Positions 1 through 64,000 of a stretch of 64,000 bases of DNA are shown piece after piece. The stretch covers positions 62,001-126,000 of the forward strand of contig NZ_JABXYX010000001.1 in assembly GCF_017982655.1 (NCBI RefSeq), in the 5' to 3' direction. Each line of letters opens with the position of its first letter. The stretch's first letter is position 1. A program made the position numbers and the translations under genes. Source of the DNA: Brasilonema sp. CT11 (GTDB lineage Bacteria; Cyanobacteriota; Cyanobacteriia; Cyanobacteriales; Nostocaceae). Below the pieces are notes generated by a model. That model was not told where the DNA came from. It saw nothing but the letters and a program-made list of their open reading frames with translations, and did not search any database.

Positions 1-570
1 CCGTCCGGCTGCCGGACTTAACAGCGTACCCGTTCCCGCATAAGCATCAATACAACTCGGACTAGCTGCCCCAAACAGCCGCATCGCATAATCAAAGGTA
101 CTAATTCCAATAAAGACACCAGTTGCACTACCAATGATATTTTCTGGTACAATATTGGCAGATTCTAAAGCTTCCCAGGTAACTTCTAATAACAAACGCT
201 GTTGTGGATCGAGTTTCACTGCCTCACGGGGGGCGATTCCGAAAAACTGAGAGTCAAATTTGTCTGCATTGCCAATAAATCCCCCGTAACGGGTGTTCAT
301 TTTTCCTGGAACATCTTGATGACTGGAGTAGTAAGTATCAATATCCCAGCGATCGCTCGGTACTTCGGTAATGGCATCAGTTTTATTTTTGACTAATTCC
401 CAAAAAGCTGCCGGGTTATCACTTCGTCCTGGCAAACGACAACCCATACCAATGATTGCGATTGGTTCCGTCTTGGTTGATTCTACTGCGTTGAGCTTGG
501 CTTGCATATCTGACAAAGCCATCAACGCCCGCCGCATAGTTGATAAAGATTGATTTGATTCTGAGTTCAT
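1..570 (-). CDS. Type I polyketide synthase, N-terminal part (docking segment + KS), cut by the window edge
   Basis: The first 190 residues of a second PKS, read leftward off the window. The start is the ATG at 570, only 12 bases after the stop of the upstream PKS, so the two are almost certainly co-translated. Residues 1-35 form a charged helical stretch of the kind that acts as an N-terminal docking domain (MNSESNQSLS...). The ketosynthase domain follows, with PIAIIGMGCRLPG, DRWDIDTYY and the family motif LDPQQRLLLEVTWEALE. The window ends in the conserved GTG...AAGR region, before the active-site Cys, so KS activity cannot be judged. The protein presumably accepts the chain from the ACP at the C-terminus of the 3027-residue PKS. 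Confidence 0.95.
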   Translation of the reverse strand, partial: MNSESNQSLSTMRRALMALSDMQAKLNAVESTKTEPIAIIGMGCRLPGRSDNPAAFWELVKNKTDAITEVPSDRWDIDTYYSSHQDVPGKMNTRYGGFIGNADKFDSQFFGIAPREAVKLDPQQRLLLEVTWEALESANIVPENIIGSATGVFIGISTFDYAMRLFGAASPSCIDAYAGTGTLLSPAAGR

Positions 571-582
571 CTTTGCCCTTGT

Positions 583-3500
583 TTAATAATTTAAACTGTT
601 TAACTTACTAATCAACAAAGCTTCAAGTTCGTTAGCTGATAAATTGTCTACATCTAATAACTCTGAAGTAGGCTCAATTAATACTGGCTGAGCCGATGAT
701 TTGATAGTGGGTGGAGCAGCAAATTCTGGCAATAGCACTTCTAAAATCAAATAATCAACTAAAGCTGCTACTGTTGGATAATCAAAAGCCAAGGTTGCAG
801 GTAAAGAGACATCTAAAGTAGTTTGCAAGCGATTTCGCAAATCAATAGAAGTAAGCGAATCCATCCCCAAATCGAAGAAACCTTTTTGCCAATCTACAGA
901 TTCAGGAGAGTTTAAACCTAAAACTTTTGCTACCTGAGTGCGAACACAATTGCCTAATACTTCTCGGCGATCGCTCTGTGGAGTTTGTTGAAGTTGCTGT
1001 CGCCAATTAACGGGTTTTGTCGGTGATCGATCCGTTACCGCTACTTGGTGGAAGTTTTCCCAAAACGGGGCAGCACCTCTTTTAGCAATGAACTGCGCCC
1101 AATTAATCCCCACTGCACCTACTTGGATCGGAGGTTGTTCGCATAGATATTCCAATAGTTGCAATCCTTGTTCAGGAGTCATGGAATTAATGCCTTTACT
1201 CTGCCATTGTTCGCTAATTTCCCCTTGGGCAGCAGCCCCTACTTCAGTCCAAACTCCCCAATTAATACTCAATCCTGGCAATCCTTGAGCATGGCGTTGA
1301 TAAGCTAGGGCATCTAAAAAGGCATTAGCCGCCGCATGGTTAGCTTGACCTGCAGAACCGAGTAAAGAAGCAGCAGAAGAAAATAGAATTAAGTCTATCG
1401 GGCGATCGCCTATTAATTCGTGTAGTATCCAAGTTCCTGTTACTTTGGGAGCCATCACTTTAGCGAAACGCTGCCAAGATAACTGCTGTAAAGTTCCGTC
1501 GTCTAGGACTCCCACTGCATGAATAATTCCTCCTAATGGTGGCATTCTGCGCTCAATCTCTGCAAACACTTGCGTCATACGTTCTTTATCGCAGACATCG
1601 GCTTGAATTAGCTCAATTCTGACTTCAGCTTGAGCTAATTTGGCTAATTGATCAGCAAGTTCAGGTTTAACACCACTACGCCCCAATAAAACTAAGTTTT
1701 TCACTCCTTTTTTAACTAACCAATCAGCCACTACCAACCCCAAACCGCCAAAGCCGCCCGTAATTAAATAAGTTTTCTCGCTGCTAAAGCGAATCGGTGG
1801 CGATTGAACCGCCTGAGGTTGATTGACTAACCGAGATACATACCGATTACCGTTACGCAAAGCAATTTGATTTTCTGGGGTTGAGGCGTAAATTTCTGCG
1901 AGTAAAGTTGTCGCATTTTCCTCAATTGTGGTATTTGGGTCTAAATCAATATAGGTACATTGTAATTCTGGATGTTCTATATTGATAACTTTGCCCATTC
2001 CCCACAGAGAAGATTGAGCTATTTGAGGGATTGTTTCTCCTGCTATAACTGGTGTCGCCCCTTGAGTAACTAGCCATAAAGCAGGAGGTGGGGAAAGTAC
2101 GAAATCTCGGTCGTTTGCCCTTACTAAAGCTTGGACTAGATAAAGGGTGCTACCGCATCCCCTTTCGGAAGCGGCTGTTAATTCAGTTAGGGTGAGAGTG
2201 TTGGTGATTGGTGTATCTAAACTCCAACAATTTATGACTGCATGTAAAGGAATTTGTTGTTGGCTGATAGCGTTGAATAGTTGATGAAACTCTTCTACCT
2301 GTGCTGGATTAATGGTAAATTCTTGATTGCCTACTTGCTCGTATTGATTACCAGCAAACACTAAAGTATATTTCTCACCTTGAGATTGCAATTGTTTTGC
2401 TAGTTCCTCACCCATACCCTGGTAATCGGCTAAAATCACCCAGTGCTTATCTGAACTAGCTTGAGCTAAAATCGCTGCTTGTGGGAATAGAGATGTGTCA
2501 GTTGATGTTTCCCCAGGTAAAGATTTAACGCTACTAAACCCCGTTTCTAACAATAATTTTTCCCACTGCTGGCTAGACATAAGTGGATGTTTGGGGCGCA
2601 GATCGCGATCGCTAAACTTCCACCAACCTGTAGTTAACCCAAAAATTAAATCTATCCACCGCCTCGGTGCTGTTCCTTCTAGCAGAATTAACATTCCACC
2701 CGGCGATAACAATTGTCGCGCTTGGTTTAAGCTATGTTTTAAATCCCTAGTCGCATGGAAAACGTTGGCAGCTAAAATTATGTCGTACTTTTGAGTGCTA
2801 AATCCTTGGAATTTGAGATCGGCTTCAAGATCTAATGCTTGATAGCGGATAAAGTTATAATCGCTGAATTTTTCCTTAGCTTTAGCGGTAAATAAAGGAG
2901 AAACATCAGTAAAAACATACTCTACTCCTTTGTTTGGTAGTTCTGGCAAAATGTAAGCAGTAGTGCCCCCAGTTCCCGCACCTATTTCTAAAATGCGGAG
3001 ATTTTCGCCTGAAGTGCGAGATGCTAGTACTGCCGCAAGTGCTTTTTGCACTACCAGATTCATTCCTTTAAAAGTGGCTGAATGCTGATATAGATTAGTT
3101 AGATTTGTGAGATCGCTACTGGGGAACAATAATTGTAGTGGATCGCATTTACCCTGTAAGACTTCGGCGAGTTTAGTTCCGCATCTTTCTAATAGGGTTA
3201 ACTCGGCTATGAGGTGAGGATATTGCGTTAATAAATCTGGTAAAGATGACAGCTTTTGTGGTTTTGGTGTACTAGTAACTTGCCATATTCCGTCATTTTT
3301 TGCCAATATCCCTACTTCAGATAACATCTCAAGTAGCCGTTCTAATAGGCGACGATGAGGTTCAAGTACTCCTAGTTTTCTGGTTATTTCTTCTACAGAA
3401 AATTGCACATTTGGAGATAATTTAAAACTCATTTTCTCGAAAGCAGCCAGCACGTAGCTAATACTTAAATCCTCAATCTTCGTTAATAATGTATTTGTTT

Positions 3501-6500
3501 CAATTTCTAACGAGGAGGAAGAAATAAGGTTAGTAACGGATAAATCAAGGATGTTCGGATGAAATTCTTTCTTATCTTCTCCTCTCCCTAATCTCCAATT
3601 TTGAATTGGACTGGGTGAATTTTTATTTGATTTAGCTTGCCACTCTATTTGATAGAGCCAATCTTTCCAATTAGTTTGTAAACTACCTAATAAAGCTTGA
3701 CGACTAGCACGTTTGAATTGTAAACCTTCAACACTAGCAATTAATTCTCCATCAGGGGCGATTAAATCTAAATCAGCAGTGCGGTTGGTTTGTTGTAACT
3801 CTTTATTGGGATGGAGTTTAACGTGACTCCATACATGACCGACTTGAGTGCGGTAAACTTTAAGTCGCTGACAGCCTACAGGTACAAATGGATCATCAAG
3901 GCTTTCATTTTGATATAACAAAGCAAAAACTACCTGGAAGCAAGCATCTAACAAAGCCGGATGTAACTGATAATTTTTGACTTCCGAAATATAAGCTGAT
4001 TGTAACTTAATTTCTGCCAAAGCCTCTGCTTCACTCTGCCACAATTGTTGAATATTACGGAGATCAGGTCCATAATAAACCTGCATTTTTTTGTAATAAG
4101 TATCTAAGTCAATCTGTTGACTGCATCGAGACTGTAAAGCAGTTAAATTAATTGGTGTTTGCGAATTTAATAAAGTTTCTTTCTGTACTTTTCCGTCAGC
4201 GTGTAGCGTCCAATTTTTAGAGCCCAGGTCTGAGGTACTAAAAACTTGAAATTTAGCGGCAGTCTCACTTTCGTGATTTAAAAGTATTTGTAGGTTGTGA
4301 CCTTGATTTTCTGGTAAAATTAATGCTCTCAAAATCGCGACATCTGTAATTGATATACAGCTAGATTTAAAAACTGCTACCCCAGCCGCTAAAGCCATTT
4401 CTAAATAAGCAACACCGAAAACTACCAGAAACTCGTATACCCAATGCTGTGCTAAGTAAGCAGGGCGATTCTTAGTAATATATGATTGAAACCGAATCTC
4501 ATCACTTCCCGCTAAATACAGGCGATTTCCTAGAAGAGGATGTTGGTAGCGCTCAACATTAGTCAAAGCTGGTGAAGTGAGAATATTTTCTAACCAATAT
4601 CTTTGTTGTTCAAAAGGATAGCTAGGTAGAGTGATGCGATTATAGGAATAATCTAGATAGAAACCAGCCCAATTAATGTTAACTTGACGCGAATATAGTG
4701 CTGCTAAACTCGATAATAATGTTTGCCAGTTAGAACTCTGGGGATGTAAACTGGGCAATCCAACGAAATCGATATAATCTTGATTTACGGATGTCAAACA
4801 GCTACGACCCATTGCCAATAAAATGGGTTTAGCCCCACACTCTAGGAAAATGGTTACTCCCTGCTGCTGCAAAGTCTTCATACCCTGATGAAATTGCACT
4901 GGTTGGCGCAGATGACGGCACCAATATTCAGGAGTAGTAATGTCAGCCGTCGCCATTTCTCCAGTCAGGTTAGAAACTAAATCTATAGATGGAGTGTGAT
5001 AGGTAATAGTGGCAGCAACTTCCCTAAAGGAGTCTAGGATCGGGTTCATTAAAGGAGAATGAAAGGCATGAGATACGGATAAAGGAACAGCCTTTATTCC
5101 TCTAGCTTCTAAGATGCTAACTATGCCTTGCATTGTTTGCGCTTTGCCAGAAATTACTATGCTATCTGGTTGGTTAAAAGCCGCGATCGCTACTTCAGTT
5201 GGGTAAGCTGCTATAGCTTGGGCAATCGTACTTTCATCAGTAAATAGTGCCACCATTGTTCCATCTTCTGGCAATGATTGCATCAGCTGTCCGCGTTTAA
5301 CAATTAGCTTTAACCCATCTTCTAAACTGAATACTCCAGCAACACAAGCAGCAACGTATTCGCCAACACTATGACCGATGACAATATCTGGTTGGACACC
5401 CCAAGATTGCCAAAGTTGATATAAAGCATATTCAATGGCAAACAAAGCAGGTTGAGTATAAGCCGTCTGATGGATTAATTGGGAATCTGTATAAATAACC
5501 TCTAACAAAGGATATTCTAAATCAGCAGCTAGAATTTCAGCGCAACGGTTGAGGGCTTGACGGAAAACGGGTTGCATTTCGTAGAGTTCCCGTCCCATTC
5601 CAATATACTGTGACCCTTGTCCTGTAAACAAAAAAGCAATTTTTTGAGGTTGTAAATCCTGTGGAATTGCGTTTAGTAATTCCTGACGCAACTGGGGTAG
5701 AGAATCAGCTACAACAGCTAACCGATAATCAAAATCTGCGCGACCAATATTAGCAGTAAAACATAAATCTGCTAGAGATATTTCTGGATGAGTATCGAGG
5801 AAATCAATGTGTTTTTGAATGAGTTGTCTCAATGCCCTATCGCTTTTAGCAGCAATTTTAAAAATGTGGTATGGTAACTCTACTTCGATAATTTTTGATT
5901 TTATTAGCGGTGCTGACTCTAAAATGGCATGGGCATTAGTGCCGCTAAACCCAAAAGAACTAATACCAGCAAACAGGTTAGGTTCTTGGGATTGCCAAAC
6001 TTGTCCGGCGGTGGGAATGACTGCAGGGATTTGTTCTAAAGTAATGTGGGGATTAATTTGGCGATAATGCAGGTGTTTGGGAATATACTTATGTTGCATT
6101 GCCAAAACTACTTTGATCAGTCCAGCAATTCCGGCTGCTGCTTCGGTATGTCCGATATTAGTTTTTACCGAACCGATTACTAATTCTCTAGTTCTATCCT
6201 GTCCATATACTGCTTGTAATGCCTTGACTTCCACAGGATCGCCCAAAGGCGTGCCTGTACCGTGAGTTTCTACATAAGAAATTTGTTGGGGAAATACTTC
6301 TGCTGTGGCTAAAGCTTGACGAATGACTGCTTCTTGCGCAAGTCCATTGGGTGCAGTTAAACCGTTGCTAGAACCATCTTGATTGATTGCCGTACCCCGA
6401 ATAATCGCCTGAATGTGATCTTGATCGGCGATCGCGTCTGATAGTCGTTTGAGAACTACCACTCCGCATCCTTCACTCCGCACATATCCGTTAGCCGTCG

Positions 6501-9500
6501 CATCAAAAGTTTGGCAGCGTCCATCCGGTGATAGCATTCCTGCTTGGGAAAAGGTAGTGCTTAATTCAGGAGATAACAACAAATTTACTCCCGATGCTAG
6601 GACTAAATCGCATTCGCCCCGTTGCAAACTGGCACAAGCTAAATGAACTGCTACCAAAGATGAGGAACAAGCGGTATCAATGGCAATCGCTGGCCCTTGC
6701 AAACCAAAAATGTAAGCTATCCGTCCGGCTGACATTGCGGCTGAATTGCCTGTAGCAAAATAAGTATCAAAATCTTGCTGTTGATTTTGTTGAAGTTGCA
6801 ACCATTCATAATCGTGGGAAGAAATACCAACAAAAACACCAGTTGATTTCCCGGTTAGCGTTTGTGGGTTTATGCCAGCATTTTCTAATGCTTCCCAAGT
6901 CACTTCTAGTAAAATTCTTTGTTGAGGATCGAGTAAGTTGGCTTCTCTAGGGGAAATTCGGAAAAAGGCGGCATCAAATTGATCTACTTGAGAGAGAAAG
7001 CCGCCCCATTGACTGCTTATGTTGGCAGGAATTTCCTGCCAGCGGTCGACTGGAATAGGAGCGATCGCATCTTTTCCTTGACGCAATAACTCCCAGTAGG
7101 AATCAAGGTTATCTGCATTTCCCGGAAATCTACATCCCATGCCAATAATTGCGATTGGTTCTAACAATGATTGCTGGTAGTGTGATGCTGAAATTTCGGC
7201 AGATGGGGTTGGTTTAAGCTGAATTTCTGGGGCGGCAATTTTGACTGATGCTTTCCCTGATAGTTGCTGTTCAAAATAGTTAGCGATCGCTTCAGGAGTT
7301 CCGTACTGAAAAAAGAAAGTCGGTTCTAGTTCTATGCCTAACTTTTGACTTAACAGCGATCTTAGTTCTAACAAATCTAGGGAATCTAAACCTATTTCCA
7401 TTAAAGGACGTTTGGCATCAAAAGCAGCTTGCCGGCTTTGCCTCATCACGGATAAAACGCAAGTTTTGATGATGGAAGAGAAAGATTGTTCTTTAGCGTT
7501 GCTAACTGCTTCTAGTTTATTGGTAGTATTGGTAGTAGCATGATTAATTTTATAATTTTGCAAGTCATATTCAATTAAAATGCCAATTCCCAAATTATCT
7601 GTATCTTCTGGGCGGTAATTGACAATTAACTGCCGAATGGTTGCACCGCGATCACTGTGAAAACGGAGAATGGGATCTAAGCGTTGTCCTTGTTGGTTTT
7701 GAAGTTGTACATATTCTGCCATTGTTATCGAGGCATATTGATGATAGTTGCGGCATCGGGTAACCCCAACCACTCGCTCAATACTGCCTTTAAGAGCAAA
7801 CCAATTTAACATAAATTCTAAAAATGGTTCGCCTAATCCCCGATCCTGCATTTGCGGTAAGATGCTAATTCCTAATAGTTGAATCGTCTTACCTTTTGGT
7901 TGGTGGAGGGAAGGAACTGCTGTAAATGTAGTGTTTTCTAGTACCTCTATACCAGCGATTCTTTGGGAATAAATTACCCCAACAATCTCGCCATCAATTT
8001 CTAACACTGCATGTCCATCTGGTTGACGTTCTAACCGTCTTTGCAGTTCTGTAGTTGAAGTTCTTAAAGCTTCAGTCCAGCATTCTGCTTCTAATTTAAT
8101 TAAAGCTGGTAAGTCTGATAAATTTGGCTGTCGAATCGTATAGGATCTTTTTTCAAACCAATTTAGGGTAATACGGGTAAAGGGAAAAATTTTCGGATAT
8201 TTGCGTCCAAATTCATTTTTAGGAAATAGTCCTACTTCGGCGGCTGCCATCATAAATACATCAGCTTCTACCAAATGTTGCATGGAAAAAGCTTGATTGG
8301 CATCAAAATGTAAGTTTTCACATCGATCTAAGAAAGTATAAACAACTTCTGGATCGAGGCTGTGAACTTCTAATATTATTAATCCGTGACGATTAACAAT
8401 TTCTGCCCAGCGTTCTAGGTGTTCTACTAAACTTTGAACAGCAGTAGGAGGAGAAATGAGGCTACCCGATTTGTCAACGGAAACACATTGGTAAGGTAAA
8501 TGCGCTCGCGCCTGTTCTCTCGCAATATCTTTGGTTGGTATAAATGGGCGATCATGATCCAAAAAAGAACGAACGTGCAAAATATTTTCTGGATCTTTAA
8601 TGCCTAGTTTTTGTAAATCCTCAACTAATTTTATCGGCTCGCCAATATCTCCTTGGAGCGTAAAATGAGGAATTTTGGTTAGGTTGCGCTCGGTTGCTTG
8701 TAAAGACTCTTGATTATAATCGCATCCGATCATCCACAAAGGATATTGATCTAATACTTTACCTCTCGCAGATTTATCTTTAATTGTTTGATAAATTCGT
8801 TTAAGTAGCGTTCCATCACCGCAGCCCATATCAGCTACATATTTTGGCTGCTGTTCATAGGGTAACTGATTAAAAATAGTAATAATAGTTTCTTCTAAAT
8901 CTGCAAAATATTTTTCGTGTTGAAAGCCGCTAGCAACTACATTTAAAGTTCTATCTAAATGTAATTCTTTTCCCGTCACATCCCGTTTCAATACTCTGTT
9001 AAAGTCGCCAAATAACAGTTCTTTCATTTGGGAAAGCATCGGCTTATATGATGCAGTGATAGCAGTAATTAATACCCTATCTAAAATAAATTGACCAGCT
9101 TTAGTGAGAAATAGTTGGCTTTGACGGTACTCACACCATCCTCTTTCCTGAAATAACTCTATTATCTCTATTTGGACTGATTCAGGCAGTTCTTTTATCC
9201 AATCAATTGAATGATTAATCGAGAAGAGTTGATTGAGAGCATTTAAAATAGTTATTAATAAAATTCCATCTAAAAAATCAACCAATAAAGGATCGCTAAT
9301 CTGCCACTTTTGGCGAGAACGCTCAAGCCAAGGTCGTAACAAATTTCGCGGTTGTCCTGTTTTTAAGTAAGCCTCGATTGGTAAGGAGAATATGTCAGTG
9401 ATATCTAGCGGAATTTCTTGTTCAGCTTTTGCTTCATCTGTCAAACTATATTTTCCCTCTCCATCTACAGCTAGCCAATGGAGCGATCGCAAAATTCGTA

Positions 9501-9666
9501 AAGCCACTTGCAGATGTCCGCTATTAGCATTCAGCCGCTTTACCATCTGCTCTAAATTTAGGCTACCCTGCTTCTGTAACAAAGCAAACAACCCATTTTT
9601 TTTGCAAGCTACAATCACAGGTATAGCTACAAATCCATGAGCATACCGGTTAATTATATCTAACAT
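583..9666 (-). CDS. Type I PKS: MT-GNAT-ACP loading unit plus KS-AT-DH-cMT-KR-ACP module
   Basis: 3027 residues that start a polyketide and extend it once. Order: methyltransferase-like 1-505 (SAM motif DMGCGDGT near 280; HVRSFLDHDRP 364-374); GNAT 508-700 (W530, T636, H670, R685); ACP1 (GLDSLDL, S762); KS 835-1250 (C1000, H1135, H1173); AT 1343-1640 (GHSVG, S1433; HAFH 1533-1536, which predicts malonyl-CoA); DH 1705-1990; C-methyltransferase about 2190-2400 (EIGAGTGG); KR 2630-2820 (GGFGGLG); ACP2 (GMDSLTS, S2937); C-terminal docking tail. There is no ER or thioesterase. The MT-GNAT-ACP front end resembles the loading units of curacin, apratoxin and saxitoxin synthases, where GNAT decarboxylates a malonyl-type unit. 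Oddities: the first DH motif has lost its Gly and Pro, and the KR Tyr position is His2777. AGGAG lies 4 bases before the ATG. The expected product after this module is an alpha-methyl, beta-hydroxy or beta-keto chain. Confidence 0.95.
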   Translation of the reverse strand: MLDIINRYAHGFVAIPVIVACKKNGLFALLQKQGSLNLEQMVKRLNANSGHLQVALRILRSLHWLAVDGEGKYSLTDEAKAEQEIPLDITDIFSLPIEAYLKTGQPRNLLRPWLERSRQKWQISDPLLVDFLDGILLITILNALNQLFSINHSIDWIKELPESVQIEIIELFQERGWCEYRQSQLFLTKAGQFILDRVLITAITASYKPMLSQMKELLFGDFNRVLKRDVTGKELHLDRTLNVVASGFQHEKYFADLEETIITIFNQLPYEQQPKYVADMGCGDGTLLKRIYQTIKDKSARGKVLDQYPLWMIGCDYNQESLQATERNLTKIPHFTLQGDIGEPIKLVEDLQKLGIKDPENILHVRSFLDHDRPFIPTKDIAREQARAHLPYQCVSVDKSGSLISPPTAVQSLVEHLERWAEIVNRHGLIILEVHSLDPEVVYTFLDRCENLHFDANQAFSMQHLVEADVFMMAAAEVGLFPKNEFGRKYPKIFPFTRITLNWFEKRSYTIRQPNLSDLPALIKLEAECWTEALRTSTTELQRRLERQPDGHAVLEIDGEIVGVIYSQRIAGIEVLENTTFTAVPSLHQPKGKTIQLLGISILPQMQDRGLGEPFLEFMLNWFALKGSIERVVGVTRCRNYHQYASITMAEYVQLQNQQGQRLDPILRFHSDRGATIRQLIVNYRPEDTDNLGIGILIEYDLQNYKINHATTNTTNKLEAVSNAKEQSFSSIIKTCVLSVMRQSRQAAFDAKRPLMEIGLDSLDLLELRSLLSQKLGIELEPTFFFQYGTPEAIANYFEQQLSGKASVKIAAPEIQLKPTPSAEISASHYQQSLLEPIAIIGMGCRFPGNADNLDSYWELLRQGKDAIAPIPVDRWQEIPANISSQWGGFLSQVDQFDAAFFRISPREANLLDPQQRILLEVTWEALENAGINPQTLTGKSTGVFVGISSHDYEWLQLQQNQQQDFDTYFATGNSAAMSAGRIAYIFGLQGPAIAIDTACSSSLVAVHLACASLQRGECDLVLASGVNLLLSPELSTTFSQAGMLSPDGRCQTFDATANGYVRSEGCGVVVLKRLSDAIADQDHIQAIIRGTAINQDGSSNGLTAPNGLAQEAVIRQALATAEVFPQQISYVETHGTGTPLGDPVEVKALQAVYGQDRTRELVIGSVKTNIGHTEAAAGIAGLIKVVLAMQHKYIPKHLHYRQINPHITLEQIPAVIPTAGQVWQSQEPNLFAGISSFGFSGTNAHAILESAPLIKSKIIEVELPYHIFKIAAKSDRALRQLIQKHIDFLDTHPEISLADLCFTANIGRADFDYRLAVVADSLPQLRQELLNAIPQDLQPQKIAFLFTGQGSQYIGMGRELYEMQPVFRQALNRCAEILAADLEYPLLEVIYTDSQLIHQTAYTQPALFAIEYALYQLWQSWGVQPDIVIGHSVGEYVAACVAGVFSLEDGLKLIVKRGQLMQSLPEDGTMVALFTDESTIAQAIAAYPTEVAIAAFNQPDSIVISGKAQTMQGIVSILEARGIKAVPLSVSHAFHSPLMNPILDSFREVAATITYHTPSIDLVSNLTGEMATADITTPEYWCRHLRQPVQFHQGMKTLQQQGVTIFLECGAKPILLAMGRSCLTSVNQDYIDFVGLPSLHPQSSNWQTLLSSLAALYSRQVNINWAGFYLDYSYNRITLPSYPFEQQRYWLENILTSPALTNVERYQHPLLGNRLYLAGSDEIRFQSYITKNRPAYLAQHWVYEFLVVFGVAYLEMALAAGVAVFKSSCISITDVAILRALILPENQGHNLQILLNHESETAAKFQVFSTSDLGSKNWTLHADGKVQKETLLNSQTPINLTALQSRCSQQIDLDTYYKKMQVYYGPDLRNIQQLWQSEAEALAEIKLQSAYISEVKNYQLHPALLDACFQVVFALLYQNESLDDPFVPVGCQRLKVYRTQVGHVWSHVKLHPNKELQQTNRTADLDLIAPDGELIASVEGLQFKRASRQALLGSLQTNWKDWLYQIEWQAKSNKNSPSPIQNWRLGRGEDKKEFHPNILDLSVTNLISSSSLEIETNTLLTKIEDLSISYVLAAFEKMSFKLSPNVQFSVEEITRKLGVLEPHRRLLERLLEMLSEVGILAKNDGIWQVTSTPKPQKLSSLPDLLTQYPHLIAELTLLERCGTKLAEVLQGKCDPLQLLFPSSDLTNLTNLYQHSATFKGMNLVVQKALAAVLASRTSGENLRILEIGAGTGGTTAYILPELPNKGVEYVFTDVSPLFTAKAKEKFSDYNFIRYQALDLEADLKFQGFSTQKYDIILAANVFHATRDLKHSLNQARQLLSPGGMLILLEGTAPRRWIDLIFGLTTGWWKFSDRDLRPKHPLMSSQQWEKLLLETGFSSVKSLPGETSTDTSLFPQAAILAQASSDKHWVILADYQGMGEELAKQLQSQGEKYTLVFAGNQYEQVGNQEFTINPAQVEEFHQLFNAISQQQIPLHAVINCWSLDTPITNTLTLTELTAASERGCGSTLYLVQALVRANDRDFVLSPPPALWLVTQGATPVIAGETIPQIAQSSLWGMGKVINIEHPELQCTYIDLDPNTTIEENATTLLAEIYASTPENQIALRNGNRYVSRLVNQPQAVQSPPIRFSSEKTYLITGGFGGLGLVVADWLVKKGVKNLVLLGRSGVKPELADQLAKLAQAEVRIELIQADVCDKERMTQVFAEIERRMPPLGGIIHAVGVLDDGTLQQLSWQRFAKVMAPKVTGTWILHELIGDRPIDLILFSSAASLLGSAGQANHAAANAFLDALAYQRHAQGLPGLSINWGVWTEVGAAAQGEISEQWQSKGINSMTPEQGLQLLEYLCEQPPIQVGAVGINWAQFIAKRGAAPFWENFHQVAVTDRSPTKPVNWRQQLQQTPQSDRREVLGNCVRTQVAKVLGLNSPESVDWQKGFFDLGMDSLTSIDLRNRLQTTLDVSLPATLAFDYPTVAALVDYLILEVLLPEFAAPPTIKSSAQPVLIEPTSELLDVDNLSANELEALLISKLNSLNY

Positions 9667-9736
9667 AGTTCTCCTCAGAAATGTTGAATTTCTATATAAA
9701 ACTATTTTGTTACAGTCTATACATTGATGCTAGTTG

Positions 9737-10462
9737 CTAAGTCCAGGAATATAAAACTCCCTCTGGCAGTGGCGGAGATTTTTGTCCGCCAAAAATAGCA
9801 CTGCTGGCAGTGGCTAACGAAGCTTTCACTTGACGAGTCCGCCATTCATCGATCAACTGTTCTACTCCAGATGGACTGAGGCGTTGACCCATAGCTTCGT
9901 AGAGGTAAGCAGCATGACGAACTTCGTCATTAGCCACGCTGATAATCGCTTTTTTCAAGTTAGCACTCAGGCGATCGTCTTCTGGCAAAACATTGGCCAT
10001 CCGCACGAATTCTTTACTCGCATCTAGTTCTAAAATGTACAGGCTACCTAAAAACACCATCCAATCAATGGTTTCTGCTGTTAAATCTTTCTGATGGTAT
10101 CCGTGTAAGTAAGCAGTGTAAAAAGTTCCAGAAGGGGTTAATTCAACACTACTTACTTCCGGCAGTCGTTTAATTTGGTTTTTATCTTCCTGTTCTAAGA
10201 TTTGCTTGAGGGCATGACCAAAGATTTTGCCGTGACGGTCTTCATCTGCTGCGTGGCTGTCCAGTTTCTTGGCTAACCAGGAATTGTTTTCCTTAGCTGC
10301 TCTTTGGCTGAGTGCTTTGAGATAGGGAGCCGTTCCTGATTCCCCAACTTGATACTCAGCTAAAGCTTGCCGTCTAGTTAACGGATCTCTGATGTTGCGG
10401 GCAGATAGATAGGCACTAGCACCAGAGCAAATCAGATATAGAGTGTAGTTTAGTAAGTTCAT
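9737..10462 (-). CDS. Ferritin-like di-iron protein, paralog 1
   Basis: 241 residues. Four-helix ferritin-like protein with a full set of di-iron ligands: E41, E74-x-x-H77, E145 and E180-x-x-H183. Such sites usually activate O2 (rubrerythrin, MiaE and AurF-type proteins); which subfamily this is I cannot say. The N-terminus (MNLLNYTLYLICSG) is hydrophobic and could be a membrane anchor or pack into the bundle. All three paralogs in the locus end in a P-x-x-G-x-L-x-S-W tag. It lies 70 bases upstream of the PKS on the same strand, so a role in oxidising the polyketide or its starter is a reasonable inference but not shown. Compared with paralog 2 it has about 13 extra residues between helices 2 and 3. 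Confidence 0.85.
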   Translation of the reverse strand: MNLLNYTLYLICSGASAYLSARNIRDPLTRRQALAEYQVGESGTAPYLKALSQRAAKENNSWLAKKLDSHAADEDRHGKIFGHALKQILEQEDKNQIKRLPEVSSVELTPSGTFYTAYLHGYHQKDLTAETIDWMVFLGSLYILELDASKEFVRMANVLPEDDRLSANLKKAIISVANDEVRHAAYLYEAMGQRLSPSGVEQLIDEWRTRQVKASLATASSAIFGGQKSPPLPEGVLYSWT

Positions 10463-10504
10463 GCACTTAACTGGTCAATTTGCTAAAAAATGGGGGCGGA
10501 CAGA

Positions 10505-11191
10505 TCACACCCAGGAATAGAGGGAACCGTCTTGTGGCATAAGCTGGCGTTCTCTACCCATTAATACGTCTGTAGCTATAGTTAAGGCTGCTTTAATTTG
10601 TTTTGATCGCCATTCAATGATTAACTGTTCTACAGCAGCAGCATTCATTTGTCTTTGCATCGCTTCATAGAGGTAAGCCGCATGGCGGGTTTCATCTTTA
10701 GCAATGCTAATTAACCCTTTTTTCAAGTTTGCAGATAGACGATCAGTTTCTGGTAAGACTCTAGCCATCCGCGCAATTTCTTTGCTCGCGTCTAGCTCTA
10801 GAATGTACATACTGCCGATAAATACTTGCCAGTCTACTATTTGGGGCTGGAGTTGGGAGCGCTCATACCCTTCCAAATATACTGTATAAAAAGGGTTGCG
10901 TTTGGGTTTTTCCCAATTTTCCCCAATGTGTTGTTTGAGAGCATAGGCGAATATTTTGCCATGTCTTTCCTCATCGGCGCTATGAGCAGCGAGTTTTTCT
11001 GCTAACCAAGTATTGCCTTCTTTTGCTGCTCTTTGACTAAGAGCAGTAAAATAGGGGACTGAGCCAGATTCAGCTATTTCTGCTTCAGCTAAAGCATCAG
11101 GGCGAGTCATCGGATCGCGGATTAGGTAAGCTGCTAAATAAGCCGATACTCCAGAACAAATTAAGTGAAGTATGTAATCTAGTAGGTTCAT
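10505..11191 (-). CDS. Ferritin-like di-iron protein, paralog 2
   Basis: 228 residues if started at the ATG at 11191, where MNLLDYILHLICSG matches the start of paralog 1 (MNLLNYTLYLICSG). A longer frame runs upstream to 11266 but would overlap the end of the methyltransferase gene and has no homologous counterpart. Ligands E41, E74-x-x-H77, E132 and E167-x-x-H170 are intact. The C-terminus is GSLYSWV, like the other two paralogs. The gap to paralog 1 is 42 bases and to the methyltransferase stop about 17 bases, so this is one operon. Function is unassigned; an O2-dependent oxidation coupled to the polyketide is the simplest guess. Confidence 0.87.
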   Translation of the reverse strand: MNLLDYILHLICSGVSAYLAAYLIRDPMTRPDALAEAEIAESGSVPYFTALSQRAAKEGNTWLAEKLAAHSADEERHGKIFAYALKQHIGENWEKPKRNPFYTVYLEGYERSQLQPQIVDWQVFIGSMYILELDASKEIARMARVLPETDRLSANLKKGLISIAKDETRHAAYLYEAMQRQMNAAAVEQLIIEWRSKQIKAALTIATDVLMGRERQLMPQDGSLYSWV

Positions 11192-11208
11192 CTGCGTTTT
11201 AATTTCCA

Positions 11209-12069
11209 CTAAGCAATCTGAAATGAAAAAATCATGTAGCGCAATAAACCTTGGCGGCTTACCCATTCCATTGCTTGGTTAACCAAATTATCGATTTCTG
11301 CTCCTATACCTGGGGGTGTTGCTTTCCGCATTAACTGGCGAGTAATTTCATAGCTCGGTAAGGTATTAACCGTGATATCTCGTTGTTGTGACAGAATAAA
11401 TCCTGTTTTCTGAGCTAGTTTTTCGTAGTCACTTAAGCTGTAGTTGTAGCGGAGATTACTTTGTCCATAAGTTTGGGTGAGAAAATCTCCCATAAAGAAG
11501 TCCAATATACCCAAACCAGGCATCAACATATCTACAGGGATAAAGTCACAAACTGCCAGCCTACCTCCGGGACGCAGCACCCGCCTAGCTTCTTTAAAAA
11601 AGAGTTCCCGACTCGGAAAGTGAAAGATACATTCAACTGCTAAAACTACATCAAAAGAAGCATCTGCAAATGGTAGATTGCATGCATCAGCTTCGACAAA
11701 TTCCACCTGATTTGTTTCGGCTGCTTTCACTTGTTGTCTTGCTCTAGCTATTTGCCGATCATCAATATTTACGCCTACCAAATTCATCTGCTTAAATCTT
11801 TCATTGATGCTGGCGATCGTCCCTCCAAACCCGCAGCCGACATCAAGCACGCTTTGATTATCTGCTACTCCTGCTGCTGTAGACATTTGACAAGATAGTT
11901 CTTCAGCTGCTTTTCTAAAATCGTCAACAGAATTATTAGCTAAACTGGTAGACTTCCAATAACCCCAGTGGACGTGATGCCCGAAAGCTTTTATCAGATC
12001 GTCGTCTTTGTGCTCAATAGAATCTAGAAAAATGTTGAAATAGCGTAGCCTTTTAACCTGGTTTTGCAT
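11209..12069 (-). CDS. SAM-dependent class I methyltransferase
   Basis: 286 residues. Rossmann-fold methyltransferase with SAM motif LDVGCGFGG at 75-83, an acidic residue after strand 2 (VGVNIDD), DACNLPFADASFD as motif II and RRVLRPGGRLAVCDF as motif III. The overall build is that of small-molecule O- or C-methyltransferases (UbiE/tocopherol-methyltransferase-like). It sits between the ferritin-like genes and a second methyltransferase in the PKS operon, so it most likely tailors the polyketide; the acceptor is unknown. GAGGATG lies just upstream of the ATG at 12069. The 211-base gap upstream is one of the longer ones in the cluster and could hold a promoter. Confidence 0.9.
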   Translation of the reverse strand: MQNQVKRLRYFNIFLDSIEHKDDDLIKAFGHHVHWGYWKSTSLANNSVDDFRKAAEELSCQMSTAAGVADNQSVLDVGCGFGGTIASINERFKQMNLVGVNIDDRQIARARQQVKAAETNQVEFVEADACNLPFADASFDVVLAVECIFHFPSRELFFKEARRVLRPGGRLAVCDFIPVDMLMPGLGILDFFMGDFLTQTYGQSNLRYNYSLSDYEKLAQKTGFILSQQRDITVNTLPSYEITRQLMRKATPPGIGAEIDNLVNQAMEWVSRQGLLRYMIFSFQIA

Positions 12070-12280
12070 TCTTTCATCCTCTAGCAGATGTATCCTTGAA
12101 ATTTCGACAAATTAGTTGAAACTTCTCAAATGACAAATTAATTCTACATAAACTTATTTAGTTAGCACTCGTTATTTATCAATCTTAACAAATTTAAACT
12201 TAAGTGATAAAGCAAATTGTGAGCAAAATTCTACTTCATTTGAAGCTTTCTACGTCTCGTTGTCTTTAATAGCAGCCGAT

Positions 12281-13348
12281 TTAATAATTTACCAAGCGCT
12301 TACCCCAATAAGTCCCAATATTATCAGCATGAACTTCGTCAAATTTATTCTCTTTAAACCATTGGATTACTTCTTGCTTTTTATGACGAAACTGAAATTC
12401 AGGAGTAATATCATCAAATAACCAAAAACAAATTGTTTGATAAGTTTCTAATAAATCTAATTTTTCCCAAAATGAAGTAGCTTCGTTGATTTCTTCCAAA
12501 CTATGATTTTTTAATAAAATCCAATCCATTTTTTGACCAAAATCAAAAAAAGATTTCCAAAAAAATCTTGCCACAATAATCAGAGGCAAGATCGCCAATG
12601 AATACGTTCGGATCGACCAAAAGCGTAGTTCAGATGGAATTTTATGCCCCATTCCCATAAACACCACGTCCCGAACCGCGTAATAAGGAATGTTAGCGGG
12701 AGATTCTAGCGGATCAGGGTATAGCCAAATGACCATATCACCATAATTTGAAAGTAGAGAAGCTACACGTTCAAAGGCAGTTTTAGTATTGCTAGTGTGA
12801 TGTAAAACCCCCATAGAATAAATTTTCCGAAAAGTTGTTTTTTTTAATGGAGGATTCATCACATCCCCTTGGACAAAATGGATATTAGCTATACTACCTG
12901 CTTGACGAGCCGCTAAACGTACTGCTTTGCTTAATTCGAGTCCAACTATCTGTGCTTGAGGATTTTTCTGCGCCATAGCAAAGGTCATTTCAGCTGAACC
13001 GCACCCAGCATCTAATATCCATTCATTTGGCTGTATGGGACAGACAAATTTAGCTAGAATGTGCTCTATTCTGTCCTCTGGATTTGAGCCATAAAGTGAA
13101 CTTGCTCCTTCAAATTTTCCAGAAAATCGATACTGCCATTGGGATGTAAATCCTTCTAATTCTTGTTGTTGTTGTTCAGGCAACAGCATACAAGGAACTC
13201 CCTCAATTATAGGCAATCCAAGTCCGCAGTTCAAACATTGTAAAGACCCAGAAATCACCTCACCATTTTTAATAGTTTCTCCTGATTTAAGTTCTATTTC
13301 TCCTTCACAGCGAGGGCAGGCAAGAATTGATAGCAACGACTTTTTCAT
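12281..13348 (-). CDS. Methyltransferase with N-terminal zinc-ribbon (Trm112-like) domain
   Basis: 355 residues. Residues 1-55 form a small zinc-binding domain with two Cys pairs (C11-P-R-C14 and C38-L-N-C41) followed by GLPIIEGVPCML, the Trm112/YbaR-like fold often fused to natural-product methyltransferases. The methyltransferase core follows, with ILDAGCGSAE at 111-120 and MGVLHHT near the motif II region. Around 225-270 the chain becomes hydrophobic and aromatic (LAILPLIIVARFFW), suggesting a lipid-like substrate pocket or membrane contact. It is 52 bases from the lipase-like gene on the same strand. The substrate is not known. Confidence 0.88.
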   Translation of the reverse strand: MKKSLLSILACPRCEGEIELKSGETIKNGEVISGSLQCLNCGLGLPIIEGVPCMLLPEQQQQELEGFTSQWQYRFSGKFEGASSLYGSNPEDRIEHILAKFVCPIQPNEWILDAGCGSAEMTFAMAQKNPQAQIVGLELSKAVRLAARQAGSIANIHFVQGDVMNPPLKKTTFRKIYSMGVLHHTSNTKTAFERVASLLSNYGDMVIWLYPDPLESPANIPYYAVRDVVFMGMGHKIPSELRFWSIRTYSLAILPLIIVARFFWKSFFDFGQKMDWILLKNHSLEEINEATSFWEKLDLLETYQTICFWLFDDITPEFQFRHKKQEVIQWFKENKFDEVHADNIGTYWGKRLVNY

Positions 13349-13400
13349 GATTAACTAGTCGAACAATCTAAGACAGAATGAAACGGCACTGATATAGCTG

Positions 13401-14894
13401 CTATGTATTGCTGCTAGGGAGTTTAGTAATCTTGTTGCTATTTTGATTTTCGATCTTTAGTTGATTCCCAATTTTTTCCTCCAAAAATCTTTTGAGATCA
13501 TAAATTTCCGCTAATAAATCTTCTTCTACAAGATAAGTATAACTCTTTATATTTTCCACAATATCTACCTCTTGCTCTCGAAGATAGTCCTGTAAAAAGT
13601 CAGACAAGATTCCATTGATTGGTTGCATCAACATTCTGATGCCTGCCTGTTGTTCCTCAAGTAGTTGAATATAGGTATCAAAGCCATGAGGAAATGGCAT
13701 TCCTAACATGAAAGTCAAGGCTCCAGAAAAATCAACTTTAAAGTTTTGAAAACCTAAACCTATTACATAATGTGGCATTCCCACAAAAGCATAATCTTCA
13801 AAATGGTACTCACCTCTAGTAAATCCATTTTTTACTAAAAGATTGATAGGAAAAAAAGTACCAAATGGCATATTTTTCTGGAGATCCAGTACGTTTTCTA
13901 TCCTGTAACTATATCTAATTCCAACAATATTGTTGTAAAATTCAGCAAATGCTTGATTACCAACTTTAATGCCACCTATAGTGTAACATTTAAGCCGATA
14001 AGATAATTTGGGAAAGTTATTTAGATGCTGCTTTAATGAAAGAGAACAAAAATTTGCAATGCAAGCTGCTTGACTATGACCTGCTACATAAATATTAATA
14101 TGTTCTGCCTTTCTGCCTATGATACTTTGATTTTTGCCATCTATAATAAGATTTGCAGACTCAAGATGCTTAATTCTAGATATTAATTCTTGAAATTGAA
14201 TCAGATTTGAATAATCATCTACAGGTTGGATTTTTAAATTATCAAGTTCATTTATAATTTCTGCCTGAAAATGAGCAATATAATTTGATATTAGCCCCAA
14301 AAGTATTTGTTCAAACTCTTCTCCAAAAACAATACCACTAGCTGCTGCTAAAGCAACTGCCATTGCAATTTTTTGCTCAAAACTTATTTGTTCATTTTTG
14401 ATAAACAACAAATCCTTTGCTTCAATTTTTGCTAAAGCAATGACTTTAAAAAAGAGTAAAATTTCTTTTTTGATAGATTCATAATCTAGGTAAGTTCCCT
14501 CTACAACTTTGATCGGTTTTCCATATATATTTCCGATTTCTCCATAATTAATTAAGTTTGAGTTAAAGTCAGATAAAAAATTTGTTAAGTCTATAGATTC
14601 TTGCTGGGTTACAACACTTCCGCGAAAGACAATCGCATAGTGATTTGAATTTTTTTTCTTGACAATAAATCCACGCAAATTTCTAGTGAAGTTGTGAATA
14701 CCATAGATAAATTCCCAATCTTCATGTTTGTATGAAGCATTGTAAGTATCTCTAATATCTTGACCTTCAATTCTGCCGAAGCTATCTGGATAAATTTTGA
14801 ATGCTCGCTTAGACATCTTTGACAGTAAGATAGCTTCATCAAAATCGAAACCTCCCCGTAACACCTTAGGCAGATTGATTGATGCTAGACTCAT
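13401..14894 (-). CDS. Class 3 lipase-like alpha/beta hydrolase
   Basis: 497 residues. The class 3 lipase fold is indicated by AIVFRGS at 87-93 (the oxyanion strand, normally FRGT), the nucleophile elbow AGHSQA with S274, and NVLDLQ with D337 as the likely acid. A His follows in GMPHYVIG near 376. The elbow reads GHSQA where GHSLG is usual, so the second small residue is an Ala. A long insert (about 140-250, mostly helical) separates the oxyanion strand from the elbow and may be a lid. No signal peptide is evident. Placed in the PKS operon it could release, cyclise or acylate the product, since neither PKS visible here shows a thioesterase. That is inference. The AT-richness and Lys/Asn-rich code differ from the PKS. 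Confidence 0.82.
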   Translation of the reverse strand: MSLASINLPKVLRGGFDFDEAILLSKMSKRAFKIYPDSFGRIEGQDIRDTYNASYKHEDWEFIYGIHNFTRNLRGFIVKKKNSNHYAIVFRGSVVTQQESIDLTNFLSDFNSNLINYGEIGNIYGKPIKVVEGTYLDYESIKKEILLFFKVIALAKIEAKDLLFIKNEQISFEQKIAMAVALAAASGIVFGEEFEQILLGLISNYIAHFQAEIINELDNLKIQPVDDYSNLIQFQELISRIKHLESANLIIDGKNQSIIGRKAEHINIYVAGHSQAACIANFCSLSLKQHLNNFPKLSYRLKCYTIGGIKVGNQAFAEFYNNIVGIRYSYRIENVLDLQKNMPFGTFFPINLLVKNGFTRGEYHFEDYAFVGMPHYVIGLGFQNFKVDFSGALTFMLGMPFPHGFDTYIQLLEEQQAGIRMLMQPINGILSDFLQDYLREQEVDIVENIKSYTYLVEEDLLAEIYDLKRFLEEKIGNQLKIENQNSNKITKLPSSNT

Positions 14895-15025
14895 GATGAG
14901 TTAATCTCCTTAACTGTAATAAATTCCTTCTAATTCTTGAAAATGACAAATTTAAAAATTCTTTCGTTATTTCAGTCTCCTCGGTTCATCCTGATCACAA
15001 ATTTATTGCATCCTTTTTTAGGATA

Positions 15026-15156
15026 TAAGTAGGTCGGCATGAAAAATTGTTGTTAAGGTAAGCCAGAGGGCAGAGGGCAGAGGGCACAAGGGAACAGAGT
15101 TTTAAGCAGATTTACGTTTCGTTACATACATCTAAATTATGATGCCGACTTACTTA
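15026..15156. mobile_element. MITE-like element with 15-base terminal inverted repeats
   Basis: A 131-base non-coding segment bounded by TAAGTAGGTCGGCAT (15026-15040) and its near-exact inverted copy ATGCCGACTTACTTA (15142-15156, one mismatch). Inside are three short GGGCAGA-type tandem units. It fills most of the gap between the lipase-like gene and ferritin paralog 3. A related end, TAAGTAGGTAGGCGT, occurs alone at 16038-16052. It has no coding capacity and so would depend on a transposase elsewhere. Confidence 0.7.
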
Positions 15157-15175
15157 ACGAATTTGAAAACAAGCC

Positions 15176-15856
15176 CTAAGACCAAGAAAAGAGAGAACCA
15201 TCTTGAGGCATAGCAGGTCGTTCTGAACCTAGAATGAAATCGCCTGTGATTGCTAAAATAGCCTTGACTTGGCGGGTACGCCATTCATCTACCCACTTAT
15301 CCACAGCAGAACCCATTCGACGTTGCATTCCTTCATAGAGATAGGCAGCATGATACTTCTCATCCTCAGCAATTTTCAACATTCCTTTTTTGAGGTTAAT
15401 TAGACAACGATTCTCTTCTGGTATAGCATTAGCCATATGAAGAAACTCGCGGCTGGAATCCCGCTCTAAGACGTACATACTACCCATAAACACAGTCCAT
15501 TCTACAGTTTCAGGCTGTAAGTCTTGTTGTGCATAGCCTTCCAAGTAAACTGTATAGAATGGGTTGCGGGGTCTTTCTAGCTTTTCTTGTGTTAACTGTT
15601 TGAGAGCATGGTCAAATATTTTGCCATGATTCATCTCATCCATCGCATGGAGAGTGAGATTTTTCGCAAGCCAAGTATCTCCTTCCAAAGTTGCTCTTTT
15701 AGTGAGTGCTTCAATAAAATAAGCTGCCCCGTATTCTACTTGTTGAGCCTCTATTAAAGTAGACAGTCGAGTCATTGGATCTCGTATACTGCGAGACTGA
15801 AAATACGCAGCTCCTCCTGAACAGGCTATACGAAGTAAATTAGTGAAGAAATCCAT
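15176..15856 (-). CDS. Ferritin-like di-iron protein, paralog 3
   Basis: 226 residues, the outermost gene of the PKS locus. Ligand set E41, E74-x-x-H77, E131 and E166-x-x-H169 is complete. It shares with paralogs 1 and 2 the N-terminal hydrophobic stretch with RDPMTR, the NPFYTVYLEGY segment (strongest with paralog 2) and the C-terminal GSLFSWS. It is separated from the rest of the operon by the MITE-like element, so it may be transcribed from its own promoter in the 840-base region upstream. Three co-located paralogs suggest either a heteromeric enzyme or three successive oxidations; the sequence cannot decide. Confidence 0.85.
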   Translation of the reverse strand: MDFFTNLLRIACSGGAAYFQSRSIRDPMTRLSTLIEAQQVEYGAAYFIEALTKRATLEGDTWLAKNLTLHAMDEMNHGKIFDHALKQLTQEKLERPRNPFYTVYLEGYAQQDLQPETVEWTVFMGSMYVLERDSSREFLHMANAIPEENRCLINLKKGMLKIAEDEKYHAAYLYEGMQRRMGSAVDKWVDEWRTRQVKAILAITGDFILGSERPAMPQDGSLFSWS

Positions 15857-16037
15857 AACAAACTCCTTTGCTCAACTCTTTGTACGCTCTCTAATTGTAC
15901 GATATCTAAGTTTTAGATCATCTTAGCCTACAGAGGCGGTTTTTGTTAGTGTAGCCCATTTAGTTTGAGGATATTATGAGTATTTTAACGGATCTCAAAT
16001 GATCTTAAACCAAAATTCCCCATTTACAATCTTAAGA

Positions 16038-16052
16038 TAAGTAGGTAGGCGT
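16038..16052. repeat. Solo MITE end TAAGTAGGTAGGCGT
   Basis: Thirteen of 15 positions match the left end of the element at 15026. It sits about 60 bases before the transposase relic and may mark the left end of that insertion or an older MITE copy. Confidence 0.4.
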
Positions 16053-16110
16053 CGATCAAATCATCTATGTTAAGAGATGTAAAAGTAGTATTGCGCTTTG
16101 ACTGTTACTA

Positions 16111-16517
16111 ATGGGAGTAGATTTTGACAATCTTGCTAAAATATTCAATCAGTGGGCAGAACAATACGTGAGTTTAGATACATCTGAGTGGGTTAAAGTT
16201 GATGGTAAGGTTTTAAAGGAACTGTAAAAAACTACGAAAGCGAGTATCAAAATTTCGTGAGTAAAGTTTGCTGTATTTGCTGGGAAAAGAGGTTTGGTCT
16301 TTGGTTTGGACAAGTTGGAGAATAACAAAGGTTGCGTTTGGCCTTAAGCCGTGCCTGTTTGTGCAGCGTTTCCCTAAGGACTCAGGGTTCAGGCAGAAAG
16401 CAGAAGGAATCCCTACGCATGAATGCTATGATTTTGATAAATTTGCTACACATTGATTTTCCTCCAGATTTACAAACAGTGGCTTTAGACCGTATGACAG
16501 AGCAGAGAAATGTATAA
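16111..16517 (+). pseudogene. Decayed ISAs1-like transposase
   Basis: From the ATG at 16111 the frame reads MGVDFDNLAKIFNQWAEQ and then WVKVDGKVLKEL before a stop. Shifting frame restores GTVKNYESEYQNFVS, and a further shift gives FAGKRGLVFGLDKLENNK. This order (DGK.LKGT, then Y.NFVS.VS.F, then V.GL.K.ENK) is that of ISAs1/H-repeat transposases before the second catalytic Asp. At least two frameshifts and a loss of the C-terminal half make it inactive. The rest of the segment to 16517 shows no clear homology. It separates the PKS locus from the graspetide locus. Confidence 0.6.
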
Positions 16518-16555
16518 AATTTTCTAAATTTTTTTTGCCCTCTATTTTTATTCGG

Positions 16556-16627
16556 TAATTGAATTCACAGAATTTTAAGGAAAAATATTAATTTTTTCTG
16601 GAGCCATTTCACGATTGCTGGATTCAC
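16556..16627. repeat. Dispersed repeat copy A (see 38903-38972)
   Basis: About 70 bases beginning TAATTGAATTCACAGAATTT and ending near GCTGGATTCA, roughly 80% identical by eye to 38903-38972. It lies between the transposase relic and the end of the ATP-grasp gene, so it may be an IS end. Confidence 0.6.
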
Positions 16628-16696
16628 TTCATGAACTTGCACAAATCACTTATCTGTGTGTATCCATGTACATTTGTGGTTCACAATATGTATCAA

Positions 16697-17707
16697 TCAT
16701 ACTTTTGCAAGAAGTTTAGTAGAATGCGGTGCTTTCTGGTAAGTGAGAAGAACTTCAGCAATTGCTTGGGAAATTGGTAAGCCAGGACAGCGTTCTAGCC
16801 AAAAGAACTCCCCAACAGGGTTAATTTCCAGGAATACGTGGCGTCCGTCAGGTGTTAAGATAATATCAATCGCCCCATAATTTAAGCCGAAGTAACTCAT
16901 CAGTTCGAGAAGTTTCTTCTGCACATCTTCTGGCAAATTGTAGGACTCCCAAGCGTTGATTAAAGCAAGTCCTTGTCGTCGCCAGTCGTATTGAGCTTTT
17001 TGATTGCGTTGGGAGTCGATAGCCGCAGTGAAAATATGCTGTCCGACAATTGTTGTCCGCAACTCTAGCACCTTTGGCAGTTTCTCTTGAAACGTCATTG
17101 GGCAGAAACGCAGTCCCTGAAGATTTTCTAAATCCTCATCTTTGACTAGGTTCGTAAAAACAACCTGTTCTTCGCCTTTCTCATCGTAGATGGCGAAAGA
17201 AGAAAGCATTTTCGCAATCATTCCTTGCTCACACTCCAGAGCAAATTGCTTTACTGTTTCTGGATTATTTGTTGTTAAGGTGCGTGGGGTATCTAAACCA
17301 AGTCCCCGTGCGACTTGTAACTGTAATTGCTTGTTTTCGGCTAAACGGATATTTTGCAGAGGATCAAGGTGAAACCCTTTGATACTAGCAATCATTCCCT
17401 GAATAGTGACGCGAGATTCTTGAAGTGAGGCTTGTCTTAATTGTGCGTCCATCTTACCAGGAATTTTTGAGCCAATGGCAATTCGCCGATACCAAACTGC
17501 GGAAACTTCACTTAAGTCTAGCTTTTGTTCGTCAGTTGTCAGAAGAAGCTTTTCACATTCTTTGGTATGGTAAGCATCTAGCTGAACTTCTGTGGGAAAT
17601 CTGTCTGTGTCAAAACGAAATGCTTTTCCTCCTTGAGCTTTTATTGCGTTCATCACCAGAGGAATGCTTTCGTTGTCTTGGCTATGAGTAATGATTAAAA
17701 CTGTCAT
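16697..17707 (-). CDS. mvdD: Graspetide (microviridin-type) ATP-grasp ligase, lactone-forming type
   Basis: 336 residues, the usual length. ATP-grasp ligase that joins side-chain hydroxyls of Thr/Ser in a precursor peptide to Asp/Glu carboxylates. Family landmarks: FRFDTDRFPTE (30-40), AVWYRR (70-75), CPMTFQEKLPK (202-212), DWRR (241-244), GAIDIILTPDG (278-288) and the metal/ATP-binding FLEINPVGEFFWLE (292-305). It reads much closer to remembered MvdD/MdnC (ester-forming) than to MvdC/MdnB (amide-forming) sequences. The precursor and a broken second ligase lie immediately upstream on the same strand. All catalytic landmarks are present, so it should be active. Confidence 0.93.
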   Translation of the reverse strand: MTVLIITHSQDNESIPLVMNAIKAQGGKAFRFDTDRFPTEVQLDAYHTKECEKLLLTTDEQKLDLSEVSAVWYRRIAIGSKIPGKMDAQLRQASLQESRVTIQGMIASIKGFHLDPLQNIRLAENKQLQLQVARGLGLDTPRTLTTNNPETVKQFALECEQGMIAKMLSSFAIYDEKGEEQVVFTNLVKDEDLENLQGLRFCPMTFQEKLPKVLELRTTIVGQHIFTAAIDSQRNQKAQYDWRRQGLALINAWESYNLPEDVQKKLLELMSYFGLNYGAIDIILTPDGRHVFLEINPVGEFFWLERCPGLPISQAIAEVLLTYQKAPHSTKLLAKV

Positions 17708-17778
17708 ATTAAACCGTGATTAAAAAAGTCTTATTTATTAACTTGAAAAAATGTTTTATGATTTTGTGATCAGGGCGT

Positions 17779-17840
17779 CTGCGATAGCGTTCGCGTAAGC
17801 GTGTCCCCTTGGGACTCAGCGCTACTGCCGAAGGCAGATC
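17779..17840. repeat. Palindromic dispersed repeat in the gap between two ligase genes
   Basis: A run of the cyanobacterial type GCGATAGCG/CGCGTAAGC...GGCAGATCGC with internal palindromes. Its 18-base core GCGTGTCCCCTTGGGACT (17799-17816) recurs inverted at 28503-28520. It abuts the point where the broken ligase loses homology. Confidence 0.6.
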
Positions 17841-18281
17841 GCCTCAGAAATCGGATAGCCCAAATCTCGCTTTTGTGTTTGGAAATTTCTTCTTGAAATA
17901 CCATCGGACAATTATCCGCTGCAAATCATCCACCCAACGAGCCTGCTTAAGACTGTCCCAAAAGCCATCTAAAGTCGCTAATGACTCTTTAGCACAGGCT
18001 GCTTTGAACTGTGGAGCTAATTTTTCACCTAAATAAGGTTGCCAAATGCGACGCATCCAAACAGCTTGCACCTGCTTTGTGCTGATAGAGTTGTTACCAT
18101 ATTCCAGCCTATAATCACTCCCAGAATTGCTGAGTTGAGCTTTGAGTTGCACCGCAAGTGGAAATTTATCTATGTCGAGGCGGAACGGTTGCGCCCCTTT
18201 TTTTAATAGGGCTTGTTCAACTCTATCAATTGTAAAAAAATCACCACTATGAGTGATTAATAAAACAACATCACGGGGTAA
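17830..18281 (-). pseudogene. Broken graspetide ligase, lactam-forming (MvdC/MdnB) type
   Basis: Homology to MvdC/MdnB starts at 18281 with LPRDVVLLITHSGDFF but has no ATG, GTG or TTG in frame before an upstream stop, so the start codon is gone. The body (STKQVQAVWMRRIWQP, ESLATLDGFWDSLK, WVDDLQRI) is well kept. Right after DDLQRI about 65-90 codons are missing and the frame shifts: in the next frame the text resumes with CPMVFQEEISK, the central motif of the family, and then homology ends at a dispersed repeat. An open frame of 102 codons (17844-18152) survives inside but lacks the ATP-binding C-terminus. The gene is dead, and lies between the precursor and the intact ligase. Confidence 0.88.
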
Positions 18282-18311
18282 GTGGATACAAAGACAGCCT
18301 CAAGGCTTTAT

Positions 18312-18602
18312 TTAACGGTATCTATCTATAGCATTATTTTGCTCATCACCATCTGATGGGTATTTTTGCGTCATAGCTTCATCACTATCTGATGGAGCCT
18401 TCTTAGTACCGTCTTCATTATCAGATGGATATTTCATAGTCATGACTATCCCATCTTTGGCAGGAGCAGAAGTCTTCCCATAACCACCATGAATGTTTTC
18501 CATTTCTTCTTCAGACAAGTCTTCACAGGATTGTCCTTCTAAATAGCGGGCGAAAAAAGGTACTGCTTTGTCATTTGAAGTTTGCTGATCATTGTCAGAC
18601 AT
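18312..18602 (-). CDS. Graspetide precursor with three microviridin-like cores and a GG motif
   Basis: 96 residues. The ATG at 18602 is chosen because AAAGGAG lies 6 bases upstream; a longer frame to 18674 has no ribosome site. The leader carries PFFARYLEG at 15-23, the helix that microviridin ligases recognise, followed by LSEEEMENIHGG with a double glycine at 39-40. Three cores follow: TMKYPSDNED (55-64), TKKAPSDSDE (66-75) and TQKYPSDGDE (78-87). Each keeps the family pattern T-x-K-x-P-S-D-x-acid-acid, but the usual Trp after PSD is Asn, Ser or Gly. It is the first gene of the ligase operon. Export and leader removal could use the C39 exporter at 33-36 kb, as none lies closer. Confidence 0.92.
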   Translation of the reverse strand: MSDNDQQTSNDKAVPFFARYLEGQSCEDLSEEEMENIHGGYGKTSAPAKDGIVMTMKYPSDNEDGTKKAPSDSDEAMTQKYPSDGDEQNNAIDRYR

Positions 18603-18663
18603 ATGTTGCTCCTTTGGATTGGTAGATGTGAATTTTAGGAAATCTATAAATTCTGATTTCTTG

Positions 18664-18860
18664 CTAATTATCACAAGAAATCGAATGATAACCAGATTGT
18701 GAGGAACTGCTGGATTTCTTATTTAGATGCAACCTTGATTGAAAATTTTGACTAATCTGACTTTGACTCTGGTCAGATGTCCTAAAAAAACTTTTTAATT
18801 CAACAATAATCTTGCTATTAGTTTAGATTCTCCGTCTGACTACAAGTTGTTTGCCGTTCT
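18664..18860 (-). pseudogene. Decayed copy of the small Ser-rich protein gene at 28647-28847
   Basis: Read on the minus strand, the last codons give KSSSSSQSGYHSISCDN and a stop, matching the end of the 66-residue protein encoded at 28647-28847 (SSSSSQSGYSSISCGN). Further upstream the nucleotide match continues (ACTTGTAGTCAGACGG aligned to AGTTGTCGTTAAACGG), but stops and frameshifts break the frame. It sits just upstream of the graspetide precursor. Confidence 0.75.
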
Positions 18861-19409
18861 TAATAGTACCACCAAGTATCCTGATAATTTTAGTATAATT
18901 ATAGTCAAAATAAAAAAGCAAACTTTTGTCAAATATCTTGCTTTTTATTGTTGTATTGTCAAGCAGAAATCATCATAGTTTTTTTCACCAAAAGCCTGCT
19001 CACCTTTCTTTCGTTATTTTATTTATAGCCTTTTTTGTTCATTTTGATACTATATCTGAATGGCTGAAAAGAATCAACATTTTTTCAAAAATATAACATC
19101 AATATTTTCGTTCCTAAGAGTTTATTATTCTCTTTAGAACTTCACTACAAAATCAAACTAATTTCATTTTTTACCGTTTTTAACACAATTAAAAAATCAG
19201 TGAGCGTATCTTACTTCCTTCCCGGTGTAAGATTACCGATGTAATTTCTTCTCCCCTGCTCCCCTGCTCCCCTGCACACCTTACGGTAATCTTCGGGCGG
19301 GAAAGGAGTAGTTAAGCGTAAATGTTAACTTCCGGAATTGGGATCTCAGTGATGGTTGGGATATCAAGTTTGTTTTAATGATAAACACATTTAAACTTTT
19401 GCCACACTG
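18861..19409. other. Non-coding spacer with a hairpin element
   Basis: AT-rich, no supported gene. It holds the imperfect inverted repeat described at 19203-19319 and otherwise nothing recognisable. The graspetide promoter may lie upstream of 18602, in or beyond the neighbouring pseudogene. Confidence 0.5.
19203..19319. repeat. Hairpin repeat with CTCCCCTG triplet
   Basis: Arms AAGATTACCG (19229-19238) and CGGTAATCTT (19284-19293) pair perfectly. Pairing continues imperfectly outward through TTCCC/GGGAA. The loop contains three tandem CTCCCCTG units, a repeat type common in Nostocales intergenic DNA. Confidence 0.6.
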
Positions 19410-22175
19410 TCATTTAGGGGGAGTGAGATTACACCTTTGGGCAATCTCATCCCGCAGCAAAGACACTTTATCTTGGGTTAGCCAGGTAAATAACTTGGCC
19501 ATAGCAATAGAAGACCGATCCATTTTGAGAGCTTCCTCAAGGATCTGCCAGGCCCCAGCTACATTCCCAGCTTGCAGCGGAATTATTGTGGATTGCAGGC
19601 AATAGTTAAAGTAATGGCTACGGGATTTTGCCGTAATCTCCGCACACAAATCAGATGGCAGATAACTTTCCGAGATTTTGATCGCACGGCGGATGGATAT
19701 AATCTGAGTCCCAGATAATAAAAGATCGCTAGTTATACTGTTAGAATGCTCACGGAAACGCGCCAAAATACCAGGCTCACACCACCAATCATAACAAGCG
19801 GCAATGCGTTTATAAAGTTCCCAGTCAGAAGTGAAGCTCAACTCAGGAAGATAGCCTCCTAGGCGTTCATGAGCTAATCGACGAATCACAACTGCCGACA
19901 TATTTAATGGATTAGCCACTCCAATTTTCCACAGCCAATCTTGAGTTACGCCTTTATATTCTCCACACACTTGCTGGAAGCAAATCACAATTTCATTCTC
20001 ATTAATATTTTCATAACCTGTAAAAGCTGCTCCAATAGACTCTGAACACCCTTCTAGACTCTGCTTTAACTGGGAATAAAAACCAGGGAGGACATAGTCA
20101 TCGTCGGGAATAACATGAATCCACTGACCGCGACCCAGAGCAATACCTGCGTTCATATTTTTGATGGGGCCAATATTCTCTGGATTGCGGTAGTAGCGGA
20201 CGATCCCTTTGCCGATACTATTTACCATTTCAAACACAGGTGTCTGACTAGCATTATCCATAACCAGAATTTCCATCTCCTGTTTTCCTGGCCATTGTGC
20301 TAATACGCTAGTCAGACATTGAAACAGATAGTCAGTGCGGTTATATACTGGAATAACCACACTCCAAAAAGGTCGCGGTTTCTCACCGTCAGAAACGGGT
20401 GGAATCGCTGGAAACTGATAAGCTCCGACAGTGACCTCTGTTTGGGGAATTGATGGTGTTACTGAAGTTTCCTGAGTCGTTTCAGTATCCTGGTAAGCTT
20501 CTATAGCTTGGGCGTAGTGGGGATTAATCAGCTTTAACCATTGTCGGTAAGCTGCTGCTGCCTGCTGTAACTGGTTTTCCTGTTGGTAAATCTTGCCTAA
20601 GTTTTGGTAAACTTCCGGGTAGTTGGGATTGAGTTCCAGAACTTTTTGATAGCAAGCTCTAGCCTCTTCTAACTCCCCAAGTTCATGCAGCACAACGCCC
20701 AAATTGTTATGGGCTTCAACCAAATTGGGTTGTAGGATGATCGCCTGCTTGTAATAAGCAACAGCAGTTTTTAAATCGCCTGCTTTTTTCCGAGCAACAC
20801 CCAATTTGTGATTTAATTGTGCATAGTGGAGTTGTTTTTCGCTTGAGAGCTTGCCTTGGGCGTGAAGTGCATTGCCTAAATTCGCCTCTGCTTCTGTAAA
20901 GTCCGGCTTTAATTCTAGGGCTTTTTGATAGTAGTTAATTGCTTCCTCAAACAGTCCTTGTTGTTGCAGAGCATAGCCCAAGTTGTTGTAAATTGGTAGT
21001 AAATCTGGCCGTAAGGCAAGAGCTTGATGGTAAGCGATCGCTGCATCTGGAAATTGCTCTTGAGCTAAACGCAAATTCCCTAAACTGAACCAACTCTTGA
21101 CAGAATCTGGTTGCACACCAACAGCAGCACTCAGAAACTGTTCCGCCGACTGGAGGTGACCGCTTTGCTGCGCTAGCATACCTAACCCGTATAATGCCTC
21201 GGGGTGGTTGGGCTGTTCTGCCAGCACCTGACGGTAACTTTCCTCAGCCTGGGTTAGGCGATTGGCTTGATGATGCTGAACAGCAAGTTGCAGGATTGCA
21301 GAAATTCTGGTCAGAGCAACTTCTGCAACCCTCTGCAATCGGTTCAATCTGAGTGCATACAAGCTTTTTTCTCTGAGTTCCCGACTGCGTTTTTGCATCT
21401 CATTCAGGTCGTCGCTGACCTGGATGTATTGCCCAGACAACTCGTCATACCTACCAGATGCCAATCGCAGAACAAGCTCCACCGCTAACTCCGGTGGTAC
21501 ATCTAGACCTTTTTCAAATATTTTACTAGACCAGGGAATCCACTTCTGTCCTTCCGCAGAGAACGCCACGTCTATCATTGCCGTCCGAACCGCCCCAGGG
21601 CAGATAGCAAACACACTCACCCCATACTGTTTTGTCTCAAGAGCCAAATTTTCACTAAACCGGATTAAGGCGGTTTTGCTGACCACATAGGGTGAGAGAT
21701 AAGCGCAACCTACTAACGCAGCTTCACTTGCGATATTAATGATCCTCCCTCGTCTTTGGGCGATCATGTTCGGCAAGACATATCTTGTGCACAGCAATGG
21801 CCCGTGTAAATTCACTTCCATATTTCGCCACCACTCTTGAGGATCAATCTCCCAGACTGGTCCTAGTGGGGACAAAACGCCTGCATTATTGATCAGCAAA
21901 TCAACAGGTCCGAGTTGCTCTTCGATTTGGCTTACAACCTGCTCTACTGCTGCTTGATCAGTCACATCCACCGTCAGTGCGATCGCTCTGCCACCAGCTT
22001 TTGTAATATATGATACGGTCTCCTCAAGCTGATCCGCAGAACGCGCGATCACAGCCACTGACGCCCCAGCAGCAGCCAGAGCAATGGCATATGCTTGCCC
22101 CAAACCTCGACCACCGCCAGTGATGATCGCCACCTGATTTGTCAAGTCAACAAGTCCTGCTGGATTAATCTTCAT
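19410..22175 (-). CDS. SDR - TPR - family 2 glycosyltransferase fusion protein
   Basis: 921 residues with three parts. Residues 1-260 are a short-chain dehydrogenase/reductase: TGGGRGLG (19-26), NNAG (96-99), catalytic S150 and Y163-x-x-x-K167. Residues about 290-560 are seven or eight TPR units. Residues 600-830 are a GT-A glycosyltransferase of family 2: VVIPVYNRTDYL (606-617) and the acidic DDDY (691-694). The SDR core looks fully catalytic. The TPR block is nearly the same as the C-terminal TPR block of the next upstream gene, so the two genes share a duplicated module. AGGAG lies 7 bases before the ATG. It could transfer a sugar to a protein held by the TPRs, with the SDR acting on the sugar or on a separate ligand; this is inference. 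No close named homolog comes to mind. Confidence 0.88.
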   Translation of the reverse strand: MKINPAGLVDLTNQVAIITGGGRGLGQAYAIALAAAGASVAVIARSADQLEETVSYITKAGGRAIALTVDVTDQAAVEQVVSQIEEQLGPVDLLINNAGVLSPLGPVWEIDPQEWWRNMEVNLHGPLLCTRYVLPNMIAQRRGRIINIASEAALVGCAYLSPYVVSKTALIRFSENLALETKQYGVSVFAICPGAVRTAMIDVAFSAEGQKWIPWSSKIFEKGLDVPPELAVELVLRLASGRYDELSGQYIQVSDDLNEMQKRSRELREKSLYALRLNRLQRVAEVALTRISAILQLAVQHHQANRLTQAEESYRQVLAEQPNHPEALYGLGMLAQQSGHLQSAEQFLSAAVGVQPDSVKSWFSLGNLRLAQEQFPDAAIAYHQALALRPDLLPIYNNLGYALQQQGLFEEAINYYQKALELKPDFTEAEANLGNALHAQGKLSSEKQLHYAQLNHKLGVARKKAGDLKTAVAYYKQAIILQPNLVEAHNNLGVVLHELGELEEARACYQKVLELNPNYPEVYQNLGKIYQQENQLQQAAAAYRQWLKLINPHYAQAIEAYQDTETTQETSVTPSIPQTEVTVGAYQFPAIPPVSDGEKPRPFWSVVIPVYNRTDYLFQCLTSVLAQWPGKQEMEILVMDNASQTPVFEMVNSIGKGIVRYYRNPENIGPIKNMNAGIALGRGQWIHVIPDDDYVLPGFYSQLKQSLEGCSESIGAAFTGYENINENEIVICFQQVCGEYKGVTQDWLWKIGVANPLNMSAVVIRRLAHERLGGYLPELSFTSDWELYKRIAACYDWWCEPGILARFREHSNSITSDLLLSGTQIISIRRAIKISESYLPSDLCAEITAKSRSHYFNYCLQSTIIPLQAGNVAGAWQILEEALKMDRSSIAMAKLFTWLTQDKVSLLRDEIAQRCNLTPPK

Positions 22176-22217
22176 ATAAATCTCCTATTGATATGAAGGT
22201 TGAAATCTGGGAGGCTG

Positions 22218-25200
22218 TTAAGAAGTAGAAATGGCGTCTTTGAGTTGGTTCTGCTGTTGGGAAATCTTGTCTAAGTTTTGATAAACTTCCGGGTAGTTAG
22301 GATTAAGTTCTCGAACTTTTTGATAGCAAGCTCTAGCCTCTTCTATCTCCCCAAGTTCATGCAACACAACCGCCAAATTGTAATGAGCTTCAACCAAATC
22401 GGGTTGTAGGGTGAGAGCTTGCTTGTAATAAGCAACAGCAGTCTTGAAATCCCCGGTTTTTTTCCGGACAATACCCAATTTGTGATTTAATTGTGCATAG
22501 TAGAGCTGTTTTTCGGTTGAGAGCTTGCCTTGGGCGTGAAGTGTATTCCCTAAATTCGCCTCTGCTTCTGTAAAGTCCCGTTTTAATTCTAAGGCTTTTT
22601 GGTAGCAGTTAATTGCTTGATCAAATAATTTTTGTTGTTGCAGAGCATAGCCCAAGTTATTATAAATTGGTAGTGAGTCTGGGCGTAAGGCGAGAGCTTG
22701 ATGGTAGGCGATCGCTGCCTCGGCAAACTGCCCGTGACCTAAACGCAAATTACCTAAACTAAACCACGTCTTGACAGAATCAGGCTGAGCTTGGGAAGCA
22801 GCACTCAGCCACTGTTCGGCGCTTTGAGGCTGCCCCAACTGAATAGCCAGCATACCCAAACTGTATAAAGCTTCTGGGTGGTTAGGTTGCTTTTCCAGAA
22901 CTTGATGATATAGCTTTTGTGCGTCGTCTAAGCGATTGGCTCGATGGTGTTGAACTGCGAGTTGAAGCGTTTGAGCCACTTCTTGCGCGCTAAATCGTCT
23001 TGGTTTATTGACCACCTTGAGGAGAAAATCCTCCAGTGCTCTAACTGGTTTTAAGTCGCCATATAACTTGTGCTTATTTTCAGCAACTTGCTTTTTAATG
23101 TATTGACGATATTCAGCATCTTGCCCCAGACGGATTGCAATCTTTACATAATCTTCTTTAGTTGCAGCAATGGTTTCTTCTATGCCCATCATTTTCAGAA
23201 TGGCCATTGTATGGCGTCCCCGCATCAAATCTCCTGGTAATGTCACGACGGGAATATTATGGGCGATCGCTTCCAGGGTAGTATTACCTCCAGACCAACC
23301 GATGCTATCCAAGAAGACATCTGCTATGGCTGCTGTTCCCGCAAACACCTCGGAATCTAAGCGAGGCAAAAAGATACAATGGTCTTGATAATTTAGCCCA
23401 CAGTCATTAAAAGCATCATCTAACCGTTGGCGAAAGACTTCAGTAATATATTTGCCTTGTGGTGCTTCAAGAAAGACAAACTTACACTTAGGTAACTCTT
23501 TAGCAATTCGAGGAAAGACATCATCATGCTGTGGTAAATACTTATACAATGATTGACAGCACCAGAACATGATTTCATCATCGGCGATACCGATATCCTG
23601 TTTACTGATTGCTTGAGGTTGAATTTCTAAAGGGGTGTAATGGATAGATAAATTGGGCAATCTGACTAACTGCTCAGTGTAATGGTTTTGAGCATTTTCG
23701 GGTTCCATTAAATCACTGCTCAAGTAATAGTCAATTGTCGGTAGCCCACTGGTTTCAGGGTGAATCCAAGATCCTATTTGAATGGGAGCTAGTCTTAAGC
23801 AACCCAACTTCACTGTCATCGGATCCATCCCGAATTCCGGAAAAATCAAAATATGTAACTTGTCTTTTTGAATGGTTTCACACCATTGTTCAAGCAGGAG
23901 TGATCCACTCGTAAATTTGTCAAACACTTTCGCCGCTGTTTGAGTATGGTGATCTCGTCTTTGATCAGTGTGATACCCAAATAATTCAAACTCACTCCTA
24001 TCTAGGTTTTCTACCCAACCCCGAACTAACTTCCAACAGGAATGATTGCGAAAAAATCCGGTCAAAAATCCAACGCGAACTTTTTCGTTAGGTTGTAATT
24101 TTGGAACAGAGATAAGCTGGCTCCATTGGGGATAGCAATCCGACATCAGCCCAGCAATCATTTCTCCGTATTTTTGCTGTAAAGGACGGTCATTTAAGCC
24201 TTGATAACCCAGATAAAAAGGCTGCACGTAACCGACAGCTTCAGCCGCCTCTGTTCTTTCTTTGGGAGTAGCTACTTGATAGTGGTCAGCTAAATTTTGG
24301 AGACTTTGCTGATAATTATTTCGCCTCAATTCAATGTCGTCAAAATTTGAATAAATAATCGGTAGCTGAGCCATACAAATCCCAAATTTTGCTACAGCAA
24401 ACTCAGGTTGGATGTTTAAGGCTTGCTGGTAGTGCTCTACTGCTCTTTCTAACTTACCCTCCTCAAGGAATACCGTTCCCAAGTTGTAATAAAAGGAGGC
24501 ATCGTTAGGGTCGATTTGTAAAGCTTGCTGGTAGGACTCGATCGCTGCTTCTAACTTACCTTGTTCCTTAAGGATATTTCCTAAGTCGTTCAGTGCAACA
24601 GAGGCTATTAGGGAATTTGGGTAGAGATTTAAAACTTTTTGGTAAGCTTCGGTCGCCTCACTTAATTTATTTTGCGCTTGCAATACTTGTGCTAAGTATA
24701 TTTGAGCGAGAACATAAGTGGACTTAATTTTTAAGATCTGCTTGTAGAGAGATTCCGCTTCAGAAAAATTTTTACACTGATGTTTATCAATAGCTCGGTT
24801 GATGAGATATTGAACATCTGATTCGGAATCATTATCCCGATTAAATTGATAGACTCTGGATTCTTTTCCAACTACATTTAAAAGAAAATTTTCCAGTGCT
24901 CTAACTGGTTTTAAGTCACGATATAACTTATATTTTTGCTCAGCAACTTGCTTCTTAATGTATTGACGATATTCAGGATATTGCCCGAGACGAACTGCAA
25001 TTTTCACATAATCTTCTTTAGTTGCAGCAATGGTTTCTTCTATACCCATCATTTTGAGTATTGCTAGGGTATGTCGTCCCCGCATCAAATCTCCTGGTAA
25101 TGTCACGACGGGAATATTATGGGCGATCGCGTCCATAGTCGAATTACATCCCGACCAACCAATGCTATCTAGGAAGACATCGGCGATAGCTGTCATTCCG

Positions 25201-26816
25201 GCAAACCTGCTGCTATCCATATGAGGCAAAAAGATGCAGTAGTCTTGATAATTGAGTCCGAATTCCTCAAAAGCACGGCTTAACCGCTGCTGAAAGGCTT
25301 CGGTCACACATTCGCCTCTGTTATTTTGAATAAATACAAACTTGCAACTACCTAAATCTTTGGCAATTCGAGGAAAGACATCATCATGTTGCGGTAAATA
25401 CTTGAATAATGCTTGACAGCACCAGAACATTAATTCGTCATTTTTGATGCCTATTTCTTTTTTGTTTATGACTTGAGGTTGAATTGCTAACGGCGTGTAA
25501 TGAATCGATAGATTGGGCAACCTAACTAACTTTTCTGTATAGTGTTCTTGAGCATTTTCTGGTTCCATTAACTCACTGCTCAAGTAGTAGTCTATCGTTG
25601 GTAACCCACTTGTATCCGGGTGTCCCCAAGATGTGATTTGAATGGGAGCTAGTCTTAAGCAACCCAACTTCACTGTCAGCGGATCCATCCCAAATTCTGG
25701 AAAAATTAGGATGTGTAACTTGTCTTTTTGAATTGTTTCACACCATTGTTCTAACAACAATGGTTTTTGAGTAAATTTGTCAAAAACTTTCGCTGCTATT
25801 AGAGTCTGGTGATCTTGTTTGAGACCAGTATGATATCCAAATAATTCAAACTCACTTCTATCCAGGTTTTCTACCCAACCCTTAATCGGGATTTTCCAAT
25901 TAGAATGATTGTAAAAAAATCTGGAAACAAAACCGATGCGAATTTTTTCGTTCGGTTGCAAATCTGGTAGAGGAATGGCTTGGCTGTATTGGGGATAGCG
26001 ATTCGACATCAGCCCAGCAATCATTTCCCCATATATTTGCTGTAAAGGACGATTATTTAAACCTTGATAAGCCAGATAAAAAGGCTGTACAAAACCGACC
26101 GCTTTAGCCCCCTCTATCCTTTCTTCAGGAGTAGCGGCTTGATAATCGTAAGCTAGATTTTGGAGACATTGCTGATAATTATTTCGCCTCAACTGAATGT
26201 CGTCAACATTGGAATAAATAATTGGTAGCTGAACCGTACAAATGCCAAATTTTGCTTGAGCATAGTTGGGTTTAAGGCTTAATACTTGCTGATAAGATTT
26301 CAACGCTCTTTCTAACTCGCCTTGTTGCAGCAAGACATTTCCTAAATTGTAATGAGCATCAGCATAGTCAGGTTTAATGTTTAATGCTTGTTGGTAGGAC
26401 TTTAATGCTGCGTCTAGGTTGCCCTGTTGTAGGAAGACACTTCCCAAATTATTATGAGCCTCAGCATAGTCAGGTTTAATGTTTAATGCTTGCTGGTAAG
26501 ACTTCAATGCTGCGTCTAACTTACGCTGTTGCAGGAAGACATTTCCTAAATTGTAATGAACATCAGCATAGTCAGGTTTGAGTCTTAATGCTTCTTGATA
26601 GGACTTTAACGCTGCGTCTAACTTGCCCTGCTGCTCAAATAAACTTCCTAAATTGCAACTTGCGATCGCGTAATATTGGTTTTCTAATTGGGGTTGAAAT
26701 TGTAATATTTGTTTATATAGCGATTCAGCTTCATCCAATTGACCTGACTGATGCTTCTGTGTCGCGATTACGATCAAAGACTTAATGTTAGATTCTAAAA
26801 TATTTTCAGTATTCAT
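22218..26816 (-). CDS. Tandem TPR - OGT (SPINDLY/GT41-type) glycosyltransferase
   Basis: 1532 residues: TPR block 1-195, GT41-like domain about 200-650, TPR 670-805, second GT41-like domain about 810-1270, TPR 1280-1530. Each catalytic half has the OGT landmarks: IGFVSRFFYNHS / VGFLTGFFRNHS with the conserved His (H304, H924); APIQITSWGHPDTSGLPTID / APIQIGSWIHPETSGLPTID; and GWSGCNSTMDAI / GWSGGNTTLEAI followed by TLPGDLMRGRHT. In other bacteria OGT-like enzymes glycosylate Ser/Thr of proteins in the cytoplasm. The two halves are close paralogs, an internal duplication of about 600 residues. It is 42 bases upstream of the SDR-TPR-GT2 gene, so the two are probably co-transcribed and may act on the same target. 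Ser/Thr-rich exported peptides are encoded just upstream. Confidence 0.9.
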   Translation of the reverse strand: MNTENILESNIKSLIVIATQKHQSGQLDEAESLYKQILQFQPQLENQYYAIASCNLGSLFEQQGKLDAALKSYQEALRLKPDYADVHYNLGNVFLQQRKLDAALKSYQQALNIKPDYAEAHNNLGSVFLQQGNLDAALKSYQQALNIKPDYADAHYNLGNVLLQQGELERALKSYQQVLSLKPNYAQAKFGICTVQLPIIYSNVDDIQLRRNNYQQCLQNLAYDYQAATPEERIEGAKAVGFVQPFYLAYQGLNNRPLQQIYGEMIAGLMSNRYPQYSQAIPLPDLQPNEKIRIGFVSRFFYNHSNWKIPIKGWVENLDRSEFELFGYHTGLKQDHQTLIAAKVFDKFTQKPLLLEQWCETIQKDKLHILIFPEFGMDPLTVKLGCLRLAPIQITSWGHPDTSGLPTIDYYLSSELMEPENAQEHYTEKLVRLPNLSIHYTPLAIQPQVINKKEIGIKNDELMFWCCQALFKYLPQHDDVFPRIAKDLGSCKFVFIQNNRGECVTEAFQQRLSRAFEEFGLNYQDYCIFLPHMDSSRFAGMTAIADVFLDSIGWSGCNSTMDAIAHNIPVVTLPGDLMRGRHTLAILKMMGIEETIAATKEDYVKIAVRLGQYPEYRQYIKKQVAEQKYKLYRDLKPVRALENFLLNVVGKESRVYQFNRDNDSESDVQYLINRAIDKHQCKNFSEAESLYKQILKIKSTYVLAQIYLAQVLQAQNKLSEATEAYQKVLNLYPNSLIASVALNDLGNILKEQGKLEAAIESYQQALQIDPNDASFYYNLGTVFLEEGKLERAVEHYQQALNIQPEFAVAKFGICMAQLPIIYSNFDDIELRRNNYQQSLQNLADHYQVATPKERTEAAEAVGYVQPFYLGYQGLNDRPLQQKYGEMIAGLMSDCYPQWSQLISVPKLQPNEKVRVGFLTGFFRNHSCWKLVRGWVENLDRSEFELFGYHTDQRRDHHTQTAAKVFDKFTSGSLLLEQWCETIQKDKLHILIFPEFGMDPMTVKLGCLRLAPIQIGSWIHPETSGLPTIDYYLSSDLMEPENAQNHYTEQLVRLPNLSIHYTPLEIQPQAISKQDIGIADDEIMFWCCQSLYKYLPQHDDVFPRIAKELPKCKFVFLEAPQGKYITEVFRQRLDDAFNDCGLNYQDHCIFLPRLDSEVFAGTAAIADVFLDSIGWSGGNTTLEAIAHNIPVVTLPGDLMRGRHTMAILKMMGIEETIAATKEDYVKIAIRLGQDAEYRQYIKKQVAENKHKLYGDLKPVRALEDFLLKVVNKPRRFSAQEVAQTLQLAVQHHRANRLDDAQKLYHQVLEKQPNHPEALYSLGMLAIQLGQPQSAEQWLSAASQAQPDSVKTWFSLGNLRLGHGQFAEAAIAYHQALALRPDSLPIYNNLGYALQQQKLFDQAINCYQKALELKRDFTEAEANLGNTLHAQGKLSTEKQLYYAQLNHKLGIVRKKTGDFKTAVAYYKQALTLQPDLVEAHYNLAVVLHELGEIEEARACYQKVRELNPNYPEVYQNLDKISQQQNQLKDAISTS

Positions 26817-26892
26817 GGCTGTACCCAGATGATATCGAGCTATTTAATAAGCGAGCGCGCTTATAGCCTCAAATTTCCTAATTAAGAAAACA

Positions 26893-26991
26893 GTAGGTTG
26901 GATCAAGGATCACCCAACCCAACAGAACAAAAGTCAGTGCTGGTTTATGTCTTGCGGATACGCACTCGCGTTCGTTTTTCAACCAACCTAC
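26893..26991. repeat. Inverted-repeat element with GTAGGTTGG ends
   Basis: GTAGGTTGG (26893-26901) and CCAACCTAC (26983-26991) are perfect inverted ends of a 99-base segment; an extra CCCAACCC follows the left arm. GTAGGTTGG-type repeats are common small non-autonomous elements in cyanobacteria. A 60-codon frame across it is not a gene. Confidence 0.65.
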
Positions 26992-27113
26992 AAGTTCTAT
27001 ATTTTTTGCCTTAACTGAACTCTGTTGGCTTATAGTCTCAAAATTTTCCGATAATGGCAATTCACTACAGCAATTTTAAATACTAAATCGATGCTTGAGA
27101 GGGCAATTAGCCG

Positions 27114-28367
27114 CTACAAACCCCAAGTAAAGACTATTGATTGAGAGTTAATCTGACTGGAATTTACACCCGCAAGCAGTAATTTTCCTTCAGTCCATCC
27201 ACGCTCAAAATCGAAGAGAAGACCATCCTTGGTATCGGTTATGTTACCTTGAGAAAACATATTTTTTAACCATTTCTCAGGACTCAGAAGAGTCCAGTTT
27301 TGGAATACTAGCTTATCGGTACCAACCTGGAAGTCTTTGATGATGTCGTAGTCACTACTTGAATTATCGCCACCTTTAAAAACAAATTGATCAGAGCCGT
27401 CGCCACCAACCAACACATCACTACCACGACCACCAATCAGGATGTCATCGCCGGAACCACCACTGAGTTTATCATTACCCTCATCCCCATATAGCCGGTC
27501 ATTGCCTGGACCTCCTTCGAGGATATCATCACCTTTGTTTCCATCCAGCGAATCATTTCCTAGGCTGCCATATATTTTACTAGCACCATTGCCGCCACTC
27601 AGTTTATCGTCTCCTATCGTGCCATATGTGACATCTTTTCCCAGATTGCCGATTAAAGTATCCCCTAAAAAGGTAACGGCAGTGGCCTGAACTTCCACTA
27701 TAGTTATGTTGGTATCCTGCTTAAACGTCTGCTGGTAAGTTCCACCATACTTGCCTGTGACGGAGTCTTGCCCATTGTTGCCATTAACATCACGAGTTTG
27801 ATTGGGAGTGGCAATGTTGACATTCTTACTACCGCCAAACTTCAGTTCGCCAACTTTTTTAGAGGAAATTAAGTTACCAGTGATGCCAAAATAATCTAAG
27901 ACCTTGGGTTTACTGGGATCTTTGGTGTCTAACACCACGAAAGCAGTTTTCGATTTAGCCTCGTTATATTCAGCATTAGGATTTTCAATTTCTTTAGCTG
28001 TCAGTGCGACATCTGCTGAAAAATCGAAACGGAAAGCAAGATTCGCCTTAACTGCAAAATTTGCAACGACTTTAGTTTGACTGTTGGAACTTCCTGCATA
28101 CGGACCATCTAAACCAATCCCAGTACTGTCATTGAAGAGTACAGAGAAAGTTGGGTCATTGTTGAAAATAGCTTTAGCGTCACCAATAGCAGTAGCTACC
28201 CCACCGCGAACCAATGTGTCCGCTTGGGAGGCAGTCAAAAAAGATGCTGAAGGTTGACTATAGTTGAACAGAGCAAGAAGCCCTGTAGCGTTAGCAAAAT
28301 TAGGGTTGGGATTAGGAGTTGTATTGATTGGTTGTAAAAATACAGTTTCTGATGCCATGAACTTCAA
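27114..28367 (-). CDS. Secreted RTX (haemolysin-type calcium-binding repeat) protein
   Basis: 417 residues. The N-terminal 240 residues are a beta-rich domain I do not recognise (LQPINTTPNPNPNF..., NPTFSVLFNDSTGIG). From about 245 to 335 there are GGxGxDxLx nonapeptides (NDSLDGNKGDD, GGPGNDRLYG, GGSGDDILIG, GGRGSDVLVGG, GGDGSDQFVF) that bind calcium outside the cell. The C-terminal 75 residues have the character of a type I secretion signal region. The start is uncertain: GGAG is 5 bases from a TTG at 28367 but 14 from the ATG at 28358. Secretion probably uses a type I system; the ABC/HlyD pair at 31-36 kb is the nearest candidate, though that ABC has a C39 domain better suited to GG-leader peptides. 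Confidence 0.88.
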   Translation of the reverse strand: MKFMASETVFLQPINTTPNPNPNFANATGLLALFNYSQPSASFLTASQADTLVRGGVATAIGDAKAIFNNDPTFSVLFNDSTGIGLDGPYAGSSNSQTKVVANFAVKANLAFRFDFSADVALTAKEIENPNAEYNEAKSKTAFVVLDTKDPSKPKVLDYFGITGNLISSKKVGELKFGGSKNVNIATPNQTRDVNGNNGQDSVTGKYGGTYQQTFKQDTNITIVEVQATAVTFLGDTLIGNLGKDVTYGTIGDDKLSGGNGASKIYGSLGNDSLDGNKGDDILEGGPGNDRLYGDEGNDKLSGGSGDDILIGGRGSDVLVGGDGSDQFVFKGGDNSSSDYDIIKDFQVGTDKLVFQNWTLLSPEKWLKNMFSQGNITDTKDGLLFDFERGWTEGKLLLAGVNSSQINSQSIVFTWGL

Positions 28368-28479
28368 CTTTTCTCCAATTGTAAAGTTTGTCTGCGAAAT
28401 AACAGCGATAGCTGAGTGCAGATGCTCCCTGGCGAATTTTGCTGTAAAGATTCCAGAAAATAGCAGTCCTAAATCATAA

Positions 28480-28565
28480 CCCCTACGGGCACGCTACGTG
28501 TAAGTCCCAAGGGGACACGCTGCTTTGTATGCCTACGGCACGCCTTACGGCTAACGCATGATTGC
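28480..28565. repeat. Palindromic dispersed repeat
   Basis: Contains AGTCCCAAGGGGACACGC (28503-28520), the exact inverse of 17799-17816, plus GCCTACGGCACGCCTTACGGC. It lies in the gap between the RTX gene and the small Ser-rich gene. Confidence 0.6.
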
Positions 28566-28646
28566 GTGCACTTTGCGCTTACGTAAAGATGTTGTTAATA
28601 GCTCAAAATTGCACAAAGTTAAAGTGCAAACTGTTCTTATTCCCTG

Positions 28647-28847
28647 TTAATTACCACAAGAAATAGAACTATAGCCAGATTGTGAAGAACTGCTGGAATT
28701 CTTATCAGATGAAACTTTGACTGAAACGCTTTGACTTATCTGAGTTTGACCATCACCAGATGCTTTAACAAAATGTTTTACTTCGGCAACAACTTTACCA
28801 TCTGGTGAGACTATCCGTTTAACGACAACTTGCTCATGTTGTTCCAT
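28647..28847 (-). CDS. Small Ser-rich protein with Cys-containing C-terminus
   Basis: 66 residues: a charged front (VVVKRIVSPDGKVVAEVKHF) and a Ser/Gln-rich back ending SSSSSQSGYSSISCGN. There is no signal peptide and no double glycine. Similar small proteins with an 'I.SPDGKV.AE' front occur, as I recall, near peptide-export loci in Nostocales, but no function is known to me. A decayed second copy lies beside the graspetide precursor (18664-18860), which supports this being a real gene family. It shares the strand with the GG-leader peptides upstream. The ribosome site is weak. Confidence 0.6.
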   Translation of the reverse strand: MEQHEQVVVKRIVSPDGKVVAEVKHFVKASGDGQTQISQSVSVKVSSDKNSSSSSQSGYSSISCGN

Positions 28848-28996
28848 AATTATACCAACCGTTTGTAGTTTCTTAGACTTCTTGCAAATGTGCTTTTAGT
28901 TAGCGATACGCCCAGGCGCATCTGCGCTCTCTTGCTATCGCCTCTGATAACTCACCTTTTACGTCTTAAGTTGTGATAGTGTCAATCAGAAGTATG

Positions 28997-29302
28997 TTAT
29001 GTTGACGAAAGATTTATTATGAAAGAGGCAACAGTTTTCGCCTGAGGATTGTTTGTAACTAACGTAACAGAACGAGATTTAGATTTGCCATCATCTGTTG
29101 AGACTTCATATCCGACAACTCCAGGTTTACTGATTTTTTTCACAACAGAATTGTTATCAGAACTTACCTCTGTTACTTCGTAACCTTGCAATTGTGGAAA
29201 GAAATTTAACAAATCAGCGAATTTCAATCCACCTGTGATCTGAATATCTTCCTCAGTTACGACTTCACTAAAGTCCAAGTCAGAAATTTGTAAATTACCC
29301 AT
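28997..29302 (-). CDS. Double-glycine leader peptide 3
   Basis: 101 residues from the ATG at 29302 (GGAG 10 bases upstream; the frame could also start at 29311). The leader LQISDLDFSEVVTEEDIQ-ITGG ends in a double glycine about 25 residues in. The mature part (KFADLLNFFPQLQGYEV..., SKPGVVGYEVSTDDGK) is mixed polar, with no Cys. Its leader resembles those of the two peptides upstream (I-x-DL...V.E...GG), so all three look like substrates of one C39 exporter. The function of the mature peptide is unknown. Confidence 0.72.
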   Translation of the reverse strand: MGNLQISDLDFSEVVTEEDIQITGGLKFADLLNFFPQLQGYEVTEVSSDNNSVVKKISKPGVVGYEVSTDDGKSKSRSVTLVTNNPQAKTVASFIINLSST

Positions 29303-29367
29303 CTTACACATTCTCCAAATCGTTGTAACTTAGATACTTTTGGTAGGTTCGATAATGACAACTTGAA

Positions 29368-29640
29368 TTAAGTTGAAACAGAAGAAAGAGAAAAAACGCT
29401 AGTAGCAGAGCTACTTGCAGAACTACCGCCAGAAACTGCAGTAGCTTGAACATAACTGCTAGCCGAAGGACTACCAGTGCCAGCAACTGCTTGATTTACA
29501 GCAACAGTACCAGTGTAGGTTGAATGACCAAAGGCACGTGCCAAATATGCAGTAATTGCTGAAGCGTTCCCACCACCATGTAAATGCATGGTATTTTCTT
29601 CAGAAACAGAGTCTAAATAATCGAGATCCAAGATCAACAT
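29368..29640 (-). CDS. Double-glycine leader peptide 2, Ser/Thr/Ala-rich
   Basis: 90 residues. The leader MLILDLDYLDSVSEENTMH-LHGGG reaches its double glycine at about residue 22. The mature part is strikingly rich in Ser, Thr, Ala and Gly (ITAYLARAFGHSTYTGTV, then SGGSSASSSATS) with no Cys, so it is neither a lanthipeptide nor a disulfide bacteriocin. Many hydroxyl side chains and an OGT-type glycosyltransferase 3 kb downstream make O-glycosylation a testable idea. The ribosome site is weak. A second frame of 60 codons over the same DNA is a shadow. Confidence 0.75.
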   Translation of the reverse strand: MLILDLDYLDSVSEENTMHLHGGGNASAITAYLARAFGHSTYTGTVAVNQAVAGTGSPSASSYVQATAVSGGSSASSSATSVFSLSSVST

Positions 29641-29822
29641 TGCTTTTCTATGTTTTTAATTCACTTTTGACTGACTTCATCAATAAAGAGCAGTTGGACA
29701 ATTTTCCTCTCAAATAGAAAGATACTGAAAATTTTATCTAAAAAAGGATAAAACTTTCAGCATGTTTCATGATTTTATTGACAAACAAATGTCAACACTT
29801 TATACCCCTTATGGAGTAGATA

Positions 29823-30140
29823 CTATAACCTAGCACCAGCTGTTAAGGTACCAGCAGACTCAGAACCTACACCCGCAATCACAGTATTGGTGACATTAGA
29901 TTCAGTATATGAGTTGTTACCTGAAGCAGTGTTGTCATAAACGTTGATAGATGAGTTACCTGTAGCGGTTACAGTGCTAGTCAGGGAAGAGGTGATGCTC
30001 TTGTTAGCCAACAGAGCAATATTAACGTTAAAATTTTGTGTCGAACCTGTGGTCAGGTTAACGTTTTTGGTGAGGGTTAAACCACCAACAACTTCAGCAC
30101 CTTCAACGGTTTCCAAAAGATTCAAATCAGAGATAATCAT
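29823..30140 (-). CDS. Double-glycine leader peptide 1, Ser/Thr/Asn-rich
   Basis: 105 residues. A strong AGGAGG lies 7 bases before the ATG. The leader MIISDLNLLETVEGAEVVGG ends in a double glycine at residues 19-20, a textbook C39 site. The mature part alternates Ser/Thr/Asn with hydrophobics (STQNFNVNIALL, TSTVTATGNSSINVYD), has no Cys, Trp or Pro, and is likely beta-forming. It is the first of the three peptide genes behind the exporter and chaperone genes. Whether it is a toxin, signal or matrix peptide cannot be read from the sequence. Confidence 0.78.
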   Translation of the reverse strand: MIISDLNLLETVEGAEVVGGLTLTKNVNLTTGSTQNFNVNIALLANKSITSSLTSTVTATGNSSINVYDNTASGNNSYTESNVTNTVIAGVGSESAGTLTAGARL

Positions 30141-30608
30141 GGGGTTCCTCCTGGGAAGTTATGTTTCGTATTTTTGTTCTGGGAATTTGTGTAAGCGTTT
30201 TTTTGCTTACATTTATCAATATACAACATTCAATTTATAAGTCAACTATTTTTATGTGTAAAATTTATTTTTTTTACTTATCAATTGAAACAAAAATATA
30301 AACTTTAACTATAAAAAAATGACTATATTTTTTATAGTTAAAAATAAAAAAGCAGCCAATACAAAGCTAGTCGTATCGACTTTATTTTTTTTATAAAGTT
30401 AATTTTCCACTCAAATTTCAACTAAGTAATTTTAAGTTTTTCCCATTTTGTAATGTTTTTAATCGCTCATGCTCTTGTTTCTTATGCTCAGAAAAGACTT
30501 TTAGCTCTTTTTTAGAAAAAAGAAACTCCTATATCCTGCTGCATAAAAGTAGGATAAGTCGCTACCAAATTGGTTAGAAAGTTAGATTTTTTTTACTGAA
30601 GAAGGAAA
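30141..30608. other. AT-rich spacer between the PpiC-like gene and the peptide genes
   Basis: No gene supported. It holds the 13-base perfect inverted repeat at 30306-30340. A promoter for the peptide genes is expected here, given the long gap and strong ribosome site downstream, but no clear -10/-35 pair stands out in such AT-rich DNA. Confidence 0.5.
30306..30340 (-). terminator. Possible terminator hairpin after the PpiC-like gene
   Basis: TAACTATAAAAAA (30306-30318) pairs perfectly with TTTTTTATAGTTA (30328-30340). All but one pair is A-T, so the stem is weak; its position between two transcription units is the main support. Confidence 0.35.
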
Positions 30609-31391
30609 TCAAGCTTGCTTAGGCAGTTCTGTTGATGCTTGAAAACCTACATCTAAATTAAAATCAGTAACGATTTCCATCGATGTAATTTGTTCCTTCA
30701 ACCAATGATCAAACAATTCCTGCTGAATTTGGTCGCGCAACTGCTCATCCAAGATAGGTTGAACAATTTCCTCTACCCAAATCAAATAAACTCCCTTGGA
30801 GGTTGAAATCGGCTTGAGAGGGGACGGTGGAGTAGCAGCAAACACAGCCGCTGCAATCTCTGGTCGAAAATCTTTACGACGTCGTATTCCTTTATATCCT
30901 CCAGCACGTCGAAGTTCAGGCTGTTGAATATATTCACGAGCTATTTCTTGGAAAATGATTTCGTTTGATTGCAGAGAATAAAACAGTTCTAGAGCTAAGT
31001 CTGTGTCATCCAAGATGACTTCATAGGTGGCAGCACCAACATAATTGAGTTGGTTTTCATAAAAGAAGCGTTCTACATGCGTAGCAAACAGGTGATGAGC
31101 TAACTTAGTGGCTAGTACCTTGTTATGGATCAATTGTTCAAACTCAGGCAGAGAGAGATGATGTTTTTTGAGCCAGTTCCAAGTGTCTTGAGCTTTGACT
31201 AGTTTTTTCGCAAAGCGTAATCTATCTCCTTCCTGTTGAACTTCTTGTTCCAAGACTTGAATACCTGCTTCTTGGGCCGCCGATGCAATAATTTTTTGGG
31301 TTGCGATCGCTTCCACAACATCAGGGATTTGACAAGAAAGTTTCAGACTCTGAATCAGGTCTGAGGACGAAATGGTCAAAGGTTCTGACAC
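30609..31391 (-). CDS. PpiC/SurA-like peptidyl-prolyl isomerase
   Basis: 260 residues from the GTG at 31391, which has AGGAG 9 bases upstream; the longer frame from a TTG at 31427 has none. The N-terminal half is helical (SurA_N-like). About 125-215 matches a parvulin domain (FQEIAREYIQQPELRRAGGYKG..., then LKPISTSKGVYLIWVEEI). Such cytoplasmic or envelope isomerases are often encoded next to HlyD/ABC exporters in Nostocales, where they may hold the substrate before export. There is no signal peptide. It is 140 bases downstream of the HlyD gene, with a run of short tandem repeats in between. Key parvulin catalytic residues are not clearly conserved, so it may be a chaperone only. Confidence 0.83.
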   Translation of the reverse strand: MSEPLTISSSDLIQSLKLSCQIPDVVEAIATQKIIASAAQEAGIQVLEQEVQQEGDRLRFAKKLVKAQDTWNWLKKHHLSLPEFEQLIHNKVLATKLAHHLFATHVERFFYENQLNYVGAATYEVILDDTDLALELFYSLQSNEIIFQEIAREYIQQPELRRAGGYKGIRRRKDFRPEIAAAVFAATPPSPLKPISTSKGVYLIWVEEIVQPILDEQLRDQIQQELFDHWLKEQITSMEIVTDFNLDVGFQASTELPKQA

Positions 31392-31435
31392 GAGACGATT
31401 CTCCTGGGAATTTAAAACAGTTACCAAGTACCCGC

Positions 31436-31528
31436 AGTATCAGTGATCAGTTATCAGTGATCAGTCATCAGCCATCAATTGCTTGATCATTGTTCACTGT
31501 TGACTGTTGACTGTTGAAGTTGACTTTT
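31436..31528. repeat. Short tandem repeats (ATCAGTG and TGTTGAC units)
   Basis: Two adjoining blocks: ATCAGT(G/T)-type units at 31439-31477 and GTTGACT-type units at 31491-31527. They lie upstream of the PpiC-like start and resemble the short tandemly repeated sequences of heterocystous cyanobacteria. Confidence 0.65.
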
Positions 31529-31530
31529 GA

Positions 31531-33090
31531 CTAAACGTTTAAACCACCTTTGTGCAATTTCTTAAATGGATCTAGGATGAAGTCCATGATACGCCGCTGG
31601 CGGATAACCACCTCAGCCGTTGCAGTCTGTCCAGGAATGAATTGAATACGTTTGTTGCCATTCTGGATATGCTGTTTATCCAAAGTAATTTCTAACTCAA
31701 AGTTTTCTACATTCCCTTGAGGCGTTTGGGTAACTTTGGAGTCTGGAGAAATCCAATTAACTTTTCCTGACACAATCCCATACTCCTGGAAAGGATAAGC
31801 ATCAAACTTGACTTTGGCAGGCATACCCGCTTTTAAGAAGCCACTGTGCTGGTTTGGTATCACAGCCTTGAGGACTACACCAACTTGTAATGGTGCAATT
31901 TGAGCAACTCTTTGACCTGGTTGTAGTACGGCTCCCGGTTTGGTAGTGGGAAATTCAAAAATCACACCATCAATAGGCGATCGCACCACTCGTTGCTGTA
32001 ACTGAATATTTGAGGCTGTTAATTGACTTTGAGTTTGGGAAATGTCTGATTGAATAGAATCAATTTGTGCTTGTAGTTCTTTGAGTTGTTCGTCTGCTTT
32101 GAGTTGTGCAAGTTCACCTGTATGAACCAGGCTTTGATAATTGCGTTGTTCTTCCTCCGCTTTGAGTTGTGCTTGCTGGATTTCAGACTGAGCTTGCTGA
32201 ATGGTTCTTTGATAACTGCTTTGTTGCTCTTTTAAGCTCGACTGAGTCTGAGCAATATCAGATTTCGCTCGCAGAAGGTATTCGTAGTTTTCCTTTGCGG
32301 ACTGTTGGATTTCCTCAAAACGCTCTTGTGGCATGACACCATCTTGATAGGCTTTTTTATAGCGTGGGACTTTTTCTTGAGACGCCTGAAGACGAACTTC
32401 TGCTAACTTATAAGCTGACTTACTAGAATCAAGAGCTTGCTGCACTTGGGCTACTTTCGCCAGTTTTTCCTCTTTCTGTAAGTTATAAACGGATTTGAGA
32501 GCATCTAAATTCCGTTGCGCCTGATCCACTTGAGACTGCTTTGCTAAGAGTTGAGCTTGGTTTTGTTGTTGCTGAGTACGCACAGAAAGCGTTAATTGAT
32601 TTTTGAGTAGCTCTGAGCTCTTTAGCCGATTGTGCAGTCCGTCGAGCTTCGTTTGAACCTGGTTAAGTTCAGTTTTGACAACCTGTGAGTCCAGTTCCAA
32701 TAAAACTTGACCTGCTTTTACTGTTTCGCCTTCTTTGACCTTAACAGCAGTTACACTTCCACCCACTGGACTATCTAATTTTTGGGTTGCACCTTTGGGT
32801 TCAAGACGTCCTCTAGCACTCTCTGTCTCATCAACCTTTGAGAACATCGCCCAAGGTAAGACAATCAGTGCAAAAGCTGTCAACAAGTACAGCGAAGAAC
32901 GCGTCCAAACTTTAGGTAAAGCATCTAACAGTTCTTCGGTTCCGGAAAACCAATTTTGTGTATCATCTGTTGTTTGTGTCTGCTTAACTGACTCAGTAGA
33001 TTCAGCACTTTTTGCGGAAGGAATGTAGTTTTTCTGCGGATCTGACTGGGGCGGAACTCCAGATGAGGGATTAGGAGAGGTGTTTGGCAT
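31531..33090 (-). CDS. HlyD-family periplasmic adaptor of a type I / peptide exporter
   Basis: 519 residues. One transmembrane helix at about 66-84 (SLYLLTAFALIVLPWAMF), a first half-lipoyl motif (KLDSPVGGSVTAVKVKEGETVKAGQVLLELD), a long coiled coil of Gln/Lys-rich heptads at about 130-365, the second half-lipoyl segment (VVRSPIDGVIFEFPTTKPGAVLQPGQ) and a beta-barrel end. It links the inner-membrane ABC protein to an outer-membrane channel, which is not encoded nearby. It starts 63 bases downstream of the C39 ABC gene on the same strand, so the two work together. The coiled coil is intact, in contrast with the short paralog at 39567-40379. Confidence 0.93.
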   Translation of the reverse strand: MPNTSPNPSSGVPPQSDPQKNYIPSAKSAESTESVKQTQTTDDTQNWFSGTEELLDALPKVWTRSSLYLLTAFALIVLPWAMFSKVDETESARGRLEPKGATQKLDSPVGGSVTAVKVKEGETVKAGQVLLELDSQVVKTELNQVQTKLDGLHNRLKSSELLKNQLTLSVRTQQQQNQAQLLAKQSQVDQAQRNLDALKSVYNLQKEEKLAKVAQVQQALDSSKSAYKLAEVRLQASQEKVPRYKKAYQDGVMPQERFEEIQQSAKENYEYLLRAKSDIAQTQSSLKEQQSSYQRTIQQAQSEIQQAQLKAEEEQRNYQSLVHTGELAQLKADEQLKELQAQIDSIQSDISQTQSQLTASNIQLQQRVVRSPIDGVIFEFPTTKPGAVLQPGQRVAQIAPLQVGVVLKAVIPNQHSGFLKAGMPAKVKFDAYPFQEYGIVSGKVNWISPDSKVTQTPQGNVENFELEITLDKQHIQNGNKRIQFIPGQTATAEVVIRQRRIMDFILDPFKKLHKGGLNV

Positions 33091-33153
33091 AGTTTTGGTT
33101 GGAGGTTCGCGAAATCAATGATCATTTAGGTGATCACTGCTAACTGTAGAAAC

Positions 33154-36100
33154 TTAACCTACATGAGCAAGTTGTTGTTGATTCAGGTAGTAATAATGTC
33201 CTTTTTTAACGATTAATTCGTCGTGTGTCCCGCTTTCGATCAAGATACCTCGGTCTAACACCAGAATTAAATCAGCGTTGCGGACAGTGGAAAGGCGATG
33301 AGCAATAATCAGACTCGTGCGTCCTTGAAGAATAGTTTTTAGGTTGTTCTGAATGATTCGTTCGGATTCTGCATCCAGGCTACTGGTGGCTTCATCGAAA
33401 ATTAAAAATCGGGGATTACCTAGCAAGGCGCGGGCGATCGCCAGACGTTGGCGTTGTCCGCCAGAAAGCATTCCACCACCTTCACCAATTTCGGTGTCGT
33501 AACCCATTGCCAGCTGCTGAATAAATTCATCTGCTCCAGCCAAACGTGCTGCTTCTATAATTTCTTCTAAAGAGGCTTCTGGATGGGCGATACCAATGTT
33601 TTCTCGAATTGTACCACCAAACAAGAAAGTATCTTGGTCTACCACACCCATTTGCTGTCGCAACGATTTAAGAGTAATACTACTGACATCGTGACCATCG
33701 ACTAAGACCTTGCCTTCGCTTGCAGGATATAGACCCAACATTAACTTTGACAAGGTTGTCTTTCCTGAACCACTGCGTCCCACCACGGCAACTGTTTGTT
33801 CCGGCTTAATTTCAAAGCTGAGATTTTCCAGGACGTTCGTCTGGCTTTCTGAGTGATAGCGGAAAGTGACATTATCAAAGCGAATGTGACCGCGCATCTG
33901 ACGCAAAGGCTTGCGGGGTTTAGTTTGCAAGTCTTCTTCTGGTTCTGCATCCAGGACATCGTTGATGCGTTCCACAGAAATCACAATTTCTTGGAATTGA
34001 TTCCACACCACGCTAAGTCGCTTGAAAGGGCTAAGGACATTGCCCAATAACATATTAAAAGCAATCAGTTGTCCAATGGTGAGTTCTTGATGAATCACTA
34101 GCGATGCCCCGTACCATAGCAATGCCGTATGCATCACAGTGTCGATGGCAGCACTAATAATTTGCAGGTTATTGCCAATAATCTGTGCGCTAAAGGATTT
34201 TTTGACCAAGGTATTCAGCAATTCTTCCCAACGCCAGCGCACTGTGTGTTCAATTGCCATTGAACGCACAGAACGAATACCCGTGAGGGCTTGAATCAGG
34301 TAACTGCTTTGTTCAGCGCCTGCATTGAAAATCTCTCTGGACATCCGACGCAAGATGTTTGTGGAAGCTAGTGTCAGGATAAAAAATGGCGGTACAGTCA
34401 TTAACCCTAGAAGTGCCATCCGCCAGTTATACCAAAACATCAATCCTGCATAAATAACCACCGTCAATAAATCCAGAATGATTGACAGCGTTTCGCCAGT
34501 CAAGAAGTGTTGAATTTTTTGGTTTTCCTGGATGCGAGAGACAATATCTCCGACGTAGCGAGACTCGAAGAACGATAAAGGTAAGCGTAGGGTGTGTTTG
34601 ATAAAACCTACCAACAGTGCAATGCTGACACGGTTTGCTGTATGCGCTAAAAGATATTGCCTTAAGCCATTCACAGCGATGCTGAACAAACCAAATATGA
34701 TCAACCCAATACAGACAGCGTTTAATGTAGAGGTGCTACCCTGAACAATGACTCTATCAAAAAGCAGTTGGGTAAATAAGGGCGTGATTAGCCCAAACGC
34801 CTGAATCAGTATTGAAGCAAAGAAAACTTCCAGTAGTACCGAAGTGTGGGGTTTAAGTAGCTCAAAAAACCTCCAGATGCCTGTGCTGTCATCTTCTGTT
34901 TCTTTTAGTACAGATGTGGGTTGCAGCAATAAGGCATATCCAGTCCAACCTGCCTGAAATTCCTTTGGGCTGAGAATGCGTTGACCAATCCCAGGGTCAC
35001 CCACAATCACTCGCTTTGAGGTAATTTCATAGAGGACGATGTAGTGTTTGCCTTCCCAATGGACAATCGCTGGTAGGGATTGTTGTGCTAGTTTATCAAA
35101 GCTGGCTTTGACGGGACGGGTTGCAAAGCCAACATTTTCGGCGGTGGCGGCTAAAGCACTGAGTGATGCACCAGACTTGTTGACGTTGGCTGACTCCCGC
35201 AGTCGATTCAGATTTAAGCGCTTACCCCAATAGCGTGCTATCATTACCAGGCACGCTGCACCACAGTCGGCAGCACTTTGCTGTGCAAAAAATGGGTAGC
35301 TTTTGGTTAGTTGTCCCCACGCTTGCCCGACTTTGACTTTGGGAGTTGGAAAGTAAGGGCGTGATTTTTTTGGTGGCTCTTGTCTTGTTGTAACTGACTC
35401 CCGGTGGCGAAAAGGGATGATGTTTCCAGAAGGAATAATTTGTTCTGGTTTTGATTTGCGAGGACGTGACTTCTGTTCTTGAGGTGGGGGCGAACCTTGT
35501 TCTGGTTCTACCAACTGTGCTAATTGCTGCCAATGTTCACTGACTGTTTGCCATTGTGTTTCTTTGAGATCGTAGGCGATCGTTGGCTCAGTTGTTTGCC
35601 AATCTCCCTGATCTGAGTGTGTAATAATTTGTCCTGGTGTCAAACTTTGACCATTTGTATGTCGCAGTTCTCCTTTGTACACCAGCCACAATTTACTATC
35701 TTTGGGTAGCGATATTTTTTGATTGCTATCTAAGGAGTGTTGAGAGAAATAAGATAAACCTTTTAGTATTTCTGGTACATCTGGTGGCGGGCACTCAATT
35801 TGCGAATTTTGCCGACATCGCAGTAGTAAGTCCCATAATTGAGCGCGTTGCAGTAGGCGATCGCCAAAGTTGGGATTATTATCTATCAAAGCTTTTAATA
35901 TCTCTGATTTGAGATAGCAAAGCTTGAGGTTCGTTGAAGCTTTGGCAATATATGGTAAAAAGTCTTGTTCTGGAAACAAGGTGGCTTCTCCAAAGCAAGA
36001 ACCTGTACCTAGGGTTGTGATTAAGTTCTCTGTGCTATCTAATAGTCTGACTTTGCCACGAAGAACTATATAAATTCCGGCAATACTGTCTGTTGTTTGC

Positions 36101-36234
36101 CAAAACTGCTTTGTGGGTGCTGGTTCCAGGATTTCTGCCTGTGCAAGACACCCTGCTAGTTCCTGTTGTGAAACAACCTGGTCAAAAGCACCAGCAAGTT
36201 GTTGACACAGTTGCTGCAAAAATTCTGATGACAT
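33154..36234 (-). CDS. HetC-like ABC exporter with cNMP-binding and C39 peptidase domains
   Basis: 1026 residues. Order: cyclic-nucleotide-binding-like domain 20-130, linker 150-300, C39 peptidase 310-440 with C324 (AADCGAACLVMI), H397 and D413, six-helix transmembrane domain 460-750, ATPase 785-1020 with Walker A GRSGSGKTT (819-827), signature LSGGQRQR (924-931) and Walker B FLIFDEATSSLD. All catalytic residues are present. Such proteins cut leaders after a double glycine and export the peptide, so the GG peptides at 29-30 kb and the graspetide precursor are natural candidates. Size and layout match HetC and its paralogs of Nostoc/Anabaena; a hetP-family gene lies 2.8 kb upstream. GGAGG precedes the ATG by 10 bases. 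Confidence 0.93.
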   Translation of the reverse strand: MSSEFLQQLCQQLAGAFDQVVSQQELAGCLAQAEILEPAPTKQFWQTTDSIAGIYIVLRGKVRLLDSTENLITTLGTGSCFGEATLFPEQDFLPYIAKASTNLKLCYLKSEILKALIDNNPNFGDRLLQRAQLWDLLLRCRQNSQIECPPPDVPEILKGLSYFSQHSLDSNQKISLPKDSKLWLVYKGELRHTNGQSLTPGQIITHSDQGDWQTTEPTIAYDLKETQWQTVSEHWQQLAQLVEPEQGSPPPQEQKSRPRKSKPEQIIPSGNIIPFRHRESVTTRQEPPKKSRPYFPTPKVKVGQAWGQLTKSYPFFAQQSAADCGAACLVMIARYWGKRLNLNRLRESANVNKSGASLSALAATAENVGFATRPVKASFDKLAQQSLPAIVHWEGKHYIVLYEITSKRVIVGDPGIGQRILSPKEFQAGWTGYALLLQPTSVLKETEDDSTGIWRFFELLKPHTSVLLEVFFASILIQAFGLITPLFTQLLFDRVIVQGSTSTLNAVCIGLIIFGLFSIAVNGLRQYLLAHTANRVSIALLVGFIKHTLRLPLSFFESRYVGDIVSRIQENQKIQHFLTGETLSIILDLLTVVIYAGLMFWYNWRMALLGLMTVPPFFILTLASTNILRRMSREIFNAGAEQSSYLIQALTGIRSVRSMAIEHTVRWRWEELLNTLVKKSFSAQIIGNNLQIISAAIDTVMHTALLWYGASLVIHQELTIGQLIAFNMLLGNVLSPFKRLSVVWNQFQEIVISVERINDVLDAEPEEDLQTKPRKPLRQMRGHIRFDNVTFRYHSESQTNVLENLSFEIKPEQTVAVVGRSGSGKTTLSKLMLGLYPASEGKVLVDGHDVSSITLKSLRQQMGVVDQDTFLFGGTIRENIGIAHPEASLEEIIEAARLAGADEFIQQLAMGYDTEIGEGGGMLSGGQRQRLAIARALLGNPRFLIFDEATSSLDAESERIIQNNLKTILQGRTSLIIAHRLSTVRNADLILVLDRGILIESGTHDELIVKKGHYYYLNQQQLAHVG

Positions 36235-36607
36235 TTCGTTTCTTCCTCCACAACAATTCAGTCTTTGGTCTCAACTAAACTGGTTGACCGTAAACTACAC
36301 TCTCGTTGAGCGAGCAGTTGCAGAGCAGCATACACCCATCTATCAATAGTGCTATTTAAGCTTGCAAAAGCTTGCCGTTGAGTTATCTGATGTAACATAA
36401 TATAAGTTAACGTCAAAAAAGTGGGCAGATGAATCCGCTGTAGCTGTTGCAAGTTCCCGCGCAAAGGGTTGACAGCCACATACTTAATTAGTCCTGGGAA
36501 GCTAATTAATTGTGTGTTTGACGTATAGCTAACCTTGGGAGCCGCTCCCCTACTGTTATGGGGTTTAGGGGGGCTATCCCAGGTTTATATCCTTTGATTA
36601 TCCTATG

Positions 36608-36631
36608 TTCCGGTTTCTGGGGTAACCGGAA
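36608..36631. repeat. Perfect 8-base stem hairpin TTCCGGTT/AACCGGAA
   Basis: The arms 36608-36615 and 36624-36631 pair perfectly with an 8-base loop. There is no T-run next to it, so termination is doubtful. Confidence 0.5.
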
Positions 36632-37716
36632 CGAATAGAGTAATCAAAGAGTTGCAAACACATCAAATTTATATGAATTTAAAGAGAAAGCTATAAAGAC
36701 GCACTGACTAACAAAGTGATAATAAATTTTATTAGTAAATGGCAGTAAGCATCCCTGAGTCAACAAACTGAAAAGCATAACTGTTAGATCCTTTACAAAC
36801 AACACTATGTTGTTAATATTATGTTTTAGAGTATACAAGCACTCACTTTACCATGAGTCCAACGACTCCTTTTAAGTATCCTGCAAGATAACCACTCTAT
36901 CTGAAATTGAATCAAAATCCAACCGAAACCTAAGAACTCATCAGAATATGGCAGAGCGAAGCTGTGAACCTGTCTGGCTGAGCGTGAATTCTGTTTACAA
37001 GGAACTTCCAGGTAACTTCAGAATAGAAAAACAGTTAACTTTGGTCTCGAAACAGTATCAATTCGTTATTTTCGCGCTGGCAACTAGAAATTGCTGACTG
37101 CGGAAAGAATACAATTTTTACCTACCACTGAAGCAGCTACTAGGTTGCTCTTCAATCAGAAATATGGGTTACGAGACTTGGAAGTGATAAAAAACAACTC
37201 CAGGAATTAATCTAGCACACTCCTTCAATGAAACTACCAAACAATTTATTAGTAAATTTTCGTACCTCTTGTCAAGAGTTCTTTATAAAATTTTTATTCT
37301 TAATTTTTACTTTGTCAAAAAAATATATTAAATTTATATTTTTTTTATATTTAGGTTTGTGTAAAAAACTTTTTTTGGGTATGTAGATTGAAACTCATAT
37401 AATTTTTAATAATTTGAAAGAAAGATATGTACTGAGTAAAAAAAAGAATAATTTGTACTGATAAATGTCAAAGTAAAAAACTGTAACGGTTTCTTGACAC
37501 CGAACGACACAAGTGCTGTTCATGTAACTAGGCTTATCCATTGTCAAAAAATTGATGATGTGAATTGAGTCAAATCTTCGGTTTGAACTTTTTTTAAGAC
37601 ACATTATTTCAGATCAATGAGAATTGTCATTTCCAACGTACATATGAAATGTGAGGATTTTGTGAGGATTTTGTAACTTTTTTTATAGGACTTACGCAAA
37701 AATAGCCAAAAAGCTT

Positions 37717-37936
37717 AATTTATCGAACCGCCAAGACGAGCCAGCGCTGCAGGAGGGTTTCCCGACCTAGGTGACTGGCGTCGCCAAGAGCGCCAAGAAT
37801 CTGCTCTCAGCCTGACTTCTTTGTAGATGCCTACGTACGTACCGCTACGTACGTACGTAGCGGTGAGACAGTGAACAGTTCCGAGGAAGGGTTGCGCGCT
37901 TGGGAGGAAACGGAAGCAACAGACAACTTTTGGCAT
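37717..37936. repeat. GC-rich repeat cluster with a 24-base perfect palindrome
   Basis: A GC-rich island in AT-rich DNA. It contains the Nostocales-type text GCGCTGCAGGAGGGTTTCCC (37744-37763). It also has CGTA tandem units, within which 37841-37864 is a perfect palindrome (ACCGCTACGTAC and its complement). The 73-codon frame across it is a by-product of the repeats. Confidence 0.65.
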
Positions 37937-38902
37937 ACAAGTGTCCTGCTCAATCTAGATTGTTTCAGTGTTTTTAGCTTTAACCGAACCGTATTAAAAC
38001 AAAAACTGGAAGCTGACTTATCATTTGAGCTTCCAGTGATTTGTGCATAAATTACAAGTAAACTTGCGCAGTGACAGTCCTATTTTGGGAGGAGTAGGAT
38101 GACAGTTATTCACACACAAGTAAGAAAAAACTATAAGTTCTACAAGCCTTGACAACAGTCTGGTGTTGCTATTTCATTTTTCACACTAAAAGTTCTGTCA
38201 GCTTTGCTACAACTTAGAATAGATTAGGTAGCAGCCTTAGATCTTTGGATTGGGGGAAGATACCACTCCAATTTCTCTTTGCTGAGACTTTTTGTGAAAA
38301 AGAACCACCATTAGCAACTTTGGATCTGTTGGTCTACGTGTAGAAGTTATAAACTCTAGAAGATGCTGACGATTTTGGCAACAGATTCGACATATTTAAC
38401 AGTCAAGAAAAATTATTTCTAATCATTTCTTCTCTCCTTTAGAATAAATTTTAAGCATCAATTGATTTCTTTGATGTTATTTATAATTTATACAAAATAG
38501 GTTGTATCAATATGCCACTTTGGCATATTTAAAATAAAAAGCTGTCAGTTATCTAAATTGCGTAGTTACTTATCAAGTTATCTGTAGCACAATATGGAGC
38601 AGTTCTAGTCTAAAACTTAGAGAAACTCTAGATTTTTAACCAAGTACGTATCAGCTTACTCCGCCCTCACGGACACCCTCTGTTAGGCAAGAAGACGGGT
38701 ACTCCGGGTTCCTACGTTGGCAAAGTAGCTTGCCTTTAAGGCATAGGGCGTTGGGCATAAGGGGACAGGGGTGAGATTTTTGCTCCACAACTTCGGTTCT
38801 TAACTCAAAAAACCGCCATGCTATAGATATTAAATCAGCATGGCAGATACTAAACAACTCAAAGATGTGTCTTTTGTGAATCTATTGACTCCAGCAAGTG
38901 TG

Positions 38903-38972
38903 TAATTGAATTTACAGAATTTAAGAGAAAAGATTAACTTGTTCTGAAGCCATTTCAGGACTGGTGGATTCA
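38903..38972. repeat. Dispersed repeat copy B (see 16556-16627)
   Basis: Begins TAATTGAATTTACAGAATTT and ends GGTGGATTCA. It is about 80% identical by eye to the copy beside the transposase relic, in the same orientation. Confidence 0.6.
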
Positions 38973-39028
38973 TATTCGTCCACTTGTGTTGTTAACCACT
39001 GTTCCAAATTCCCACCACGGGTTTTTGT

Positions 39029-39370
39029 TTATTTCTTACCAACCACCTCAAGTAATGGTCTATCTTTAATTTTGCTGAGGCAGTTAGTTGATGTGAGATG
39101 GCTTTGGGACCTTTTGTCAGAAGATATATTAGCAACTTTAAGATTTTCGTTTTCCTGTTGATTTGACCTACTGACATGAGAATTTTCTTTGAGCAGTCGG
39201 TTGTAAGTACGGTAGGGAATGTAATGTAGAGGATTGTAGCCTGCAAAACGTAGCATAAGAACACAAGCCCAGGAATACTTACCAGCAAGAATTGCCTCAA
39301 CGACTTGGTCGAATTGTTCTGGAGGAAGTTTTTTATCTAACTGGTGAGTGCAAGACATATTTTGGTTCAT
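39029..39370 (-). CDS. HetP-family protein (heterocyst commitment regulator family)
   Basis: 113 residues. The conserved HetP core fills residues 13-62: [49 protein letters not shown]. The C-terminal half is polar and variable ([17 protein letters not shown]). In Anabaena/Nostoc hetP and its paralogs control commitment to heterocyst differentiation; hetP sits directly beside the ABC exporter gene hetC. Here the neighbours are a shortened HlyD-like gene and, further off, a HetC-like exporter and a HetC-type relic, so the locus may correspond to hetP or to one of its paralogs. The family call is firm; which member it is I cannot say. Confidence 0.9.
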
Positions 39371-39566
39371 AGTGTTTGTGTTGTTGTGAAAGTGAATTAG
39401 CTGATCAGTTTCTTTGGTTATTTGTGTTCAATTGAAGGTATATCAACTGTTCTTGCCTATTTGCAGATATTGCATTGCTTTAAGGGAAGTATCAGTGATA
39501 GGAGGATAGGGAACTATTTTGCAGTGGCTGGGAGTTTTGGTGTTGAGAAAATAGATGTAGCTTTTT

Positions 39567-40379
39567 TTAACTGGTACTGAAATCGACCTTTCTAAATGCA
39601 TCAAGATTGATTTGCACTTTTTTATTTTGTAAGTGAGTCATTCCCATAAGCAATTGCTGAATCTGCCTTTGGTTTAGTCGTTCTGTAGGCTGTGTTGGCA
39701 TTTCTGCGTTTTGTGGTTCGAGTTTATCTGATGCTCTTAAGCCAGCTTTGTCCTCTTGTGCTCTGGCTAATGCACGAGTTTGAGCAAGTATTCGAGTTCG
39801 AGCCATCAAATCTTTGATGTGGTTGAAGTGTGTTTGGTCGGGTGCTAAATCTTGGTTTTGCACTTCAACTTTTGAAAGCAAAGGCTCTGTGTCAAATTCT
39901 GCAACAACCTGACCTGTTTTGAACTCTTGAACTTTTTTAACTCCAGTATTAAGGACTTTGCTCAGATCTTGTAGCTGAAGTTTGTGAGGCGAATCTAGTG
40001 CTACAAATTTTTCTCGAACATGACTGACCTGTTCAATCTTTCCTGTCCACGCCCAAACAACAACCGTTGTAAAAAAAGTTATGCTCCTCAACGTGACTAA
40101 ATGAGCAACGGTTAAAGGTAGTTGATCAAGCAATGTCTCTAAGGATGTAGACCAATATCCTGCATTTTTATTTGCTATCTGAGGCTTTGTAACCGTCGGG
40201 AAGCGTGTCTCTATAGGTGCTTTTGGTAAAGCCTCTTTTATTGAAGTTAAATGATTTCCGTAGATGAATGCTGTTTGTGAAACCGAATCACAGCAGGGAT
40301 ACAACTTATTAAAATTTATCCCTGTATTTTCTGTTGTGCTTAAGGTTTCCACTGCATTTGACCTGATGATACTGTTCAT
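39567..40379 (-). CDS. Shortened HlyD-like membrane protein
   Basis: 270 residues from the ATG at 40379 (AGGACAG upstream). A longer frame opens with a TTG at 40418 and is less likely. The layout follows the first half of the complete HlyD at 31531-33090. It has a conserved lead-in (YWSTSLETLLDQLP against WFSGTEELLDALP), one transmembrane helix at about 91-111, and a half-lipoyl stretch (LDSPHKLQLQDLSKVL...FKTGQVVAEFDTEPL) with the Gly-rich centre degraded. A short coiled coil follows. The second lipoyl half and the beta-barrel are absent. It may be a decaying adaptor or a repurposed membrane protein. It lies 196 bases upstream of the hetP-family gene on the same strand. Confidence 0.7.
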   Translation of the reverse strand: MNSIIRSNAVETLSTTENTGINFNKLYPCCDSVSQTAFIYGNHLTSIKEALPKAPIETRFPTVTKPQIANKNAGYWSTSLETLLDQLPLTVAHLVTLRSITFFTTVVVWAWTGKIEQVSHVREKFVALDSPHKLQLQDLSKVLNTGVKKVQEFKTGQVVAEFDTEPLLSKVEVQNQDLAPDQTHFNHIKDLMARTRILAQTRALARAQEDKAGLRASDKLEPQNAEMPTQPTERLNQRQIQQLLMGMTHLQNKKVQINLDAFRKVDFSTS

Positions 40380-42374
40380 GATCTGTCCTGATGATCCCAA
40401 ACCTGACTTTCTATTCAAGTCTTTTTGCTGCTAAGCCGGAATGATGTTATGTCTCGATGAAATTCAGCAGCTAGTTTGTAAAAAAGCAATTTATACAGAC
40501 GGACACAATACAAGAGAGGGTTATTAAACTTACAATTTTGATTTCCAGACCACTCAGTTGCTGGTGAGTTATCGACTGTAACTTTTGCTTACTTTACCAG
40601 AGAATTTAATTTATCTTATCCATGTTATATATCTGCTCTGACAAATTTTCTAGTGGCTTTCAGTAGATGCAATTTTATCTTTTTAAAATTTTACTCTCTC
40701 CTAATTAAGTTATTTGTTTCTGTTACAACTAACTTCCATTTTTATACCAAATAATTAGGACTCATTAAGTAAAATCGCATACTTTTTAGGGTTTATCAAA
40801 AAAATCAAGCATCCCTAATCCTTAATCCCCATATTCGTATTTATACTATTTTTTGCCGTAAATGTCATCTCCTAAATTATTTTTTTTTCAACGTTATTTC
40901 GATTATGTTTCTAGATTAACTCAATTTTTATCAACTTTACCTTTTCTGTCTTAAGTGTTAGATATTAGGGGGTAATACCCCTCACAGACAATGAAGATAA
41001 GGCTTTTATATCCTCAAGAAGTATCTAGATTTGAGATGTGAGTAAATGTTCTAACACTTTCAAAATATATCAGCAAAAGTAGCATTTAGACAATCTTTAC
41101 TAGAGATAAATCGTGATATTTTTTTTTACAATTACCGGAAAATATCTAGTTCTCGTGATCTCACTTAAGATCCACCACATAGTCAAATTTTAATTTTCAG
41201 AGGCAAATGCAAATCTACGATGAGTTTGTTATGGACTTGGCACAATAAATCTTAAAATAATGCTGATATCTTCTTATGAAATGACATATTCATGGTAAAA
41301 TTTTAAGACTTTTCAGAGATAGACTGTCTGAATTACAACCAAACACTGTCTAAGGTATTTGAGAAAGCAAAAGTAGCATACTGCGACTGTGTAGATTTCT
41401 TGAATTTTTCAGTCAAAAAGGAGAAATAGTACAATATGCTGCTCAGTAAATTTCAAAAATACTTGTATTTCTTTGAAATTTTGACGCTACACAGTTCAGT
41501 TGTTTCTTAGTAGCGAGTAGGATGTAACGAAGCCGTGTAGAAGAGAAAATATTTCATACCAATCACACGCCATTTGCTATCATTGAAACCCTTGAAGTAT
41601 GTTTATGACAGGCTACACTTTGGCGTAGTCTATCTGCAGGAATTACACAGACGTACTGGCGCGGGCTAGCCTTCAGGGTAGCAAGTGGCGTATCAAGCAA
41701 CGATCGCGACTAACATTTACCACTACAACAGCTAATCATCGCCAGATAATCTGCACCACAATCTGATGAACTTTGTTGTTGAATAAAAAGATAGCGACGC
41801 CATAACCGGATCATTCAAGGGCACAGATGAATTGCTTGTTGGTAAAAATCAATATTTGCTATGGTTTCAGCAGCTTTTGAACTCTGAACCTTGAAAAGAA
41901 CTGCTGTTTACCTATAAATTTCTGTTCTCAGTGAACTGTTCACGACGAAAATATGTTCATCGTTTCATCTGTGTGTTTAGATAAACTGGACAATGTTGTT
42001 TTGTGTTGAAGCGAAAAGATTGAGAAGCCTTTCAAAAAAGATTTACAGCAATTTTGAATTGAAAGAAACTCCCCACCCGGAAACTTGTCATCTGTAAACA
42101 TTTCTCTACATTACTAGTTTTTCATGTATTTCAAGCTACTAGTTTTTAGATTGTTCAACAGTAACTCCTACTTCTAAGCCCTTAAAACTCGGTGTGAATC
42201 GACATATTATAAGAGCAGTCCTAAATAATACTTCTGGAGTTAGTAGCTCAAGTCCGGAAAGAGGTGAAAAAATATTGTCTGACAGATAAAAACGACTTGA
42301 ATTGTTAGGTATCAAATGTTAATTTCGCATATAAAATAGGCAGCAGGTAAAAATCCCGAACCTGTAACCTATGG
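40380..42374. other. Gene-poor stretch holding a C39 exporter relic
   Basis: About 2 kb of AT-rich DNA with no supported intact gene. The only recognisable coding trace is the C39 relic at 41710-41814. A dispersed-repeat-like GC-rich patch (about 41608-41700) directly follows the relic. A 70-codon frame at 42305-42517 overlaps the GH116 gene and is a shadow. Confidence 0.5.
41710..41814 (-). pseudogene. 34-codon relic of a second C39-peptidase (HetC-like) exporter
   Basis: The minus-strand frame reads RRYLFIQQQSSSDCGADYLA, followed by MIS and a divergent end. This is the active-site segment of C39 peptidases: compare YPFFAQQSAADCGAACLVMI in the intact exporter at 33-36 kb. The catalytic Cys and upstream Gln are kept, the following residues have decayed, and nothing of the transmembrane or ATPase parts is seen downstream. 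Its position upstream of the HlyD-like and hetP-family genes suggests a lost neighbour of theirs. Confidence 0.7.
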
Positions 42375-44912
42375 CTAATCAATGAGCAAATAAATTGCCC
42401 AAATTGCCATAGCACGAAGATAAGTACTAGCACGGAAAGTACCAACAACAGTGATAGCTTCAGGTGTGCGGAATTGTAGTCCATTCTCATAAATTTGCTG
42501 CACCACAGCGTATGCAATCTTAAAAGCCTCGTCCTTCATTCCCATTTGCACCAAAAAAGCCGCCAACCCAAAATTTATTCCCGTCCAAATCTCCAAAGGA
42601 TGAGTCGCGTTGGGGTTCTCTGGCGAACCATCAGGACGAACACCGTTAGCAGCACCGAACTTACCATCGTAGAACTTGAGGAAGCAAGCATCGTAAACAG
42701 TTTTCAAAGCAGAGAGGGCGCAGTCAACAGGTACAATATCCGGTAGACCCAACAGACGAGCATAGAATTGCCCACATAATTGATCTGCCATAACCACATC
42801 AGATCCACTTTCACTATCCAGTCGATAGTATTGCCCATTCCAGAGTTTTTCTTGGTAAATAGGACGTGACTGTGCAAGCCAAGTTTCGTAGATAGACTTT
42901 TGTTGAACCAATTCCTCTATGTCAATGGATGCTTTCCAAGGGCGATCGCACTCCTGTGTAGAGGTGTTTTCCTTTTGGTCTATTTCCTTTTGCTCTATGG
43001 AGTTTAATAAAATATCGCAAATGGCGATCGCCGCTTCCATTGCCGCCAACCACAACCCACCACAATAGGCGCTGACTCCTACCAAGCGCCAGTCATCAAA
43101 AGTTTGATCAGGTGCACCAGAATTTTCCGGAATACCATCACAATCTTTGTCAAACCTTTTGAGGTAGTCTAGAGTTTGCACAACAGGATTCCAACACTCT
43201 GCCAGGAATTCCACATCGTCAGCACCTGTCAGCAGAAAGTCTCGGTACACTTGCAACACAAAATCACAACCTAAATCTTTCCAAAGATTGCAATCTTGAT
43301 AACTTGTATAATTTGTTTTTTCCCAAACGTGTTCGTTTGGTGCACCTAAGTCGTGAGGTGTTGCACCGGCTGCTTTACGAATTGCCATCGGACTTTCCGC
43401 ACCAATCACGTAATAGTAGCCAATAATACGGTGTGTCTCATCACAACTGGGAATTGCTCGTGCAAAGGCACGTATCACCGCCTTCTCCAGTTCTGGAAAC
43501 AGCATCAATAGGGCGAAAGAACCATAAAGCCGCACATCCAAACTTTCATACCAGCGGTAATCTAAGCACTCTAAAACGGCAAACTGACCAACAGGGTCGC
43601 GATCGCTTGCCGCACTCCAGAGAGTTCCACCACTCGTCAGATCATAAAGCTCATTAAACAAAGCCATCTTGAACCAGTCTGGCAAGTCTTGGCGCTCAAT
43701 AATTGGCTGTTGCCAAGATTGAATCTGTTGTTGCCAAACATGATATTCTGCTAAAGCGGTGGATGCTATTGTCCAAGCATTCTTTCCACTCCTACCAAAA
43801 AAGTCCGTGTATCTGCGGTAATATGTAGTCCCGGCTGCAAATTCTGTGATCGGCAAATCCCAAGTCAGTGCGAAGGGAATTTCCAGAGTTTCGCCTGGTT
43901 GAAGAGTGAAGCGTACAGTAAGAGCCACTCCTATCTGTTCACCTTCTGCTGCTGGAGTATCATCCACGTGATTAGGCAAAGAGCCATCCTGGGCGAAGCT
44001 TTGCCAGACTTCTTCCCCAGTCCCAACTGGATTCCAACGCGTGTGGTACTGGACTTCAACATTCGGTTGTTTGCAAGTAGCAATGCACCACTGTCCGTCT
44101 CCTTCTTGAGGGGGTTCAGTCATATTAACCCGCTCCAACAACAATCCAATACTTTCGTTGTTTTCAACGAGCTGATTAAAGTTATCCAGACTTTCGCCTA
44201 AACGTGGCTGATACTCATAAACTGGGCTTCCATCATCCCGCACCCGAACCAGAGGAGATTTCACAGCATTAGTAAACCAGCCAACCATATTTTCCCAAGT
44301 CAGCATGATACTAAGACTTATAGGTGCATGAGTCGGGTTGTGTGCAGTCCACACAAACACCGCGACTGGATAGCTTGCTTGTTGATAATTTCCTGCCCAA
44401 ATAGGAGAGAACTGCTCGCAGGTTAATTCTGCTTGAAACACCCCTTGATAAACAAACCAGCTACGAGGGTATAGGGCGTGATAAGTTCCCGTTTGGGATT
44501 GGGGTGATGAGGGAGTAACAGAAGTTTCCTTCACTTCCTCACTGTTTTCTTCTGTGGCTACTTTCTTACTTCCCGGATACCACTGCCATGTTCTAAGGCT
44601 TCCGTCTTCAGGAGGTTCAGTACACAAAGCGCAGGCTTGCGAGGATGAGCCAAAAGATTCAAACACACTGAATTGACACGCGGGGATGTTTTTGAATACA
44701 TGTTCACCGCCATCAATGTGCCACAAATTAAAATCTCCCCGCGAGGAACGACCAATACAACCTGCACCAAAACCGCCCAAAGGCATACCGTGCCAAGAAC
44801 CATCATCAATATTGCTGGCATAACGGACTGTGTAAGGTTCGTCCCAACCTAAACCGATGGGACGACTCCAAGTGCAAGAGGGAATTACGGAAGATGGCAG
44901 TTTTCTCATCAT
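42375..44912 (-). CDS. GH116 beta-glucosidase, glucosylceramidase (GBA2)-like
   Basis: 845 residues. The N-terminal beta-sandwich domain (MPLGGFGAGCIGRSSRGDFN, 43-62) and the (alpha/alpha)6 catalytic domain are both complete. Catalytic candidates are E456 in YESLDVRLYGSFAL (nucleophile) and D606 in DQTFDDW before SAYCGGLWLAA (acid/base), placed as in human GBA2. The family removes beta-linked glucose (or xylose) from lipids and aryl glycosides. There is no signal peptide, so it is probably cytoplasmic or membrane-bound. Residues 118-142 (Glu/Thr/Ser/Gln-rich, ETSVTPSSPQ) look like an inserted linker; a nearly identical decapeptide lies in the linker of the SDR-TPR-GT2 protein. It stands alone on the minus strand. 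In a heterocystous host glycolipid turnover is an appealing but untested role. Confidence 0.92.
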   Translation of the reverse strand: MMRKLPSSVIPSCTWSRPIGLGWDEPYTVRYASNIDDGSWHGMPLGGFGAGCIGRSSRGDFNLWHIDGGEHVFKNIPACQFSVFESFGSSSQACALCTEPPEDGSLRTWQWYPGSKKVATEENSEEVKETSVTPSSPQSQTGTYHALYPRSWFVYQGVFQAELTCEQFSPIWAGNYQQASYPVAVFVWTAHNPTHAPISLSIMLTWENMVGWFTNAVKSPLVRVRDDGSPVYEYQPRLGESLDNFNQLVENNESIGLLLERVNMTEPPQEGDGQWCIATCKQPNVEVQYHTRWNPVGTGEEVWQSFAQDGSLPNHVDDTPAAEGEQIGVALTVRFTLQPGETLEIPFALTWDLPITEFAAGTTYYRRYTDFFGRSGKNAWTIASTALAEYHVWQQQIQSWQQPIIERQDLPDWFKMALFNELYDLTSGGTLWSAASDRDPVGQFAVLECLDYRWYESLDVRLYGSFALLMLFPELEKAVIRAFARAIPSCDETHRIIGYYYVIGAESPMAIRKAAGATPHDLGAPNEHVWEKTNYTSYQDCNLWKDLGCDFVLQVYRDFLLTGADDVEFLAECWNPVVQTLDYLKRFDKDCDGIPENSGAPDQTFDDWRLVGVSAYCGGLWLAAMEAAIAICDILLNSIEQKEIDQKENTSTQECDRPWKASIDIEELVQQKSIYETWLAQSRPIYQEKLWNGQYYRLDSESGSDVVMADQLCGQFYARLLGLPDIVPVDCALSALKTVYDACFLKFYDGKFGAANGVRPDGSPENPNATHPLEIWTGINFGLAAFLVQMGMKDEAFKIAYAVVQQIYENGLQFRTPEAITVVGTFRASTYLRAMAIWAIYLLID

Positions 44913-44969
44913 TGGATTATACAGCGTTTAGGTATCCGTTCCTAGATCTGTAAGTAATGTCGAAATTTT

Positions 44970-45167
44970 TTAATTGTCTTGCTCTACGTCAACAATCACT
45001 CGTAAATCAGCTTGTGGCATCAGCCGCTGCAAAATTGTCAGATGACCATCGGCATCACTGCGACTGCGGAATCGATTCATCACAATTCGCTCAGTTGGTG
45101 AAACCAAGTGAACAACAGCCCACGGTGCAAGTGCTGTGCGGTATGTTTTAGTTTGTCGCTTTAACAA
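44970..45167 (-). CDS. Small conserved cyanobacterial hypothetical protein
   Basis: 65 residues starting at a TTG with AGGAGG five bases upstream, one of the best ribosome sites in the window. The build is basic and compact (TKTYRTALAPWAVVHL..., RFRSRSDADGHLTILQRLMP, VIVDVEQD). Small proteins of this pattern (YRTA..PW...R..., RFR.R.DA..H...L.RL.P) recur in Nostocales as far as I recall, with no known role. The start is 65 codons from the stop, leaving 57 bases to the GH116 start; transcription is in the same direction. Confidence 0.6.
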   Translation of the reverse strand: MLKRQTKTYRTALAPWAVVHLVSPTERIVMNRFRSRSDADGHLTILQRLMPQADLRVIVDVEQDN

Positions 45168-46015
45168 GAAAACCTCCTATGACATCCATAAGACACGAAT
45201 TGATACAGTTGTCATCAACTGATTCATGTCTGCTTCTTTTGTAATCGATAGATACAGTCGTTGTAATCAGCAGATGTTCAGATTTTTTACAAGCATAATT
45301 TCTGCACTCAGCACTGACAAAACGTAGTGCCAGACAAAAGCTTACCTCTATTCACACAATTCATACTTGCATGAATGAAGCGATGAACATGTCACTTTAC
45401 CAGTTATCACTTAGGTAATGCTCAGTGGTAGCAGCTTTTGCCTACTTTTAAGGTTTCCCTCAAAGCAGCAGCTTGTCTCACCATACGCATACACCGAGTG
45501 TGGCTGACAGGTGGCACTGATTTAAGGAAAAGGCAAATATTTATGCAAGGCGCTAGTTGGTAGTGCTTGCCTGATAATTATCTTTCAACTCAAACCAATA
45601 AGTGTTGATCATTTTGTCTTTGAACGTGCTAATATGTACGTCAACAAGTAACCAGAATCAACCTTAAAAACTTCAGACAAAAACAGCAATCTAGTCTAGA
45701 AAAACTAGAGGCATTGGTTGAATCTAAATTTTCTTGTTATTAACTATTGCTAACTGGAAAAAAGTCCGACGATTTGATAACGCAACTATGTGGCTCGTGA
45801 GTTAGGAGTTTCTTTAAAAACCCTTATTAGAGCTTCTCAATTAAATATTAAGAGCATTTTCGACAAGCCACTATCAACATGGTGTCTTGCGACAAACTAG
45901 TATACTTGCATCAAACAAAACCGAACTGGAAACCCACCGCCAAAGGTACTTCATGGCTAGTGATAGATTATGGATTTTGTAACTATCTGCAAAAACAAAC
46001 TCTCCAATAAACTCT
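45168..46015. other. Gene-poor spacer
   Basis: AT-rich, no gene supported. On the plus strand 45790-45850 reads NYVARELGVSLKTLIRASQL, a possible helix-turn-helix scrap without a usable frame around it. No clear promoter or terminator. Confidence 0.4.
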
Positions 46016-46249
46016 CTAAATTGATATTAGACCCATATTGCCCATATCAGAGAGAGGGGTTTGAACCCTTTTTTGGAAAAACTCCGCAACCAATGCCGAA
46101 ATCCCGAAATTATTTGTAAACAGAACGGAAATTGCTGCAAAGAAGTACAGATTAGCTAATGTCAACACCTCTGAGCAAAATCTACCACTACCGCGTTCAT
46201 CGTCCATATTCACATGATGCTCCCCGATGATTTGAATTTTCTTGTTCAC
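46016..46249 (-). CDS. Small hypothetical protein, one predicted membrane helix
   Basis: 77 residues from a GTG with AGGGA 9 bases upstream. The front is polar (MNKKIQIIGEHHVNMDDERG), the middle hydrophobic (VLTLANLYFFAAISVLF) and the end polar. I do not recognise it. The ribosome site and the sensible polar-hydrophobic-polar build argue for a gene, and the surrounding gene-poor DNA argues against. Confidence 0.35.
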   Translation of the reverse strand: MNKKIQIIGEHHVNMDDERGSGRFCSEVLTLANLYFFAAISVLFTNNFGISALVAEFFQKRVQTPLSDMGNMGLISI

Positions 46250-46645
46250 ATTTACATCCCTAAAAAAGAAGAACAGGAAAAAAGAAACTAGATGAAAAAT
46301 TTAACATCATTACTAGTTAAATCTTGTGCAAGTTAAATTGACCAAAGAAATCCCCAGGTGACAAGCCTGGGGAGGATGCAAACCATGAAAGCATAACGAT
46401 TAGTACTGATTTAGTATCGTACAGTACCAGACTTGTCATTAACCGAAAAGAGGAGTTTTAGCTTTCTGATTGCTTTTTGGTGCAATAACCTATTAACAGC
46501 TACGATACTGCTCACAAAATCAATATGGTTGCCAAAATGCCAAATTCGGCGACGGAAACATCAGACCATAAATCTTAGAAAATGTGGGTAATGACCCCCT
46601 ATACCTGATACCTCTACAGTCAGTTACAGTAAATATGCAACGGTC
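46250..46645. other. Spacer downstream of the GIY-YIG gene
   Basis: Nothing coding. It contains the hairpin at 46351-46373 and otherwise AT-rich DNA. Confidence 0.5.
46351..46373 (-). terminator. Hairpin terminator downstream of the GIY-YIG gene
   Basis: TCCCCAGG and CCTGGGGA form a perfect 8-base stem with a 7-base loop. Read on the minus strand it is followed by TTTCTTT. It lies about 270 bases after the GIY-YIG stop. Confidence 0.5.
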
Positions 46646-47191
46646 TTATTTCAAATCCAACAAGCCGTTTTCTTTCAACTTAGGATGAAAGCGAATTTGT
46701 GTTTGTAAACCACGTAATTCTAAAACTGCTATGATTTCAGCCTCTACCCTACGTGCCACATTTTTAATGATTTTAGTTTGCGCTATTTCATCATTGGCAG
46801 GATTGTTATAATTTGCCTGTTCTTCAGGCGTCATGCTTGCTTTGGCATCTATCGCTTGCGTCCACTTATCTTTCTTATCTTGATTTCCAGTAGGGACAGT
46901 GCCATTTTCAGCAATCCAAGTTTGCTCTATCTTTTCTAAAATCGTACGATTAGGACGTTCAATTGTTTCAGCTTTCACCCAATAACAATTTTTGGGTTGA
47001 CGTACTAAGTGCTGCTTCAAGCTGAGATAAACATCACGGGAATATCCTACAAATTGCAAAACTTTTTCTTTGTCAAAAATTGCGTATACTCCAATTTTAC
47101 CTTGCAATTGTTCTGGTAATTGACCGTTATCGTCAATATATGGAATGTACTCAATATTGGTTAAAGAAGGAATATTTATTTCTGTTGTCAT
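46646..47191 (-). CDS. GIY-YIG domain protein
   Basis: 181 residues. The N-terminal third is a GIY-YIG-like module: GVYAIFD (34-40) for the first motif and FVGYSRDVYLSLKQHL for the second, with the spacing of the family. The usual catalytic Arg is represented in GYSRD. The rest is a helical region with many Lys/Glu, ending FHPKLKENGLLDLK. It resembles a cyanobacterial and plastid-type single-domain GIY-YIG protein rather than UvrC or a homing enzyme, which are larger. There is no operon partner; a hairpin terminator lies downstream. DNA cleavage or repair is the family's general activity, not shown here. Confidence 0.8.
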   Translation of the reverse strand: MTTEINIPSLTNIEYIPYIDDNGQLPEQLQGKIGVYAIFDKEKVLQFVGYSRDVYLSLKQHLVRQPKNCYWVKAETIERPNRTILEKIEQTWIAENGTVPTGNQDKKDKWTQAIDAKASMTPEEQANYNNPANDEIAQTKIIKNVARRVEAEIIAVLELRGLQTQIRFHPKLKENGLLDLK

Positions 47192-47493
47192 AAAGAAAGT
47201 TGAAAACGGTTATTAGTTAGGTTTGGTAGTCATGCTTGCTGACAAAACTCATAAGTAATAATAACTTTTCTACAAATTGCATAAACGCATTTGATTTGCA
47301 ATGATTTGTTAAGAACTGAAAAAAGATGGAGTATTGGAGATATTCTACTCCCTTCTTGCCACAAAATTACTTAAAGGCGGCAACGGTGAGACCAGCGCTC
47401 TTGGTAGGGTTTCCAACGCCCAGGGGGTGGGCGAAACTGGAAGCCTACACTCTACAGAAAGTATGCAGTGTAGGCACTTCACAATAACCTCTT
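47192..47493. other. Spacer with palindromes between BcsA and the GIY-YIG gene
   Basis: No gene. It contains CGCCCA-GGGGG-TGGGCG (47417-47433) and the perfect 9-base stem GCCTACACT/AGTGTAGGC (47443-47475), which begins 19 bases past the BcsA stop and may help end the cellulose operon transcript, although no T-run follows. Confidence 0.55.
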
Positions 47494-50091
47494 CTACAAC
47501 ACTTGCAAAAGCTGTTTAATTTTAGTACCTTGGCGTTGCTTGAATTCTGTCGGAAAATTTAAATCAATGACAATTCTGTCATCTATCTCTTCTTTCACCA
47601 CAAAAATTTCAGCAACCAACTTACTAGGTGAGGGATTCCCCTCCTCTCGACTCAACAGCAAACCAACGAGTGGTTTGAGATTTCGCATCTTGTGCAAGTC
47701 TTCTTGTCCAAGCAGTCTATTACCGGATTTGGATTTTTTACCCCGCATTTCCAGCCGTAAACCTGTTACCCCTAGTTCTGTGGCAATTCCAGGGAAGAAA
47801 TGACCATCCCAGTAAAGTTCACCAAGGGCACTCACCCGTTTGCGTACCTGGTTACGGGTGATGGGTTTGAGATCCCGAAAAGAGCGAGTCAGACTGGTAG
47901 CAAGGAAGCCAAGAGAAGTTATTGGTTGATCTACAGACTCCCGCTTCTGAGAATACCACTCTCGCACATCAGAATACAAAATCAGGATTAAATTATCCAT
48001 TTGGGCACGGCTAGGACTGACAAAGTCAATTGCCAAAAGCGTCTTTTCATCACTTACAGGAGAAACTCGCACAACCCTTGCTGTGAGGGAGACGCGAGCA
48101 GTAAAATCTCCCATGATCTCAACATCAACTTCATCTGGTAAATTAGGCCAAGATTCTAAAGAAATCAACGCTCCAGTTTCTGAGATATTGACTGTTTCGC
48201 CCCTAAATGTGTAGTTACCATTAGTAATAACGACATTAAGGCGTCGCTGCAAACGGTGAGAAGCACGTACTTGCGGCTGTTCAAAGCCAACCAGTAATGC
48301 TGCGATCAGCAGAATCAAATTAAAACCTGACCACAAGGTATTGACTAAAACTGCTTGCCAATCCTCTGGACGAAGTAGCAACCAGTAAGGAACAGCAAAT
48401 AAGGAAGCGCTAACAAACACAGTCACGACTATTAGACCACGCATTGACTGCCAGTCAAAGGTACGTTTGCTAATATTCACTCCTTTGTCAGTCACGTTAA
48501 ATGAACCAAGTTTGGGGTTAATCAGCGCCAACATCGTCACCCACCCCGCTTGGAAAGCCATAACAAATTCAAAAATTTCGTTCCAAAAAGAAAACCGGAC
48601 GTTTTTGTAAATGATATGGTTGGTGAATAAAGCCAGAAGAATGTGTGGTACGGCGTATGCCAGAGTTTCCAAACCTAGACCTCGGATGGGATTGATACCA
48701 AACAATAAGAACAAGGTGGGAACAACTGCATACACCAGTCGGGGATATCCATATAAGAAGTGCGAAGTCGCACTGAAATAACAAATCCGTTGAGGAATCG
48801 TTAATTTCAGCCAGGGATTAAACAGAGGGTTTTCCAGTCGCAGAATCTGCGCCATACCCCTAGCCCAGCGCACTTGTTGACCGACATAGGAAGAGAACGT
48901 ATCTGGTGCTAAGCCAGCTACCATGATTTTGTCGTAATAAACAGACTTGTAACCGCGAGAGTGCAACCGTAGTGCTGTGTGACAATCCTCTGTCACAGTT
49001 TCAACTGCAATTCCCCCAACTTCCAAAGCGTGGGACTTGCGAATTATAGCTGCTGAACCGCAGAAAAAGGCAGCATTCCAAAAATCATTGCCTTTTTGCA
49101 GCACTTTATAAAACAGTTCATTACCTACAGGGATGCTACCACGAGTGAGCAAATTGCGCTCAAAGGGGTCGGGATTATAGAACCAGTGGGGGGTTTGGAC
49201 AAACGATACCTTTGGATCATAGAAAAAGCCTACTGCATTCAGCAGAAATTGACGCGAGGGGATATGGTCGCAGTCTAAAATCAAAACTAAGTCACCATCA
49301 GTTTTGTTAAAAGCATTGTTGATATTACCTGCCTTAGCATGCTTGTTGTTGTCCCGCGTCATGTGGATGCAACCAATTTCTTCACACATTAGCCGTATTT
49401 GTTCTCGTCTTGCCCGGAACTTCTCTCGACGTGGGTCGTTTTCTTGGTACCTTTCTGGACGACCATCATCTAAGACATAAATCATTTTTTTACCAGGGGC
49501 ATAATCGCAAGCTATTGCTGATAAAGCAGTCTTGCGAACAATTTCAACATCTTCGTTGAAGGTGGGAATGTAAATATCGACATTGAACCATTCTTCTTGA
49601 GGGATGTTAGAAAGACTAACCGGCTGACGTTCTTTGATTCTTAGGGTTTGAAAATAAGCCAGCACCAAGGTGAGAACAGCGTACAGTTCAGCAGCGTATA
49701 GCAGTAAGCAAACAATGCTGTTAAGCAAGCCATCAAAGTTAAGAGTGTAACTTGTGCGGTAAAATAAATAACGCAGCGTTGTTACCAAACTCAGCCACAC
49801 CATAAATAAGTGATAATACTGGCTAGTTTCCGCAGAAGACTCTTGATCCTCAGCTCGCATGATCAATTGACCAAGTATTACCAAAAACAAGCCAATGACT
49901 GCTTGCTGCCAGATTCGTAGCGGGGCAATCATCAGTGGAACTGAAAGAACCAGAAGCAGCAAAACAAGCCACTTAAACTGTTTCGCACCCACATTTTCTA
50001 AAGCGCGGTCAAAAAATCGGGGCGTGAGATCAATGAGCCATCGACTTAAGTTAAAACGCCCTCGATTAGGGGAATTTGATGAAGAAGACAT
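47494..50091 (-). CDS. bcsA: Cellulose synthase catalytic subunit (BcsA) with PilZ domain
   Basis: 865 residues. Membrane glycosyltransferase that polymerises UDP-glucose into cellulose. Landmarks: N-terminal helices from 40 on; GT2 core with DDG (208-210), DCD (273-275), TED (367-369) and QVRW (406-409); FNVTDKG gating motif (531-537); more helices; then a PilZ domain with R613-x-x-x-R617 and NISETG (635-640), the c-di-GMP-binding pattern. So activity is probably switched on by c-di-GMP. The last 150 residues contain a second, degenerate PilZ-like stretch (GELYWDGHFFPGIATELGVT). It is the last gene of the operon, 96 bases after bcsB. All catalytic motifs are intact. Confidence 0.95.
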   Translation of the reverse strand: MSSSSNSPNRGRFNLSRWLIDLTPRFFDRALENVGAKQFKWLVLLLLVLSVPLMIAPLRIWQQAVIGLFLVILGQLIMRAEDQESSAETSQYYHLFMVWLSLVTTLRYLFYRTSYTLNFDGLLNSIVCLLLYAAELYAVLTLVLAYFQTLRIKERQPVSLSNIPQEEWFNVDIYIPTFNEDVEIVRKTALSAIACDYAPGKKMIYVLDDGRPERYQENDPRREKFRARREQIRLMCEEIGCIHMTRDNNKHAKAGNINNAFNKTDGDLVLILDCDHIPSRQFLLNAVGFFYDPKVSFVQTPHWFYNPDPFERNLLTRGSIPVGNELFYKVLQKGNDFWNAAFFCGSAAIIRKSHALEVGGIAVETVTEDCHTALRLHSRGYKSVYYDKIMVAGLAPDTFSSYVGQQVRWARGMAQILRLENPLFNPWLKLTIPQRICYFSATSHFLYGYPRLVYAVVPTLFLLFGINPIRGLGLETLAYAVPHILLALFTNHIIYKNVRFSFWNEIFEFVMAFQAGWVTMLALINPKLGSFNVTDKGVNISKRTFDWQSMRGLIVVTVFVSASLFAVPYWLLLRPEDWQAVLVNTLWSGFNLILLIAALLVGFEQPQVRASHRLQRRLNVVITNGNYTFRGETVNISETGALISLESWPNLPDEVDVEIMGDFTARVSLTARVVRVSPVSDEKTLLAIDFVSPSRAQMDNLILILYSDVREWYSQKRESVDQPITSLGFLATSLTRSFRDLKPITRNQVRKRVSALGELYWDGHFFPGIATELGVTGLRLEMRGKKSKSGNRLLGQEDLHKMRNLKPLVGLLLSREEGNPSPSKLVAEIFVVKEEIDDRIVIDLNFPTEFKQRQGTKIKQLLQVL

Positions 50092-50187
50092 TTTTCGGTT
50101 TTGGATTTTAGATTTTCAAATTGGGATTTGAACCGCAGATAAATGCAGAGAATTATCTGTTATATCCGCGTGTATCGGCGGTGACAA

Positions 50188-52614
50188 TTAATTCCTATCA
50201 GCACCAGCAAGGCGCTTGAGATACAACTGAATAATTCCATAAAGTAAAAGCGAGACACCTACAATACCGATAGGTAGCAGGAGCCAATTTTCTTGCAGCA
50301 AGCGCGATGTCTTACTGAGTAAATTGGTATTTTCTACACGAGTTTTTGAGGGAGCACTACGCATAAACTGCAGTTGATAATCGCCTGCATCGTAGGCAGA
50401 TGGATTGTTATTATCGCTACCAACTAGGACTGTATCCTGTTTTAATTGGAAGAACAATGGGTCTTGCTCAACCACTTGTCGTACTCGCTGTAAACCAGTT
50501 TCTGTCTGAGCTGTTAAAGCCAGAATGACGTGCTCGTTACTCCAAGGGGAAACAATTTGCTTAATCAAACCTTGTGAATCCTGTGGAGTTTGAATCGTAC
50601 CTTGAGCTAATACGCGAGAGAATCCTTGACTCAAGTTAAAGCCAGTGGATCTAAAGACTTCCGGAAAAGGAAATTTATCCCGCGTACCAATTCCCACAAG
50701 ATGGTCATTCTTGCGAACTGAGTCAGGAATTGATTCTGGCGTATAAACCTGGAATTTGATAGACTCTGCTTGACTCAGCCGTCCCAAACGTTCGCTCAAT
50801 GCGAGCAAGGTGAGTATATCTGTATTAGATGGGTTTTGTGGCAAGACGATGGCCGTTCTAGATAAATCCTGAGGTGCAGCAAACGGAAAACCAAATTGCA
50901 ACAACTTTAAATCTGGAAGTTGTACAGAGGTTTCCCGTTTTAAATCGAAGCTTGTATCAGCATGAAGTGTACCTATTAACTGTTGATCTGCTGCGCTTAG
51001 ACATTTTTGCTTGTCAAATGGTTCTTTGGGATTCATCCGGAAGAACACTTGGAGTTGAGCACTGGAGTGCAACAAGCTTGCTGGTAAATCAACACTCAAG
51101 GTTTGGCGGGTTTCTCCAGAATCTGAACTCAGACGTGCACCACCAATATATCTACCGTCGAGTAACACCTCAAGCGCAGAAGTTCTTGTGTTCAGCTGTG
51201 GACCATAGCTGTAAACTAGGTTCATGGTACTGCCACGCAAAAATCTATCATCCGGTAAAGTGCGGAAATCAATTGTAATAGGTGGTGCTGCTGAACCATG
51301 TACACTCACATCACCAAAACCTTCATTATTGAGTGGGGTTCTCAGGTCGCTAAGTCTAAAACTATTTTCTTCTGGAGTATAACGAGGCCATTGTCGAGGT
51401 TCAGGTGTTGTCGCTTCTTTAACTTTATTGACAAAAATGATTGAACCTGTTCCCGTTTTTCGCAAGTCTGGCTGCACCAAAAACTGTACTGCGTTTGCCA
51501 CACCCTTTGGTCCATTACCAGTCGCAATTAAGACAGGTGTACCATCTTTTTCTTTTGTCGTCGCTGCAATCAGCACTCCTGTATCTTCTGGTACAGGTTT
51601 TTGATTGATATCGAGAATTTCAGTACCAGCTATAGAAAGAGGTAATTTCAAAGAGGTTAAAGTTGGCTGCTCACTCGGAGTGCCAATGATCACTAACTGC
51701 TGTTCAGGTTTTACACTCTTTATATCAGATACCAAGCTCGTCTTTATGGGGCGAAAATCTGCAAATCTACCAAATGCCGCTTGCAAACGAGCGGTTGTTG
51801 TCAACCAATATTGATTGACCTGACTTGGTTGCACGTAAACAATATTGTTCGTTTCTAAGCCGAGTTGATCAAAGAAAGGATAGGGATAGCGGCTAAAGTT
51901 GAGAGGAATTGGCTGCCTTTTGAAACCAAAAATTAATTTGGAATCTGGCAGAATATCCGTCCACAAATTAGGATCATGAGGGTCAGTACATTGTTGTGAT
52001 GTATTTTGCTGAGCAACAAACTTGATTTCGTTGTAGTCCTGAAGCAGCTTCGGATCAATATTATTGATCAGCACCTGACCAACTTGGGACTGTTTACGGT
52101 TGAGCGATATGCTGCCTACGGCAGTGTCATTGATAAATACCGTTAGGTTAGAACGGTTGGCATACAGTGATGGTGAGTGCTGGAACTTAATTAAAGCTTG
52201 AAGCTTTCCGATTTTCCAGCCACGAGGACGGTTAAAGCCAAGGCGGGCTTCCGCATTCAGTCCTCGTAAACGCATACGGTTGCCGACAATCGGACTGCGG
52301 TTAAATTCCAGGTTGTACGTTATTAAATTCTTTGCATCATCAGCCTCTTTTTTGTTTTCGCTTGTGTCTTCTTTTTCTTCTTCGTCTAGGCTATCGACTT
52401 TGGGTTTTTTTGCTTGAGCCAACAAAATAGTTTGCTTTTTGTCAGAAGACTTTTGCCGCTGAGAAATTTCACTAATTTTTTGTGAATTCTCGTCTAGTAA
52501 ACCTTCTTCGCTACGAGCTTGAGCGTTTGGTAATGAAGTAGGAAACAGTAAAAAGCAAAAAGTAAAAATAATTGCTTTTGTGCTGATTTTGGAAGGATGA
52601 AACAACGGCTTCAT
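50188..52614 (-). CDS. bcsB: BcsB-like cellulose synthase subunit
   Basis: 808 residues. N-terminal signal segment (TKAIIFTFCFLLFPTSLPNAQA), charged linker to about 95, then the two beta-rich carbohydrate-binding/flavodoxin-like repeats of BcsB (NRPRGWKIGKLQALIKFQHSP; SAQLQVFFRMNP) and a C-terminal transmembrane helix at about 780-800 (WLLLPIGIVGVSLLLYGIIQLYL) that pairs with BcsA. It guides the chain through the periplasm. It is between the GH8 gene and bcsA on one strand. The length fits BcsB (700-800). The charged 40-95 linker (KKPKVDSLDEEEKED) is longer than in enterobacteria. Confidence 0.93.
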   Translation of the reverse strand: MKPLFHPSKISTKAIIFTFCFLLFPTSLPNAQARSEEGLLDENSQKISEISQRQKSSDKKQTILLAQAKKPKVDSLDEEEKEDTSENKKEADDAKNLITYNLEFNRSPIVGNRMRLRGLNAEARLGFNRPRGWKIGKLQALIKFQHSPSLYANRSNLTVFINDTAVGSISLNRKQSQVGQVLINNIDPKLLQDYNEIKFVAQQNTSQQCTDPHDPNLWTDILPDSKLIFGFKRQPIPLNFSRYPYPFFDQLGLETNNIVYVQPSQVNQYWLTTTARLQAAFGRFADFRPIKTSLVSDIKSVKPEQQLVIIGTPSEQPTLTSLKLPLSIAGTEILDINQKPVPEDTGVLIAATTKEKDGTPVLIATGNGPKGVANAVQFLVQPDLRKTGTGSIIFVNKVKEATTPEPRQWPRYTPEENSFRLSDLRTPLNNEGFGDVSVHGSAAPPITIDFRTLPDDRFLRGSTMNLVYSYGPQLNTRTSALEVLLDGRYIGGARLSSDSGETRQTLSVDLPASLLHSSAQLQVFFRMNPKEPFDKQKCLSAADQQLIGTLHADTSFDLKRETSVQLPDLKLLQFGFPFAAPQDLSRTAIVLPQNPSNTDILTLLALSERLGRLSQAESIKFQVYTPESIPDSVRKNDHLVGIGTRDKFPFPEVFRSTGFNLSQGFSRVLAQGTIQTPQDSQGLIKQIVSPWSNEHVILALTAQTETGLQRVRQVVEQDPLFFQLKQDTVLVGSDNNNPSAYDAGDYQLQFMRSAPSKTRVENTNLLSKTSRLLQENWLLLPIGIVGVSLLLYGIIQLYLKRLAGADRN

Positions 52615-52805
52615 ATAATGGTGTCACTTCAGGGATAGTAGGAATTTTTCTGGTTTTGTGGTTGTGATTTGTGTGAGTTTTGTTGGCGAGATGTACCCAC
52701 TGAAAACTTGTTATTTATTGAACTCAAAAGGGAACACTATAAAAAAGAACACTATAAAAGGGAACACTATTTTTGATAAGAAAATTAATCAAGAAAAATC
52801 TTTTG

Positions 52806-54074
52806 CTACTTCTTGAGTAGTTGCTGGGGAACTACTGAAGGAGACAACAGACCTAACCAAGCCAAATTCTGTGTATAGTAAGCGGATTTATCATCCCAAA
52901 TGCCTTGTTTGTATTGAAGTAGCACTTTTTTCTCAAGTAACTCCTTCGCTAGTTGTGGTTCTACGAACTGCCAAGCGGCGTAAAGCATCGCGTATTGTGC
53001 TGTCGCTTCATAATCCACCAATCCTTTGCCTTGTAGATCGATGCGTGCTGGTAAACGCGATCGCTCACGCCACTGCTGTTGGAGATACTTACTATTTGTC
53101 TGGAGATAACGTCGCGCTTGGGGTGAATTGAACCATGCCACATCCAGCGACAAGCGCCACCAAATTCGATAAGCATCAAAGCCATACAAACTCTGAAGTT
53201 GGCTTGTCTGCGGCAAGGGTTGGTATTTTCCTGTTTTGGTATCTTGAGCCACCCAATCACTTGGTAACCCGACAGCAGAAAGTGGCGCTGATTTTTCTAG
53301 AACTTCGTAACTTGTATTAACTAAACTCAACCAATCATGTTCTGGATCGACTTGGGCAAATAGCCGAAAAGCATAGGGAGCGAAATAAGAGGGGTTGAGA
53401 TAAAGGGTAGAAGCATTCGGAACAAATGCTGGTGCAGGGCCAGGCAGCAAATAGAGCTTTCCTTGGTGTCCTACTACAATGGAAAGGTTCCACAAATCTT
53501 GCAGTTTTGCTTTTGCCAAATTGAGATATTCAGGACGATTCCAACGCCTAGAGGCAAGAATCAAAGCGGTAATCGCATCAATATCGCCATCACTGGCAAA
53601 GTTACCATCGATCGCACCCCACTTTCCATCTGCATTTCGTCCCCATTGCCAAGCCCACAAGTTGTCTGTCCGTTTGCCATTCGTTTGTCGTTGGAGGTTA
53701 TTTTCTCCCCAGTTCAAGGTAGTAGCAAAAGTGGCAGGATCATCAATCAGGACTGCTCGTAGCATGGCATATGCCTGACCTTCACTTGTAGAGCGATCGC
53801 CCGCTTCATAATCGATAACTCTACCATCACCCTGAATAAATCTCCGGCGATAGACTTCCCAGCTTTGAGCCAGTAAGTCCCGGTTAGGAATGGATTTCGG
53901 TAAAGCAGCGATATACTTAGAGCTACTTTCGCTTTCCCTACCATTCAATGGCAGAGCTGTTTCTAGCGGAGTCCTGTCATCCGATACTTTCGTTTTTGTC
54001 ACTGAGTAACCTAAGTTACAGGAGTTGAGAACAATCATGCTAAGAATAACTGTCAATTTCACTGAGTGCCGCAT
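52806..54074 (-). CDS. bcsZ: GH8 endoglucanase, lipoprotein (BcsZ-like)
   Basis: 422 residues. The signal ends in lipobox LNSC with Cys19, so it is likely lipid-anchored, unlike soluble periplasmic BcsZ of enterobacteria. GH8 core: STSEGQAYAML with E98 (acid) and NFASDGDIDA with D162/D164 (base region), SLYGFDAYRIWWRL near the end. It cuts beta-1,4-glucan and in bacterial cellulose systems trims or untangles the nascent chain. It is between the TPR protein and bcsB in the operon. Catalytic residues are present. Confidence 0.93.
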   Translation of the reverse strand: MRHSVKLTVILSMIVLNSCNLGYSVTKTKVSDDRTPLETALPLNGRESESSSKYIAALPKSIPNRDLLAQSWEVYRRRFIQGDGRVIDYEAGDRSTSEGQAYAMLRAVLIDDPATFATTLNWGENNLQRQTNGKRTDNLWAWQWGRNADGKWGAIDGNFASDGDIDAITALILASRRWNRPEYLNLAKAKLQDLWNLSIVVGHQGKLYLLPGPAPAFVPNASTLYLNPSYFAPYAFRLFAQVDPEHDWLSLVNTSYEVLEKSAPLSAVGLPSDWVAQDTKTGKYQPLPQTSQLQSLYGFDAYRIWWRLSLDVAWFNSPQARRYLQTNSKYLQQQWRERSRLPARIDLQGKGLVDYEATAQYAMLYAAWQFVEPQLAKELLEKKVLLQYKQGIWDDKSAYYTQNLAWLGLLSPSVVPQQLLKK

Positions 54075-54162
54075 TCTTTAACAGAGAACAAAGGGGACAC
54101 GGAGACTTAGGGAACACAAACAGATGTAGAAATAAGGGCAAATCTCCGTGTTTTACCCTCTC

Positions 54163-56544
54163 TCATTTCCCTCTGCGCTCATAGTTCTCCCAAGAGGGTT
54201 GAAAGCCACGTCGTTGCAAGAAATCTTCTTGTATTTGCTGCCTTTGACGAGAAACTTCAGCATCGCTTGCGCCTTGGGAAATTTGTTCTACTTCGAGTTG
54301 CTCAAGCTGTGTCAGCGCTGTTAAGGGCTGATCAGCAATAGCACTTAAGCCAGCAAGGGCGCGACGTGCATCCTTATCTTGTGGCTTCTGTGCTACAACT
54401 TGAGAGTAAATTTGCCGTGCTGACTCAAAGCGGTGCTGTTCAAAACGAATTCCTCCTAAAGCAGCAAGGGCATCTATATTATCTGGTTGCTGTGCCAAGA
54501 TATTTTCGTACGCCTTGCCAGCCAAATCCAAATCACCAATCGCTCGTGCCAAATCTCCCTGCAACTGATACGTGTTCGCGTCTTTAGGGAGACGAGCAAT
54601 CAACTGTTTCACCCGTGCTTGCGCTTCAGTGGGATTGCGTTTTGCGATAACTTGTACCAGACGCAGTTGCACTGGCAAGTAACTTGGATCAACTTGAGCT
54701 AAATAATTATACAGAGGTTCACGCTGTGGTTGAGCTGGCAATGTTCCTACTAAACTAAAAAGTTCTGGAGGTGCATTCGTCGCAGGTTGTGTAGCTAACC
54801 AATTATTGAGGACAGCATTCGCCTCCTGCTCAGAAATCTTCTTGGCTTGATAGGCGATACTGGTTCGTCCCAACTGAGTTGTCAAATTTTGTGGTTGACG
54901 GATTATCAATTGGTCATAAGCTGCCAAAGCTTCATCAAACCGTTTTTGTTGTATTCGTACACCTGCGAGTCCACGTAAAGCTGCATCAGTAATGTCATCA
55001 CCTCCTGACTTAGTTGTCAATACAGCTTGGAAACGTTGAGCACTGGCTTCTAAGTTGCCCTCCCGTCGCTCAATTTCTGCTGCTAGCAATTGGGGTGCAA
55101 GGCTTTTGGCTCCTTCTGGAGTTGCTGTATAAGCTGCCAAAGCTTGTCTTGCGTTACTTGTGTCATTCTGTTGTAGATAAATCTGAGCGATGCGGAAATT
55201 TAAAAATGGTACGTTTACCCTTGGTGAAAGAGTTTGGTATAAAGGCAACAGTTCTGGATCAGGGGCATCAACGTCTGATAGAGCAAGAGCGATCTGTTGC
55301 AATTGCGCCGGATCTGAGGGTAGGGGGTTAACTTCAGCAACCAAACGCTTTTTTAAATCACTTTTGGCAAGTTGTCCCAATTTATTCTCTAGGACTAACT
55401 GTCGCACCACCAAACTTTTATCATTTGGGAACTGTGGAGCCACTTGGCGATAAAGTTGTAGTGCTGTTTGCTCTCCTTGAGGTAAGCCGGTGAAAACATC
55501 AGCGGTTTCTCGCAACAAGGCGGGCGAGGGGTTGGGAGAGTTGGCGATCGCCTGACGATACAAAGTCGCAACTTGCTGTGCTATGGCAGGGTTATTGCTT
55601 GATGAGCGAATCTCATTCAGAGAACGTGCTAAAGGTAGAATCGCTTCTGGTCTATTTTGTATTGGCTCCAATACCGCAAAAGCTTGCTGTGACTGTTGAT
55701 TAGCAACATACGCCTTGGCAAGTTCAGAACGCGTTTCAATCGCTAATTTGTCGAGAGTTTTGGAACGCTGTAACTGTCCTTCCAAAACTTGTACTGCTGC
55801 TTTTGGATTGCCAGTTTCTCGCAAGGTACTAGCGTAGGCTACCGCAGCAAATCCAGTGATCGGTTTGCCAGCCACTCGATAGCGGTTGAACAACTCTAAA
55901 GCTTTTTGGTAGTTGCGGCTATAACTGTAAGCTTGAGCAGCACCAAGGATAGTTTCTGAGGTAGGATTCTTTTCCAATACTATTTGATAATCTGCCAGCG
56001 ACTCGTTAACCTTTCCTTGGTAGGTGTACAACAAGGCGCGGTAAGAACGGGCTTGTACATCGTTAGGATTGGTATTTAACAAAGTATTGAGAGCTTCAAT
56101 TCCTCGTACTTGCCACTCTGGGCGATAAGTGCCCATGATCCCAACAATTTTGAGCGCACTTTGGTTGTTCGGATCTTGCGCTAGCACCTGTTGATAAGCA
56201 TCCCAAGCTTCAGTAATACGTCCAGCGCGGTTATAAGAAATTGCTAACCCGATCTTGGCTTGTGAAGATTGTGGATTTTGCTTTATAGCTTGCCCAAAGG
56301 CTTTGATGGCATCATTCACCCACCCTTTTTTAAGCAGATTGTAACCTCGTTGCACCGCTGACGAGGACTTCTGCGCTTGAGCAGGAGCAATGTTGTTTAA
56401 CAATGGAACATTGAAGACACAGATCAAAACAGAAAATGAAGCAGTGATCACGATCAGACTAAAAAGACTTTTTGTGCTGATATCTTGAACACTCGTTGTC
56501 AAACTTGAGCAGGGATTAGTTTTGCGTTTGTGTTTCTGACTCAT
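54163..56544 (-). CDS. TPR protein, BcsC-like periplasmic scaffold
   Basis: 793 residues. Signal segment (SLFSLIVITASFSVLICVFN...) followed by about 18 TPR units from residue 60 to the end (e.g. AVQRGYNLLKKGWVNDAIKAF; SQAKIGLAISYNRAGRITEA). In enterobacterial BcsC the TPR scaffold and the outer-membrane barrel are one protein; here the TPR part stands alone and the barrel is probably the upstream gene, whose stop overlaps this start by 4 bases (ATGA). That overlap indicates translational coupling. It is probably periplasmic, linking the synthase to the outer-membrane pore. Confidence 0.87.
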   Translation of the reverse strand: MSQKHKRKTNPCSSLTTSVQDISTKSLFSLIVITASFSVLICVFNVPLLNNIAPAQAQKSSSAVQRGYNLLKKGWVNDAIKAFGQAIKQNPQSSQAKIGLAISYNRAGRITEAWDAYQQVLAQDPNNQSALKIVGIMGTYRPEWQVRGIEALNTLLNTNPNDVQARSYRALLYTYQGKVNESLADYQIVLEKNPTSETILGAAQAYSYSRNYQKALELFNRYRVAGKPITGFAAVAYASTLRETGNPKAAVQVLEGQLQRSKTLDKLAIETRSELAKAYVANQQSQQAFAVLEPIQNRPEAILPLARSLNEIRSSSNNPAIAQQVATLYRQAIANSPNPSPALLRETADVFTGLPQGEQTALQLYRQVAPQFPNDKSLVVRQLVLENKLGQLAKSDLKKRLVAEVNPLPSDPAQLQQIALALSDVDAPDPELLPLYQTLSPRVNVPFLNFRIAQIYLQQNDTSNARQALAAYTATPEGAKSLAPQLLAAEIERREGNLEASAQRFQAVLTTKSGGDDITDAALRGLAGVRIQQKRFDEALAAYDQLIIRQPQNLTTQLGRTSIAYQAKKISEQEANAVLNNWLATQPATNAPPELFSLVGTLPAQPQREPLYNYLAQVDPSYLPVQLRLVQVIAKRNPTEAQARVKQLIARLPKDANTYQLQGDLARAIGDLDLAGKAYENILAQQPDNIDALAALGGIRFEQHRFESARQIYSQVVAQKPQDKDARRALAGLSAIADQPLTALTQLEQLEVEQISQGASDAEVSRQRQQIQEDFLQRRGFQPSWENYERRGK

Positions 56545-58742
56545 TGAGATTTTCTCCCTCTTGGAGTCACATCAAATTCTGTACGCACCCTAACACCGAG
56601 TACTGTATCCTCAAAACCATCTCGCCCTTGAAGTGTAAAACCTAACCGCAGATTAGGAAGCAATTCAAAATCGTAGAAAAGCTCTAACACGTCTGGATAA
56701 TCTCCACCACGGCGTAAGCTGTCGTTTGATAAAGCACGTCCGTAAGCCAAACCTAAGCGGTCATCTGGGGTAAACAAATCCAAAAAGCTGAGTCCAAATG
56801 AGTAAGTATCTGCCCCTTTGCCCAAATCACGGTTTTCGTAACGCCCGTAACGTCCAAAAAGACCTAGTTTCAAGTTGGGTACAAAAACTTCAGCATTCAA
56901 ACCGTATGCTTCTTCGCGGTCATTTTTTTGAGGTCCAAAGCTTGTGCGTTCTATATTTCTGGCAATCCCAAAGCTTTCTGGGAAAGTATCACGAATACCA
57001 GCATCGCGATCGGTGGAATAAGTTCCGCGAATAATCGCATTACCGTAACGGACTGCAACTTCTCCAGCAAATCCATCTAAAGCAAAGTCACTTATTTTAT
57101 TTGACGACGAGAAAACTGCTGCTTTCGCTTCAATATTATCAGTCACACTCCAGTTCACAAGTAACCCCGTGCGAGAAGCAATTCCCGTTGCTGACAACGC
57201 CGGGTTTGTCTGGAAAATCGGATTAAAGAATTGACTTGCTCCGTCTTTAGCAAAGCTGTTCCGGTCAAAATAAGACGTCAAATCTAACTGCCCCAAGACG
57301 AAACGCAGATTGGGCGCTCCTCCTATGGAAGTTGCAAGATAAAGCTCGTTGATGTTCAAGCCTTCTCCACGGGAGTCAACAAGAAGGTTTTCTCCAGTCA
57401 CCAAATCCAAAGTAGCCCCAACCAACAGTTGAGGAGTGAGCGGATACACTCCTGAGAGTCGCGCCCGTGCTGCAGAATCACCTCCTTGAGTTATGTAAAC
57501 TCCTTGAACCTGTAAAGAAGGTTCCTGCAAAGCTGTACTTCTTAGTAAGGGGCGACTTCTATCCACTGGTTGTGGAGTATTTGGTGTTGCTGATGGCGGT
57601 GTTAGCGATGGCGGTGTTGCTGATGGCGGTAATATCGATGGCGGTGTTGGAACTGTGGGAGTTGTCTGCGCTTGCATTTGTGGCGGTGGTACCGTTTGGG
57701 TAACTGGTAACGAGGAGACAACTTGACAATTCAGGTACTGATTGGTTGATGTAGAAATTCCTGATGGAGCTGTTGCGACTTGGCAGTTTAAGAGTTGATT
57801 GAAGGTAGATGCAGGAGTGTTAGGAATCGCTGACTGTGTTGTCGCTTGGCAGTTTAAGAGTTGATTAAAGGTAGGTGCACCGGTACCTGAAACTGTTGGT
57901 GACGATACGACTTGGCAGTTGAGAAGTTGGTTGGAAGTTTGTGTTGTAGAAGTCGTTGAAACTGATGACTGTGTTATTGCTTGAGGGTTTACCCTGAGCG
58001 GAGCCGAAGGGTTGAGGAGTTGAGGAGTTGGAGCAGGAGTAAACGGTGTTGCTGTTTGAGAATTTATGGGTTGATTGAACGTAGGTGTCGGAGTACCTGG
58101 AAGTGGTGGTAGAGGAGCTTGTTGTGGTTGAGAGTTGAGTAGTACCTGGTTGAAAGTGGGTGCTGATGGTGCCGATGGTGCCGATGGTGCAGTGAACTCT
58201 TGCGTAACTGTTGTACCAAAGGGTGGTGGGAGTGGTGCGTTTTGGATGTTTGGTTGTCCTAGACTGGCGGCTCCAGAAATTTGACGAATTTGTTCTTGGG
58301 CATTTTGTGCCACCACATTCTTGAGAGGTGGAACTGGCTTTGCTGGTGCTTTTGGGACTTTTACAGGCATTTGCTGTTGGATAAAGCCACTCTCCAACTG
58401 CTTAATGTCATCTGTAGGTGTCTTTACACTTTCAGACGAAGGTTTTCCTCTTGATGCAACAGCTACGTCCGTTGCTTGGCTTGATATCCCAGGTGGTGGA
58501 GGCACTGTCTGGGGCTTTAATTTTTGTCGTTTGCTAGATACGGGTGGTTTGGGTACTTGTAATAATTCCCCAAACTGGACATTGCTCGACTGTTGATTGT
58601 GTGGATTTTGTTGAGCCAAACACGCATCTTTCACTGCCATTATCCAAAAAATGGAGATTGAGGCAGTCTGAAGCAGAAAATAAGCCCTATTCCACTGTTT
58701 TGATCGAGCACATTTATGACAATCCAATACTGTGGGTCTCAT
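56541..58742 (-). CDS. Outer-membrane barrel protein with Pro-rich repeat linker (BcsC barrel candidate)
   Basis: 733 residues. Signal-like segment to about 43 (WIMAVKDACLAQQ), a Pro/Gln/Ser/Thr-rich region 55-405, then about 330 residues of beta-barrel text (LSGVYPLTPQLLVGATLDLV, LNINELYLATSIGG, RGTYSTDRDAGIRDTF, LGVRVRTEFDV) with alternating aromatic strands and a porin-like end. Within the linker the motif (S/T)xNQ-LLN-(C/S)Q recurs six times: 196, 221, 269, 291, 313, 332; the last four carry a Cys. It is the first gene of the cellulose operon, and its stop overlaps the TPR start. It most likely forms the outer-membrane exit pore. No carbohydrate-porin (OprB/SLH) domain is seen. Confidence 0.8.
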   Translation of the reverse strand: MRPTVLDCHKCARSKQWNRAYFLLQTASISIFWIMAVKDACLAQQNPHNQQSSNVQFGELLQVPKPPVSSKRQKLKPQTVPPPPGISSQATDVAVASRGKPSSESVKTPTDDIKQLESGFIQQQMPVKVPKAPAKPVPPLKNVVAQNAQEQIRQISGAASLGQPNIQNAPLPPPFGTTVTQEFTAPSAPSAPSAPTFNQVLLNSQPQQAPLPPLPGTPTPTFNQPINSQTATPFTPAPTPQLLNPSAPLRVNPQAITQSSVSTTSTTQTSNQLLNCQVVSSPTVSGTGAPTFNQLLNCQATTQSAIPNTPASTFNQLLNCQVATAPSGISTSTNQYLNCQVVSSLPVTQTVPPPQMQAQTTPTVPTPPSILPPSATPPSLTPPSATPNTPQPVDRSRPLLRSTALQEPSLQVQGVYITQGGDSAARARLSGVYPLTPQLLVGATLDLVTGENLLVDSRGEGLNINELYLATSIGGAPNLRFVLGQLDLTSYFDRNSFAKDGASQFFNPIFQTNPALSATGIASRTGLLVNWSVTDNIEAKAAVFSSSNKISDFALDGFAGEVAVRYGNAIIRGTYSTDRDAGIRDTFPESFGIARNIERTSFGPQKNDREEAYGLNAEVFVPNLKLGLFGRYGRYENRDLGKGADTYSFGLSFLDLFTPDDRLGLAYGRALSNDSLRRGGDYPDVLELFYDFELLPNLRLGFTLQGRDGFEDTVLGVRVRTEFDVTPRGRKSQ

Positions 58743-58955
58743 TGGCTAGCTGATAAACAACTAAGATTCATTTGTTACAAGATGTCGCCACTTTATCAGA
58801 AAGTGTGAGTATTTTAACGAAATTCTACAACTTTTTAACTGTTAATTAACTTGATATAAAAGTGATAAAAGCTTTACTAGTTTTAGTTTTTCTATAAAAA
58901 ATAAGGGAAAATATAATCTATGTTGTTTTGAATTGGGTAAAAGCCTCATTTATCT

Positions 58956-59711
58956 ATGCAAAATTCACATTTACGGGTATATTCGCCAAATATTTCAAAT
59001 TTATCGTTGAATATCACCCTAATAAGTATTTCTTTGCTGCTACTAACCGTCATTTCTAGCTGTGGTAAAAAAGCACAAGAACAAGTGCAACTAGAAATCA
59101 AAAGTGTGGAACCCGCAGGAAGTAATGGGATATACAACCTGGCAGGTAGTACAAATCTACCTGATTCGAGCAAAATTGCAATCGTCGCAGTTCGCAACTT
59201 AGTTCCAATAGCAGGACAACAAGCAGGAGTTTTGAATGATGATGCGAACAATAATCGTTCAATTCTGGCTCGCCAAGTTGTTGAAGTTAAACAGGGACAG
59301 TGGCAAACAAACCTTAATCTTTGGCAAGTTGCAGCTGACGGTCGTTTCCAGGAACCTTGGCAAGTTTATCAAACACAAATGAAATTACGTCCAGATAGCA
59401 ACGTCACCTTTGTTGCTACTTTTGAGCCTGCTGATCAGTTAAAAAAATCAAAGTTGCAACTTGATGCTCAACAGCTTCGCTTTACAAACGAAGGCGAACC
59501 CTACTTACAAGCACATCAAACTTTACCGATATCTCTACCTGCAGGCAAAACAACACCTCCTCTCGAACAACCAGAAGATTTGAATAATACCTTGGCAAAT
59601 CCACCTGAAATCGTCCAAGCGTCTACTTTGAGTTCAAACGCTTCTTTCGTGCGATCAGCGAAATTCAGACAAACTAACGCTCCCTTGAAATCTTCTGAAT
59701 TTTTACGCTAA
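58956..59711 (+). CDS. Putative lipoprotein, divergent from the cellulose operon
   Basis: 251 residues. Signal sequence LISISLLLLTVISSC with Cys at about 36, i.e. a lipobox (I-S-S-C). The mature part is beta-rich (SVEPAGSNGIYNLAGSTNLP, SKIAIVAVRNLV, NVTFVATFEPADQL) and may be a small Ig/C2-like domain; the tail is low-complexity. No family is recognised. It faces the cellulose operon across 213 bases, so the two may share a regulatory region. After the stop the same frame continues to encode a near copy of the last residues (LRQTKAPLKP against FRQTNAPLKS), a tandem duplication placed beyond the stop. A hairpin with TTTTT follows. Confidence 0.83.
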   Translation: MQNSHLRVYSPNISNLSLNITLISISLLLLTVISSCGKKAQEQVQLEIKSVEPAGSNGIYNLAGSTNLPDSSKIAIVAVRNLVPIAGQQAGVLNDDANNNRSILARQVVEVKQGQWQTNLNLWQVAADGRFQEPWQVYQTQMKLRPDSNVTFVATFEPADQLKKSKLQLDAQQLRFTNEGEPYLQAHQTLPISLPAGKTTPPLEQPEDLNNTLANPPEIVQASTLSSNASFVRSAKFRQTNAPLKSSEFLR

Positions 59712-59767
59712 CCAACGACACTTAGACAAACCAAAGCACCCTTGAAACCTGCTCACATTCGATGCTG

Positions 59768-59853
59768 AAAAAGAGCGCCTGAGTTTCTCACTCACTTAAA
59801 TTTATAAGTGTTTTGAGAGTGATAGTATATCCTAAATCTATCTGGCGCTTTTT
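59768..59853 (+). terminator. Terminator hairpin after the lipoprotein gene
   Basis: AAAAAGAGCGCC (59768-59779) pairs with GGCGCTTTTT (59844-59853) with a small bulge. A second inner stem uses CACTT/AAGTG. The T-run at the 3' side fits intrinsic termination on the plus strand. Confidence 0.6.
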
Positions 59854-60275
59854 CTTCAGCAATTATTTTTTTGTAGAGATTACAGAATTATTCAAAATGT
59901 GTATGTTTTGTGACTTTTAATATTCAGTGAATATGTATGTTTATTTTGAATGAAAATTATGACTAAAGCCAATAGAACTTACGCATTGACAAAGTGACCA
60001 AAATATATTGTCAAAGAGAAATTTGATGAAGGATGCTATCTGCCTTTGGCAGCAGCGCTGATCCCCTATGCCCAAGCGTGCCGTTAGGCATAGGGGCGCA
60101 CTCAAAGGACGCGATGCTCCAGGAGAGAGCCGCCCAAAAAGCGATCGCCAACATAAAGGATCTGACGGGAACCGATAATTCGGAAGCAGGGGAGGCCCAA
60201 AGCATATATTTTCCGCATAACAACAGAACAGTTCATTTGTCAATTTTTATTACTTGAAACTTAGGAGCCGCTGAA
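59854..60275. other. Spacer with GC-rich repeat before the lamin-tail gene
   Basis: No gene supported; overlapping frames on both strands follow a GC-rich repeat patch at 60033-60170. It holds the perfect 10-base inverted repeat at 60063-60096. AGGAG 8 bases before 60276 is the next gene's ribosome site. Confidence 0.55.
60063..60096. repeat. Inverted repeat CCCCTATGCC/GGCATAGGGG
   Basis: Perfect 10-base arms (60063-60072 and 60087-60096) with a 14-base loop, inside a GC-rich dispersed-repeat patch. Similar GC-rich text (GCATAGGGCGTTGGGCATAA) occurs at 38740-38760. Confidence 0.6.
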
Positions 60276-61670
60276 ATGAACAAAAAATTAAGCAAAATAT
60301 TTCTCGCTAATGATGCTTCAACTTTAAGGAACGTCGGATTTCAAAACTCTCCTGACACGGCAATTTTTGCCAAAAATATTGCTAATTGGTTCACGGGCGG
60401 TCGTCCAGGCAAGTTTCATTCTTACTTAGACCCGGATTTAGCTGAATCTGAATCGGCTTTAGCACAGACAATGACTAAAGCTGGTCATACATGGACTGTT
60501 GGATTCGATATCCCAGAAGATGTGGATGCGATTTTTTCACATGACTCTTGTGTTTGGGATGAACTCACAGATTTGTTTGAAGCTGGAATGAACTTTTACT
60601 TAGCTGCCGAGACGGAATATGATGACTATGCTTCAGGGTATGACTTTAATTGGTTTCTTTGGGAAGTTGGTTTACAGTTTAAAGAGGGCTATAACGGGAT
60701 TTCAGGAAATCAACCCATTAATAGCGATCATCCGATTTTTGCTGGAGTTAAATCTCTTTATCAACGCAATGGCAGTTCGGTTATAGATTTCCAACCTGAC
60801 GAGCAGGCCAATCAAATTCTCGTCTCCACTCCTGATGGAGAAGGGCTGTATGCAATACTCGATCTGTCAAATGCGACACCCCACGTCAGGATTTCGAGGA
60901 TTTTTTCGGACCCAAGTGTTGAATCCACGGAGGCGGACGAATATATCGCGATTGTCAACGATGGGCTGGTTGATATAGATATATCGGGCTGGAAAATTCA
61001 CAGCGTAAATCGCAATCAAGAATTCTCTTTTCCCACCGGGACAGTATTGAAAAAAGGAGCTAAGCGTCGAGTTTATACTAACTCGGTGCATCCAGACTCA
61101 GGCGGCTTCTCTTTCGGTAGCAAACGCTCTATTTGGAATAACAAAGCAGATGAGGGACGGCTGTATGATACTCAGGGGAATTTGATGTCTAGCTATGCTT
61201 ATACTGAGCACAGTCAAAAGCTATCTAATCTGACAAAATCCCTTGGCTTAGACAATCTGATCCTAGAAGCAGATCCAGAAGCGATTGAGGCACAGAAAGC
61301 TTTAGGCGGTCAGGTAACTTTTGAGGAAGCATTGGATCAAGCATACTATTGCTTTGTAGGCTTTTACGGTGACGATCCAACAGAAAGCTCGGTTACACAG
61401 GTGATCGCTGCTAATGCTGCTGCTGTGGGTGTGCCATACGCCTATTTTAATGGCGATCATGAACCCTCGTCTTACTTCTATATGGACAAACCCACCACTA
61501 AAATTACCCTCTGTACGCAACAGACACCGATGCTCCCAACAGAAGGGGAAAGCATAGAAGCTAACTGGATATTTATGTTACAAATTCCTGAACTCAACAC
61601 AGTACATTGGGCGATTATCGACCGCTCAGGCGAAGAAGAAGTGTACAACTACGGTCGTAAATTGTCCTGA
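60276..61670 (+). CDS. Lamin-tail-domain protein with unassigned flanking domains
   Basis: 464 residues. Residues 1-205 form a domain I do not recognise, with text like IFLANDASTLRNVGF and FWAGMNFYL-type alpha/beta alternation, resembling ThuA/GATase-like folds (VDAIFSHDSCVWDELTDLFEAG). Residues 205-310 are a lamin-tail (LTD) domain: ISRIFSDPSVESTEADEYIA, IVNDGLVDIDISGWKIHS, FPTGTVLKKGAKRRVYTN. The C-terminal 120 residues are again unassigned. LTD domains occur in secreted and surface proteins and nucleases; no nuclease motif is seen here and there is no signal peptide. AGGAG lies 8 bases before the ATG. A strong hairpin follows. Function is unknown. Confidence 0.82.
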   Translation: MNKKLSKIFLANDASTLRNVGFQNSPDTAIFAKNIANWFTGGRPGKFHSYLDPDLAESESALAQTMTKAGHTWTVGFDIPEDVDAIFSHDSCVWDELTDLFEAGMNFYLAAETEYDDYASGYDFNWFLWEVGLQFKEGYNGISGNQPINSDHPIFAGVKSLYQRNGSSVIDFQPDEQANQILVSTPDGEGLYAILDLSNATPHVRISRIFSDPSVESTEADEYIAIVNDGLVDIDISGWKIHSVNRNQEFSFPTGTVLKKGAKRRVYTNSVHPDSGGFSFGSKRSIWNNKADEGRLYDTQGNLMSSYAYTEHSQKLSNLTKSLGLDNLILEADPEAIEAQKALGGQVTFEEALDQAYYCFVGFYGDDPTESSVTQVIAANAAAVGVPYAYFNGDHEPSSYFYMDKPTTKITLCTQQTPMLPTEGESIEANWIFMLQIPELNTVHWAIIDRSGEEEVYNYGRKLS

Positions 61671-61690
61671 AAAATAGGTATTCGCAAAGC

Positions 61691-61721
61691 AGCCAAACCG
61701 AATAAATTGATCGGTTTGGCT
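61691..61721 (+). terminator. Hairpin after the lamin-tail gene
   Basis: AGCCAAACCGA and TCGGTTTGGCT form a perfect 11-base stem with a 9-base loop, 20 bases after the stop. No long T-run follows, so termination efficiency is uncertain. Confidence 0.6.
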
Positions 61722-61940
61722 ACGGTTAATAAAGCAGGGGCAATAGAATTGGAACAAGTTCTCCGACCAACAAAGAATTCATCAACCAGTCGCACCAGAC
61801 GTATTCTGGCTCTTGGTTTTTGACTTGTAAATTATTTGTTGATGAAAATTTCCTCTGTTACCCTAAAAGTTGCAAAAATAATGCTAAACTAGTAAGCCTA
61901 GTAGTGTGTTTATATATCAATAGTCTTTCTGGAACTGACT

Positions 61941-62246
61941 GTGGCGAATACAAAGTCTGCTCTCAAGCGTGCCCAAATCGCAGAACGTAACCGACTGCGT
62001 AACAAAGCATATAAATCGGCAGTGAAAACCCTGATGAAAAAATACTTCGCTGCTGTAGATGCCTATGGGGCAAATCAAAGCCCGGAATCAAAACAAGAAG
62101 TCATGAGCCGAATGTCGGAAGCTTACAGCAAAATCGATAGAGCGGTGAAAAAAGGTGTACTTCATCCTAACAATGGAGCCAGGAAAAAGTCAAAATTGGC
62201 TCAGAGGCTAAAAGTGCACACACAAGCAGCAGCAAGCGCACAGTAG
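61941..62246 (+). CDS. rpsT: 30S ribosomal protein S20
   Basis: 101 residues starting at GTG (61941) with [20 protein letters not shown], the standard S20 opening. The body is lysine/arginine-rich three-helix ([35 protein letters not shown]). It binds 16S rRNA early in 30S assembly. The order rpsT - tatD - rpoB is the arrangement familiar from Nostoc-type genomes. S20 is often autoregulated at translation; the GTG start and weak ribosome site are consistent with that but do not prove it. Confidence 0.98.
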
Positions 62247-62306
62247 TCAATAATCTGTAGTCTTGAGTCCCTAGTATAAAAGTGCGAAAAGAAAGCACCT
62301 ATACCC

Positions 62307-62321
62307 TATGGCTAAGCCATA
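62307..62321. repeat. Small palindrome in the rpsT-tatD gap
   Basis: TATGGCT-A-AGCCATA is a 15-base near-perfect hairpin within a repeat patch that also has a HIP1-like GGCGATCGCG. It may attenuate or separate the rpsT and tatD transcripts. Confidence 0.4.
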
Positions 62322-62490
62322 AAGCGCTAGTTCCTTTCTGCTGGGGAACCTGTTCGCAGGACAGGCGATCGCGCAGCGCTTATACATAATGAATGAAAAG
62401 CTTATGATGCAAGCTTTTTAAAATTGTAATGAGTGCGAAGCGGTAGTAGTCGGTATCAAGGACTAAACGGCAAAAGACGAAGGATAAGCA

Positions 62491-63276
62491 ATGCAGCTGA
62501 TAGACACTCACGTTCACGTCAACTTTGACGTTTTCCAGCCGGATTTAGAAGCAGTGCGATCGCGATGGCAACAAGCAGGCGTCGTACATCTGGTACACTC
62601 CTGTGTAGAACCATCTGAGTTTAAAGGCATTCAAGATCTGGCTCACCGTTTTCCAGAAATGAGCTTTGCTGTAGGGTTACATCCTTTAGATGCAGCAAAA
62701 TGGAATGAACAAACAGCAGATGAAATCATAAGTTTCGCTAATTCTGACTCTAAAGTCGTAGCAATTGGGGAAACGGGGCTGGATTTCTATAAAGCAGATA
62801 ACGAAGAGCAACAGCAGAAGGTTTTTGAGACACAGTTAGCGATCGCCGCCCAACTCAATAAACCCGTCATTATCCACTGTCGTGATGCAGCGGCACAGGT
62901 AAGGCAAATACTGCAAAAATGGATAAACCTCAAAGGAAAAAGTGTGCGGGGTGTCATGCACTGCTGGGGTGGAAGCCCAGAACAAACCCAATGGTTTGTT
63001 GACTTGGACTTCTACATCAGCTTTAGCGGAACAGTGACATTTAAAAACGCCAAACAAATTCAACAATCAGCTGCTATGGTCAGGAGCGATCGCCTGTTAA
63101 TAGAAACAGATTGTCCTTTTCTCTCACCCGTCCCAAAACGAGGTGAACGGCGCAATGAACCAGCGTACGTCCGCTATGTTGCAGAACAAGTCGCAGCAGT
63201 GCGGGGAGAAACGGTTGATGCGATCGCAACTCTGACTACCCGAAATGCCTGTGAATTGTTTGGCTTAACAATATAG
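62491..63276 (+). CDS. tatD: TatD-family metal-dependent DNase
   Basis: 261 residues, the family length. Metal ligands in order: DTHVHV (H-x-H), GETGLDF (Glu), VIIHCRDA (His), MHCWGG (His) and ETDCPFL (Asp). It acts as a 3'-5' exonuclease on DNA with roles in repair. AAGGATAAGCA precedes the ATG. It sits between rpsT and rpoB, as in related cyanobacteria. Confidence 0.97.
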
Positions 63277-63973
63277 AACATCTCCCCTAGTGCAGAAACT
63301 TAGATAATGGAAAACTCAAACTTTAGGAGGACTAAAATATGCTATTATTATTTCCTCCAAAATAGACTTGCATAAGCCATAATGGTTAAGGAAGCAACTA
63401 TTGAATCTGACACTTGAGTCAAGAATAGCTTATTAACCATCCTTTTAATCTCTACAACTGGATGCTCTAATTCCATGAGGACTATAACTTTCAATTATTG
63501 GTCATCTAGACCTGCTCTCTAAACAGTAGTTTCATATTTTTCCTATAGAAAATTGTTAAACAAATGACCGTGTGGCCACCACCCGCCAAGGCAAACTATC
63601 CATAGACAAAGTAGGCTCAGGGGAATATTGTCCTCTGAGCATAAGGATATTATCCCTCTGGGTTTCAACCCAGGTAGTTACGTACAAGCCAAAACAATGT
63701 GACGCTGCTTAAGGTAGAATGCGCTTTTTGGAGGGGGAAGTGAAGAAAACAAGACAAAGTAACAAAAAGTTATACCATTTGAATTCAGTAAAGAAGTTCA
63801 TAGCTAATGGAAATTGCCAACTAATGGCCGCAAAATGGGTAATTATCCCCTTGCCAAAATCCTTATTCGCGGCTTTAATAACTCCGTTTGCCCACACCTG
63901 CTCGTGAGTAGGCGGTGTCAGGAGAAGTTCCCACACACCATTAAGTAAAACTTAGGTTGACAAAGGTAGAGGC
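63277..63973. other. Long leader upstream of rpoB with hairpins
   Basis: 697 bases without a supported gene. Two hairpins stand out: CTCAGGGGA/TCCTCTGAG (63616-63639) and CTGGGTT/AACCCAG (63658-63673). A 62-codon frame (63719-63907) has no ribosome site or similarity. The rpoB promoter must be here. Confidence 0.55.
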
Positions 63974-64000
63974 ATGACAAACGAAACAATTATGGAACCC
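63974..64000 (+). CDS. rpoB: RNA polymerase beta subunit, first nine codons
   Basis: The last 27 bases read MTNETIMEP from an ATG at 63974, nearly the same as the opening of Nostoc-type RpoB (MTNET..EPAFLLP). Position after tatD agrees. The rest is outside the window, so the call rests on nine residues plus synteny. Confidence 0.8.

Follow-up and report, generated by a model that had tools for sequence, protein, structure and literature searches.

The window, the whole stretch of 64,000 nucleotides analysed here, carries on its minus strand a peptide exporter, several small peptides with a double-glycine (GG) leader and two large glycosyltransferases side by side, which raises the question whether these genes form one system in which a peptide is glycosylated before it is exported. 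The first-pass annotation had suggested such a system, with three Cys-free, Ser/Thr-rich peptides as substrates of O-GlcNAc/SPINDLY-type enzymes, and all genes that it named could be located on this one strand with unchanged coordinates.

The export core begins with a 1026-aa exporter (33154-36234) of the 'long type' known from bacteriocin clusters of cyanobacteria, in which cNMP_binding (PF00027), Peptidase_C39 (PF03412, residues 313-440), ABC_membrane (PF00664) and ABC_tran (PF00005) domains are joined in a single protein, each above its cut-off. In an alignment with solved GG proteases its C39 domain keeps the Cys of their DCGAACL motif as well as the later His and Asp. Adjoining genes encode a HlyD periplasmic adaptor of 519 aa (31531-33090; TIGR01843, 234.8 bits, above cut-off, 1.8e-69) and a PpiC/SurA-like rotamase of 272 aa (30609-31427; Rotamase, 1.3e-5), the latter also being weakly related to TIGR04500, 'putative peptide maturation' (1e-14, 54.5 bits, cut-off 180). 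In the study by Wang, Fewer and Sivonen (2011; PMC3140520), a long C39 ABC transporter with an N-terminal CAP_ED domain, HlyD, SurA/rotamase and GG precursors characterize the bacteriocin clusters of groups I and II, and the window contains the long exporter, the adjoining HlyD and rotamase (SurA) and double-glycine precursors. The export core of the window, GG peptides included, is already known from these clusters and therefore not new.

The peptide pepC (29823-30140, minus strand, 105 aa) has the leader MIISDLNLLETVEGAEVVGG, which is conserved across 22 aligned rows and resembles the KIXDLXYLEX10GG motif given for HetP-like precursors in PMC3140520. Its gene has an AGGAGG before the ATG, a promoter-like site (30245-30218) and a terminator-like hairpin (29763-29722), all of them consensus matches only. 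Codons 74-77 (29910-29921) encode G-N-N-S, the conserved site discussed below. Two further GG-leader peptides, the Ala/Ser-rich pepB (29368-29640, 90 aa) and pepA (28997-29311, 104 aa), are encoded next to it on the same strand, together with p66 (28647-28847), a small recurring Ser-rich protein of 66 aa without GG leader, and an RTX calcium-binding protein of 417 aa (27114-28367; HemolysinCabind, 5.1e-27), for which an ATG at 28358 was judged by eye to be a likelier start than the listed TTG. The three GG-leader peptides are indeed present and the cores of all three are Cys-free, including that of pepC, which has no Cys at all, but starting the pepA frame at its first ATG would place a Cys at position 2, and the pepA core is not strongly Ser/Thr-rich. 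All that a structure prediction of pepC (mean pLDDT 59, pTM 0.27) indicates is a beta-hairpin following the site, and it was not used. A microviridin-type graspetide precursor with a GG motif (18312-18674; NF033738, 72 bits; PF12559) and the MvdD ATP-grasp graspetide maturase (16697-17707; TIGR04184, 545 bits, cut-off 475), both also on the minus strand, form a neighbouring separate module.

The larger of the two glycosyltransferases (22218-26816, minus strand, 1532 aa) has the domain order TPR-GT41-TPR-GT41-TPR, and its match to Glyco_transf_41 (PF13844; 3.5e-54) scores 184 bits (cut-off 25). TPR arrays joined to a GT41 domain are found in OGT and SPINDLY, which transfer GlcNAc or fucose to Ser/Thr and are also, by sequence and fold, its nearest solved relatives rather than NGT. 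Across 29 GT41 domains the key positions matching K842 and D554 of OGT are invariant, and those matching H558 and H498 are kept in at least 90%. HMW1C/NGT enzymes have an all-alpha N-terminal domain and an Arg/Asp dyad (R177 and D215 in AaNGT) that reads the Thr at +2. The structural alignment of the window enzyme with NGT begins near NGT residue 177 and the sequence-profile match at chain residue 225-232, and the NCBIfam model NGTferase gives 108 bits (cut-off 1000); neither Foldseek nor VIA could tell OGT and NGT apart. OGT-like enzymes are common among bacteria, and few of their substrates are known. The second enzyme, an SDR-TPR-GT2 fusion of 921 aa (19410-22175, minus strand; adh_short, TPR and Glycos_transf_2), is proposed to extend the glycan. 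A GT2-TPR partner was present at 17 of 24 discovery loci with GT41 vs one of 20 without, and on 20 of 36 fresh stretches with GT41 vs none of 24 without, and in many loci it is fused to GT41.

That this cluster is more than a chance arrangement follows from the recurrence of the same gene set in other genomes, computed here from gene content and distance. Only loci flanked by 5 kb or more in either direction were taken as evaluable, which were 22 of 25 in the discovery set, 14 of 34 in the fresh set, 14 of 15 in the other cyanobacterial GT41 group and 13 of 22 among non-cyanobacterial relatives. Members of the export set lay within 10 kb of GT41 in 21 of the 22 discovery loci (exporter 19, HlyD 20) and in 11 of the 14 fresh loci (exporter 9), compared with none of 14 in the other cyanobacterial group and one of 13 non-cyanobacterial loci, the latter via an ABC match alone. 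Without the filter some export-set member was found at 23/25 discovery and 19/34 fresh loci; L118 is counted among these by a weak pepC match in a long ORF only. The pepC model was built from the discovery loci, which makes the discovery pepC count circular, though not the exporter and HlyD counts. As the GT41 subfamily of the window lies near the export set, and the other GT41 group in none of 14 cases, the GT41/GT2 module is not beside the exporter by chance.

At the level of the order, pepC accompanied this GT41 in 25 of 37 genomes and was found in 35 of 351 genomes lacking the enzyme, in a search limited to 12 candidates per genome at E up to 1e-10. The expectation that glycosyltransferases and peptide genes co-occur was thus borne out. 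In the genome of the window itself C39 was matched 14 times, and its single GT41 protein and single pepC are encoded next to each other. A close GT41 was present in 4 of 292 phylum-level genomes, some of which also belong to the other samples, and all four are of the window's order. Going by their names, one GT41 record at 68% identity stems from a Leptolyngbyaceae MAG (L200) and another from Gracilibacteria (L193). A few GT41 loci are without exporter.

These few loci would also fit a different explanation, according to which the glycosyltransferases serve an envelope-glycan or other pathway and stand beside the exporter through co-regulation, with the peptides untouched. It could draw as well on the SDR fused to the TPR-GT2 in the window and on sugar methyltransferase, nucleotidyltransferase and PIG-L genes at 6, 6 and 5 of the 24 discovery loci with GT41. 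On the fresh stretches such tailoring genes were found at 0 of 36, and they were dropped as a general part of the system. As this explanation leaves open why a site in pepC tracks GT41 in two sets and in tree-independent pairs, it appears quite improbable.

This site, aligned as G-N-x-[S/T], was present in 16 of 24 discovery pepC peptides with GT41 vs 2 of 28 without (p 7e-6), and in 9 of 14 vs 2 of 33 in the fresh set (p 6e-5). Clustering the peptides at identities of 50-90% did not remove the association (p between 0.0095 and 3.6e-7), and in 16 tree-independent pairs the median outcome was 8-9 in its favour and none opposed (p 0.004-0.008, in the worst case 0.039). Under less favourable inclusion rules the site remained in 16/26 discovery (p 2.8e-5) and 7/12 fresh peptides with GT41 (p 4.9e-4). 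A third count of GT41-associated pepC peptides, made by eye with a duplicate and a fragment left out, gave 7 of 14, or 6 of 12 once two peptides from discovery genomes are taken out.

These counts depend on the following assignments. Identical peptides and those of at least 130 aa were removed, which reduced the fresh peptides with GT41 from 16 to 14. From the discovery set L046_14466 (truncated) and L057_12944 (atypical) were excluded by hand, and the pepC of L054, which lacks the site and is the same peptide as that of L206, was missed by the search pattern; 16/26 results from entering L054 and L057 as negatives. Two fresh loci were scored as GT41-positive by hand, namely L137, whose contig has its GT41 some 10 kb distant, and L138, whose GT41 is truncated at the contig end; 7/12 is the count without both. 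Absence of GT41 means that no close GT41 lies on the fetched stretch; five such loci (L089, L094 and L097 in the discovery set, L139 and L161 in the fresh set) come from genomes with a GT41 elsewhere, which for L097 is on the same contig at a distance of roughly 14 kb. For pepC without GT41, 20 discovery loci and 24 fresh stretches were analysed, a subset drawn mostly from the better-scoring matches.

Within the site only the Asn tracks the enzyme, whereas the Ser/Thr is kept in both classes. At position +3 it occurred in 21/24 vs 27/28 discovery and 11/14 vs 27/33 fresh peptides with and without GT41. This bears directly on the idea that GT41 is an OGT/SPINDLY-type Ser/Thr enzyme acting on pepC, the Asn being merely part of its recognition motif. 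The closest solved relatives of the enzyme and the OGT-typical joining of TPR arrays to GT41 fit this idea, as does the Ser/Thr of the site in 32 of 38 peptides with GT41. That residue is, however, at least as frequent without the enzyme (54 of 61), and the Ser/Thr content of pepC cores did not differ significantly between the classes (p 0.07 discovery, 0.74 fresh), so that Ser/Thr enrichment could not be retained as a GT41-linked signal. O-linkage, as originally suggested, is therefore unlikely. Two other signals were set aside, namely a depletion of K+R in GT41-associated peptides (p 2.5e-6 in the discovery set, p 0.30 in the fresh set) and the exact motif GNN[ST], noticed post hoc (15/24 vs 0/28, then 5/16 vs 1/33 in the fresh set), in place of which the general sequon at the aligned position was used.

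For pepA, pepB and p66, of which few sequences were available, no sequon shift with GT41 was found; the pepC family alone, rather than all three peptides, carries the signal and is the likely substrate. Another candidate would be the secreted RTX protein, glycosylated by GT41 in the way HMW1C-type enzymes act on adhesins, with the link to the GG peptides being incidental. An RTX-like protein is encoded no more than 10 kb from GT41 in 17/22 discovery and 3/14 fresh evaluable loci, the genes overlap in L063, and these proteins contain more N-x-S/T sites than shuffled sequences. Yet RTX-like genes are common at loci without GT41, too, and the excess over shuffles, which is seen regardless of class, is in keeping with the repeat unit as such. 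Their sequon density did not differ between loci with and without GT41 (p 0.23 and 0.20), and the RTX protein was rejected as a tracked substrate, its modification by GT41 having only a slim chance of being the right explanation.

We consider it rather probable (about 0.6) that the genes of the cluster together glycosylate and export a peptide, in such a way that GT41 acts on the pepC Asn site, the GT2 enzyme extends the sugar and the C39 exporter cleaves and exports the product. The double TPR-GT41 enzyme would transfer a sugar in the cytoplasm onto the G-N-x-[S/T] site of pepC (N75 in the window), most likely onto the Asn, and the TPR-GT2 enzyme may extend or decorate it. The C39 domain would then cleave after the GG, the ABC-HlyD channel would export the glycopeptide, and the PpiC-like protein may help in its folding or maturation. 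Gene content, gene linkage, the association of peptide and enzyme and the co-variation of the Asn are computed results, but glycosylation as such, its linkage, the sugar and the order of steps are inferred, and so is the biological role, the weakest step, in which the product is probably a peptide of the extracellular matrix or biofilm and not a toxin. More tentatively, the order of the window might harbor a new RiPP class, whose GG-leader peptides would receive an N-linked glycan at a G-N-x-S/T sequon, while still in the cytoplasm, from a TPR-GT41 enzyme that is in many cases joined to a glycan-extending GT2, before a C39 type I system cleaves and exports them.

Several known systems resemble parts of this arrangement. 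Glycocins such as sublancin and glycocin F are ribosomal GG-leader peptides that, once glycosylated in the cytoplasm, are cut and exported by an ABC protein with a C39 domain, with SunS-type GT2 enzymes acting on Cys/Ser of disulfide-bearing peptides. The window has a comparable set of GG-leader precursor, C39 exporter and glycosyltransferase, but its pepC is Cys-free, the linked enzyme is a GT41 and the GT2 is a TPR/SDR fusion. Glycocins are O- and/or S-glycosylated according to PMC12457901. HMW1C/NGT enzymes (ApNGT, AaNGT), which transfer glucose to the Asn of N-x-S/T, share with the proposed system the GT41 GT-B fold, a soluble enzyme, a secreted protein as target and the N-x-S/T acceptor, and a GNWT peptide is in use as NGT acceptor (PMC10507012). 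In contrast, the window enzyme has TPRs where NGT has its all-alpha domain, occurs as a duplicate within a single chain and is closer to OGT by sequence; the substrate proposed for it is not a large adhesin but a GG-leader peptide belonging to a C39 exporter. With OGT and SPINDLY it shares the TPR and GT41 architecture and the conserved catalytic positions, but its presumed substrate co-varies at Asn, not Ser/Thr, and is tied genomically to a peptide exporter. Compared with the group I/II bacteriocin clusters, the window has in addition a GT41 and a GT2 enzyme whose presence goes with a single peptide family; the main text of PMC3140520 gave no match to the string 'glycosyl'. In Synechococcus elongatus the GG-motif peptides EbfG1-4 need the C39 exporter PteB for secretion and are needed for biofilm, as stated in PMC4997328, from the main text of which that string is likewise absent. 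They resemble the window in being cyanobacterial GG-motif peptides with a C39 exporter. No publication describing this peptide-glycosylation system was found in the open-licence literature, in which subscription journals are mostly missing.

A specific enzyme, a 105-residue peptide as its candidate substrate and a candidate residue for modification could all be named from genome data. If the proposal is true, this would be, to our knowledge, the first TPR-type (OGT-like) GT41 modifying Asn and the first GT41-modified RiPP. An Asn linkage would mean that TPR-type GT41 enzymes are capable of N-glycosylation, would add a further class of RiPP peptides and would supply glyco-engineering with small carriers that are both exported and glycosylated. 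The purpose of some among the many GG peptides of cyanobacteria would become clearer as well.

The gene set under study lies on the minus strand of the window, within an 8.8-Mb draft genome. In reading order it comprises a cNMP-C39-ABC exporter (33154-36234), HlyD (31531-33090), a PpiC-like protein (30609-31427), the GG-leader peptides pepC (29823-30140), pepB (29368-29640) and pepA (28997-29311), the small protein p66 (28647-28847), an RTX protein (27114-28367), a TPR-GT41-TPR-GT41-TPR protein (22218-26816) and an SDR-TPR-GT2 protein (19410-22175). C39 matches occur 14 times in this genome, the GT41 protein and pepC once each. The Ser-rich p66 (66 aa) has no GG leader, contains a tail Cys in the window copy and recurs at such exporters with and without a close GT41 alike.

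The export core of the window is already known. Groups I and II of Wang et al. (2011; PMC3140520) likewise combine an exporter bearing an N-terminal nucleotide-binding domain with HlyD, a rotamase protein and GG precursors; the string "glycosyl" is absent from the main text of that paper. In the C39 domain of the exporter, the Cys, His and Asp found in solved GG proteases are all conserved; as the domain also matches these proteases better (68 bits) than HlyB (33 bits), it is predicted to cleave GG leaders.

The GT41 module belongs with this core. The closest named match of the GT41 protein is from Brasilonema angustatum (97% identity across the domain), which makes a Brasilonema-like cyanobacterium the most likely source of the window. 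When 145 genomes from the family were searched with this protein, two groups separated, one with 25 places besides the window at 59-94% identity and a second at about 36-43%. Surroundings of up to 20 kb were fetched for all 25 places of the first group and 15 of the second. Loci flanked by 5 kb or more on each side counted as evaluable. In 21 of the 22 such loci of the first group, the GT41 gene had an export-set member no more than 10 kb away (exporter 19, HlyD 20, PpiC 20, pepC 21), against none of 14 evaluable second-group loci. A fresh search of 388 genomes of the order with a catalytic-domain alignment again gave two score groups and 34 new close-group loci, of which draft contigs left 14 evaluable; 11 of these contained some export-set member (exporter 9, HlyD 9, PpiC 8, pepC 5). 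The three exceptions (L113, L115, L117) come from one genus, and two of the contigs carry the name Moorena. Among distant relatives from Proteobacteria and Acidobacteria (45-52% identity), linkage was seen in one of 13 evaluable loci, and there as an ABC-domain match only.

In the Moorena locus L115, two short ORFs (5360-5566 and 7191-7397) adjoin a GT41-GT2 fusion. Their leaders are acidic and end in VGG, their cores are very short, and they are possibly another type of substrate. The second cyanobacterial group (L068-L082) has its own recurring neighbourhood, often with an ORF of about 133 aa (TPR match in L068), large unlabelled proteins and, on the other strand, a further and more distant GT41 gene.

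The peptide encoded between PpiC and GT41 belongs to a single family, pepC, in nearly all intact discovery loci (alignment of 22 rows; leader MII-D-L-LE...GG). In the family sample pepC was found in all 25 genomes with a close GT41 and in 50 of 120 others (p 7.6e-9), an association that is partly circular because the alignment was built from those loci; in the order sample the figures were 25/37 with and 35/351 without GT41 (p 2e-14), and 18/30 among GT41 genomes outside the discovery set. With 75 of the 145 family genomes, pepC is commoner than GT41. Of the pepC loci without GT41 that were fetched, 19 of 20 had the same exporter core (exception L094), and one (L085) retains a GT41 remnant. 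The window pepC has AGGAGG ahead of its ATG, a terminator-like hairpin and a promoter-like site, such sites being no more frequent across the region than in shuffles (41 vs 38.9). In L062 (14055-15653), four tandem pepC genes with identical 102-aa products lie upstream of GT41.

As the acceptor of NGT-type GT41 enzymes is N-x-S/T, sequons were compared between pepC cores from loci with and without a close GT41. They were more numerous with GT41 in the discovery set (2.46 vs 1.00 per core, p 0.0024) and in the fresh set (1.81 vs 0.55, p 7.7e-5). One aligned position gives a sharper contrast: a near-invariant Gly is followed mostly by N-x-[S/T] when GT41 is close, whereas otherwise the Asn is mostly replaced (K, D, P, Y, S and others). 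The site was present in 16/24 against 2/28 discovery peptides (p 7e-6) and, in the fresh set, which is the fair test since the position was first spotted in the discovery alignment, in 9/14 against 2/33 (p 6e-5). Under the least favourable inclusion rules the GT41-positive counts became 16/26 (p 2.8e-5) and 7/12 (p 4.9e-4), and a third set from named genomes had the site in 7/14 (by eye). The Ser/Thr of the site is retained in both classes (discovery 21/24 vs 27/28, fresh 11/14 vs 27/33).

The association persisted after clustering at 50-90% identity (p 0.0095 to 3.6e-7). Among 16 tree-independent pairs, 8-9 were for it and none against at the median (at most one; p 0.004-0.008, worst case 0.039), also with the site columns masked from the tree. 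The total sequon count partly reflects Asn content, which differs between the classes (p 9e-4 and 0.017), as cores from GT41 loci also have more off-site sequons (p 0.056 and 0.0057) and show a weak excess of the reversed motif [ST]xN (p 0.058 and 0.045). RTX, pepA, pepB, p66 and PpiC showed no sequon difference between the classes; among nine comparisons, HlyD differed in the fresh set (p 0.023) but not in the discovery set.

A TPR-GT2 enzyme accompanies GT41 in 17/24 discovery loci (1/20 without GT41) and 20/36 fresh stretches (0/24 without); in control GT41 loci GT2 was nearby in 4/14. In many loci (e.g., L045, L053, L060, L115, L120, L128) GT41 and GT2 form a single polypeptide, which suggests that they act in succession on one substrate.

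Just downstream of the glycosylation genes, the window contains a microviridin-type graspetide module (16697-17707 and 18312-18674), consisting of an MvdD maturase and a precursor with KYPSD repeats and a GG motif. Similar precursors are found near the same exporters in L043, L047 and L060, and L051 has two MvdD-domain genes; a single exporter may thus serve several peptide types. GT41/exporter loci of other genomes also carry Nif11-type leader precursors with YGV/YGI motifs (L046:5719-7481 and L056:13470-13919, TIGR03798 slightly below cut-off; L058:16397-18793, by eye only), in L046 adjoining a nif11-class radical SAM maturase (TIGR04103, 815 bits). These precursors resemble spliceotide systems.

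From the sequences alone, the most likely pathway would begin with pepC being synthesised with its leader, after which GT41 would place a sugar on N75 of the G-N-N-S site (less likely on S77) and GT2 would extend it; the C39 domain would then cleave after GG and the product would leave through the ABC-HlyD channel. As pepC exists without GT41, glycosylation of the exported peptide would be optional. A functional precedent for cyanobacterial GG peptides is given by EbfG1-4, which act in biofilm formation (PMC4997328). In exported pepC, the sugar may perhaps alter solubility, adhesion or recognition.
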